A stretch of 64,000 nucleotides of DNA, taken from assembly GCF_010183535.1 (NCBI RefSeq), contig NC_071331.1, forward strand, positions 8,742,001 through 8,806,000, in the 5' to 3' direction. Below the pieces are notes generated by a model, which was given only the letters and a program-made list of their open reading frames with translations, did no database searches and had not been told where the DNA came from. Each line of letters starts with the position of its first letter. Within the stretch, counting starts at the first letter, position 1. The position numbers and the translations under genes were made by a program. The stretch is from Caenorhabditis remanei (taxonomy: Eukaryota; Nematoda; Chromadorea; Rhabditida; Rhabditidae). Shown here piece after piece: positions 1 to 64,000 of the stretch.

Positions 1-117
1 TATGCATGTAACGAACGACTAAAGGAATCTGAGAAGGGACGGGGGGAAATCGAAATAAGGATAAATATAAGTGGGGGATGGGGATGGGGAGTTTTAGTGA
101 ATTGAAGAAATGAATGA

Positions 118-7109
<6,992 letters not shown>

Positions 7110-7119
7110 ATTACCTGGA
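7110..7119 (-). promoter_or_regulatory. Probable spliced-leader acceptor of dld-1
   Basis: On the minus strand TTTTCCAG is followed by GTAAT and then the start ATG. No upstream coding exon joins here, and the site is only 5 nt from the ATG, as is usual for SL1 acceptors in Caenorhabditis. The sequence upstream (7120-7568) has no gene and presumably holds the promoter. Confidence 0.6.
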
Positions 7120-7568
7120 AAATAGCAGAAATTTAGCTTAAAAACCCTAAAATCCGATAATTTCTCAAAGAAATCATAATTTTCCACGTCATAATGATGC
7201 AAAAAATATGACAATTCGTGGGAAATTGACGTTTTTCAATGAAAAAAAAAAGAAAAAGCTCAAAAAATAAAATAAAATCATCCCGTAAAAAATTCCGACG
7301 GTGCGGCTCTTCTGTGCGAGACGCGAAGGGTTGCAAAAGTCCATGCGCCTTTAAACAGCAACGACACTCCGTTATCCCGCAATAATGAGGCGCGTGTTGT
7401 TTAGCGAATCGTTAGCGGTAGTTTAAATAATAGTTTTTTTTATTAAACAAAGTTTTTTGCTGGTTTTCGGTGCTTTTATATGAATTTTCAACCGAATTTT
7501 TTGATTAAAAATATAAAAAAGTAAAATTCATTTATGTTTCAGGAAATAAACCAACAAAAAGTCATTTT

Positions 7569-9560
7569 TAAAGCCAAACTCCATCAATAGTCCATCAATA
7601 AAACCCAATTGTCCGTCACCTTTCTCCACAAAGTCAGGAATCTCGGACCACTGCTCCCGTTTAACAATCTTGTGGTGAGTATCTAACCTTCTAGAACATA
7701 CGCTGAGAAATTATTCGAATTTCTCTGAAATTTTTGGTTGAAATGATGAAATCGCGCTTTATTGAAAAAAGAAAGTTCGCTAGAGCGCACTTACCATCCC
7801 AACGGTTTTCATGTTCAAGAGTAAGAAACTTGTAGTTTGTAGTTCATAATGTTTTTCTGTTTCTCATTTCAGTTTTTTTGAACAAAAAACATCGACGATT
7901 CGTTAGGGTCGTGTAAAACGAATCTGCTGTTCTAATTTCTTTTTTTTCCGAGGCGGCTAAAAATTTGAGGAAGGCTAGGTTAGCTGATGGAAAATTCTCC
8001 TGATTAGACGCAAAGTATTCACAAAATATTTATAAAAATGATGAAACCGAAAAATTTTCGGTTTTCAGGTTTTTTAAAATTTAGATCTAGGCTTTTTGAG
8101 ATTAAGAGATTAGGTTGAAATTAGACGAAACACATGTTTTCCGTTTCATATTTCTCATAAAGTATTTGTTTTTTGTTACAATCCCGGTTGAGTCCTTAGG
8201 TAAGTCCGTTAATGCCATTCCATCATAATATCTGGTTGAGCTCCAGTTTTGGAACTAAGTTTCAGAAAATTTCCATTTCCTTAAATGCCAGGAATCACTT
8301 TTTTTTTAAAGTCAGACAACATATTACTTTAACAAAATTTTCGTGAACTTTACGACAGTTCAAAAACAGTAGGTAGGATTAGTTATATTGGGATCAAAAC
8401 CGCCCTCTGGAGAATTACTTCTGTATTCTTTTCTCAGTTTTCAATTCTCCCCAGAAGTCCTAAAGACTGACATCGGTTTAATAAGTTTGTTGTTCTAAAT
8501 GGGACATCTTAATTAACGTAATTAACATGACAACATCCAATTTTAGGTTCACTGAAAAGTCACAAGAAAATAATTTCTTTTGAATCATTATTTCTTATGA
8601 ATAATCCCTATAAATCCTCGGCGTCAGTCGTTTTTTATAAACTCGAAACATTTCTGAATGTTGGTACAATCTTGGCAAGTTGTTTCATTTTATTTTGAAA
8701 ATATTCAGCATTGAAAACCATAAATTATTGCATCCCGATTACTTCTCATTCATAATTGTTTTGCAAAGCAGCAATAATTACAGCAGGAAACTATTGGAAA
8801 CTTTTTGGAATTCTTCGGAACAGTATCAATATATATAAATGAGTGGGACCAAATCTTTAACTCAATGTTTACCTGAACGATGGTTTGAAAATTTTTCTGT
8901 TTCAGAAAATAGTGAAGTTTGGAAAAATATATCAAACTTTCATTGGTCCACGGGTCTCCTTTCCGATTATTTTTGCAAGCATTTTTGTATTTTTTGAAAA
9001 CAATGAGTTGGCTACTTTGTGTAACGAGATCGTGATAGCAAGTTTCTGTACTGTAGAAAATCATTTGGTAAAATTTTTCGAGCCCTTTTAAGGTGATCAC
9101 ATAATAAGAGTTGAATGATATTATTTTTCAATAAATCATTCAATTTCTCAGATTTCAGAAACTCAAGTTGTTGTTGAAAATTACTTTTCCAATAAAAATC
9201 ATTGTTAAATATACTTTTTTTATTTGGTTTTTGAACGTTTTTGCATTCTTTACCATTACCGGCTAAAATTCTTTGCTTATTTTTGTGAATCCCTGAACAT
9301 TAATTCGAACTTTTTCATAACCAGTCATAAAACGCTCAACTAAATTCCTGACTTGTCCATTCCTCTGGACTCAATTATGTGTGCTTTCAAATTTTATAAT
9401 TGCCGAATTCTCTCTGTTTTTTCGCTACCAATTCGTTATCGGTTTCACTAGCCTGTACAAGAAACAGTTGTAAATGATGGTGTAGTTCGTCCGGTGGTAG
9501 TGTCATTCCCAAGTTCATAGTCATATCGTATATGTTTAGGGCTACTCCGACATTCCGTTT
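7569..9560 (-). pseudogene. Decayed tandem copy of the secreted Cys-rich gene at 17881-22678
   Basis: Three blocks match the intact gene in order and strand. 7571-7680 matches the last exon: DTHHKIV is retained, and a small duplication repeating the GATGGA stretch shifts the frame before the end. 7780-7870 matches a donor region and an intron edge (tagagcgcacttaccat; tagtttgtagtt). 9450-9545 matches exon 2 (tgtacaagaaacagttgtaaatgatggtg versus its counterpart at 19941, split here: agttgtacatgatggtg). Middle exons are missing and the reading frame is lost. Weaker intronic similarity continues to about 10000. I infer an old segmental duplication followed by decay; it is not expected to make protein. 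Confidence 0.8.
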
Positions 9561-10428
9561 CAAAAGCTTGCAACCGGCAGCATCAGACCATGAATTCTAT
9601 TTCCCCAGGGGCATTACTATACAAAGTTTCGAACTCACCTGTTTTATCATTTCCTGTCACCGTTCAATGTGATTTTTTTTTGCTGACTTTATGCATAACT
9701 TTAACTTGAAATTTGAGTAACCATGAAGTAGCAAATTAGAATATTCGGAACTTTTGTCAATTCTTTGGAACAGTAACTCACATAATATTCGGTTTCACTG
9801 TTTATTTCCAATACCGCATTGTAGACTCACCAAAGTAATCCGTTTTTTTTACAAAGGTTAGTGTCCACTGATTCCATTTTTAATTTTGACAAAAGATATA
9901 GCTCTACGCATTAAAATGATGCTTCTACTCAGGAAATTTATTAGATATCTGAAACATGGATATTTCACTCAGGCTGCACTGAACTCTTCCTGAGGTGCAA
10001 TTTCACTTGGAATCGGAGACAACTTTTTGTGTGAAGACGTTATACTGACCACCGTCTTCTACGGAATCCAACTTATGTTTATCTGACAATCGACAATTCT
10101 GCGCATTTCTAGAAGGAAAATCCCCATAGTTATCTGTACCACTGTTGATACGGCTTGAAAGTTGATTCATATCAATTCCTCTATCATTTTCAAAGAAAAC
10201 TCGTGTGGCACATATCGAAAGTATGTAAGTACAACATTCAACACGTACATTTCATAAGAATTGTGAAACCTATTTTTTTCTGAAAGGTAATTGGCACCAG
10301 TAATTAGGTCACTACTAATTCTGTTTCAATAGTGTATCTTCATTCAAAAAGTTTAAAATAAGTTTATTAGGGATACGATAGAAAAAAAACTATTGTACAA
10401 ATCAGAGTGGAACTCCATAATTATCTCA

Positions 10429-10762
10429 TTAAAGGGGGACACCGGTATTCCGAAAATTGAGATTTTTTGATATGAATCGACTCAGAATTTTGTGGAAAAA
10501 AGAAAAGTCTCTTGGAGCCAGGTCCAAAAATTAGTCTAAAACGATTTCAACATTTTTTCACGTGCACGGCGAGAGAATTTTACGTTGAAATATAATGAAA
10601 AATTCCATGCGAGAGGCCTTTTTTTGACACTTTGAGGCCTTATAACTCGTTTTAGACTAATTTTTGGACCTGGCTCCAAGAGACATTTCTTTTTTCCACA
10701 AAATTCTGAGTCGATCCATATCAAAAAATCTTTATTTTTTGAAAACCGGTGTCCCCCTTTAA
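10429..10762. mobile_element. Palindromic element with TTAA ends
   Basis: TTAAAGGGGGACACCGG at the left returns as CCGGTGTCCCCCTTTAA at the right. The arms of about 150 bp are nearly perfect, including gagccaggtccaaaaattag and its complement. TTAA at both borders suggests piggyBac-type target use. There is no coding capacity, so it is a non-autonomous foldback. Confidence 0.85.
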
Positions 10763-11093
10763 AACCTCCACAGTGAGTTTTGACTTTTTTGAAGTTTCAT
10801 TATTTAACATCCTTTGATTCGAGCTCTACTTATCCCCTCACAGACTATAGTTCACAAACTTTTTTATTTCGATCTAGCAGACTATCTCTCTTGTCCATTA
10901 TTGTAAAAATTCACTTAATTTATCATAATCTTATATTTTGCTATCAAATATATATTCCAAGTCTTAAAATTTACCAGGCTTCTGAAACTTGGATATTTTT
11001 TGAGTTCGTTGATATTCATTAGTTGTTTAAGCAAATTATTACTTGGTAAATTAAAAACCACAATTCTCGTAAATTAATTTCGAAACGGTGATT

Positions 11094-12203
11094 TATACAG
11101 TAGCGAGCATAAGTGAGCACCCCTTCATACTTTTATGTGTAACTCTGCTGAATCGTGTCTGTTTTGCAAAAACTTTTTTTTGAAAGGTAGCCAAAGTATT
11201 CAGCATTAGGAAAATATGTTTTTTGAAAATTTTCCATAACTGATTTTTTCGATAATCGATTTTTCCTGATCTTGATTTGAAAATCCGAAAAAAAACTTTT
11301 TATTTTTCTCTTGGAGCTATTGAGTTTTTTTTTTCAAAATGTTGGAAAATAATCATATAAACAAAAAATTATGTTGAATCGGTTTCTTAAACTCTGACCA
11401 TCGTGCTAGAGCTCCAGAAGTCAAAAGTAATGGTCACGGGAAAATCCTCATAACTCATCAAAAAATGCTCGAAATTTGTCGAAACATGTACCAAAAGACG
11501 TGTCTTGAGTTTTTCTACAAATCATCATTAAAAAGTCTTAATTTTTTAAAAATAACTTTTCTATTTTTTTTCACTAAAAAATGATTTTATTCCCATTTTT
11601 TCTCCATTTCCCGATATTTTCTGACTATAAAACGAGCATACTTTTCAAAAACTGGATAGAAAATGCTTTATCACATATAATAAAACACATATCTGTATTA
11701 TTTGATCGTTTTATAGTCAGAAAATATCGGGAAATGGAGAAAAATGGGAATAAAATCATTTTTAGTGAAAAAAAATAGAAAAATTATTTTTTCAAAAATT
11801 AAAACTTTTTGATGATGGTTTGTAGAAAAAACTCAAAACACGTCTTTTGGTACATGTTTCGACAAATTTCGAGCATTTTTTGGAGCTCTAGCACGATGGT
11901 CAGAGTTTAAGAAACCGATTCAACATAATTTTTTGTTTATATGATTATTTTCCAACATTTTGAAACAAAAAACTCAATAGCTCCAAGAGAAAAATAAAAA
12001 GTTTTTTTTCGGATTTTCAAATCAAGATCAGGAAAAATCGATTATCGAAAAAATCAGTTATGGAAATTTTTCAAAAAACATATTTCTCTATTGCTGAATA
12101 CTTTGGCTACCTTTCAAAAAAAAGTTTTTGCAAAACAGACACGATTCAGCAGAGTTACACATAAAAGTATGAAGGGGTGCTCACTTATGCTCGCTACTGT
12201 ATA
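11094..12203. mobile_element. 1.1-kb foldback element with TA-flanked ends
   Basis: tatacagtagcgagcataag at the left is mirrored by cttatgctcgctactgtata at the right. The arms of about 500 bp are almost identical around a loop near 11650-11690. The left arm holds about 50 bp (near 11418-11470) that the right arm lacks, so one arm has gained or lost sequence. Ends starting TACAGTA beside TA suggest a Tc1/mariner-related foldback; this is inference from the termini only. Confidence 0.85.
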
Positions 12204-12844
12204 TCTACTGACCCTATAACGAAGACATTCTGAATATGTTTAATAGTAAGCCACCAGGAACAACAAGAAAACAATTAAAGAGTAATGAAATATGCCTGTA
12301 ACGGTAACTAGTTACTAAAAGTCGATAAGCAATTTCACCATTTCAATGTAGTTATTTCAGTTGATTATTGGAAGACGATGAGTTCCCGGTTCTATGAATA
12401 TACCTGACATATTTTTCTTTTGAAGTTTGATAGCTTGATTTTTAAAAGATTGTCTGACACATTCCCTGGAACAATTTCATTAGCAAAATCTAGGCTTCTC
12501 AAAAAACTAGTGAAGGCTCATAGCTATGTGTGCCGTCAACAGATCTTCAGTTCACGTAAATATAATTCCTGTTATTTCACAAGATTAGAATGTTTTGGAA
12601 TAGAAATCAACTTCTGCAATTTGTTCCTGCAGCGAGTTTGAAAAAATTTTCAATTTTCTACTAAATATAATCTAACGATATCAAAGCTAACACCAAACAA
12701 CTAAAAATGGGTGTCTTGCTGTTTCGCGTTGTTTTTAACTTGAATAGCATCTAAAAATTTCCATTTCCTAACAGTTCAAACTGAAAACTTTAGAATAATA
12801 TATTTCTAGGCAAAAAAATAATTTCTTAAATTTCTTGTTAGAAC

Positions 12845-13116
12845 CATACTTGCCACGGGCCGGGCCGGACTTGAGTGACTTTTTTCCGAAAAACATGTTT
12901 TTTTCAGCAGTAATATTTGAAAAAGTGGTTTTTGGGGCGTTTTATGAAAAAATTCGATAGATTTAATGAATTTAATTAGTTCTGCAGTGAACTTAGTGAT
13001 AAAAACACTTGAAAACTATTTTTGAGGTGCAAAAATTTTAAACAATTTTCCACCCGGGCCGGCAAAATTTTCCCTCGGCCCGGCCCGCCTGGTCGGTCCG
13101 TCAAATGACAAGTATG
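12845..13116. mobile_element. GGGCC-rich terminal-repeat element with 8-bp target duplication
   Basis: The element begins catacttgccacgggccggg and ends tcaaatgacaagtatg. It is flanked on both sides by gttagaac (12837-12844 and 13117-13124), a perfect 8-bp duplication. The interior has GGCCCGGCCC-type runs next to both ends and A+T-rich sequence between. There is no open frame. The 8-bp duplication points to hAT-type transposase in trans. Confidence 0.9.
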
Positions 13117-14183
13117 GTTAGAACGGAAGAAAAAGTAACTCTCGTGCCGACGGATGTTGGTTAATTAGCTGTGAAAAAATTTTAAAATTAATGATACAAT
13201 CCAGAAAAAAACTGTTTCACTAGCTTCTGAAATATAAGTGTTTTTCTAAGAACCCATTTAGCGTTTATTTCAAACCGTGTCAATGATAGCTTCAGTTATA
13301 AAGCGTCGAAGAATTTCAAGGCAAATAACCAACAGTGTATGAAATTTAGTGCGAATTTTTCTGTTTCACATAGTTCATGAACGAGATTCGTGAATCAGGA
13401 AGTCACTATTGGTCGTATAATCTGTTCCTATTCTAAAATTCGGCTTGTTTCCCATCGGAAATAAGCCTGTTCTGTTGTTCACAGGTTTCTACTGTTTCTA
13501 CTTGTCAGTAACTTTTATTCGACGTCTTCATGTTGTTTTGTGGTAAAAAAAACCATATAATGTTTTGTTGAATTTCGAACTAGAACTGTATTAAATGGAC
13601 ATTAAAAGCACTCAAAACAGTTTTTGAGAAAAAAATCTCTTTCCAAAACAGTGTTAAAATGTTGCACAAAATCCATCGATACTATGTTGCCTACATGTTT
13701 AGCAGCAAGGAAACAAATTTTTCATTGCATATTGTTTTTTATGTGTACTCACTCTTTTCGGATAATTTTCTGAGAAAAATTTGAATTGAGGCATTTCACG
13801 CGGTTTCAAACCAAAATTAAATTAAAGATATCTGTTACACTTAGTTTTGTCAAGGAAAAATATACGTTTTGAGCGCAGCTATAACTTTTAAGAATACATG
13901 TGACGTTGAATATCTGGGAATCAGAAAACTACTCTTTTTCATTGGAAGCATTTATCCCAGTAGCGATTTCGGATAATGCACTACTGAAGAGTATAAGTTT
14001 ATATAAAAAACGTTTCATTGAAAAAGGTTTGTTGAAAAGTAATCGTAGACAGTTTTGGAACTTTTTCTCATGAGATTTTCTCGTTCGAAAACATAGACGT
14101 CAAAACTTTACCAGTGTAAATACGACAAGCATTCAAAAAAATGTAGTGTAGACCCACTGAAAAATGGAATTCTTGAGGAAATA

Positions 14184-14622
14184 TACCGTAAAAACTCTAT
14201 TTGAGTTGCCCTTCTATTTGAATTGCCCCTCTAATAGTGTTGCCCTCCGACGGACGCTTTGAACAATAGAGTTGCACCCCCTAATTGAATTGCCCCTCTA
14301 ATAGAGTTGCCCCTCTAATAGAGGTGCCCCTGTCAGTACGCAAACACCGCGGTGACGAATCACTTGATGTCGATGAAATTTAAATTGATTAATCTCATTT
14401 CAATCCAATCTTGTTAAATTTGTTGTTTTCTTTTTAATTTTTAGTTTTTTTGTTAATTGAAGTTATAAAAATTACGCCTTAAAATTAAAATTTTATCTTA
14501 AAAAAACATTTTGAACAATAGAGTTGCACCCTCTATTTGAATTGCCCCTCTAATAGAGTTGCACTCCGACGGACGCTTTGAACAATAGAGTTGCATGCAA
14601 CTCAAATAGAGTTTTTACGGTA
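14184..14622. mobile_element. Inverted-repeat element with TACCGTAAAAAC ends and GAGTTGCCCCT iterations
   Basis: taccgtaaaaactctatttg at the left is mirrored by caaatagagtttttacggta at the right. Inside each end a unit close to taatagagttgcccctc is repeated several times, and ccgacggacgctttgaacaa occurs at both ends. TA at the borders suggests a TA target. A relative with the same outer ends is at 36087-36328. Confidence 0.85.
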
Positions 14623-14920
14623 TTTGCCAATAAATTATTTTGTAAAATGGTTTTAATGACCTGATAAAACTTAAGGTAGTTATTTGAAACGGGAATTAAT
14701 AAAGTGTTTCGAATAATTTTTAACTAGACCAACAATCACTTTTCTTAATTACTTAATTGTACAATCGCACAATGACGTACTCTGTTTCCTCACTTTTTCT
14801 TTTTTGCACTGTTTCACTACTATATTAAGACCATCAAATATTCAATAGTTTGATAATTTAATGCAATTTAGCACGCAAAAATTATGTAGTTGTATATCCA
14901 ATTCAGAGTGTTACACGCAT

Positions 14921-15422
14921 CATACTTGTCAAATCACGGGCCGGCCCGCGGGCCGGCCCGGGCCGGGCCGGGCCGGGCCGGGCCGGGCCTGCTGAAAATT
15001 TCAGGGCCCGGAACCAAAAAATTATTTTTGAAAAATAGAATTGAAAGTCTTGGAAATTAAATTTTTTCTTCGGTCTATACTAAATCAAGGTCGGGGGATT
15101 CGATTAGACTACTTTCAGAAGCCTCCAGCAAGTTCTTGATCCTGATTCTGATCATCGGCTGATCATCACAGAGACTTTGAGAGGCTCAAAGTTTATAGTG
15201 ACAAAATAACTTATTCTGACAATTTCCGTTTGCACTTGTTGTCTTTTTATAATTTCTAATCAATAATATGTTTGCCATAAAGTAGTAAACGAAAAAACAA
15301 TGGGAAAACGACGAAAATTTTTTTTTTCAATATTTTGACGGGCCGAACGGGCCGGGCCGGGTCGGAAGATTTTTTTAGCGGGCCCGGCCCGGCCCGGCCC
15401 GGCCCGGCCCGTGACAAGTATG
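14921..15422. mobile_element. GGGCC-rich terminal-repeat element with 8-bp target duplication
   Basis: This 502-bp element begins catacttgtcaaatcacggg and ends cccgtgacaagtatg. The flanks are acacgcat on both sides (14913-14920 and 15423-15430). Long GGCCC arrays lie inside each end. It is the longest copy of the family here and carries no transposase. Confidence 0.92.
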
Positions 15423-15978
15423 ACACGCATAATTTGAAAGTGTTACTTAGTGTTTCTTACCAATGATACTCTTTAACATTTTTTTTTCTTACCAATGATA
15501 CTGAAAACAATAAATTGCTTTATAGAATCGATTTCAATAAAAACTTTCAAATATATAACCATCATCTAAATTTCTCTCAGCCGGAGTGAAAAATGTGCAC
15601 GATTTTTTCTCAATTTTTTTGAAATTTTCATCAAAAAGTAGTTAAGATTCTCAAATATTCTCGTACGCTTCAATTTTTATCGATGTTCCAAAAAAAAGAA
15701 AATATTAACAAGATTTAAAATCCAGGTTGAACTAATTTCAAAATGAAGCTTCGGGATAACAGGTTATTACACAGTCAAAACTTATTTCCCACTTTACAGA
15801 TACGAGTAACAGCAAATGAATTTTTATGCTTGTTGTTTCACGGTATATATATATTTATAGAGAGAAATTAAACTAAAGATATTGGTTTCCGAAATTCCGT
15901 TCTTTTCTCAAACGTGGAATACCGTCTAAATGTTGGGAAAAATGCTGGTCAATTTGAAACTCATAATTTGATTCCTAT

Positions 15979-16668
15979 TAGAGTGTCGTCTCGCGAGAAT
16001 CAGTTACAGCACTTTGCGAGAATTTCAGCTGAATCCAGCATATTCTCGTCTCGTTCTGTCTCGTTTTGTCCAGCATAAATTTCAGCATATTCTCGTTCAG
16101 CATAGTTCAGCAAAGTTCAGTTCAGCAAAAGTTCAGTTACAGCATATTCCAGCACGTTTCATTTATTTTTCATTCCCGCATAATTTTACGCTGGACATTG
16201 CGAGAATCTCGCGAGACAAACGTGGTCATTCTTTTGTATAAATAATATAATTTTGACGTTTCTACTCATTTTTTCATGCAAATTTTTACGAAATGAATGT
16301 TGAAAATAAAGCAAAATTGACATTGTTAGAACCGTGACCTTCGAAAAAAGTTCAAAATGAAGGAACACTGTACTTGATTCACAATGAAAGATCACGGAAA
16401 TAACAATTTAGCATAATTTTTCTATTTTTCTCACATAAAAATAATTCACGTTCGTCTCGCGAGATTCTCGCAATGTCCAGCAAGAAATCATGCGGGAATG
16501 AAAAATAAATGAAAAATAGATGAAACTTTTGCTGAACTGAACTTTGCTGAACTATGCTGAACGAGAATATGCTGAACTTTATGCTGGACAAAACGAGACA
16601 AAACGAGACGAGACGATTGCGAGAATATGCTGGAATCAGCTGGAATCGTCTCGCGATACGACACTCTA
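15979..16668. mobile_element. 690-bp foldback with TAGAGTGTCG ends and 8-bp target duplication
   Basis: TAGAGTGTCG at the left is mirrored by CGACACTCTA at the right, and attcctat flanks both sides (15971-15978 and 16669-16676). Each arm carries many copies of TCTCG and of CAGCAT/TTCAGC, so short motifs are iterated inside the ends. The arms are about 250 bp with a diverged centre. The duplication length suggests a hAT-mobilised non-autonomous element. Confidence 0.9.
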
Positions 16669-17071
16669 ATTCCTATACAAAAAATATAAATTCAATTCAC
16701 TTGAGATGAATACGATTTATATCTATATCACCCCATAACGATGAAGTTCTAAGAGTTACACGTTGAACAACAAGAAAACAACTAAAAAGCTATAAAATCT
16801 GTTTGTAACGGTAACTAGTTGATAATATAACGTCAAATCTTGTAGGAAAACAACATTTTCTGGAAGTTTCCAGTTTCAAATAACTATTAAGATTTTTCAT
16901 CTGCCTTTTGAATTACTTGGTAGTATAGTTCCGGTAAAACACCATGTCGACCTGACATTTCAAGTTAAAAAAAAGTTACTTTCCTGCCTCGGAATCTAAT
17001 CCCTGAGAGCAACAACAAAACATTTTGAAAACTGCAACTTACTGTTTCATCCAAAAGATATACACTTTAAC

Positions 17072-17351
17072 TATTAGCAGCCCATCCTTTCTTACAACTG
17101 CGATCCACTTCAAACGAGAGAGTATCGGCGAGAGACGCAGAGTTTTGTTGTGGCGCGAAACAGATTTTCTACATTTTTGATCTATTTTTCATAATTTTCT
17201 CTTGGAAGTTGGCAAAAAAGATTATAAAAACTTGTGAAAATAGGTCAAAAATGGTGAAAATCTGTTTCGCGCCAGAAAATACTCTGCGTCTCTCGCCGAT
17301 ACTCTCTCGTTTGAGGTGGGGCGCGGTTGTAACTTAAATGCTCGGCTAATA
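17072..17351. mobile_element. TATTAGC inverted-repeat element, copy 1
   Basis: The ends are TATTAGCAG and CGGCTAATA. The arms share the 20-mer cgagagagtatcggcgagag, with cgcagag following, on the left, and their complement on the right. The centre contains a smaller palindrome around cgcgaaacagattttc. TA at the borders. Confidence 0.8.
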
Positions 17352-17433
17352 TGACGGGTATAATTATTTTGCGCAAATAGTATAATCATATGCTGCTATC
17401 TAACAATTTTGGAGAATAAAAATTATTTTGATG

Positions 17434-17714
17434 TATTAGCGGCTCACGCCTTCTTACAACTGCGCACCACCGCAAACGAGAGAGTATCGGCTAGAGACGC
17501 AGAGTTTTTACTGGCGCGAAACAGATTTTCACTATTTTTGATCTAATAAATTTTCACATGTTCTAAAAATTTTTTTGCCAATTTCCGAAAGAAACCTATG
17601 AAAAATAGATCAAAAATAGTGAAAATCTGTTTCGCGCCAGAAAAACTCTGCGTCTCTAGCCGATACTCTCTCGTTTGCGATGGAGCGCACTTGTAAGAAA
17701 AATGTTCTGCTAAT
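17434..17714. mobile_element. TATTAGC inverted-repeat element, copy 2
   Basis: It has the same architecture as the copy 360 bp upstream: TATTAGCGG at the left, CTGCTAATA at the right, and arms with cgagagagtatcggctagag. It differs from copy 1 in the loop, so these are two insertions or an old tandem copy. Confidence 0.8.
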
Positions 17715-17880
17715 ATCTTATTTCTAAAAAGATAACGTTGTAATCTAGCGTTTCTATACGAATTGCAGTTTCAAACAACTATAAAATGTTTTCCGTCTCT
17801 CAACTTCAGTTGCTGTGTTTAAACAAAAAATCAAAAATAAAAACAATTTATTCAGATCCATAAAGTCAACGAAATGCCAT

Positions 17881-20800
17881 TTATTTGAGCCAAACTCCAT
17901 CAACAGTGACCAGTTGTCCGTCTCGTTTCTCCACGGTATCAGGCATCTTGAACCAATGTTCTCCTTCAACAATCTTGTGGTGAGTATCGAGCCACGAAGC
18001 ACTTGCACCGAAGAATGGTCCGAATTTCTCTGAAAATTTTCCTTTTAATGATGTTCACTAGAGCGCATTTACCATCGCAAGCCAATGGGCAGCTAGGGAA
18101 AGTAGTCTTGACGAAAACCTTATTCTGTTCACAAGCCCACCACGTGGCAACTCCATTTTCACGGCGACATGAGGCAGCCTGGAATGGAGCGGACCAGCAG
18201 TTCATGAGATCTTGACCGTATCTGAATAATTGAGTTTCTGGAAAATGCGCTCTACAGATAAAACGTACTTGCAACCGTTGGTAGCGTCATTGGCGGTGTT
18301 AGTGATATAGGTTTGGACGCATCCTTGGAGAATGTTCTGTCGAGTGTTGAGAACACGTTGTGGGCAGGTGAGACCTTCGTGTTCGAGGGCTGAAATTTTA
18401 TAGTTTGTAGTTAAGCTGCACATTTTTTTCTGTTACTAATTAGTCTTATTTTTCGAAAGAAAAAATCGCCGGTTATTGAACACAATGAGGAACCTTGCAA
18501 CTTATTTTTTCCATCTGTTTTTCACAAAACAATATTCTCCTCCCGCCCTTACTTACTATTAATTCCTGGGCCACAATTGAAGGACGAGTATTGTCGGTAG
18601 GTGGCTTCCACGGCGTAAGCCTATAATTATACCATCATTTTCTCCCTGTTTTTTTGCCTGTTCGAACACAATTTTTCTTGTTTTTTACTTACATTGTTAA
18701 TGTCTGTTTTCTTGATCAAATTCGAAATATCAAGACATCCACGGTTTCCGTGCATGCAGAGATTGAAGGTCTCGAGGCTGCTGAAAATTGGGAAATTTTT
18801 GATTTGACTGAGATTGGTTCATTAAGCTTAAAACAATCTTCAAAACATTTCTGGAAATGTTGAAACGTAGAATTTTAGGGATTTTCTAATTCTAGAAGCA
18901 TTAATAATTTTTCCGTTTCTTGTTTGTAATAAACTGAAGACCATTAGAATTAATTTAGTGAGAAATGTTCAGCTCGAACTATTATCTATTCATACGTATT
19001 CGTATATTGACTAAAACACCGCAAAATGAGAATCTATTGCAGTCTCAATTGCAGTCTCAAACTTTTCATAAACTTTTGTGACTGTTTTGAAACAGTAAGA
19101 TAATTTCTTCGCGTTGTGAGTAAACCCGAAAGACCGCGCTGTAGAAAACGGTGAAAAAATTGCGAGAATTATTTGATGGTATACCCCACAAGTTAATTGA
19201 AGTTAGCGAAACCGTCAATGAAAAAGCATAGCTTGTTACGAAAAGCAAATCAGGGAACAACTTTTACCATTTCAAAGTAATGACTTTATGCAGAAGCCAA
19301 AAGAGAAAAAAAATCTAGAAATTCAATAATCAGACTGGGCACAGAAAAACTATGTTCTATTGCACACGGCCTCAGCTTGTTATCAACATGAAATCAATGT
19401 GCAACTTTTACCATTTCAAGGTGACGACTTTACGCAGAAGCCAAAATGGAGAAAGTTTTAGAATTTTGAAGTTGAGTTCTCGTATTATTCACATAAATCT
19501 TTGTAGGCAGTATATTTAAAATTCGTAGATGCCCGAAGTGGATATTCTCAGGCTATAGTCGGGATGTATTGTTTTATCTTGTCGGGAAAAGCCTTATTAG
19601 AATTCGATAATTTTTCATCTTATTCACTCGGTGGTGAAACATCGAAATTTTTGAAGACGGTGGCTAAAATGCTTGAAAGTTTTAAGTTTTCTTCGTGCAG
19701 TTAATCATCTATACGATCGCGACCTCCACTACGATATGGTTCACAATTTTTTGTCTCTAACAGAATTCACTATTTTTCCGATCCTTGGTGTCCACTGATT
19801 TCAATGTAACTTTGTAAAAAATACATTCAGAGACGTATTGAGATTTTAGTGAATCTCACGAAATTCCCATCTTATCTGAAACAGTACTCACTTGCAAACA
19901 GTCAACATATCAGCAGTCTGTCCTGGATTTCTTCCGAACATGTACAAGAAATAGTTGTACATGATGGTGTAGTCCTTGAATAGCTGAGCAGATACGGTGT
20001 CATTCAATCCCAAGTTCATGGCCATGTTGTATTGACACGCTTGGAATTTCGCGTCGACGCATGACAAGTCTTGAGCGTAGCTGAAAGTGGAGGCGAGAAG
20101 AAGGCAGGCTGGAATTGGGAAAGAATTTAAATTTGAAAGAGAGACACATTAGTCGTTTGATATTGAATTGGTTCTGATGTTTAGAAACCGGGGAAGTTAT
20201 TTTTGCAGTTTCAGAACATTTCTAAAGTGAGCATTGAAATTTGGGTTTCATTAAACAGACATAATTTGGACTTTATAGGATACAAGGTTTGTTCCGACAT
20301 TTTGACAATAAACGCTGGCAGCTTCAAAAAATTCTGCAAGCATAACTGTTATAATTTTATTAGTTGAAGCTCAACTTATTCGTCAAGCTTAATGCGGAAA
20401 TCATAATTTTTTTTTAATTTTTCGAAAAAGCTTACGGAAATGCATATTCCAATAAAATGATCCCTGTTGTCAGTGATAAACCTTCTTTTATACCAAACTA
20501 ATCCCGCTTTGAAACATTGATATATGTTGAACTTTCAAACAGAAAATGGTTTGTAAGGTAAGATTGCATTCTAGAAATTCTCAAATTCACGCACAAACTT
20601 CTCGATGAGATTTCAATACGTCGACACAAATTCGTCGCAAATGCCTTTAATTTGAATTTGTTTTCCGCGAGATTCTGGGAGGCGCTGCGGTCGCGTCGCG
20701 AGCGCCACTGATATCTCTGTTAATCCTCATTTTTATGAAAAATAACTGAGCAAACAGGTACCTGTGCACCTATTTATTGTATTTAAGAGAAAGTTATATG

Positions 20801-22678
20801 AAAATTTAAACTACAGGAGCCCGAAAATTGATTTTGGCACGGTGCCAGAAGTCTACTGTAACCCTAAGATTCGCGTTTATCAGTAGAGAGCGTCAAATGA
20901 AAGCGATTTCGGACAACCCTGCTTGACGAGATGCTTTTTCCCGACTAGTTCAGTTCTAAGTAGTCACTTCGACAACGGATTGCTAGCAACCAAGTACATA
21001 ATGGATACTCGTGCAAAAATAATGTACTACTTGAAACTGAAAATTTTGAACCGCTGTTAGTGTTAATTCTTACTATTTCAAGTTTTTCTCAAGTTTCATA
21101 ACTACTGATAAAAATTTATTTTTCTAAAACTATTCCAATCAGTAGTCTGAAATAAGTGTCAAAGTGCTATAGCTTTTTGAAACAAAAACATGATTTGCTT
21201 CTGTTTCATTGAAAAAATATGGTTTCAAAAATAATTAAGGTTACATTCGAATTTCTAATTGTTCAACTCAATATCAAAATTTTCTGTTGGAAAAATGGTT
21301 TTTCCAAAATGGAAAAAATAGATTTTATGAAAACGTTCAATGATAAAGACTCAATTGGGCTTCTGTAACACACCTTCCTTCAGAACAAATGATTATGCTG
21401 AAACAGCTTTTTGAAAACTAATTGAACACACTTTAATATTTCTCAAGAATACGCAGTTTCACACACCCCATATTCTTTTCATAGAGAGCTTTTTTTCAGT
21501 TATAGAGCTGTGGAATGAGCTTTGAACAAAAAACATTTTCGAAGTTGACTCGCATGTGGAAGTGTTTTTAAAAACTTATAGAACTAGAGTTAGTTAGTTG
21601 AAACATAATTATTATAAATTGCCTCAAATACTTAGTAGGCAGCTTGTTTAGCTCATACAATTACTACCGACATCTTTCTTAGGTCTCGTAGGATTTTGCG
21701 GTTGTACGTTGTTATTATGATTTTCCAAATCTGACAGATTTGATGATCTAAAGTTAAGCTTACAAATAGCTGTGAGCAGTTGTAACGGTATTTAAAAGTC
21801 TTTTTTTTCCATTAACCCGTTTTTGCCGTGATCAGCTCAAATGCATCCTTTCGGGGACATGGTTTGTAACGGGAGTGTTAGAAAAGGATCTTTGAATATA
21901 TGAACAGGAATTTTTTAAATTGAATACACTGATTTTCTATGAAAAGATGAAGAAAATTCTGTTTCAAATAACTTGTAAAAAAGTGTATTTACATAGGATT
22001 TTGTTAAGTTTTGTACAAAAACGATCTTCGAAAGATTAACATTTTGTGAACTGACATTTTAAGGTTCTACATATCGGGAATTTAACTTAGGAAGCTCAAT
22101 CCATTATTGAAAATATAGCGCTCAAAATCGGAAAAGCATGAGGCACCCCTAGAAATTCTCACAATTTTCAGCTCGATTACACTCAAAACACTTTTTCTCA
22201 GAAAAAAGAGACAATTCAACGAAGGATCCAAGATCATTATTAGTATTCCACAAACCATATATAGGAAACAGAAGATACATTTTGGTATTCACTATTTCTT
22301 CAGACATGAGTATGGAGAATAAATTCTGAACGAACTGATTACTCTAGCTTTTGTTTGGGGTTCACTAGCCTAATCTTATCCAGAATTTATTGACAAATAA
22401 AGATTTTTCAGCATAATGACCCGTCTTTGAAACAGAAAATTTAGAGTATGCGAATTAGAAAAAAGTTTGGGAACATTTTGACCCGCGGTTCGAAACTGTT
22501 TTCAAAATAAGGAGACGAATACAGAATTTTGTAGAACAACTGCCAAATGTTCACTGTTTTTCAAAGTGAGTATAAACACTACTTTTTTTTCTATGTAGTA
22601 TTCGCAGTAATTTAGGACTTCCCTATCTCCTCAACAAAAAAATTCAAACTCACCGAGTACAGCTAAACCTTTCGTCAT
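17881..22678 (-). CDS. Secreted cysteine-rich protein, nematode-type, family not recognised
   Basis: Seven exons: 22654-22678, 19892-20108, 18693-18780, 18557-18620, 18269-18389, 18073-18221, 17881-18029. They give 813 nt and 270 residues in one uninterrupted frame. The N-terminus MTKGLAVLACLLLASTFSYA is a clear signal peptide; the mature part starts about QDLSC. It contains 14 cysteines (even number, so disulfides are likely), among them QACQYN, NLCMHG, GCKYGQDLMNCW and CPLAC, one or two N-glycosylation sites (e.g. NDT) and no membrane segment after the signal. The C-terminus is VDGVWLK. I infer an extracellular role and cannot assign a function. The first intron is 2.5 kb and holds several CTGTTTCA motifs. 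A decayed copy lies downstream at 7569-9560. By position it may be the gene between dld-1 and tra-3 that I recall on C. elegans LLC1, but I have not verified that. Confidence 0.88.
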
Positions 22679-23149
22679 CGTGAAAACAGTTCTAGCCCAG
22701 TAACAAACCCAGAACTGACTGAAAACTGACACAATTTCGTGTCGTCGTGGCACTTACACACACCATCTCGTTTTATCAGACTCTCATAAAAATCGTTATC
22801 ACTGAGTTTTGAGTGTCGGCATGCGACGAGAGCCAACACAAATGGCATTAAAAAGTGGCATACTTTTGGAGGTGACGACCGTTTTTAAGTTAGGGAGGAG
22901 TGGGGAAAAGATAGGTGTGGTTATGTGTGTTTTTGAAAGAAATTGAGAAGCGTGACTGAACATTTTGAAATTGGGGGGGAGAGGTGAACAAAGCAGAGAT
23001 TTTTAATTTAATGTTATTATAGCAAAGCCCCTGTTTCTAATAAGTGATAAACTTGTAGCAGTTGAAACAACTTATTCGTTTTTCAAATTCGTAGGTGGTT
23101 TCCAACATTAATTGGTATTCTATTTTTTCACTTGCTAAATATTAGCGCC

Positions 23150-23281
23150 GCAGGGTTCTAACAACTGCGCCCCACCGAAGTCTCCTAAAATGTCTCTATT
23201 TCTCTGCATCTCTCAATTTCCCATCTTATTTCCCTCAGTTTCAGTAGAGAGAGCAGTTGTCAGAACGCTGTGGTGCTAATA
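23150..23281. mobile_element. TATTAGC inverted-repeat element, short copy
   Basis: TATTAGCGCCGCAGGGTTCT at the left and GTGGTGCTAATA at the right, with aacaactgcgcccca mirrored by gagcagttgtcagaacgc. It is a 132-bp relative of the copies at 17072 and 17434. Confidence 0.7.
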
Positions 23282-23474
23282 TCTGTGTAGGAAAATCAAA
23301 AATCATCGAGTTGTAAGAAGCGCTGCGGATGTGCGTTTACGTTATCCACCTCAGATGTTAAAAAAAGCTAGTCAGTAAAACTGGAGCTCTGTTTCTAATA
23401 AGTCTTATTAATGTAACAGTTATAAGATTTTCAGTGTACATCTCGCAAACTTTCAAGAAACAGATTCAATTTAT

Positions 23475-23666
23475 TCAATGTTTCTGTGACTTGTAAACTG
23501 AAATGACACTTGGAAGAGCTTTTAAAACGGTGTTCCATTCTTCTGGAGCATTGAAAATCATAGAATTGTAAAAACGCCTTCGCCTACGCCTGCCCCAATG
23601 CTTCGAAGATAAAATCAATTTTTTTTTAAGTGTGTGAAACCGAAAAAATGCAACATCTTTCGCCAA
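23475..23666 (-). pseudogene. Possible C-terminal relic of a LINE reverse transcriptase
   Basis: A short minus-strand frame contains RRRRRRFYNSMIFNAPEEWN followed by ALPSVISVYKSQKH. The pattern of aromatic residues, WN, a short gap, LP and then a basic end resembles the tail of many non-LTR reverse transcriptases (W-N-x-LP ... FK). No upstream polymerase motifs are present. This is a weak match and could be chance. Confidence 0.25.
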
Positions 23667-24293
23667 AGGTAATAAAAATGAAAAATATTTAGAGAATAAT
23701 GGAAGTTACCTGAAACATTTTATAATTTTCGCTCTGCTGCTGCATCTAACGGAATGAATAATTCACTCCCATTTTTAAAAGTCTTGAAAACCAAAGGAAA
23801 CGGTGAAAATTAGGATTTTTACTTATGCGAGAAAGCAGTGGTAGTCGTTTTTTTTTCTGTGATCCGTAGTCGTAAAATTTATTTGACTTGTGTGAAGTTC
23901 CTTTTTCTTCAATCACTTTCCCATAATTACCATTTCAAGCAAAGTGACACTGTTCCAATTTGTTGTGTGTTTGTTATAGTTTCAGTGTTTCTTGACTCAT
24001 CGCATTTTTATCTTTTCTTGTATTGGCATGACTTATAGATCGAATTTGATAACAAAACAGCTAAAAACTATGGTCTTCCTAAAATCTGCGTGAAACAGTA
24101 AAAATTGCAACTTGTGCTGAAAAATGAGACAATACCACTGAAAGTTTATTATTTTTATTTTTTATACTGCTATTAACATGAGACTATGATAACGGAAAAA
24201 CTGCAGTTCATCTAACGATGAAACAGGAGATCATTTGTATAATTTATGTGTAATAGTTATGGATCTATTAGCAAAAAAGAATAAACTTTTCAG

Positions 24294-24375
24294 CTCTTCC
24301 CATGTTTCCTACTTCCTACTCTAACAATATTCCTCATCATTGAACTACAAAAAGCGAGAAAACACCAGAAAACTT
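24294..24375 (+). pseudogene. Isolated srw receptor exon relic
   Basis: After a TTTTCAG acceptor the frame reads LFPCFLLPTLTIFLIIELQK and then ARKHQK. This closely matches the start of exon 5 of the intact srw gene at 29729 (LLPCVLLPTLTIFLIIELQK). Neighbouring exons are missing, so this is the remains of a second srw gene upstream of the surviving one. Confidence 0.75.
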
Positions 24376-24639
24376 TTTTTCTAGTAGTAAAAATAGTTTT
24401 TTGCTTTTTTGCTGACTTATGAATAGGTACTTTGAGCAACTCAGCGCACTACACGACTTTGTCAAATTCCAATAAAATGTCCTCTTCGAAACATAAACTT
24501 TTTGTTTCACTTTAGATTTTGGGAATTTATTAATACGGTCTTTTTGATGATTTCAACATGACCTTTGAACACCCAGTTGAAAAAGGGAGTCTTCAAGATG
24601 TATCATGTGAAAATTTTCCAGCTCCTCCATTCCTTCTTA

Positions 24640-26830
24640 TACTCTCTGACCCACATGAACTGTTTTTGCAAAAGTATCAGCAGATGTATTTTTGTCTCAA
24701 TTTCGACCGAATTTTGATTTGTTTTCGAAAGGTAGAAAACAACCTACTGAAACATGATTCACCCATTTGTTTCTGTGAGCAAGTTTTCCGGTACACTACT
24801 TGACCCACATGAACTCTGCTTTCAAAAACTACTAGCAGGTGGTTCTTTGTGTCAAACATTTGCCGTCAATGATCAACTCCAAAAGGGAGTTTCCAGCTGT
24901 CTAATGCTTTTTCACATCCATAAGTTAGTTATGTTGATGTATACAGTCTCCATTGTTTTTTGAGTAAGATTTTTTTCTAAAAACCAATCGTTAGCAGCAT
25001 GGACGCTCGTTGAATGTTGGTCGGAAGAAACAGTAGAAGTTGTACATTTCAGCAACTGATTAATGGTTTTTCCAATATTGATGAGAAACACTGCAACTGA
25101 TATACAGTACCGCTCAAAAGCTTTCGTTGTTTTCAGTGCAGAATTACCAGGTTTGATAGTGCATTTCGGTGTCACCTGATTGTCAGAAGAATTTTATTTT
25201 GCATGGGTTAGACAGAGCAAAAACATCACATCATTTTTGTAGTTGACCCCTTTTTTGTAGAGACACTATCTTGAAAGTTACAGGTTCTCGAAGTGAAAAG
25301 TTCCAAAACTTCGCACAAAAAAAAAACTCGTCGGACGATCAGGTGATACCAAAAATTCACTATCAAACCTGGTATTTATCTTACTGAAAACAGCCAGAGT
25401 TGATATCCTTTTGAGCGGTACTGTAAGTGTTCTGGAAAAATAATACCACTCATCCAGTTGTACTCCTCAATAACTCGTATTATATTGTGGGACTATTATC
25501 AATAATACATATGGCATGTTTCGCAGTGATGTTAATTGTCTCGGGGAGAAAATTTGTCTCAATTGATAATGCTGACGTTGATTATCTTCAACAACGAGCG
25601 CAACTAACTAATTCTCTACAGTCCCGTGTAAGGAATAATAAGAAAAACGTTCCACAAAGACGGTTTGCGTTTTTTCAGGCTAGGGTTCTACAATTTGTGA
25701 TCAGTGAACTGAAAAATGATTTACTCTAGAATTGTTGTGGTACGTTGAAGAAACGGAGAATGTCTAACTAAAAAGTTTCTCGGTTTCCAAAAGAACACCA
25801 TGAATGGGATGAATGTTGTCTAGTTCATTGAACTTTTTGTTTTTCAGAAATTTATATGAAAACTTTTTGAAACATGACTTACCCGATTTTTCCTGCTAAC
25901 AATTTCCTTGTTTTACATCTACACAAACTCTGCTTCAAATATACCTGCTAATATTTTTTTCACATATGTTATACATGTTGATTGTCTAAAATATCATTCA
26001 ACTTTTCCGACCACATTTATTGTAAATGTGGTCGGAAATCCATCGGAAGCTGAAATCGCGCTTGCTGAATGTTGGTTGGAAGAAACAGTAGAAGTTGAAC
26101 TTTTTATACTTTTCGGTTTCATAGAATAGTGTTTGAAACAAATATTGCAGTTTCATAAAAATGTTAAGAGTTTGATTAAAATCGATCTGAGGTCCTTCTA
26201 AAGTTTTGAAAACGTGAATTTTTCATCGTTCCTATTAATCAGATCCCTCGTATTATATTTCGAGACAATTAACATTGACACATATTCCATGTTTCACATT
26301 GCTGTTAATTGGCCCGGGCATAAATTTATCTCAATTGATCGAATGTGGAACAATAAACACAACTAACAACTAATTCATAAACTGTCGTGCGAGAAAAAAT
26401 AAGAAAAACATACCAAAATAATGGTTCGCTATTTTTTAGTCTAGGGTTCGGAACCATTTATGAGAAATGGATTGAAAAATAAATTATTCTAGATTTTTTT
26501 ACTCCATAGAAACGGAAAATGTCTAACTAAAAAGCTTCTGGGTTCCCAAATGGGCTCCAATTGTTTGAGGCTGGTTATATATGTATCAAGAAATATATTA
26601 AGCTTCTTCAATTGTTGTTTCATTTCAGAAATGTACATGAAACCTTTTTGAAACACGACTTACCCAATTTTTTCTGCTTACAATTTTCTCGTTGTATACC
26701 TACACAAACCCCGTTTTTAAAAATGCCAGCAGGTGGATTATTGTGTCAAACACGTGTCGTCAATGATCAACTCCAAATCCAAATTTCCAGTGTTGTTTCT
26801 CATGCATTAAGCATGCTGGATGTCAACTGA
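24640..26830 (+). repeat. Tandemly repeated 5' region of the srw gene (three degraded units)
   Basis: The signature tgaaacatgayt-tacccatttt, then acmcaaact-yg, then ccagcaggtgg and tcaatgatcaactcc recurs near 24750-24890, 25865-25990 (partial) and 26640-26790. gaatgttggtcggaagaaac near 25013 recurs as gaatgttggttggaagaaac near 26069. The block 25470-25790 (cgtattatattgtgggac to atgtctaactaaaaag) recurs at 26248-26540. The third unit runs into the srw start codon. The 25427-25560 part still reads NNTTHPVVLLNNSYYIVGLL, resembling the receptor's first membrane segment, so unit copies carried exon sequence. Confidence 0.7.
25103..25425. mobile_element. Tc1/mariner-like foldback inside the srw upstream repeat
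   Basis: tacagtaccgctcaaaag at the left and cttttgagcggtactgta at the right, with arms including accaggtttgatagtg and its complement. TA borders and CAGTACC ends resemble Tc1/mariner termini. No transposase. Confidence 0.85.
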
Positions 26831-29800
26831 GAGTGTGTATTCCCTTGCTTCGAAAGCTTTTCCAAGTTATGATAATGGGACAAGAATCGATTTGTACAAT
26901 GTCTTGATTGCTTTTGAGTGAGTGCTAGGAAATATTGTGACAATTCTCTGCATAGATGAAGATTATCAGTAATACGAATTCCCTCTGAACCATAATTAGT
27001 AACAGAAACTGTAAAAAATTGTAAAAACTATTTCAGAAATGCCACCCATCCAGCTATCATTGTTAACATAATTGTATCTATACTAGGCGTAGCCACCACT
27101 TCTATCCATATCTATATTTTATCTAGGAAATCTATGCTGAAATCCTCCGTGACATCGATAATGATTGGGGTCGGTGTATGTGATTTCATGGCTTTACTAT
27201 CATCGATTGTATCCAATATTTTCTATTTGCTGATAGAGAAAAATGAGAAACCGTGGTAAGTCACAAATTGTAGACCATCATATCCAATCCGATTTCTAGC
27301 GACCCTCCCCTACCCTTACCATCATTTTATGCCTATTGGATAGCAGTAGTTATCTATGATTTATTCCGTCGCTCCTCCACTTGGCTCAGCGTGCTTATGG
27401 CTCTTATTCGTTGGGTTGTTATGAAATTTGGGACACGAAGAACTTTCAGAAAAGTCACTCTGGTTTCCTTTGGGGCTTGTGTGGTGCTAGGCACTGTTTT
27501 AGCGGGTTTACCAATATCTGGCCTATATTATTTCCGGTATGATATTATGAAAGTGAAGGATTGGGTGCCGTGGGAAAAGTGAGACTCGGATTTATTTTAC
27601 TGTTTCTGATAAGAAATATTTGTTCAGCTGTACTGGTGTCCCAGTAATGGAAGGTTATATTGTCTACACCCTGGTTCAGTCAACTTTATATACTGTAAAT
27701 AATGGAATTATCGGGAAAATTTTTCAATTGATCAATGGAGTTGTGTCAAAGGTTAGTGGGAGGGGAACGGAAAGCTAGGTGGTTATTCTTTATAAAAATT
27801 AGTTTTGAAAAAAGACGATACAGCATGATGAACGCTTTGTAATCTTCTAGATGAATCAGTGATTTTTTTGTGTTTCACTTGGTATTTTTACCTATTGAAA
27901 TTAGAAAGTTTTAATATGCATACTCTCTGCATAAAAGTGTCAGCTATTCTTGTGCGTGTTGGTGGACGAGTATGTCGTTAGCTAGTTAAAACAAAGATTA
28001 AGGCAATTGTCTGATGAGCCGGGTTCAGTGTCGTTTTGACTAATCTTAACAGATTCTTATGTATGCGCTGGCCTGAATGACATTTCGAAACAGTTCAGTA
28101 TTTTGTCAACGTTGGTGAAATGTCAGTAAACTATTGTCGTGTTTCACAAAGTTCATAAAATCTGCCATATTTTTTCTGTTTCTGATACTGACGTGTGCAC
28201 TGTCTCCCAGACTCCGAGAAAGAACTGCAAGGAAATTCTTGATCTACCCTCATGAAACGAAACATTTGAGAAATTAGCAAGCCTAAAACGTTATTACTTT
28301 AATTTTTAGCGTGAAGCTTAAGGTTAGAAATAAGAAAATTTCAGTTTTAGAATTATTCTGAGAGCATTATCCACCCATTCAATCCAAAAATCCTGGTTTC
28401 AGATATTATTTTAGGTCGAAAAGGCAATTTTTCATTTTGATTTTGGAAATATCTACGGGATTTGTTCATTTTTCAATATTATCCAACGAATGATAGCTCA
28501 AATCGTGCTCCGGAGTATTTTACACATTTCTGTAGGACGGTTTTCAATTTGCTCATTTGTTTTTGAGAAATCGATCAAATTCCGAATTTCTTTCAATTTT
28601 TTGTTATTTTCTCGAAAACTAATAAGCAAATTGAAAAACCGTCCTACAGAAATGTGTACAAATCTCCGGAGCACGTTTTGAGCTATCATTCGTTGGGTAA
28701 TGTTGAGAAATGAACAAATCCCGTAGATATTTCCAAAATCAAAATGAAAAATTGCGATTTCGACCTGAAAAAATATATAAAACCATGATTTTTTGGATTG
28801 AATGGGTTGATAATGCTTTCTGAATAATTCTAAAACTTGAATTTTATCATTCCTGACTTGGAGCTTTACTCTAAAAATCAAAAAAATAAATTAGTAGACC
28901 TGCTAATTTCTCAAAATTTTCGTTTCGTGACGGGAGATCAAATACTTCCTTGAATTTGCTTTTATCAGCTATTTCAAAAGTCCAACTTTTTCTCCAAAGC
29001 TTACTAGTTCGGTTTTCATAATACCAGGTACACCTCCGGAAACTCTGTTTGGATTTCTGATGTTAACTTTAAATTTCTTTCATTTTGTCTTTAGAGACTT
29101 TAGAGAGGGCAGTTTTTGAACGACTCATTTTCACAAGTTACTGTTTCAGGACATTTTTAAATTCTGGTACTAGCAAGTAGCCAGTAATCTCCGTTCTGTC
29201 CATTCTCAATAAAAGGAAAATTTTAATTCTCTTTTTCCATTATGTTGACCAGAAAAAAGTTGCGATTCACTAAATTTTTCTGTTTAGCAAAGTCATTAAT
29301 AATATCGACATACCCTAATTTTGTATCATTGATGATGCAGAAACATTTCTTAAAAACAGCATCAGCATTTGGTTTCTGTTTTTTACATTACACATGCCAA
29401 TTTTTACTCTCTCTGGTAGGGTTTTCAGATTTATAAAATACGCTTTTCTGACAAATAGTATACAATTCTAATGATAGCAGATGTCTTTATCTTTCAGAAT
29501 AAATGTTTGCGTTGAAACACGATATGATAATAACGTTAGTGTTTGCATGCACATTTTCACGAATTTCTGTTTCAGTAAACTTTTTAAGACTTATAGATCG
29601 TCAGTAGTCGATTCCGCGCAAATTTTCTCCATGGCAGAGAATTGAATTTTTTTTGAGCCAGCATATAATTTCATAACCCTAAATAACAGGAAATTCTTGA
29701 AGAAAAACACAATTTCAACACCTTTCAGCTTCTTCCCTGTGTCCTTCTTCCCACTCTAACTATATTTCTTATTATTGAACTACAAAAGGCGAAGAAAAAT

Positions 29801-30230
29801 CAGAGAATTTTGAATTCCTCCAATAACAACTTGACCACTACTGTCACTGAAAGAACCACTGGATTAGTTGTGTTCATGACAGTATCTTCATTTATAATTG
29901 AACTACCTGGTGGTATTATACGAGTCCTTCAATTCTTTTATACTGATTTGGGGTATTGGTAAGGTCAAATTCAACTTTTTGAAAAAATATTTCGAATGAA
30001 TTGATGTTCAGGAGGCTTGCAACATCTGTAGGTCAAATACTCAATGCTATGTTTTCATTAAATTCTGCACTTCATGGAATTATTTTTTATCTAATGTCGA
30101 CGCAATATCAGAAGAGTGTTAGCAGGGTTTTTAGGAGAAAGGTTAATTTGGTAATCGGTTCTTATCGCATGCATTTCGTTTTCAGCCTCCGAGGATAATA
30201 GTGGCTCATAGCAGTTTGCACTTGACATGA
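26820..30230 (+). CDS. Serpentine chemoreceptor, srw class (7TM GPCR)
   Basis: Seven exons: 26820-26917, 27037-27255, 27300-27578, 27628-27751, 29729-29958, 30012-30141, 30186-30230; 1125 nt, 374 residues, all GT/AG with consistent phase. Diagnostic srw features are SIHIYILSRKSM after TM1, a TM2 segment IMIGVGVCDFMALLSSIVSN, RRSSTWLSVLMALIRWVVMK (TM3, place of the DRY-like motif), extracellular cysteines (CDPP, CTGVPV), TM6 LVVFMTVSSFIIELPGGIIR, and the TM7 end with LMSTQYQKSV. srw receptors are nematode-specific, related to FMRFamide-receptor-like GPCRs and thought to sense peptides or environmental cues in the neuron membrane. The ATG at 26820 was chosen because its frame joins exon 2 exactly and gives a short glycosylatable N-terminus (NGT, NAT). 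The 2-kb fourth intron holds a foldback element and two CTGTTTCA sites. Confidence 0.88.
28239..28942. repeat. 700-bp foldback element in the srw intron
   Basis: ttgatctaccctcatgaaac at the left is mirrored by gtttcgtgacgggagatcaa at the right. The arms of about 330 bp include acaaatcccgtagatatttc and its complement. Apparent reading frames here are mirror products of the arms. Confidence 0.85.
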
Positions 30231-30935
30231 AAGAAATCAACGGTTTTGATTATTTGGAATTGATTATTTCTCACCAATAGAAAAAGAACATCAACTCTGA
30301 AAAACTATTTAATTTTATACAATGATTCTGAATCTGTAAACTTCCTAAAAATCATTCTGCTTTGGAACTATTTGTAAACTAGAATTACTTTCAAGTTGAT
30401 TAATTCCTTAGTAGAATGTGTACCCAGAAAAATAGTATCCAGAGAAACTGTATCCAGACACTCTGGAACATGAAAAGAATAAAGAAAAAATAACATAAAT
30501 TGAGTTCATTCAGCAATATTTATTACTTTTATATTCTGTTTTACAATTACCTGAAATTATTTCAATTTCTCGGTTCTGTGATTAAACAACAATAGAGAGA
30601 GACTTCTGTTTCACCACTTCTCTTAAAAAAAACAACTATTTCAATTTCTTTAGTGGAATTTTAAAAATTTTACAACAAATTAAACAACTAAGTTTTCCTT
30701 TAGTTGAATAATTGATTACTAGTGTAGTAAAAATCTCCATCTACATCAATCTATTTCAATTTCTTTTTGTGAAGCACTCAATTTCTTTCTTTTTTTTTCT
30801 TTTGTTTTCTAAAAATTATATTGTTCATGAATTAATATTTTTTCGCTATATCAAAAGTATGTTTGCACAATTTTTAGAAAGAAGGTTGTAGAAGCCGATG
30901 AATTTTTGAAGAAACAAAAACATTTTTTATCACCA

Positions 30936-31215
30936 GAGGATAACAGTGACTCACATCAGTTTGCATTTTATATGAAAAGCCTTCAATGAATTCCATTTTT
31001 TTAAACGGCATGTCGTTATGATACAGTTTTTTCGGTAATCTGTAGGACATACTTCTGGAACTAAAAAAGTTTTCCTGTTACTGAATACATATTTTTGCAT
31101 TATACATGCTGATCAATTTTTTTAGATCTTATTTAATACTTAATAAAAAAATGAAACTGAGTTCATTCAACCGTATATAATACCATAACTAAATATTATG
31201 TTTCTCAATTATCTG
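30936..31215 (+). pseudogene. Degraded duplicate of the srw last exon and 3' region
   Basis: agaggataacagtgactcac near 30943 matches the last srw exon (cgaggataatagtggctcat at 30190). 31150-31215 (ctgagttcattcaaccg, atctgaagattgtttcaatt) matches 30500-30565. The order is kept, so the gene's 3' end was tandemly duplicated and the copy decayed. Otherwise 30231-32100 holds only A+T-rich DNA in which I see no gene. Confidence 0.65.
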
Positions 31216-32102
31216 AAGATTGTTTCAATTTTTTGGTTAAACGTTTTTTTTTCGAGATTTTCAATCTCACTAGAGTTCACCCGACATTCAAAAACTTACA
31301 GTTTCAATGACTAGTTATATTTAACGAGAACATCAACAAATAATACAGCGACTCTTCTATAGTGCAACATAAATTTCTTACTACCTCTATGCAAATTCGT
31401 TGAAAAAAAATTCGTTATTTTATCATTCTGATAAAGAGTATCTGAGAATGTACGATGAATCAACTTGGTTTGTAAACGACAAGTGTGAAACAGCAAAATT
31501 TTGGCACACTTTTGATGCAATGTTCTGTTTCGTGCTTCAATGGTCTATAACAGAAAGAATTTGATGTAATTCTCTTTTGTTGTAGCCGTTTATCTAATGA
31601 GTTTCACATACATATGAATTGACGATCTCCAATTCATATGTTATGGTAGACAATACCTCTATGGCAATGAAGATTTACCATTTTGGTTCCACTTCCATTT
31701 GGTCAAACAATGTTTTTAAACCACGCACTAACTTTTTCATTTTTTTTGTTTCAAGTAACCTTTCCATATTGTTACAAAAAAGAATATAACTTTATGACAA
31801 CTTTGTGAAACTCAATTCTAATCTGAATTTTTTTAAACGTGGCTTTCATTTCTATCAGATTTTCTGTTTCGTTAATCGCTGAAAATGTATTTCATTAACT
31901 TTTCAAACATTCACGAAATCTAATTATTTTTTCCCGAAAATCAAAACGGATCAGATGATTACTTTATGCTGCTGTGTGTGGGTTTTCCGGTATGTATATT
32001 TTGAATTCGAAATAGTTCTGCCTCAGCGGAATGTTTCACTTTTCTGCACATGTTTTATGAACTGAAGGTCCATATCTTTAATTGAACCTATGTCGTCTGT
32101 TT

Positions 32103-32452
32103 CATACTTGTCACGGGCCGGGCCGGGCCGAAATCAGGAAAAATCTCGGCCCGGCCCGCTCGGCCCGTTTTGAAACATTTTTTCAAAACATTTTGAGTTT
32201 TTGAATTTTTTTTGGAAATTTTTTGAAAAAAGTATAGTTTTCGAATAAACATTTAAAATTGAATCAAAATGTGAATATGTAATGATAATTTAAGCATTCT
32301 TACTGTTTTTTTTCGAAAAATTTCAAAAAAAAATTGGTAAAAATGGGTACCCATTTTTGAATCCGGGCCGACCGGGCCGGGCCGGGCCGAGAGAAATTTC
32401 GGCCCGGCCCGGCCCGGCCCGTGGCGGCCCGGCCCGATTTTTGACAAGTATG
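32103..32452. mobile_element. GGGCC-rich terminal-repeat element, with empty site visible in the opposite arm
   Basis: The element begins catacttgtcacgggccggg and ends gatttttgacaagtatg, flanked by gtctgttt on both sides (32095-32102, 32453-32460). The homologous outer arm on the right (35484-35502 read in reverse) has tatgtcgtccgtttgtaacg with no insert. This unoccupied site defines the element ends and the 8-bp duplication directly. Confidence 0.95.
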
Positions 32453-32655
32453 GTCTGTTTGTAACGGATTTAATTTTAAATGCAAACTGCTACCTCTTAT
32501 ATTTGCGATTCAAAACTGTTCCAAAACGATTCGTTTTTTTCAAAACTGAATACATACATATGTAGTACTGATAATGTTTGACTTTTTTCATAGAGATGTT
32601 TTGAAACGGTGACACAAATCGTTCAAACTAAAGAAAAAAGTTCAGTTTTTCAGTT

Positions 32656-32856
32656 TCAGAGGATATTTATAAAATCAATAATTGCCTTCACTATGATATG
32701 ATATCGTGAATCAGACTTCAATGCTTCGAATGTTGTAAATTTTGTAAAACTATCCGAAATCTGCGTCCATCTTGAAATTGTGATTCCTTGGCACTTCATT
32801 TCTTTTCGTGTTTCAACAACCAAGGAAATTAATTTTAATTTTTGCGGAACGATCAC
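32656..32856 (-). other. Unrecognised 66-residue open frame inside the inverted repeat
   Basis: The minus-strand frame reads ETRKEMKCQGITISRWTQIS and continues DSFTKFTTFEALKS. The reading extends upstream of its first ATG, so it could be an exon remnant. It lies in the part of the left arm that the right arm lacks. I recognise no domain and see no convincing partner exons. Likewise a minus-strand frame ending upstream at 35214 (MAEGGIPVNTAEYVTSNLRD) lies in the right-only segment and is also unassigned. Confidence 0.2.
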
Positions 32857-33254
32857 CTTGCACGTTATGAGACTGGTGACTACTGAGAAAACCGACAGTG
32901 GAAATCGGAATTTAGGGAACTAGGTTGTGGAAGTCCTGTGAGCAGTATGCAGCAGTTTGTAGTCTGTCCAAGTACGATTTCCACAATTCTTTTTTTTACT
33001 TTGTAACAAAAAGTGAACATTGAATGACTAATTTTAGTTTAGACTATCTTGGCATCCTGTAACGGACTATTTCTTTTAATTACTATTTTTATTTCGAAAC
33101 TTCAGATTCAAAAATGTTTTAAGAGTGGCTGGATACTTTCCAGATACTATAATAATTAATTTGTTTTACCCATGTTTGTTTCAAATATGGTAAAAAGACA
33201 GGCACTGAAATAAGTTTTGTATTTTTTATATGGAAACATTTGACAATTGCGATA

Positions 33255-35043
33255 TTAAGAGGCACTATCTGTAAGAGTGAGAATGTTTGTGTTTGATCTT
33301 GGCACAGTTGCAAAAAGTTGTTTCAATCCGAACTCTTTTCACAGCATATGTACCTCTATGGTAGTGATTTATAAAAAATATGTCACCAGTCCCCTATGAC
33401 GTCATCATAGGAAAATATGCCCAATAATTGACTTTTCAACCAAAAATTCACAAAAATTTCAGTTTTTCAGATAACTCTGCGAAACTTTCGGTATATGTTA
33501 GGAGTGTTTTTGACTACCCCTACACAAATTTCCAGCCCTCCAGACACTCCAGAAACCGTTTAATTAAATTTCATTTTCATGTTTTTTCAACTTTTCTCAA
33601 AAAATCCCTCTAGAAGCCATAAAATTTCAAATCGTATTCATATTCCCCGCAAACTGTTCTATTAAATCCAATTAAAATCATAAAAAAGTAGGTGGACCAT
33701 TTTGAGATATTTCGATTTTTTCAAAAATCACATAAGGGTCCCCCCTTATGGAAAAAAATTTTTCACGAAAAATTCGAAAAAAAAATTGTTCCGAAAACAA
33801 TCAGAATATCGATTACACACATGAAATAAACCAATTCCACGGTTTTACACCTCAGAAATTGGTTTGAACCGATTTCGTTTTTTTCTTCATCAAAATTTTT
33901 TCCCATTTTTTGACGTTTTCGTCAATAATTTGTACAGAAGCCATAAAATTTCAACTGATGTACTAAATTCCCGCAATATTTAACATACGATCCAATTAAA
34001 ACCATCAAAAAACAAGTGGACCATTTTGAGATATTTTCATTTATTTTGAAAATCACATAAGGGTCCCCCCCCATGGAAAGAAAATTTTATCGAAAAAATA
34101 AGTCGACATTATTTTTTATGCAAAAACGTTCAAAACATTTTACAAATGGTTTTCTAATATTTCATTAAAGCTCTGAACGTTTTTGCATAAAAATAATGTC
34201 GACTTATTTTTTCGATAAAATTTTCTTTCCATGGGGGGGACCCTTATGTGATTTTCGAAATAAATGAAAATATCTCAAAATGGTCCACTTGTTTTTTGAT
34301 GGTTTTAATTGGATCGTATGTTAAATATTGCGGGAATTTAGTACATCAGTTGAAATTTTATGGCTTCTGTACAAATTATTGACGAAAACGTCAAAAAATG
34401 GGAAAAAATTTTGATGAAGAAAAATTCGAAATCGGTTCAAACCAATTTCTGAGGTGTAAAACCGTGGAATTGGTTTATTTCATGTGTGTAATCGATATTC
34501 TGATTGTTTTCGGAACAATTTTTTTTTTCGAATTTTTCGTGAAAAATTTTTTTCCATAAGGGGGGACCCTTATGTGATTTTTGAAAAAATCGAAATATCT
34601 CAAAATGGTCCACCTACTTTTTTATGATTTTAATTGGATTTAATAGAACAGTTTGCGGGGAATATGAATACGATTTGAAATTTTATGGCTTCTAGAGGGA
34701 TTTTTTGAGAAAAGTTGAAAAAACATGAAAATGAAATTTAATTAAACGGTTTCTGGGGTGTCTGGAGGGCTGGAAATTTGTGTAGGGGTAGTCAAAAACA
34801 CTCCTAACATATACCGAAAGTTTCGCAGAGTTATCTGAAAAACTGAAATTTTTGTGAATTTTTGGTTGAAAAGTCAATTATTGGGCATATTTTCCTATGA
34901 TGACGTCATAGGGGACTGGTGACATATTTTTTATAAATCACTACCATAGAGGTACATATGCTGTGAAAAGAGTTCGGATTGAAACAACTTTTTGCAACTG
35001 TGCCAAGAGGAATCCTCATCTTACAGACAACGCCTCTTAAAAA
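33255..35043. repeat. 1.7-kb near-perfect foldback (inner arms)
   Basis: cttggcacagttgcaaaaag at 33298 is mirrored by ctttttgcaactgtgccaag ending at 35007. The arms of about 840 bp differ at only a few positions I could see and leave a loop of roughly 40-50 bp near 34140-34180. The similarity continues, more diverged, for about 40 bp outside each end (taagaggc...ctgtaaga). The pairing would give a very long double-stranded hairpin RNA if transcribed. The two 61-residue frames at 33428-33613 and 34692-34877 are the same arm sequence read on opposite strands. Confidence 0.93.
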
Positions 35044-35687
35044 AAAGAATTGCTTATGTGTTTGAATATTTTCGCTAACATCACCTAACCGTTTCAGTGT
35101 GTCTTCAAAAATGAAAAAAATTGCATGGAAGTCAGTACTGAGGTAACCGTGAGGGTCTCTTAAATTACTGGTAACGTATTCAGCAGTGTTGACCGGAATT
35201 CCGCCTTCTGCCATTTTACCGCCTAGAGGATGTCAGATGTGGCTTGAGAAATTTGTTTGCGTACTCGGATTCCCTAACTTTTTTTGAAGTTTTTTGCAAC
35301 GAAACTATCATTTTTACAAAAAAACTATCATTTAACACAAATTTAACCATTTTTAGACCATTTTTTCAGAAAAATAATGACAAAATTCACAACTAAAAAC
35401 GACTTTTTATCCCCGGTATCGTAATCTAGAAAAAATAAAATTAAAAAAACGCTGTAAGTTTGTTTTGATTTTATCCGTTACAAACGGACGACATAGGTTC
35501 AATTAAAGATATGGACCTTCAGTTCATAAAACATGTGCAGAATAGTGAAACATTCCGCTGAGGCAGAACTATTCCGAATTCAAAATATACATACTGAAAA
35601 ACCCATGGAAATCTCACATTAGAAATCTAATTTGAACATAAGAGATCTACAAAAATTGCAGTTTCAAGATTCCCACTTTACTTATAG

Positions 35688-35911
35688 TTGACCAATTATG
35701 GCAGTACAAGAGGTATTCCGTCAAAAACCACCAAAATTCCGCCAAAATTCCGTCGAAAATTACAAAATTTTAGTAAACTTTTCAACGGAAGAAGGAACAA
35801 GGAAGAAGGAAATAAAATTTTTGAAAAGGAAGTGGGAAGAAGGAAGAAGGAAGTGAAAAAAGGCCCGGAAGAAGGAAGAAGGAAGTTGAAGGAAGGAATT
35901 CCGCACAGCTC
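35688..35911. mobile_element. Relative of the GGAAG-array hAT family with GGAAGAA units
   Basis: The right end reads ggaattccgcacagctctg, matching the hAT right-end style (ggaattcc...cactg/ctctg). Inside it lie arrays of ggaagaaggaagaaggaag preceded by ggcccggaag, the same layout as the GGAAGTC arrays at 60901. The left boundary is unclear (possibly cagtacaagaggtattccg at about 35702), and no matching 8-bp flank was found. Confidence 0.6.
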
Positions 35912-36086
35912 TGGTGTGTATACCAAACGTACTTTTGTTGTTCAATCTATGTACAGGCGGTCAATGTTTTGAAACCACTATAAAATGTTGATCAATAACT
36001 CATTATAACAAATTTTGATAATTAGTAAAATCTAGTTTAAGCTTTGAACTACATAACCTACAGCCTAGTATGATACACGCTCAAAA

Positions 36087-36328
36087 TACCGTAAAACCTG
36101 TATTACAACGGCATGTTGTTGTATTTTTCAACTGCCTCATAGAGCAGTCTCGGTGGTTTTCAAGACTTTTGAAAGTTCACTAAAAACTTTTCTAGGTGTT
36201 TTGTTTTCTATTGTAACTGCTATTCCAATCACGATGATTCTAATCAGAATCACGGAAATGCCCAGGGGAATACTAATGGTCGATTTTAAGCATGTGGAAG
36301 GTGCCGTTATAATACAGTTTTTACGGTA
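36087..36328. mobile_element. 242-bp element with TACCGTAAAAC ends
   Basis: taccgtaaaacctgtattac at the left and gtaatac-like sequence ending tacagtttttacggta at the right. ggca and tgccgtt flank the inner part of the arms. It shares outer ends with the element at 14184. TA borders. Confidence 0.75.
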
Positions 36329-38345
36329 TAAAGAACTGATTTTTCACGGTTCCGTGCATGTTACTTTTACTGTTTCAAGAGCATGTTTTGATTCCTGCAA
36401 CATCTTCTTTTTTGATTCCTGCAACAATACTGCATCGTGCTATGGCGCTGTTCCTGTTCATGTTCTTTCCATCCTCCTTCCCTCTCTCTATTCCCCGCAT
36501 CCCTGTCTCTCTCTCCCCAAACCATCACATATTTGCTCTTCCTTTCAACTATGACTCACCCATTTTTCTGACACCTATTCCCATTTTTTTCTTTTCATTT
36601 TTCGCCCTTTCTTCTCCCACACAAAGCACAAAAACCATGCGATGTTTTTTTCTCGTAGGCGGTAGAGACAAGATTCCGAATTCTTTTTTTTCGCGTGCTT
36701 TTTTGTGTCTTCGTGACGATAGTAGGAAGATGAGGTGTGAAGGAATGACGTGAATTCGTTTAGCAATTCCGTAAGTTTCATTCCTTATCAATTGTTAGGG
36801 AGAGGGGAGGTTATCAGTGATAGAAACCTTAAGTATATATATATATGTATGGACTTCTTAAGGTAAGACTTTTTCGTTTTGTTGAGAGAAAAGTGAAAGT
36901 GATCTTTATTTCCTTTTTTGTACGGTTTCTGATAGTAGTTTTTAGAAATTTGGAAAAATTGATCTTAATTCCACTAAACCATTTTTCAAACAACTTCTTA
37001 ATGAAAATTGTAACGCTTCTAGATCAGAAATACTCAATTTTCTTGGCAATTCAAATTTAATCGTTCGTTTTCAAGGTCAATTAAACATATTAATGTAGCT
37101 GATTTTTCATATTAGAAATACTCATTTGGTGTTTTTTTCAGTACCGATTGTTTTTAACCCAGAAAACTTTAGAAACTGTATGACAACATTAATAACCAAC
37201 TTTGAAACACATTTAGAACTGGAAAGTTTTTAAAATCGAATTTGGCGTTCAAAATTTTTCAAAGCATGTAATTTCAATTTCGTTCTGAGCAAAACAAATG
37301 ACTTTTTGTTATTTATTTCAGTTTCGTGAAACTGTTGAAGCATTTTAGTAGTATACATATTGATGTACTTTCGTTGCGTGCTTCTAAAATGTTTTCTGAT
37401 TTCGTTACTACTGCCACCCTACTGGAGTCAGTCAGTCTACCAGAAAAGTCGCACAGTTTGAGAAAATTTTACGGTTTTCTCAGTTCTTCTCTAAGAAAAC
37501 CCTAATAATTTATTCCCAATGATTGAACACTAAAAATAGAAACGTCTCCAAGCATCCGAGAATTCATTATTTTTGTTGTCTCGAACAGCGAAAACAGAGG
37601 AAGTCATTCTCCGATTAGCTATTACAATTTTTCAAAACGTTTTCATTGCCACTGGAAACAGATGATTCATTGGCCAGATGCATTTTTTTCGGTTTCAACC
37701 TGTTCTCTTAAATTCACTTTAACTGGTATTCATGATTTTTGTATAAAGCAACACGTTCTCCACTTCTAAGACAAATGTGACACTAGAATTTTTCCAAAAA
37801 AAGGAAAACCAAGGTTTTCTCAAGATAACATGATTTTCGTTACGTCTTTTCGAGAGATTTTTTTCTAGTATGGAAAAAGTGTTCACTACATTTAGAAAAT
37901 ACGGAATCAGTAACTCGAATGATTACCTTTTTGAAGTTTCCTGTTTCATAAAGTTGTTGAAACAGATTTAAATTACTCTTGCCTAATTTCAATATTGAAG
38001 ATAAAATTAATTCTCACATTTTAAATCTCGAAACCAGTATATTTTCTCTCATCAACTACACTGCTTCAATATTCGTCACCCAAACTTATTGAACTTTTCT
38101 GATTTATTGCAGTTACATGTATTCGATGAAACAGTCCAAGTCGGTATTTAGTGATTTCAGTGTTTCAATTAATTTTCCGGTATATAATTGTAACTACTTT
38201 TATTCGAAATATTGAAAATTCAATAAGTCAATTATTTTCAAACATGTAAAATCAGTAAAATGGTGAAGGATTACTGTTTTTTCGCATCAGGAAATGTTAA
38301 ATTTTTTCGAGTTCTGCAGTTTTAATGTATCATACTCATTTATCC

Positions 38346-38630
38346 CATACTTGTCAAGGGCCGGGCTTTTTTTTTCAAAACTTCAGGCCCGGCCCGTCAG
38401 GCCCGTCTTTTTGGAGAGAATTTTTAAAAAATTTTCAATTTTTTTTCAATTTTTTTTCCAAATTTGATTAAAGGTGTACTAAGATGAACTCAGACTTTTC
38501 TCATGGAATAATATGAGTGTTTTTTTGTCAATTTTTCCGCATGAAAAATTGAAAATTTGTCTCAAAAATCCCATATCGCTGACAAGACGGGCCTGACGGG
38601 CCGGGCCCGGCCCGTCATTTGACAAGTATG
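38346..38630. mobile_element. GGGCC-rich terminal-repeat element with 8-bp target duplication
   Basis: The element begins catacttgtcaagggccggg and ends cccgtcatttgacaagtatg. atttatcc flanks both sides (38338-38345, 38631-38638). It is 285 bp with a gcccgtcaggcccgtctttt type interior and no coding capacity. Confidence 0.92.
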
Positions 38631-38999
38631 ATTTATCCGACTACTGTTTCTAGATCGAGAAATATACGTAACTCAATTCCACATTTGATGGGTTCCACCG
38701 TTGATCTTTGAATATTGTTTCAAATAGGAAAACAAGACTTTACAATTCTTGTGGTTTTGAGAAAGTAAATCTAGAATGAACTAATCTATTTGAACGCATC
38801 ATCACTTATTCGAAAAAGGCATAAACGTTATTTTAACATAACATATCGATGTTTTTCAGTTTTAGGAAACTGTTAAAACAACTGTTTTTTATTCCTCTCC
38901 GTTTCGATGCGTCTATTTTTATTGTAACGATTGTATTACTGAGAACCGTAGAAAATATACTGCTTTAGTTATGTATTTCACTCACTGACCGTGAATCGG

Positions 39000-39145
39000 A
39001 GTTGCGCGGAATTCCGACTTCCGACTTCCGGGCGTTTTTTCACTTCCGACTTCCGGCTTCCGACTTCCGTTTTCAAAATTTTACTTCCGACTTCCGGTTT
39101 AGAAATTTTACTTCCGACTTCCGTTTTAGAAAAAATTACTTTAGC
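39000..39145. mobile_element. Fragment of the GGAAGTC-array hAT family (reverse orientation)
   Basis: gttgcgcggaattccgactt is followed by repeated acttccg units in the layout of the right end of the hAT element at 60790-60948, read on the other strand. The far end is missing, so it is a truncated copy. Confidence 0.75.
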
Positions 39146-39148
39146 GCA

Positions 39149-39159
39149 GGGGGGGGGGG
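39149..39159 (+). repeat. G11 homopolymer tract
   Basis: Eleven consecutive G residues immediately beside the hAT fragment. Such tracts can form G-quadruplexes. Confidence 0.9.
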
Positions 39160-40618
39160 CAGGGCCTCTATGGTTGGTTGATCAACTCTAGCGTCAAATT
39201 TTTACGAACCCAACAGCAAAACATGCGAAAACATTATTTACGGACTTTTTGATAAATTTTCATTAAAAATTCGATCAGGATTCAACCGTTAAGTATAACA
39301 ATGATTACTTCGAGACTTACGAAACTGCTGATTATGCAATATAATCTTTTTAGCTGAAAAAAACCACGACAATTAGTTAATTTTGGTGTAAGCTCGTTTC
39401 AGTGTTCCATCAATCTGAAAAATTCTTATAAATTTGAATCAAAACCAAAATATTTATTCAGTTACATATGTTATGTATAATTAAAATAGAGTGAATCTGA
39501 TGTTTGGGTTAACATTGACTTTTTCCACATTTTCCACACTTCACATAATCACGTCTTGTCGGAAACTTTTCCCCACAGTTTCTATAGATATTCTATAGAT
39601 ATAGATAAATTATAGATTCTATAGATGTGCATAGGCCTACAGTTTTTATTGGGGATGTGTTATTTGCTTCTTGTGACAAAATTACCAAAATTGTCATATC
39701 TGTTCGATACGGTAACACTAGGTTCCAGCTCCAAAAGAACAATGTTTCATTGCCTTTTGAAGATTTGGAAAGGGCTTTCCTGGTAATGGATTACATCGAT
39801 TCTACTTTATATTTGGTTGTTTGATATATTATCTTTTTATCAAATTGCACAAATTTTTGTTCTGTTCCAAGAAATTGTTGAAACGGGTGATGTAGTTTTG
39901 CTATACTCCGGACCAACGAGAATGAATAAAAATGTTTCAAGGTTCAGATAATTGGAGGAACAAACACTTCTGATGATTGCTTTTTTCCGTATAGAATTTG
40001 AATTTATTTATCTTTGGTAATTCATAATTTTAACGGTGTTATTTTTGAAATTACGTTATCAAAGTTTTTGGACTTTTGTGCTGTTTCATGAAAATGTTGA
40101 AACATGTTGTTGTGGCTCTCGTATAATTCTTTCTATTCTGCTAGGTCTCGTTTCTGAACTCCACGGTCAGTTTAGACCATTCCCTAGTTTGAACCCAGAA
40201 TGTAGATTTCGAAACCCGACAAATCTTAAAAACACTCAAAGGTAACTAGTTAAACCAGAGAATATTTCCGGTTTCGACTAAGAGGTATAATAATGACCCA
40301 AGTGAATATTTCAGTAAAGCGATGTTCTTTCCACGTTTAGAATATTACTTTTTTACGAATGACCTAACTTCACTGAAAATCTTGTTCATTTTTTCAATTT
40401 TTTTTGAATTATCTACAAATCTGTAGTCTACGCTTCCCTCTAACTTTCTGTCTTTTGCGCCTACAAACTGCAAAAAAACCGCTTCCAAACTATGTTTAAT
40501 CCAATTAGTTCTTTATGTGTGATGTGTCTTCTGCATCCTTGACTATGTAGTCTCCATTTTCCACACTTCACATAATCACTTGAATTACGTTCTGATTCCT
40601 CCTTCCTCTAAGGGGAGA

Positions 40619-40632
40619 CCCCCCCCCCCCCC
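40619..40632 (+). repeat. C14 homopolymer tract
   Basis: Fourteen consecutive C residues (G14 on the other strand) in otherwise A+T-rich DNA. Long G tracts are known deletion hotspots in C. elegans lacking the DOG-1/FANCJ helicase. Confidence 0.9.
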
Positions 40633-41179
40633 TTTGAATAAGTTTGTATGGTGGTATGGACAGTCGGGTGGGAGAGGAGGAAGACCCTAAACACAACAAC
40701 AAATTCTTCTCTCTCACCCGCTGGTCTCTTCTCGTCGAAAACATCGAACCGTTTTTTGGTGTGTCTGCGTCTCCGTGGAATTCCACACTCTCTCTTCTAC
40801 ACTGTTTTTCTCTGTTTCTATCTCCCTTTCTCGTATTCAACTATTCTCAACATTATCATGTATATGTCTATCTGTTTCCCCTCATTCTTTAGAAACTGTC
40901 TCTTCTTTTTCTCGTCAATCAATTTTATCGATATGTATGCATTTTTTCGTTGTATTTTTCTTTTTGTTGCTGTGATGACTGATGTGTAGAAATAGGTAGA
41001 TGACACGTGTATGATGATGATGAAAAATTAGATTATGTTTCAAATAAGTTTTGAGAGAAAAAAATAATTTTCCTTTTAATGGGTCTGCATTTCTTGTTTT
41101 TGTTAAAAAAACATTTTTAAAGAATTTCTATTTGAGAGACTCTAAACCATATTTATTTTTTGAGCAGCTTATTTCAAAT

Positions 41180-43800
41180 CATAAAACTTGGGTGGTCAGA
41201 ACTCAAACTTTATTTTAAAATACTATATTCAAAACATTTCCTGTTTCATGGTTACATCCAGAATCCCGATGATTCATACTTTGTGGTTGCACCATCTTTG
41301 ATGTAGTTTTCTTTCAAATTTCATATTTTTCACGGTTTCAAGACAGTATTTTGGAGAATTTTAGAGAATTTCAGTTAATCCAATTTTTTCTCAATGCGAT
41401 GTTAGTTTATCAGTTTTTTCTTAGTAGTTGCTATTGATTAGATTTTTCTGAAAAGATTTTCAGTTTCAAGATATTCATTTCAGTTCCAGTAGTTTTGTTA
41501 TGAGTAGTACAGTTCGGTTGTTGGATTAATGAATAAAGCGAAATCTGAGAATATAGGGATTGACTGTTTCAAAAGATCTGACTATTTATCGGCAACGACT
41601 ATTTTTTTTCTTACAATAACGAACTCCCGAAGTTTTAAAAAACTTTTCAGTTTCATCTTTATGATTTTTTTGAGGTTGTTGATCGTGATATAATTGAAAC
41701 CTGGGTTTATCATAATTTTATAAATAATTAAATATGTTTTTGTAGTGGTTTGGTTATCCATCTTAGCGGATTTAAAACATTTCGAGTTTTGATCCTTTCT
41801 GTTTCACAAAGTCCTGATATTGCTGCAATCTCCGTTATTCATGTTATGAGTGGCTATTTTAATCGAACTGCATTTCAGCATAGTAAATTAAAAATATTTC
41901 CTGTTTCATGGTTGCATTAAGAATTCCGATGATTCATACTTTGTGGTTTCACAGTTTTTGATGTGCTTTTCTTTCAAATTTCATATTTTTCACGGTTTCA
42001 AGACAGTATTTTGGAGAATTTTAGAGAATTTCAGTTAATCCAGTTTTTTCTCAATGCGATGTTAGATTTTCCAATTTTTCTTAGCAGATGCTAACGATTA
42101 GATTTTTCTAAAAAGATTTTCAGTTTCCAAATATTCATTTCAGAGAGAAAGTGTTATAGACGGCAATCTCCGTTATTTACGTTTTGAGGTTTTCTTTTAC
42201 AGATTTTCCAATCATACAAACTTGGGTTATTAGTATTCGAACTTTATTTGAGAATAGTAAATTCAAAATATTTCCTGTTTCGTGGGTTTGTCAAGAATCC
42301 CGATGATTCATATTTTGTTGCTTGGTAAATTTTTCTTTGATTTTTTGTTCGAATTTCGTATTTTTCATTACTTCAAGACAGTATGTTGGGAATTTGTAAT
42401 CCAGGTTTTTTCAAAGTGAAGTAGTTGTATCAAATTGTTCTTAAGAGTTGCTAACGATTAGCTTTTTCTGAAAATATTTTCAGTTTCAAGCCATCCATTT
42501 CAGTTTCAGTAGTTTTGTTACGATCAGTGGTACTTCAGTTAGTATATGTATTAGACTGATGAAAATAATTCGAAAAAATGAAGCTCCATGTATAACTTAA
42601 TTTTACTAAAAGTAAAATACGTTTTGTAGTGTTTATATTTGCCATTTTAGCGAGTTTAAAACCTATTTACATAAGAAATTTTGATTTTTCCTGTTTCGTT
42701 CTGATATTGATGTTATCTCCGTTTTATACGTTGTGAGTAGCTATTTTCCAATCACATAAACTTTAAATTTTTCTAAAAGTTGATAAGGATTAAGGTGTTC
42801 TGGAAACATTTTCAGTTTCAAGATATCCGTTTCAGTTCCAGAAGTTCTGTTACGATTAGTAATCTGTCAGTGCTTTTAGTCAGACTAATGAAAAAAATGC
42901 AAAAGTGAAACAATAGAGATTGACTGTTTCAAAACATCTGAATAGTTCCTGAACGTTTTCTGGCGTATTGCCATTTTTTTTGTAATCTATTGTTTTGAAA
43001 GTTCCACCTCTCTCATATTGAAATGTATTTAGCGGCAACGAATATTTTGTTCTTCTTACAATAAGGAATTCACGAAGTATTTTCTAGAAATGTTTCAGTT
43101 TCATTTTTATGATTTTTTTGCTCAATCGAACTTTTTAGGACAGTAAAAAAAGTAAAAAATGTTTTGAAAATTCCACATTTATTTACGTTTTGAGTAGCAA
43201 CTGGGTGGTTAGTATTCGAACTTTATTTGAAAATAGTATCATACATTCAACACATTTCCTGATTCATAAGTTGATCAAGAATTGCGATGATTCATACTTT
43301 GTTGGTTTGTTTCGAATGCGGATTTTTTTCGAATTGCGTATTTTTCATTGTTTTAAGACAATATTTCGGAGAATTTTAGAGAATTTCAGTTAGTCGTGTC
43401 TTTCCATTTTGTGTTAGTTTTATCAGATTTTTCTTGGCAGTTGCTAACGATTTGGCTATTCTGAAAATATTCTCAGTGTCAAGATATCTATTTCAGTTCC
43501 AGTAGTTATGTTATGATTAGTGATGAGACTTCATTTACTGTACCAAACTAATGAAATAATGCAAACTAGTGAAAAAAAATAGTGAAATGTGAAACAATAG
43601 AAATTTACTGTTTTAAAACATAGTCTTCAACGTTTTCTGGTGTATTACCATATTTCTTTTTAATTGAAATGTATTTGGAGGCAATTGTTATTGTAAATTA
43701 TGTTTTTGGAGTTTTTTTATTAACCATCTTAATTCATTAACATTTCGGGTTTTTATTTTTCCTGTTTCACAGAGTTCTGATATTCCTGCAATGTTGGTCT
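41180..43800 (+). repeat. Degenerate tandem array carrying CTGTTTCA units
   Basis: A block with tttcctgtttcatgg, 28 nt further on tactttgtgg, then cacggtttcaagacagtatt, agaatttcagttaatcc and finally cagtttcaagatatycattt recurs at about 41230-41510, 41890-42150, 42265-42520 and 43255-43510, with a partial unit at 42690-42860. Units are 350-700 bp and diverged. The spacing from the CTGTTTCA-type octamer (CTGTTTCA, CTGTTTCA, CTGTTTCG, CTGATTCA) to TA(C/T)TTTG is 28 nt in all four. No reading frame is conserved. Confidence 0.8.
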
Positions 43801-44479
43801 CTCCGTTACTTCGTTACATTCAAATTCTTTTCTAATATTCTTTTTCAAAAATTTGCTTTATGTTAATCTAGCGTTTTCGAAACATTTAGTTCGATTGTGA
43901 AAATCTCAATGCGGCCGGACTTGATAACAATTTTTGAATTCCATTTTCCGATTTGTTTAAGGACATGACCCAACAAAAAGACGAAACCAGCCTGATTCTG
44001 GTTCGGCTAAACAAAATTGGCCTTAAATAACTCAGCACGCAGCATTAGAAAACGAAAAGAGGAACTTTCCTAAAATGCCTTCGTTACGTGTAGATGATTA
44101 CTGTAATGATTGGAACGACTGTCGTAAATTATGATGCCTAGTCCGTGAACACCATCAAGTCATAATGCACACTAACTCTAAACATAACTTTAATTTTTTT
44201 TCCTGTCTCCCATTCACTGTTTTATTTTTTTTTAAAGTTTCAAAGTTATTTTTCTTTTTTTATCGCGTCATTCGCATTAGATTTTGTGCAAAACTCTCAT
44301 TGTCATACATAAATAATCCACTGCTTCAGTAAGGTTCTATAGCATGGTATCTGTTCAAAAAGTTATTCTGGTCTTTTCCACTAGTATTTGTCCAAAAAAT
44401 CTACTCTTTCAAAAAGTTGTTTTATTCTCATTACTCATTTACCACTGTTTCTTCCATTCTATTAATTCTTTTCAACTCT

Positions 44480-44490
44480 TTTTTTTCAGT
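44480..44490 (+). promoter_or_regulatory. Probable spliced-leader acceptor of tra-3
   Basis: A polypyrimidine run ending tttttttcag sits 42 nt upstream of the tra-3 ATG, with no coding exon before it. This is the expected position and form of an SL1 trans-splice site. Confidence 0.55.
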
Positions 44491-44531
44491 AATTCCTCCT
44501 CTGTTCCCATAATAATCAACAACTGCGCCCA

Positions 44532-47500
44532 ATGACAAAATCAGATAAAATCCGCTACTTTGGCAGCCAAAACTACGAGAAACTCCAAAAGATCTGTGTG
44601 AAGAAGAAACAACCGTTCGTCGACACTCTCTTCCCACCAACCAATCAATCCCTCTTTTTGGAACAAGGAAGAAGTTCGGATATCGTCTGGAAGCGACCTG
44701 CTGAGCTACATCCGGATCCGCATCTCTTTGTGGAAGGCGCCTCGCCAAATGATGTGACGCAAGGTTAGTTTTTTTCTCGGTTTCAATATGTTTTTATGTA
44801 TACAAAAATAATTTAAAATGTTAATAGCATCTGTGATGCCGGTGGCTGACCTCTCAAAATTATTCGGTCCGGGAACGAGCATTGGGTCTCAGTGCGGAAT
44901 TTCGCTTTACGGCGGCTCTTTACCGTATTTTTCCCATAAAAATTTTTAAAGTACGGTAGTCGCAACAAGACCCACACTTCGTGCGGTGAGCCACCGGCGA
45001 ATGGGTAATACAATGCCGGTTAAAAGGGAAAAGTGGAAAACATCCTACTTTGAAAATGTATTTTGGTCTCACTTCTTGTCTTATATAATCAAATTTTGTA
45101 TCAATTATAGATCAAGTCTAGAGCTTCAATTTTGTAGTTGACAACTTTTTTGTATGAGCCCTCTCTGAAAAGTTGCAGACCGGCAAAGAGATTTTTTCTT
45201 GGATTTGCCCGAACCCGGGGCAAAATAGTAAGATTTTCGACCTGTATTGTTTGATGGACTGTAACTTTTCTGTGAGGCTTCGTACAAAAAAGTTGTCAAC
45301 TACAAAAATAAAGCTCTACCTTCGTTCTGTAAGGTTTATGCATAATTTACTTTGTGGGACAATCAGTGGTACCGTAACACCCTCTTAAAATTGGTTTGAG
45401 ATAGCCTAAGTTGTATAAGTTACTGCACGGTACCAGAATTGCAAAATATCGGCCCGGCCCGGAAAATGTGTACGATTTTTACATAAAATTTTCATCAAAA
45501 ATAGTCAAAAATCCTATGTAAACTTGTATTTTATCGTAATGTAAAAATATTGTCGAAGAATCAACTTTTTTTGCAAAAAATCGAAACAATTTTCAAAAAA
45601 ATTCAAATTTTCGAATTTTTGTACTGTGACCCGGGCCAGGCCGGGCCGGTTAAAGTTCTCAAATCGTCCCGGCCCGTTGCAAGCATGCAAGTCCACCCGG
45701 TACCGTAGTAAGGAGCTGATAAGAAGAGGACCGATTAACAAAATATGAAAAAATTCTTGATGAACCGATGAATCAGGAAATATTTGGAATTCACAATTTT
45801 CAAAAGCAGTTCGAATACTGACCATCCAAGTTTGATTGGAAGACTGCTACTTAAAACTTACAGAAAATATAGAATATCTCACAAACCGGGATTCTACAGA
45901 CCCATCAAGAATAAAAAATTGTCTTTCTATTGAAACATATTCGAAACATAAACTTATTTTCGACGAGAGGTGAAGAGACTGTACATTTTTAGTGAGGCCT
46001 TGTACAAAACAGTTATACACTACAAAAATGAAGCAAAAGATTTTATCTCCAATTCTTACCGAAATTGGCGATATGAGATAAGAATTGATACCAAAATACA
46101 CTCTAGTAATAGTTAAAATCAACATCCTTTGAATCGGTACTGTATACGCACCCCTTTTCAGGAATCCTCGGAAACTGTTGGTTTGTGTCAGCCTGCTCTG
46201 CACTCACACATAATCTCAAACTTCTTGCTCAAGTCATTCCGAATGCAGATGATCAGGAGTGGTCTCCGAAACACGCCTACGCTGGAATCTTCAGATTCAG
46301 ATTCTGGAGATTTGGAAAATGGGTTGAAGTGGTTATCGATGACTTGTTGCCAACGAGGTGAGAATTTTTTTGAATACGAATCGGTTTCAGACTTTTAAGA
46401 TATTTCTGACTATGAGTTGAAGACATTACTAGATACAAATAAAATAAATATTTCCAGAGACGGCAAACTTCTGTTCGCCCGATCGAAAACTCCCAACGAA
46501 TTCTGGTCTGCTCTACTCGAAAAAGCGTTTGCCAAGTTATACGGATGCTATGAGAATCTGGTCGGCGGACACCTTTCAGATGCACTTCAAGATGTTTCCG
46601 GTGGTGTTGCAGAGACGTTACATGTTAGGAAGTTCTTGAAAGATGTAAGTTTTTTGTACTGTTTCGGGGAGGAGTGATATGTTTTATTAGTTTAGCATTA
46701 AGCTGATTAGAGTAATATAGCGTCTTATATTGTGAAGAACATAAATCTCCGACAAGGATTTTCAAAAAAGTTTTTCGGGCTGAAACGCAAGTCCGGCAGG
46801 GGATCGTGGGCGGAGTTATTTTCGGGGAGGTGTGATATATTTTATTAGTTCATATTGTTATTATTATTCGCCTTTTATCGGGTAAATTTGTTTGTGATCT
46901 CTTGTACAGTGGTACCATGGGGTCTGGGAATCAGTGCTAAAATCAACCGTGCTCCGCTGAAATTAGCAAACATTTTAGAGCGATATTCGAAAATAGCTCT
47001 TAAAAAGATGCGCGACCGTCGAAAAACTGATCAAAAATGCTGGAAAACCGAGGTAAATTGGCTCAAAAGTGGTCGATCAAGCTGCGCATCAAGCTGCGCA
47101 TCAAACTGCGACAATAAAACACCGAATTAAAAAAAGTAAAATTCGAATTTCCCTCCAAGTCTAGTGGAGCGCGTTTAATTTCAGTACTCAGCCCCAGATC
47201 CCGTGTGATCCCCATTAAAGCTTCCATTCGGTCCAATCGATCGTCGACCATATTTAACGACAATTTTTTTTTAAAAATTGGCCGAAAACTGACTTCAGTC
47301 TGAACATAAAACACTTCACGGGAAAATGCGGTCGATGCGGTCAAACCCAACTCGAAATCCTTAATGACATGCGCGTAACAAGTAACAGAAATTGATTAGA
47401 AATTTTAAAACGTTCATGAAACCGGAACCAATAAATTCACTGTTTCTCTTAGTTTTTAAATGTTCGTGTAAATTCCTTCGTAGTTCTCAAATTCACCCTA

Positions 47501-50500
47501 TCACGGATACATTTTCCATAATTGACAAAAATTTTGAAAAAGATATTGGCTGAAAACTGATTTCTATCTGAACATAAAACCGAGTACTTTACGGGCAAAT
47601 GTGGTCGGCGCGGTCGGGGTAGGGGTACGACCGATTTCGAATAAACCGAATGGAACGCTTACCGCCGATACACGTAGCAAGTAGCGGAAATTGTTGGGAA
47701 ACTTTAAAACGATCATGAAACCGGAGCATATGTTTTACTGTTTCTTTTTGATTTTTTTAAATGTTCGTGTAAGTACCTTCCTACTTAGTCGAATTCCCCC
47801 ACTCTACGATATACTTTCAGGACCCAACCGACCACGATCTGAAACTATTCAACGATTTGAAAACTGCTTTTGACAAAGGAGCTCTGATAGTTGCTGCGAT
47901 TGCCGCGAGAACAAAAGAAGAAATTGAGGAGTCACTGGATTGTGGACTAGTCAAAGGACATGCATATGCAGTTAGTGCGGTGTGCACAATTGATGTCAGT
48001 AATCCGACGCAGCGAAGTTTGACGTGAGTTTTTTTATTGGAAAAAATCAAATAGCGTTGAAAAAAGTTGATGATTCTAGTCTGTATACCAATGGTGCAAT
48101 AAGCAAAACTAATTTTCAGATCATATCTGCTCGGCTCGAAACAGAAGCAAAACCTGATCCGCCTCCAGAATCCGTGGGGAGAAAAAGAGTGGAACGGTGC
48201 GTGGTCAGATGATAGCTCCGAATGGCAGAATGTGTCGGATAGTCAGCTATCAGCAATGGGTGTGGAACGTGGCAATTCTGATAACAATGACGGAGACTTC
48301 TGGATGCCATGGGAATCATTTGTCCAATACTTCACCGATATCTCGTTATGTCAATTATTCAACACAAGTGTCTTCTCATTCACAAAAAGTTATGACGAAC
48401 AAATTGTATTTTCTGAATGGACAACAAATGGAAAGAAGAGTGGAGCACCGGATGATCGAGCCGGTGGATGTCTGAACTTCCAGGCGACATTCTGTAACAA
48501 TCCCCAATATATTTTTGATATTCCATCACCCAACTGTTCTGTAATGTTCGCATTGACACAAAACGATCCGAGTGAAGGACTCAAGAAGAGGGAACCGTTC
48601 GTAACGATTGGAATGCACGTGATGAAAGTTGAAAATAATCGACAGTACCGTGTACACCAGGCGATGCATCCAATAGCCACGTCGGATTATGCATCCGGGC
48701 GGTCTGTCTATTTGCATCTGCAAAGTTTGCCACGTGGAAGATATCTGTTGGTGCCGACAACGTTTGCGCCGAAGGAGCAGGCGTTGTTCATGTTGAGAAT
48801 CTATTCAGATGAACACATTCATTTCTCGCCGTTAACCAAGGTGCGTGGTTGTTGTTATTAGAACGAATATAATAATTTTGAAGTATAAATAGTTGTCAAG
48901 TAGTTGAAACCGTGACAGTATTTTCGATCCCAAGTAAGTTTTGGTATATTAGCATTATCCAAGCTTGTCACGGCCGTATGTTTGATATTCAAAAATGTTT
49001 TTGATGAAATTTTTTTAAATTTTAGGTTTTCCAAAAATGTCGAGCTTTTGACTATAGTTAACAATTTAATCAAAAGCTAGTATAGCATCAAAAAGTTGAA
49101 TTTTTATTCAAACAATTCGGTAAAAAACTAGGTACCTTTTTTGAAGTCCGGGCCGGGCCGCGCGGAGCAATATCTCTGCCCGGCCCGGACCGAAATTTGA
49201 CAAATTTGGTATTACCAATTCAAAATTATCTGTGCAAAAGTGTTCGCCACGCCCCCTTACGTGGTCACCCCCATTCCCGAAAGCAGTATTATAATCTGAA
49301 CGCAGCGTCGAAGTTTAAAATCTTTGGGTATTATACTTTTCGTACTAATCAACATTTCTTAAAACAAAACAACTTATTAGATAACAATGAAAGTGTAAAA
49401 AATATATGTACTCATTCAGAAAAGTTGAAATTGGATTAGATCAAACTTTCATAATGTAGCAAATGTTTTCTCTCCGTATACAAAAACTTGGCGGAAAACT
49501 AAAATTTACAGTTTTACATTTAACACTTGGGTAGTACACATTTTTCAAAAAATGTTGCTGCTTCCATTCATGTTGAATTTTGGGCTATACAATTTTCTTT
49601 TGAGGGTGTCCGTTCACTCTTTTCGGAGCCAGAAAAACTGTGTTTTTCATGTTTCACATTTTCTTCAAAAACTACTTGAAATTTGCTACAGTAATGGTGA
49701 ACCGTATTTTTCGATCAGACCAGGAAAATTAAGTTTAAAAAAAACTGATGAAAATTGTTACGAAAAATTTCAACTTTTTAAACCCGGATCACGTCACAGA
49801 AAAACCCTTGACGATTCATGTTAAAAGTCATAATGTAACAAATGTTATCTCTCCTTATTTAAAAACTTGAAGAAACACAAATATTTACAGTTTTACATTC
49901 AACATTTGAGTAGTACACATATTTCAAAAATATTATCCCACTTCCTAAATCAACTTTTTCAGCACGCCCCGAAACTCGGGCTGTTCGGATGTAAATCCGC
50001 TCACAGTGTGACACGTCTGACGATCCACGGAGTGAATTTCAACTCACAATCCACTGGAACTCATCATGTTTATGCGATATTGAAGGACTCGAATAAGTCT
50101 TTTCGGACGAAAAGTTTGAGTGGAGTGAAGTCGATCGAGTGGGAAGAGGAATTCCTTTTTCATAAGTGAGTGAAAACGAAGGGACCAATTAAAGACTAGT
50201 GATTCCAGTTGGCTTTTCAGCAATAATTGAAAAAGTGTTTAGATTGTAGAAATTTCTGTTTTGTAGTTATAATATTTTTACTTTACTTTTTAAAGAATTA
50301 TTCAAAGACACCAAAATTATCAGCAAAATCGCCTCAGCTCGTTGAGAGCTCTCAAAAAAGTACTCACAAGCCTAGATTCCGAACAATTCGAGTCTCACCG
50401 CGAAAAAAAAGTAACCCGCCGTAAATCGTGTCGAGACCCAAAAAGGTCTGAACATAGGCATGATTATACTTTTCTGAAAGCTCTTGAAAGGTTGATTCTG

Positions 50501-50999
50501 ACTGTATCACGTTTGGCGGTCTAGAATGGATTCCTAGGCCACCAGAGGAGAAAGTTAGGCCACGGATGGTTAGAGGTACAAATCAATAGGTTTTTCATCG
50601 TTTTAGAAGTTTCGAGTGTAGAAAAACAATTTTTAATATGAAGAAATGTGAAAATTTCAGGTTTTAAAAGTATTTTGAAAAAAATTCAAGAAAATTTTTT
50701 TTTCAGCAATTTCTGTTTCGTTGTTTTAATATTTTCGAAAATATTTTTTTAGAACAATAGATTTTTCCAATAGTGGAATAAATTCAATTTTCAGATCAAA
50801 AGACCGTCAACAATACAAACTGGAAATCTGGGAGGATCGAAAAATGGCTCGCGACCATCTCATGGCTCAATCCGTCATAATTGCTCTAATCGATAACGAG
50901 AATCGTGATACAACACTCGAGTTAACAGATCCACGTGGCACAATCATTGGTAGCGTATCGATTACTGTATCCGCATTCGATGATCCTATGTACCTTTAA
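44532..50999 (+). CDS. tra-3: TRA-3, atypical calpain protease of sex determination
   Basis: Seven exons: 44532-44763, 46162-46357, 46458-46644, 47821-48023, 48120-48840, 49963-50165, 50795-50999; 1947 nt, 648 residues. TRA-3 is a calcium-regulated cysteine protease which, in C. elegans, cleaves TRA-2A to promote female development of the hermaphrodite. The catalytic triad is visible: Cys83 in QGILGNCWF, His252 in VKGHAYAV, Asn290 in [15 protein letters not shown]. After the two core halves come the CBSW region (~330-513) and a C-terminal C2 domain (~514-648) starting [10 protein letters not shown]. There are no EF hands, as in vertebrate calpain-5, and the end is SAFDDPMYL. The start is the first ATG after the acceptor near 44489. 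Intron 1 (1.4 kb) splits the Q-G of the catalytic motif. Introns 1, 3 and 5 are full of transposon remnants. The length equals the one I recall for C. elegans; several residues differ from my memory of it. Confidence 0.97.
44834..45000. repeat. Imperfect foldback in tra-3 intron 1
   Basis: gccggtggctgacc at the left pairs with ggtgagccaccggc at the right, and gcattgggtct pairs with agacccacacttcg imperfectly. About 165 bp; decayed inverted-repeat element. Confidence 0.65.
45045..46144. mobile_element. Decayed Tc1/mariner-like foldback in tra-3 intron 1, interrupted by other repeats
   Basis: The right end ctttgaatcggtactgtata has the CAGTACCG-type terminus seen at 25103. accaaaatacactctag near 46090 and ttttgtagttgacaac-type sequence recur in opposite orientation at 45050-45170. 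A nearer inverted pair (gttgacaacttttttgtatg / acaaaaaagttgtcaactac, 45138-45305) sits inside. The left terminus is lost. A GGGCC-rich stretch at 45434-45687 interrupts it. Confidence 0.55.
45434..45687. mobile_element. Decayed GGGCC-rich family member in tra-3 intron 1
   Basis: cagaattgcaaaatatcggc with cccggcccgg follows at the left; ggcccgttgcaagcatg at the right. The termini resemble the CATACTTGTC family but are mutated. I found no matching 8-bp flank. Confidence 0.5.
46905..47205. repeat. Foldback repeat in tra-3 intron 3
   Basis: gggtctgggaatcagtgc then aaccgtgctccgctg at the left is mirrored by gtggagcgcgtttaatttc and ctcagccccagatcccgtg at the right. The arms are diverged. Short iterations of gctgcgcatcaa lie inside (about 47090-47110). 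Confidence 0.65.
47270..47760 (+). repeat. Two-copy tandem duplication in tra-3 intron 3
   Basis: ctgaacataaaac, cgggaaaatgcggtcg, acgttcatgaaaccgg and actgtttctctta-type blocks at 47275-47450 recur in order at 47550-47745. The copies are clearly diverged. The duplication lies just before the acceptor of exon 4. Confidence 0.7.
48960..49208. mobile_element. GGGCC-rich terminal-repeat element in tra-3 intron 5
   Basis: caagcttgtcacggccg at the left; cggcccggaccgaaatttga then caaatttg at the right. The flanks gcattatc and gtattacc agree at 6 of 8 positions, consistent with an older insertion of the same family. Confidence 0.75.
49435..49950 (+). repeat. Two-copy tandem duplication in tra-3 intron 5
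   Basis: cataatgtagcaaatgtttt to gtagtacacatttttc (49450-49545) recurs as cataatgtaacaaatgttat to gtagtacacatatttc (49830-49927), a period of about 380 bp. Confidence 0.75.
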
Positions 51000-51274
51000 A
51001 TTCTTTTCTTGTTGTTTTTTTTTTCATTTTTTTTCATTACAAAAACTCCCGCCACTAAAAATCAGTATTTTTGTTTCTTGTTATAAGCGATACGGTTCAA
51101 AACTTTTCCCTTTTTCTCTACTAGTTTTCCCATTTTTAAAAAATTCAAATTTCTAATTTCCACTTGGTAACATTATATGTATATCAGGCCACGTAGTTCG
51201 CCCTCTTCATTTCTTGTGATTTTTTTTGATTTTTCAAACGAAATAAAATAATTTTTCATTCATTCTCTTAAAAA

Positions 51275-52091
51275 ATGTCGGTGCCACCACCGCCACCAAA
51301 AAAGGACGATCGGGAAGCAGTCAAAGACCTAATTGGAGAAATCCGAGTTAGTTTTATTCAGAATCTCAATTCTTGACGTCATCCGAATTCTTAGGTCATT
51401 TACAAGGATATCATTAAACTGCGAGCCAACGATCGTGAATTATACAGGCAATTGTCTGACAGAGTGAATGCAATTGAGCAGGATGTGGGTCTGATAGGAA
51501 GTGGCTTACGGTAATTGAAATTTTTTCAGAAATCAAAACGTTTTATGAAAAATCGTCGCAAGTACAAGCTGGAGGAGAAGAATAAGTTGAAGAACGCTTC
51601 TGCTAATCCAGGAAATGCTCCGAAGAAGACACCATCGAAGAACTCGAAAATTGATTCGGCTAGTAATGGTAAGAAATTCAAAAAAATTCAAAAAATTTCA
51701 ATGGGGCGTGTATTGTAGCATGATGGCAGTATTTGTACTCATGATTTACATGGAACAGCATATTTTGAAACTCGTTTTTCATATTTGCGATGGGACTGGC
51801 CGATTTGAAAGTTTTCACCGGTCCGACAATTTTTTGAAATTGTTTGAAACTTTATTGAATTTTTTCAAAAAAAAAAAGTCGAATTTTCAACTATCTTTTA
51901 AAATTTCGATTAAAGACAAGTGTCCATAGGATTTCTATCTGTTTTTGATGAAAATTTCGAAAAAATTTCAAAAAAAAATCGTCCTGAGTCTTCAGATTTC
52001 GTTAGTATGAATTTTATTGATTCAATTTTTTAAAGATGCACAATATTTTATTGCAGAACCCGATGAGAAGGGAGCGGAGAAGGAAGAGTGA
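51275..52091 (+). CDS. Small charged protein, function not recognised
   Basis: Four exons: 51275-51346, 51395-51484, 51530-51668, 52057-52091; 336 nt, 111 residues in one frame. The protein starts MSVPPPPPKKDDREAVKDLI, passes through a likely helical, heptad-like stretch (DLIGEIRVIYKDIIKLRAND, continuing RELYRQLSDRVNAIEQ), then a very basic part (KSKRFMKNRRKYKLEEKNKL), and ends with an acidic tail EPDEKGAEKEE. There is no signal peptide or membrane segment. Basic patch plus helix suggests a nucleic-acid or cytoskeletal partner, but this is inference. The donor of exon 2 (GTGGGT) is unusual and gives a 45-nt intron, normal for the genus. It lies about 275 bp after tra-3 on the same strand, with AATAAA near 51242, so it could share an operon. 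A partial duplicate of its 3' end is at 53388-53551. Confidence 0.75.
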
Positions 52092-52277
52092 TAGATGGCA
52101 GTCATAGTGAACTGTGAACTTGATGTGATGAATAAATTGATTGGAAAAATAAATATTGTAACCGAGACGTTTCGAAACTATGTGATTTCGCAACTATGAA
52201 TAATCAAAAGATTCTGTGAGTCGGCAAATATTTGAAGTGACAGTAGAATATGTACTTTCGAAATGATATATAAGCAC

Positions 52278-52601
52278 CGCACGCCGGAAGTTGGAAGTCG
52301 GAAGTCGGAATTAGATTTTTTCTCAAACTTTTAAAAACTCCAAGAGAAAAATCATGAAATTCGCGAAAATCAGTGAAAAATTAGTTTTTGGCTGAAGAAC
52401 AGCCTATTTTCTGTCCTTTTAGACCATTTTTCCATCTGCGAGTTATGGAATGACGGAAGTCGGAAGTAAAATTCCTTAACTGGAAGTCGGAAGTCGGAAG
52501 TCGGAAGAAACATTCCTTATCCGGATGTTGGAAGTTGGAAGTCGGAAGTCGGAATGGAAAAAATGCCCGGAAGTCGGAAGTCGGAATTCCATGCAACTCT
52601 G
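52278..52601. mobile_element. Non-autonomous member of the GGAAGTC-array hAT family
   Basis: Several blocks of ggaagtcggaagtcggaag separated by aaaattcctta-type spacers end with ggaattccatgcaactctg, close to the right end of the hAT at 58161-60948. The flanking octamers ataagcac and gtaagaac agree at 6 of 8. The left terminus is poorly preserved. No transposase. Confidence 0.65.
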
Positions 52602-52602
52602 G

Positions 52603-53305
52603 TAAGAACTTTGCCCATCAAATAGTTGCGAAATATCGCAGAGCCAATTCAAGCAAGGTGCTTCAAAACGTCTCCGCTTTAGTTGTATCTTTTGGTTCAA
52701 TCTGGACCAAAATTCGAACACGGACTAAAATTACGAGAAGAACGGGACCGGTTATGATGATGTTGAATCGGCAAAATTTTTGTGCTGCACCTGAGGAGAA
52801 CTGTCCGTATAAGAACCACCACAATTATTTAACCGGTAAGAAACAGATTCGATTAAGAAATGAGGAATTGTTACTATAGAGCAAAGAGGTCTACATTTGT
52901 TAGTTCCAATTCAGGAAGTTCTAATATGGGTGACTCACGGGGGGATCGAGGCGTGAGGTCCGCAAAAAAAATTGGGTTTTTTTCAAAATTACGTTGCGTG
53001 TGCGTCGCGGTTTTTATTGAAAAATACGACAAATAAAGTTAAATTTGAATTTGGTACTCACTGGCACTGTGCCCACCGTTGTGCAACGGAGCGCGTTTCC
53101 GCGACCTTACGCCTCACAGTGTTGTGGTCTCATTGGGAGTAACATCAATTTTTTCAAAAAAAAATTTCTTTTCCTGTTTCAAAATCTTCATTTCTGACAC
53201 AGTTCACGTCGTTTTTTATTCAAGCTTGATCCCTTATCTCTCCCAGGTATCTATTCCAACACTCATTTCCACAAGAATGCTTGCAAGAGTACAAACCGAT
53301 AGAGA
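52603..53305 (+). other. Possible two-exon reading frame, Cys/His-rich end, unrecognised
   Basis: A frame running to 52833 reads NRQNFCAAPEENCPYKNHHN then YLTG. A GTAAGA donor there, joined to the acceptor ctctcccag at 53243, continues in phase as GIYSNTHFHKNACKSTNR and stop. The join is clean and the sequence looks protein-like (C, C, HH, H, H, C spacing). No convincing start exists upstream: the frame runs out of the adjoining transposon end. An inverted repeat occupies the putative intron. It could be the end of a gene cut by the insertion, or chance. Confidence 0.25.
52926..53142. repeat. Foldback repeat with GAGGCGTGAGGTC arms
   Basis: gggtgactcacggggggatc then gaggcgtgaggtccgc at the left is mirrored imperfectly by gcgaccttacgcctcacagt and gtggtctcatt at the right. 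About 215 bp; A+T-rich centre. Confidence 0.7.
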
Positions 53306-53387
53306 AATTATTCATGAAATGATTCAGGAGTCTTCTTCTGAATCTTAAACCACTTTATCAGAATTTTCAGAAAGTTTAAAATAAAAT

Positions 53388-53551
53388 AATTGCTGCTCGA
53401 AAAAACACCGTCAAAAAACAAAGACTCAAAACAGTAATCCGAAGAAAACACTGTTGAAAACTTCGACTGTCAGTAATGGTCAGTTTTAGAACGACATTTT
53501 GCAGATGGCGCTTCGAAAACCGATGAGAAAGAACCTGAAAAAGAGGAGTGA
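53388..53551 (+). pseudogene. Partial duplicate of the 3' end of the gene at 51275-52091
   Basis: The frame reads NSNPKKTLLKTSTVSN, then after ttttgcag DGASKTDEKEPEKEE and stop, matching ...PKKTPSKNSKIDSASN and EPDEKGAEKEE of the intact gene. The putative intron between the blocks is only 26 nt, too short to be spliced, and upstream exons are missing. I read it as a broken tandem copy. Confidence 0.7.
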
Positions 53552-53559
53552 TTGGAAAA

Positions 53560-55270
53560 CGAAATTAAACTTCTTTCCCTTTTCAATACTGAAATAAATC
53601 GATGACTTGGCACTCTTTTTCGTTTTTCAATTCATTTTTCCCTTCCTCAAACTTCAATTGAATTTCAATCAACCGTATCCATGTCAAGAAATGAGTCATC
53701 CCTTAAAATTAACGACCGGAAAGAGGGAAGAGCGGTCGATAAGAAACTATAAAAATAGTTGAGCGAGAGAGGGAAAAACGATGTTTATGTTTCCCTCGCG
53801 CCTATAGTATAGATAATTGTTGAGTCTAGTGAGCAGTAGAAAGTGATGAATTTTAAATTGCTTATACTTTTTCTATTTTTTTTTCTGTTTTTCAATTAAC
53901 TTTTTTGAAGAGAAGAGACTTCATAGCAAGTTTACTAAACCATGTGTTCGAGCAGTGAATATTTTTCCGTTTTCATAATTAGTAGAAATTGAAGCCCATC
54001 ATGAAACTGTGTTACCGATGAGACATTTCTCAAAGTCCATTGAAAACGTTAAAAAAATAATAAGCCGTTTCGGTTTCACATAAAATTTTTAATCAATTTC
54101 TGAATGTCAATGTGATAATGTCGCTGTCTTGTTTTTTATAATCGTCCCGTGTAATTAAAACAATTATGCTGTTTCTTAAAATTCTGAAATTCACAAAGAG
54201 TTACATCTTTCAGTTCCAATCTCCATCCTAACTGTTTCTACGCATTCAGGAATATTTAGACAAAACAAAGAGACAATTTGGATATGATTAATTTCCGGAA
54301 AGTAAGGCGTTTCTTTTGAAACGTCTTGTTTTAAAATGTCTAGTGTCGAAATGTCTACCAAACGTCGTTTGCCAAACGTCTGGTTTTAGAACGTCTTGTT
54401 TTGGAACCTCCTTGAGCCGATTTTTGAGAGTTTTTTTTCTCTTGGATCTCAATAAAATAACAATTTTCTGAAAAAAGCAACATTTTTCAACTGTTTGAAA
54501 CAGTGGCAAATTTGGGAAAGAATGGTTCCAGGTTCTGTCCAGACTATCAAATTTTTTGTCGAAACCAAAAATTTCATGTTTCTAGAAACTTTCATTCTTT
54601 GTGCAAAGTTTGAACGTTTCAATTCTAAAACGCCTAACTGTTTTTTCAAGTTTTCAAAATTTTCCACCGTTCCAAAATCTTCTGAAGTTTGCAAAATCAA
54701 TGAAGTTCTAATTTACCATTTTCTTCAGTCTGCCATTTTATTTATTTTTCTGATTCAGTAACGTACTTTTGTGAGTAGACCAGACGACTCATACGTTTTC
54801 AATGAATATCTACTGGCAGTTGCTTTGGAAACTTTTCGTATTATATTCAGCTGTTTCATTTAATTTATATATTTCCACAAAAAAAGTTGATTATTGTTCA
54901 GAAAGGCGTGGTAAACATCTACAAAGTCGTCCGACTATTATTTCTTTATTCCCACTCTTTGAACATCCCATCCCTTATCTCTTCTTGTTATTCTCTCATT
55001 CTTCTCTCTCCAGGGAACGACTACTAGGTCGAAAAGCAACAAAAAAAAGTCTCTACCCTCCCATTCAGCCAATTCGATTTGGCTCCTCTTTCCTCCTCCC
55101 CCTCCTCATAAAATGTGCTTATTTCTTATTCCTACTTCAATCTAGTACTATTTCTTCTCTTCTTCATGTTATCATGACTTCACTCATCGATAATTTTTGA
55201 TTACTGCTGCCACTGCTGTTGTCACTGTAAATATTGTTGAATTTCTGATCTATTTCATTTTAGAGAACGA
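53560..55270. other. Intergenic region upstream of the Ly-6-like gene
   Basis: No gene seen. It contains a purine-rich patch (gagcgagagagggaaaaacg, 53760), the AACGTCT minisatellite at 54297-54415, three CTGTTTCA motifs (one near 53173 just outside), and a C/T-rich stretch at 54940-55160 that probably belongs to the promoter of the next gene. Confidence 0.45.
54297..54415 (+). repeat. AACGTCT minisatellite
   Basis: Variants of aaacgtcttgttttaaaa recur about eight times (gaaacgtcttg, aaatgtctag, aaatgtctacc, aaacgtcgt, aaacgtctgg, gaacgtcttg, gaacctcc) with a period of about 14-16 nt. Confidence 0.7.
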
Positions 55271-55272
55271 TA

Positions 55273-56879
55273 ATGATCAGGTGTCTTGTGACAATTCTCG
55301 CGTTGGTTGGAGTTGGTGAGTAACTTTTTTTCGTTTGCTGCTTTGGATAGGGTTATATTTTAAAATTGATAATTCCAGCCACCTCACTTCGATGCAACTC
55401 TTGCGACAGCTTTGTGAGCTGTACCCGCCCGTTTCCAGTCGATTGCCCACCTCACTCGAAATGCTATACTCTGACAAGGAATGGGAATGAAAGTAAGGCA
55501 AAAAAAAAAAACGATTGAAGAAATAAAAGGGCCCTACATATTATTTTGAAAGTTTCCAGTTTCATCAAGTTGATGAATTGAAATAGAACATTTTCATTAT
55601 AATTCGAGAACTCCTAAAACAAAATTAAAGAATCTGAAATATTATAAAAGCGGACTGACAAAAATAACAGATTTTTCCGATTTTTCGGCTTCGTATTCTT
55701 TATAAATAGGGTGTCCGAAGTCTATTTGTATATTTGCTTATTTTGCAGATTTTGCAGTTGAAAAATGGAAGATGACCGATGCCGTCTTACAGCAAATTAG
55801 CAAATCTACAAATCAACTAGGGAAGGTTCAGATATGTCGTAGTAGTAACTTTGGACGCACCATTAAAATTTCATATTAATGGTAATGCTGCGTGTTTTCA
55901 CCGAGCTCATTAAATAATGACTCTAGAATCCATGCATTTTCAAAGCTTTGATTTTGGAAAACAGTTTACAGCAGACTTGAAATAATTTTTAAAAACCGGG
56001 CCGGCCTGGCCCTTTCTGCCCGGATTTGAATTTTCGAAGTTTTTTCACTACAATTTTTTTCTGAAAATTTTCCATTTTTTCTCAAGTATGTTCCTCAAAA
56101 ATCTTTAAACCCTACAAAAAATCAATCAAGAATGCTTTTCCTCAAAAAAAATCGGAAAACTTTCGAAAAAAGTGAGTTTTTCAGTTTCAGTGCGGAACTA
56201 CCGGGCCGAGCCGGGCGATTTTTTCGGCCCGGTCGGTTGCAAGTCTGCTAGAACCCATGAATTCTTAAATCATTGATTTTGGAAATCAGTTTATAGCTAT
56301 TGAGATTTTCATGCGCACACAGCATTGCAATTCTACTTATTTTTTCAGTTTCAAAAAGTTAGTGAAACAGTGTTCACGATTTTAAATCACCGGTTGTTTT
56401 TTCTTTCACAACTTTTTTCTATTCCAGTTCTCGCCAAGGGATGTGCCCATTCCTGCGAAGCGATCTCCTTTTTGGATGGATCTCACTGCCAGATTTGTCA
56501 TCACGGAGACTTCTGCAATGACTTCCAACCTGGAATCGGACAAGGAGCCGTCATGAGACAGCCACCAGAGATCGGAGGTGGTGTTCAACCATACAATAAT
56601 GATAATAATGGTGAGTTGAGAAGAAAATTTATGGAAAAATTTTGTGTACTATAATTGGAAAAAATCTATGAATTCATTTAAATTAAGACTCTGAAACATT
56701 GAACTCTTTGTGAAAATAAACTTCGAAAAAACAATCAATGTGAAGTTTAAGAAAATGCACAAAATGAGATTTTTGCAGGAGGATACCACATCGGACACGG
56801 TGTCCGTCCACGTTCTGCCACTCAAGCCTCATTCGGAATGCTCATGGCTCTTCCAGTATTCCGCCGTTTTCTTTTGTGA
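55273..56879 (+). CDS. Ly-6/uPAR-like secreted or GPI-anchored protein, copy 1
   Basis: Exons 55273-55315, 55379-55492, 56428-56610, 56779-56879; 441 nt, 146 residues. The signal peptide is MIRCLVTILALVGVATS. It is followed by a cysteine-rich fold: CNSCDSFVSC, DCPPHSKCYTL, GCAHSC, HCQICHHGDFCND. Ten cysteines ending in a C-N pair fit the three-finger Ly-6/uPAR (LU) pattern, with C-x2-C where vertebrates have CC. A Gly/Asn/Pro-rich linker and a short hydrophobic end (SFGMLMALPVFRRFLL) suggest a GPI-attachment signal, though it is short and has two arginines. LU proteins act at the cell surface, often as modulators of receptors; the target here is unknown. The start is the only ATG joined to a signal peptide. 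Intron 2 holds a GGGCC-rich repeat. The paralogue at 61945 has exons 1 and 3 of exactly the same lengths (43 and 183 nt). Confidence 0.85.
55972..56247. mobile_element. GGGCC-rich family member in an intron of the first Ly-6-like gene
   Basis: Ends cagacttgaaataatttt and ggttgcaagtctg pair as terminal repeats; the interior has aaaccgggccggcctggccc and gggccgagccgggcg. The 8-bp flanks do not match. The sequences on either side (agaatccatgcattt...attttggaaaacagttt and agaacccatgaattc...attttggaaatcagttt) are themselves a direct duplication. Confidence 0.6.
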
Positions 56880-56986
56880 TTCTTTTTTTGAGTTTGATTG
56901 CGCTTTGAGATTGTAAGAAGTTTTCTATCATTTGCGATGGGTTTTTTTTCTAAATTTTTAAATGAACATTTTTAGTTCTTGAAACA

Positions 56987-57386
56987 CACAGGGTCAAATT
57001 TTGTCCATATGAATTCAAATAATTTTCCCACGAAACCGGAAGCTCAGTGAAGCGCGTTTGCACACGACTTTGCAGATTGCCAATGAGTCGCCGATCAGCA
57101 TAATGCGGCCTGCATACGGGACTTATAACGCGGACACAGTAAGACGAATGATAAGGAGTGAAATTTTTCGAATGAAGCTAACTTTTCTTCCATTTTTCTC
57201 GCTATTTTCGAGAAAACTTCGCACAAAAAATATCGAATTCATCAAAAAAGAGAAAAATACAAATTTTTAATACACAAAAAAAATTTTAAAGATAATTTTT
57301 TTGAATTTTGCGCTAATTTTACGTTAATTTTACGCTAATTTGTTTTGGAGCGCAGTTGCTTCATATGGACACTCTATGACCTTGTG
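56987..57386. repeat. Foldback repeat between the Ly-6-like genes
   Basis: cacagggtcaaattttgtcc at the left is mirrored by gtccatatgaag-type sequence ending gacactctatgaccttgtg at the right. The inner arms share gaagcgcgtttgc and gagcgcagttgctt. 57390-58150 beyond it shows only A+T-rich DNA and one CTGTTTCA motif. Confidence 0.65.
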
Positions 57387-58160
57387 GAAACAGACTACCT
57401 ATTAAAAAATTATCGTTTCTGAAAGTTATGGGTAGTTTGAAAAAAAAACAAAACTGCAAAATTAAAAGCTTTTAGTTTTTTTTGTGCACTGTAAACGAAA
57501 TCATTTGAAACATTACTCATTTATCTACATTCTGAAACATGATATTTGTTCTTTGTTGAACCCATATAAAAAAATGCATTCCAGTTTAACAGGACAATTG
57601 GTGATGCAGTTCTCTACCAATTTATGATCGTTTCAGTTGAAATCGTTCAGTACTTACGGTTTCACTGAAACAAAAAATAGGATTAATTTTTGATTCGAGT
57701 GTTAGCGTTTGAGTTTCCTGGAAAAGCTCTTTTTTCTAGATTTCTCTAGTCAAGTACTGTTTCATTTTGATTTCTTATCAGTAATCCTTTGCTAACTGAT
57801 TAATGTCAACTACAGTTTTTATGTATCACTTCTAAGACGGTTACTTTTTCCGGTTTGGTTGGTCTCGATGAGTTCATTATTTTGTGATGTTACTCTTCGA
57901 AATCTTTTTTAATCAATTATTTGAATTCGACAGACTATTTCCGTCATCAACAAATTTAAAAAAAATTCGAAGCAAAACATCATTTCGGACAGATCATTAA
58001 CAATAATTTAATAATAAAACATTACTGCAACACCTGAAACATAAAATTTATTTTTAAATAACTCTTGTTTTCAAAATATAATATTTACTGTGCCTACAAC
58101 AAGAGAAAACGGGCCGGAGTGATTGCAAAAACAATAATTCTCAGTTTATTAGAGCCATAC

Positions 58161-60948
58161 CAGAGATGTTGGGAAGTGAAAATTTTCTTATCCGGAAGTC
58201 GGAAGTCGGAAGTTGGAAGTGATTTTTCTTATCCGGAAGTCGGAAGTCGGAAGTCGGAAGTAAAATTTCTTATCCGGAAGTCGGAAGTCGGAAGTCGGAA
58301 GTAGAAAAACACCCGGAAGTCGGAAGTCGGAAGTCGGAAGTCGGAAGTCGGAAACTCATACAAATTTTTTCGATTGAAAAAATTAACTTTATTAAAAGAA
58401 ATCAATTAAAAAAATAAACAAGAAACAAACTATTCTAGATAATGGGTAATAAAAACAAATTAAGAGGAGAAACCAAAGATTTTAATATTTTGGGAACAAA
58501 ACGTGAGTTGATCAAGTCTCTCGGGGGTCAGATTTGTTCTTCTAGGAGAACAAATTAGTCCGGATAGACTAAAAAGTCTCTCCGACTCTGATGATGTAGC
58601 AGGAACGCACAGAAATTCAAGAGCCATTTTTTTCAAATGTGGCAAATTCTCCGCGTTGTTCCAATACGCATATGGGTCTGTTTCTTGGGAAGGTGGATGT
58701 TGCAGGTATTCGTCGATTTCCTGTAATATTTACAATCATTAACCCAGTTCAAGCACAATCGCTTACCTTTGCGATACTATCTTTTTCAATAGGATCTGTT
58801 GGCTCGGGCGAATTTTCTTTCAAAAAGGATTGATAGAGAGTAAGCGGAGACTCTTCCGTGCAGACAACAACATCACTGCATCCATCCGTGTTTTCTGATG
58901 TTGTATTAGTGGCCGTTTTTGACTTTTGGATGATGTAATCCTGGAAAATTCAAGATTAATTGAACTCAAAACTGTTGATTTACCTTATGCGAAAAGGAAA
59001 AAAAAGAATCTTTGAACCTTGGGTCCAGAAACGTGCACGTTCTCAAAAAGCTGTCAGAATGAAGATGTTGAGTTCTCAATGCCAATGTACTGTTCAATTT
59101 TGCAATACATTCTCTTCTTTCATCAATAGATCTAAAGAAAAAAGAAATTTTCGACATTTAAACGCCAGATACACTTACTCTTCTCGTTTCATTCGATTCA
59201 GTTTAAATTCAAGAAGTTTTAACGAAGGAATTACAACAGAAGCTGTGGCTTCAAAACGACTTTGAACAGCTTTCGTAGTTTCAGCTAGTGGCTTTAGAAC
59301 TTCACATAGTAAATCGATCACATCCCATTCTCTCGAGTCAATTATTGGGAGATTCAGTTTCGGGTTGTCGATTTGAAGTAATGCGATGGCTCTTCTATTT
59401 TCCAAAAAGGACGAAAGCATTAAATACAGTTATGACCAACGGACTTCACAGCTTTTTTTCAACATTCTTTCCGGCAAATTTTCTTGAATCTGAAGCGATT
59501 GAAATATTTCTCGGCATACAGTTGACTTGTGAACTTTTCGACAGTATTTTTTTACTTTCAAAACGATCGGTTCGACTTCCAGTATCAAATCCAGCGTGTC
59601 TTTTACGCACTGAAAATCAGCAGTTTGCCATATAATAAACTGCTTAACTTACCAGCTGGATTAAATGTGCGTAGCAATGAATACTTTTTAACTCCAGTTT
59701 ATTGCACATCGCTTCCACATTACTGCCACCATCTCTCACAACTGATACTACTGAGTGTTTCGAAATTTCAAACTTGTCCAGGGAAGCTTCTACTATATTG
59801 CAAAAGTTTTCACTTGTATGCCTTCCTCGAACAGCACAACTTCCAAGAATGGCATATTTAGGCTCAAAAGTTCTACTATCTAGCCAATGACCAGTCACGC
59901 TCAGAAGACTATGCTTTCCATCAGTCGAATTCCATCCATCACATGTTATTCCAACATAAACCATATTCTTAAGCGCTCCTTTAATATCATTTTCGAGTCG
60001 ATTTACCAAATTAGGCAATAATGTGTTTGTGAAGTGATAGCGTTTATGGATTCTGTAAAAAAATTGTTTATGTGGTATTTTTGTTCAAACTCACCTCAAT
60101 TTAGGGGCTAAAATCTTTAGAAAATTCAGAAATCCGGGTTTCTCAATTGTACGAAGCGGTAAAACGTCATGAGCGATCATTTCCATTAAACTGACTTCAA
60201 CTTCCGCAGATCTTGAGCCATTTTTCTGCCATTGAGACCAATTATTCAGAACGTCGCCTCCTGATTTACTTGGAGCCATTTTGACTGATACACGAGAAAC
60301 CGGCAAAAAAGGAATAGTTGATTGAGTTCTAGATTCAGCAATCGACATTTCTCTTTTTTTTTGACTAGAACATCGTTCTCACGAATCTGAAATTAAAATT
60401 AATTTTAACACCAAATTGTTCATAAATTTCTCGTACCTCATTGAACAAATCCATGTGTTCCTTCTCCAAGTGATACTTCAAATTATTTGATCCAGAGTGG
60501 GGAGAGAGCTTAATTACTTTATTACACTTCAGACATTTTGCGCATTCCTTTGTCCTTTCAAAGTAATCGTCATACTTTGAGTGCGTTTTTCGACGAAGCG
60601 ACATTTTCCAATCAATTATAAGTATTAATTGGGCGAAATCTGTAAAAAAAAATGTAAGAATAAGCCAATAAAAAATAAATTAAATAAAAAAAAACAATTG
60701 TTAAACAATACGCGCAGTCCGTAATTCCGGAGCATCGTTTGCTTCAAATCGGAGGGAGTTCAAATTTGCAAAATTTAAAAAAAACATATATCCAGAAGTC
60801 GGAAGTAAAATTCCTTATCCGGAAGTCGGAAGTCGGAAGTCGGAAGTGAAATTTCTTATCCGGAAGTCGGAAGTCGGAAGTCGGAAGTGAAAAAAAAACC
60901 CGGAAGTCGGAAGTCGGAAGTCGGAAGTCGGAATTCCCAACAACACTG
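58161..60948 (-). mobile_element. Full-length hAT-family DNA transposon
   Basis: The element is 2788 bp. Its ends are cagagatgttgggaa and, inverted, cagtgttgttgggaa, both of the CAGNG form typical of hAT. agccatac flanks both sides exactly (58153-58160 and 60949-60956), an intact 8-bp target duplication. Just inside both ends are arrays of ggaagtc units in blocks separated by aaatttcttatcc (58192-58355 and 60790-60930). The arrays have the same orientation on the plus strand, so they are direct, not inverted, repeats, although the outer termini are inverted. The transposase gene fills the middle on the minus strand. The element sits between two Ly-6-like paralogues. Confidence 0.95.
58460..60604 (-). 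pseudogene. hAT transposase with BED finger, two lesions
   Basis: Seven exons: 60437-60604, 60095-60386, 59653-60052, 59179-59609, 58984-59131, 58767-58940, 58460-58720. A BED zinc finger (CLKCNKVIKL...NLKYHLEKEH) comes first. Then come hAT core motifs GITCDGW, a D in VRDGGSN, CYAHLIQL and FLDPRFK, and last the C-terminal dimerisation region (FLCVPATSSESERLFSLSGL; LTPERLDQLTF). Two defects are visible. Exons 1 and 2 are out of phase by one base unless an A9 run at 60354-60362 differs, the summed length being one short of a multiple of three. An in-frame TAA lies at 59430-59432 inside exon 4, after CEVRWS. Everything else reads through, so the copy died recently. Sequencing or assembly error at these two points is possible. 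Confidence 0.88.
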
Positions 60949-61944
60949 AGCCATACCACATTGAACACAACTTCTATTCACTTTCTGAATCTTTTCTGAA
61001 ATGGAATAGATATGGTTATTCCAGTCTTCTACCGTTTTCTTTTTTTTTATTGGACCATAATCGGAATTTGTGGAAAGTTTCGCTGTGTATCCTTTGCTAT
61101 TTTTGAAAATTTTTTCAAATGAAAATTTCCTCACTGAAAAAACTTTAGATAGTTCGAAACTTTGAAAAGAATACAGTTATAGTTTGGCTATGTATTTTAT
61201 TTACTCGACGGATTAAAGATATTTCAGATGTTTCATGTTTCACCACATTCTGAAACGTGTTTGTTTTCTTTGTTTAGCCAATACAAAGAAATTCTCGTTT
61301 CTGTTCAATCAATTGGAAATTGAGCTCTTTGCAAACTTTCAACGAAGCTTTCCGTTTTTGGAATGTGTAAAGAATATTATAGGTATCAATTTTTAGCAAC
61401 TACGGTTTCACTGAAACAAAAAAGTGGCAAAGTTTAGATTCGAGTGTTGGGATGCATGAAAATGCGATATGAAACGCTCCGGAACTTTCTGAAGTTTCAG
61501 ACTTTATTTGTCTAGGTCTGGAACGCTGATTTACTCTATGTTCTGTATTGGACCACATTCTGAAACGATTGTCTTTTTTTTAATGTAAAAAACTTATTTT
61601 CGCTGACAAATCGCGTGACATCTTTTTGGTATTCGGAAGTGTTTTTAAAGTTCCTATATTCTTTTTTAATTTGAACTTCAAAACGGAGGGAGTAATCTTA
61701 ATTTGAAACACGAATAATACAAAACACTTCAAAGTTTTTTCTAAAATAAACCAGCGGAAACAGAAAAAGGACTAACTAAAATAACCTATTCTCTTCCTCA
61801 CCATTTTTGCTCACTATTATTGGCTAGTTTTCTTATCAGACACATAACGTCGCGTCACTATCAAATTTGATGAGAGAATTTCAGTTTCCACTTCAAAAGT
61901 TTGAACAAACTTTTATTTATTTATTTTCTGTTTCTACCTTTGCA

Positions 61945-62982
61945 ATGTTGAGAATATTGATTATTTTATTCTGTTTCCTGGGAACAGGTGAGCTTTTAAG
62001 AAATACCATATTTAAAGAACAGTGGATTATTATTGTTTATTTGTCAGCCATCTCTCTTCACTGTCTTTTCTGTGACAGTAATGAGAAATGTAAAAATTCG
62101 TTCGATGTAGAATGCCCTCCAGGAACAAAGTGCTACACAGTGAAAAAACGCGGCGTTGGTAAGTGAATAATCCAAAAGAGATGCCTTTAGTGAAATCTGA
62201 TTCCAGTCACCGACAGAGGATGCGCTCATTCATGTGAACATGTTATTAACTTGAGGTCATCAGCAATTTGCCAAGATTGCCATAGTGATTACTGTAACCG
62301 TGAAAATGTATTACCGCATAACGTCGACATTGAACATCATCAAAATGAGAATGGTGAAATCAAAACACTCAAAGAAGGAGAAGGTTCTCGTGAGTTTTTC
62401 TGTTTAAATTATTTCATAAGTTCAAGGCTGTTGAAAATCGCGGCTTTAAAATCTAACTTTAAAATCTCAAAAAGCCGCGGCTTTCTAGCATATCAACTGA
62501 AAACATGACTTGATATGCTTTTGACTTTTTGGTACAAATCTGACAACCAGGGTTCGACCCAACCTCGTGGCAAAACTTTTTTGTTTTTTGTTTTTGACTT
62601 TTTGGTAACAATCTGATCACCAGGATTCGACCCCTCCGGTATCAAAAAAAATTTGGCACGAGTGGGGATCGAACCCCGGTTGTTAGATTGGTACCAGAAA
62701 ACAAAAAACCAGCAAAACTTTTTTCAAAAACGACAAAGTTTTGCAACTTTAAAAAAAGCCGCGGCTTTTTAATTTTTTTTCTTCTCGCGGCCGGCCGTGC
62801 GACAGCCTTGATAAGTTTCAGTTTTTTTAGAAAAAGTAATGGGGCACGGTTTCCTCACCACAATGGAACCTGAAGAAACCTCGTGGTGGTCATTTCTATG
62901 GCCATTTGGATCTTCTACTGCAAATTCCTTATTTGGGATTCATATAATTGCTTTTCCCGTTGTTTTAAGAATACTTTTGTGA
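61945..62982 (+). CDS. Ly-6/uPAR-like secreted or GPI-anchored protein, copy 2
   Basis: Exons 61945-61987, 62048-62158, 62207-62389, 62831-62982; 489 nt, 162 residues. Signal peptide MLRILIILFCFLGTAIS, then CLFCDSNEKC, ECPPGTKCYTV, GCAHSCEHV, CQDCHSDYCNRE: the same ten-cysteine Ly-6-type layout as the gene at 55273, with GCAHSC identical. A His/Glu-rich linker and a hydrophobic C-terminus (SLFGIHIIAFPVVLRILL) suggest a GPI signal or membrane anchor. The frame is open further upstream to 61867, but I chose the ATG at 61945 because exon 1 then has the same length (43 nt) and phase as its paralogue and begins directly with the signal peptide. It probably arose by tandem duplication; the hAT element and a foldback inserted between the copies. 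The ligand is unknown. Confidence 0.85.
62425..62800. repeat. Repeats in the last intron of the second Ly-6-like gene
   Basis: aaagccgcggctttctag and aaagccgcggctttttaat bracket a segment with ttttgactttttggta twice, each followed by a B-box-like ggttcgacccaac or gattcgacccctcc. ggggatcgaaccccggttgt on the opposite strand resembles a tRNA T-arm. No complete tRNA cloverleaf could be drawn. It may be a tRNA-derived SINE or a foldback. Confidence 0.5.
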
Positions 62983-63065
62983 GTTTTTGTCATACATTTA
63001 TTCAAGTTGCAATTTTTCTTAAATCGATTTTTTTATTATTCGATCACATGGATGTTTGAAACTTA

Positions 63066-63543
63066 ATGAAAGGAAAATGGATGGATCATTTTCGAACTGA
63101 AGCAGAAGGTTTGAACAAAATAGAATACGAAAACTTTCTAGAGAGAGACCGAAATGATTGTAGCCGTCGCATGCTGCAAAGTTATCTAAACCCCATGAAA
63201 CCGATTTGGCTTTTCGGTGTTAAGAACTCACTGAACTTTTATGGAATTCATAAGCTGTTTTGGAATTTTGGAAAAAGGGTAACAGTAATTATCAAACTAA
63301 ATAGTATCAATTACAATAACGAACAAGAAACCGGTATAGTACCAACGATAAGTTAGTAGATCATTGAATATAAATTTCAAAGTCAGCTTGATTTCAAATT
63401 ATTGAGACTATCTAGATAGGAATCACTTCATCAGATTATTCAATAAAAACAGGTTGATTTCACATGTCTTTTTGATTTCGCAGGTATTTCCATTAGTCGG
63501 CTCGATTGGTCGACAGTCGGGGGTCGGACCAAAACCGGCATGA
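63066..63543 (+). CDS. Possible small gene, 90-residue product, not recognised
   Basis: Two exons, 63066-63278 and 63484-63543, join in phase (AGG|GTAACA donor; GATTTCGCAG acceptor). The product starts MKGKWMDHFRTEAEGLNKIE, contains NPMKPIWLFGVKNSLNFYGI with HKLFWNFGKR after it, and ends VFPLVGSIGRQSGVGPKPA. It is basic and aromatic-rich, with one weakly hydrophobic stretch and no signal peptide. The donor is weak and I recognise no family; further exons outside this model are possible. The sequence after it (63544-64000) shows no gene. Confidence 0.4.
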
Positions 63544-64000
63544 CTGATATTCCTTATTCCGAACTACGTCTCTCTTACCTCAACACAGTTCACGTTAGAA
63601 CCACCAAGTTCGTTTCACCATAATATCAAAATTCAGTTACTTCGTTCGCTTTATAATAGTTAAAAACATGAATATCATAATCGATGAGAGGCGAAGATAA
63701 TTTTCCAAGGAAGAAGAAAAACTGTCTAGATAGTGAAACAGACAAGGAAGAAAAATGGTTGGAAAATATGTGTTTCAGTCGTATTATAAAAGTTATGATA
63801 CATTAAAACTCTAGTCAACAGACGACACAAATGACAAAATAGTCAATTTACTATGTCAACTGATTTGAAATGATACACCGGACTTTTCAAGGAGTTGATA
63901 ACGAGTGGATCACAAAATAAACCTTCATAGGCAATAACCGCAACGAATTATCAGCGTTCCGTTTCTTTTAAATATTTCAACACTTAGAAACATCAATGTT

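Follow-up and report, generated by a model that had tools for sequence, protein, structure and literature searches.

Predicted Ruby-motif 21U-RNA genes in a 64-kb window of Caenorhabditis remanei chromosome IV, a probable slice of a sparse piRNA domain

In C. elegans, the spacer between the Ruby-motif core and the U of a 21U-RNA measures ~35 to 42 nt, according to the relevant portion of PMC3597512, and the motif is described in part of PMC6436959 as derived from a SNAPc site. In C. briggsae, piRNA clusters have been placed at 0.02-7.1 and 13.0-15.0 Mb of chromosome IV and at 9.8-12.0 Mb of chromosome I (PMC9683057, in part), and a review credits C. remanei with 2-3 times as many 21U-RNAs as C. 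elegans and C. briggsae (PMC6468775, in part). Here, we analyzed a window of 64,000 nt from C. remanei PX506 chromosome IV (8.742-8.806 Mb). 21U-RNAs were to be expected in it because C. remanei is the species for which they were reported earlier; the primary paper is said to be that of Shi et al. 2013. Our data make it very probable that the octamer CTGTTTCA marks Ruby-motif promoters of presumably autonomous and presumably expressed type I 21U-RNA (piRNA) genes, and that the window is a slice of a sparse domain of ~12 Mb.

A recount of exact CTGTTTCA in the window returned the 37 matches given in the initial annotation (25 on the + strand and 12 on the - strand), with 30 located at 8,897-43,762; the blocks at 1-8.8 kb and 43.8-53.1 kb hold a single one between them, at 2,629. 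The accompanying expectation of 2-3 octamers proved too low: Markov models of orders 1, 2, 3, and 4 trained on the window give expectations of 4.2, 6.6, 7.8, and 13.1 matches, respectively, the order-4 model already containing much of the motif. The Poisson probability of at least 37 matches is 5e-8 if 13.1 are expected and 6e-12 if the expectation is taken from the genome, which averages 9.3 per 64 kb. Genome-wide, CTGTTTCA totals 9,483 + 9,517, and its reversed-word control totals 3,454 + 3,327. Among the 840 letter permutations of CTGTTTCA, the octamer itself ranks first in the window, followed by TTTTCAGC and ACTGTTTC with 26 matches each, the latter being a frame-shifted copy of the motif; base composition was rejected as an explanation on the permuted-word median of 2 versus 37.

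A core was scored as phased when the T of a YRNT box fell 44-48 nt beyond the first base of the core; the initial annotation had proposed, as one check, a Ruby-motif matrix combined with a YRNT box about 40 nt downstream. By this definition, 31 of the 37 CTGTTTCA in the window were phased and 6 were not, and 74/87 were phased in 14 samples from the left half of the chromosome, compared with 2,455 of 6,930 permuted octamers (35%) in the same DNA; the P values for the excess are 2e-9 in the window and 2e-21 in the samples. One-mismatch octamers (266 sites, 146 phased) were dropped as a control. Several of them are working variants, so that this control was itself partly phased, and permuted words were therefore used instead. 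Among permuted words having 30 or more sites, six were phased at 63-83%: GTTTC occurs in five of them, and the other one, CACTGTTT, is the motif in a shifted frame. All six were kept in the pooled 35%, and thus the figure is conservative. Moreover, twelve core variants that were picked from the samples alone and then applied to the window were phased at 121/162 sites there and at 12/41 in the right-half control. Core position 2 is loose, with CNGTTTCA phased at 77-91% in the window and samples, and the female-type core ATGTTTCA was phased at 18 of its 25 window sites. No domain map is claimed for ATGTTTCA because the 15-mer that carries it, AATTTTTATGTTTCA, has so few copies (9 in the genome, 4 of them on C4; 3 for the reversed word). 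From the excess over background phasing, ~28/37 CTGTTTCA and ~98/162 twelve-variant cores are likely to be real units; any single predicted unit (Table 1) may nevertheless be due to chance, since permuted octamers reach 35%.

At phased sites, the interval from core end to T is 36-40 nt, YR stands directly ahead of the T (3 and 2 nt upstream), and T peaks at +46, i.e., 38 nt past the core (37/123, against a mean over offsets of 8%). When 227 units from the window and the 14 samples were pooled, GC content dipped from +21 to +29 past the T (0.304 versus 0.347; z -4.3), the position expected for precursor 3' ends; within the 21-mer, GC content rose weakly on the 5' side (z 2.2). Each predicted unit, ~67 nt long, would open with the core and continue through 36-40 nt of A/T-rich spacer to a YR initiator and a 21-mer whose first base is T. 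Type I 21U-RNAs are 21 nt long, 2'-O-methylated, and PRG-1-bound, their capped precursors measure ~25-29 nt, and their genes are associated with USTC (PRDE-1, SNPC-4, TOFU-4/5) and H3K27me3. By analogy with C. elegans, the USTC/SNAPc complex would bind the core, and Pol II would start at the YR and pause at the low-melting stretch ~21-29 nt past the T; the resulting ~28-nt capped RNA would be trimmed to the 21U-RNA and then loaded on PRG-1. The genome has a PIWI-clade Argonaute exon at C1:628061-628363 (PIWIL1, 1.7e-34, versus AGO2, 1.6e-15), which may be that of PRG-1. One could instead invoke plain base composition, or else sites of the SNAPc/snRNA type that yield no piRNAs, as T-rich words are favored in A+T-rich DNA and a SNAPc site is the origin of the Ruby motif (PMC6436959, in part). 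However, words of the same composition show a window median of 2 and 35% phasing, and an Rfam scan of the window gave no match at or above a family's gathering score, on which grounds snRNA and other Rfam genes were rejected. We regard this alternative as extremely unlikely.

Duplicated units at 41.2-43.5 kb raise the question of a transposon or satellite family that merely includes CTGTTTCA. Judged by their flanks, 9 of the 144 core sites in the window are near copies; however, the remaining 135 have at most 60% ungapped identity to any kept site over a 92-nt flank, a comparison that could miss diverged or gapped copies. What the sites have in common is the core, the YRNT box, and a T-rich stretch that is weak. 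With 135/144 flanks dissimilar, a repeat family was rejected as the source of most sites, and its probability is close to negligible.

Two kinds of evidence bear on the extent of the predicted 21U-RNA domain. Within the window, CTGTTTCA is dense between a dld-1-like and a tra-3-like gene and almost absent over them, as would be the case for a discrete local piRNA cluster bordered by the two genes, the form proposed in the initial annotation. On the dld-1 side (1-8,896), only 6/14 variant cores are phased, which is near background, and the thinning over dld-1 is therefore real. On the other hand, 13/14 variant cores are phased in the tra-3 block, where two pairs near 47.4 and 47.7 kb resemble mutual copies; the octamer returns at 53.2 kb, with 21/29 variant cores phased beyond the block; and the largest CTGTTTCA gap, 9.4 kb, is unremarkable for 37 uniform points (p about 0.10). 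Along the chromosome, all 14 left samples (10 kb each, C4 0.3 to 14.3 Mb) contain CTGTTTCA, with 89 matches and a mean of 6.4 per 10 kb, compared to 5.8 in the window and 8.6 in the stretch at 8897..43770. The motif is not equally dense elsewhere: six right-half samples (60 kb) hold 1 match, and a small sample from five other chromosomes (25 kb in total) holds 5, with 5/22 variant cores phased. A core-bearing 15-mer has 56 of its 64 genome copies on C4, and a one-base-off control has 2/10. Because the samples match the window in density and phased cores continue in the tra-3 block, the window is, as judged from sequence, an ordinary portion of a sparse domain that takes up approximately 12 Mb on the left of chromosome IV, and dld-1 and tra-3 are on the same grounds genes within this large domain, not borders; a local cluster is highly unlikely. 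Thus, the initial annotation is supported for the Ruby motif and dozens of single-gene 21U-RNA units, which YRNT phasing, the pooled low-GC dip, the concentration on chromosome IV, and the PIWI-clade exon all back, and fails for the sharp edges.

Table 1. Features of the window, with predicted 21U units running from core to end of the 21-mer
Feature	Coordinates	Strand	Remarks
Weak candidate	2629..2693	+	CTGTTTCA core to predicted 21U end; adjoins 3' exons of dld-1-like gene
dld-1-like gene	2834..7002	-	Exons 2834-3073, 3531-3956, 4956-5798, 6703-7002; Pyr_redox_2 + Pyr_redox_dim
Stretch named in the initial annotation	8897..43770	.	30 CTGTTTCA, 25 phased; 105 twelve-variant cores, 81 phased
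Predicted 21U unit	8897..8964	+	Core, spacer, YRNT, 21-mer
Predicted 21U unit	10321..10388	+	
Predicted 21U unit	13212..13278	+	
Predicted 21U unit	13361..13427	+	
Predicted 21U unit	14809..14874	+	
Predicted 21U unit	19028..19095	-	
Predicted 21U unit	19817..19884	-	
Predicted 21U unit	21201..21267	+	
Predicted 21U unit	21959..22025	+	
Predicted 21U unit	22369..22435	-	
Predicted 21U unit	24031..24098	-	
Predicted 21U unit	29141..29208	+	
Predicted 21U unit	29567..29632	+	
Predicted 21U unit	30606..30674	+	
Predicted 21U unit	31427..31493	-	
Predicted 21U unit	36370..36436	+	
Predicted 21U unit	37898..37965	-	Overlaps opposite-strand unit 37941..38007
Predicted 21U unit	37941..38007	+	Overlaps opposite-strand unit 37898..37965
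Predicted 21U unit	38068..38134	-	
Predicted 21U unit	40081..40147	+	
Diverged tandem duplication	41200..43521	.	Main step 660 nt; contains several 21U units
Predicted 21U unit	41241..41307	+	Copy 1 of duplicated unit
Predicted 21U unit	41799..41865	+	
Predicted 21U unit	41901..41967	+	Copy 2 of 41241..41307, 660 nt on
Predicted 21U unit	42924..42989	+	
Predicted 21U unit	43762..43827	+	
Block over and past tra-3-like gene	43771..53173	.	Zero CTGTTTCA; 14 variant cores, 13 phased
tra-3-like gene (calpain)	44532..48861	+	Peptidase_C2, Calpain_III; exons 46113-46358, 48103-48861; start is first ATG of open frame; start and 3' end both provisional
Predicted 21U unit	53174..53240	+	Past claimed edge
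Predicted 21U unit	54436..54503	-	Past claimed edge
Predicted 21U unit	54851..54918	+	Past claimed edge
Predicted 21U unit	56304..56370	-	Past claimed edge
Predicted 21U unit	57757..57824	+	Past claimed edge

The gene content of the window was surveyed by a family scan of 20 open-frame pieces chosen by length or codon score, a selection that small or many-exon genes may escape. Of these, 4 were dld-1-like and 2 were calpain pieces. The remaining 14 (6 from the interval separating the two genes, 6 from beyond them, and 2 lying antisense to the calpain region) matched no family above its cut-off. A tRNA scan of the window with bacterial settings found no genes, and the C. elegans position of dld-1 and tra-3 was not found in one listing.

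Phased cores in the window favor the + strand (85 versus 36; P 1e-5). Same-strand pairs number 200/342 once near copies are removed (permutation p 0.08) and 145/287 without the 41-44 kb segment; the window therefore lacks local runs of one strand. Such runs are present in the 14 samples (378/620 pairs; 0/1,000 permutations as high). Across window and samples, same-strand cores lie <60 nt apart 7 times versus ~28 expected, and 0/400 control word sets are as low. At spacings of 8-60 nt, the samples give 1 versus 18.8 expected and the window alone a weak 7 versus 11.8; the depletion comes from the samples and would in any case be an indirect sign of separate autonomous units. Divergent pairs <60 nt apart number 21 versus 8.7 expected in window and samples, with 2/400 control sets as high; the 400 sets exclude GTTTC words and retain CACTGTTT. 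This excess derives from variant cores, because CTGTTTCA alone yields 1 divergent pair within 120 nt in the same DNA.

A second, patchy domain lies at 18.9-20.4 Mb of chromosome IV, with more from 23.2 Mb on. Its upstream flank, TTTA-CTGTTTCA, is unlike that of the left domain, and two pieces picked in it have a far denser motif, close divergent core pairs, and 381/662 same-strand pairs (p 0.01). Speculatively, and on balance improbably, the piRNA domains of chromosome IV are of two kinds that differ in promoter dialect, one sparse and with degenerate cores over the left half, including the window, and the other patchy but very dense locally: divergent pairs at 12-34 nt, frequent in the latter, may share a USTC platform and fire both ways, and the dialects could answer to SNAPc variants, hence to male/female or early/late germline.

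The predicted genes are of a known kind; our literature search found no published account of the C. remanei chromosome map, the flank difference, or the divergent pairs. The core variants and their phase form a rule trained on one set of pieces that holds on another. These data suggest that, in an outcrossing worm, DNA sequence by itself can reveal piRNA genes of the Ruby type together with the chromosome-scale domains they form. The contrast of two domains on one chromosome makes it testable what a domain contributes in addition to the promoter word, and by what route piRNA domains spread across half a chromosome.

Compared with type I 21U-RNA clusters of C. elegans, the predicted C. remanei units share the core word, the 36-40 nt from core to T, the YR initiator, the downstream low-melting stretch, and megabase domains on chromosome IV. 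Unlike those clusters, the left domain of C. remanei is about 12 Mb long and sparse, core position 2 is loose, and same-strand local runs occur in the samples. The C. briggsae clusters, as given in part of PMC9683057, differ in including one on chromosome I, of which C. remanei gave no sign in 15-mer copies (3/64 on C1 for one 15-mer; 1 among the 100 listed of 164 for the other) or in one 5-kb piece at C1:10.8 Mb (1/6 cores phased). The likeness to C. briggsae, within that portion of the source, lies in a long left domain on chromosome IV combined with a compact second domain on the same chromosome that has strong A/T Ruby flanks.

The core octamer of the Ruby motif, CTGTTTCA, was recounted in the window, and the counts of the initial annotation were reproduced: 37 copies, 30 of them within 8897..43770 and one in two flanking blocks. 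The enrichment persisted under background models better than the original one, and the genome contains 19,000 copies compared to 6,781 of the reversed word. Earlier reports describe an A/T-rich spacer of ~35 to 42 nt between the core and the 21U-RNA in C. elegans (PMC3597512) and, at C. briggsae loci, a YR at positions 3 and 2 nt upstream of the T (PMC9683057). In an offset scan, YRNT was most frequent when its T fell at +46, counted from the start of the core (37/123 sites; average, 8%). The downstream YRNT box, proposed initially as a check, placed a T within +44 to +48 (here, phased) for 31 of the 37 window octamers (25/30 inside the 8897..43770 stretch and 6/7 elsewhere) and for 74 of 87 sites in 14 10-kb samples from the left half of chromosome IV (C4), compared to 2,455/6,930 for 839 octamer permutations in the same DNA.

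Variant cores were also phased. ATGTTTCA, the female-type core in C. elegans according to PMC3597512, was phased at 18/25 sites in the window; a 15-mer containing it is rare and unconcentrated, with 9 genome copies, 4 of them on C4. Twelve core variants were then defined from the 14 left-half samples alone (≥8 sites, ≥60% phased). This rule yielded 162 cores in the window, 121 of them phased, compared to 12 of 41 in six 10-kb right-half samples and 5 of 22 in 25 kb from five other chromosomes. Since the variants phase in the window and little in the right half or on other chromosomes, phasing is a trait of the domain, not of the words.

To the left, the octamer occurred in all 14 samples (0.3-14.3 Mb; 89 matches per 140 kb). 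Equal density in unrelated regions, named in the initial annotation as contrary evidence, did not appear: the six right-half samples (16.3-25.6 Mb) contained 1 octamer in 60 kb. At 5.8 octamers per 10 kb, the window is average among the left samples (6.4; standard deviation, 3.6). A 15-letter word joining the core to its common left flank has 64 genome copies, of which 56 are on C4 (34 between 0.67 and 12.19 Mb, 20 between 18.97 and 20.33 Mb, and 2 between 23.5 and 23.7 Mb) and the others on C1 (3), C2 (1), C3 (1), and C6 (3); with one core base altered, the control word has 10 copies, 2 on C4. Together, the left samples and this map therefore place the window in a domain of about 12 Mb. In the tra-3 block (43771..53173), 13/14 variant cores were phased, several of them in tra-3-like introns and 5′ flank. 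This result and the presence of the motif in 14/14 left samples contradict the sharp boundaries initially drawn at dld-1 and tra-3; the gaps over these genes are gene bodies within the domain.

The least expected part of our results was a second domain on C4. AAATTTACTGTTTCA, a 15-mer with the second-domain flank, has 164 genome copies. Among the 100 listed, which reach C4:23.37 Mb, 66 lie at 18.86-20.36 Mb, at least 15 from 23.16 Mb onward, 14 in the left domain, and 5 on C1 and C2; the other 64 are unplaced. The ratio of the flank-core word to AAATTTACTGTTTCA, the latter counted among the copies listed, was 34:14 in the left domain and 20:66 in the second (Fisher P = 1e-7). Two pieces chosen nonrandomly for their listed AAATTTACTGTTTCA copies, L029 (C4:19451001-19461000) and L030 (C4:19487001-19497000), were locally very dense, with 93 CTGTTTCA per 20 kb, 69 of them phased, and the consensus aaaatTTTA upstream of the core, i.e., a TTTA-CTGTTTCA flank. 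Core pairs with 12 to 34 nt between cores in these pieces were divergent in 14 cases, convergent in 1, and tandem in 1; members of divergent pairs were phased at 19/28 and the remaining sites at 50/65. The only unpicked sample within the span, C4:20.300-20.310 Mb, held a single CTGTTTCA, which makes the domain patchy rather than uniformly dense. We consider it doubtful, if conceivable, that chromosome IV carries two kinds of piRNA domain with distinct promoter dialects and divergent pairs that may share one platform, and this sparse sample makes it slightly less likely.

We pooled 227 phased CNGTTTCA units from the window and samples and compared their GC profile with that of 25,891 other YRNT sites. 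GC at +21 to +29 from the predicted T was 0.304 versus 0.347 (z = -4.3), with a slight rise at +1 to +13 (z = 2.2). This fits the high-then-low melting profile that PMC6436959 connects with the pausing of Pol II at the piRNA genes of nematodes. Furthermore, same-strand cores <60 nt apart numbered 7 in the window and samples, versus about 28 expected from pairs 600 to 1,200 nt apart, and 0/400 control-word sets were as low. With a unit length of 67 nt from core to 21-mer end, the predicted units seem to avoid head-to-tail overlap. The depletion came mainly from the left-half samples (1 versus 18.8) and the second domain (7 versus 18.1) and was weak in the window alone (7 versus 11.8). Judged from sequence, the octamers are very probably Ruby-motif promoters of type I 21U-RNA (piRNA) genes; the weak spacing signal in the window alone lowers our confidence in this reading only slightly. 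Adjacent piRNA-like cores in the left-half samples (L009-L022) were often on the same strand (378/620 pairs at 60 to 1,200 nt).

The Piwi-domain family gave 67 exon-level matches genome-wide. When four Argonaute pieces (L009, L031, L032, and L033) were compared with solved structures, C1:628061-628363 was nearest to PIWI proteins (1.7e-34 versus 1.6e-15 for AGO2); the other three were nearer AGO.

C4 spans 25,790,997 bases of a 130.5-Mb genome, with the window at 8,742,001-8,806,000. Table 1 of PMC10461856 gives the same length for PX506 chromosome IV and 17,247,545, 19,935,723, 17,877,849, 22,502,457, and 21,501,900 bases for I, II, III, V, and X. It also assigns the left arm of IV the lowest rate among autosomal arms (1.447 cM/Mb) and the left arm/center recombination boundary a confidence interval of 8,397-8,881 kb, which includes the window. 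The gene names dld-1 and tra-3, taken from the initial annotation, fit the predicted domains.

Features of the window
Feature	Position	Strand	Remark
dld-1-like exons	2.8-7.0 kb	minus	Dihydrolipoamide-dehydrogenase-type domains (domain matches)
tra-3-like exons	46.1-48.9 kb	plus	Calpain domains (domain matches)
Two pairs of cores	near 47.4 and 47.7 kb		Resemble copies of each other
Diverged tandem duplication	41200-43521		Main step 660 nt; copies several predicted 21U units
Duplicate units	41241 and 41901		Cores kept, 21-mers differ
DUF659/transposase-like match	59644-60084	minus	Weak (E 0.005, under the Pfam threshold); may be a remnant of a hAT-type transposon
GGCCC/CGGGC-rich short repeats	14937-14989, 15381-15411, 32400-32436, about 45450-45680 (last by eye)		Within A+T-rich DNA
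CGGAAGT minisatellites	39043-39141, 52454-52548, 58184-58353, 60795-60933	either	Several with 41-nt higher period

In literature covered at the level of titles and abstract openings, with few subscription papers, we found neither a chromosome-scale 21U map for C. remanei nor a report of divergent piRNA gene pairs. C. remanei 21U-RNAs have already been profiled, at 2 to 3 times the C. elegans and C. briggsae numbers, as stated in a review (PMC6468775). Beltran et al. found that piRNA-dense contigs in the majority of their Caenorhabditis species map to C. elegans chromosome IV (PMC6436959); no occurrence of the word remanei was listed for that paper. Given this literature, our finding provides a good example of an already known system, to which the domain map, two flank dialects, and divergent pairs are possible additions. 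A second cluster on chromosome IV, with strong A/T flanks, is also described for C. briggsae (PMC9683057), and the second C. remanei domain may be orthologous to this cluster.
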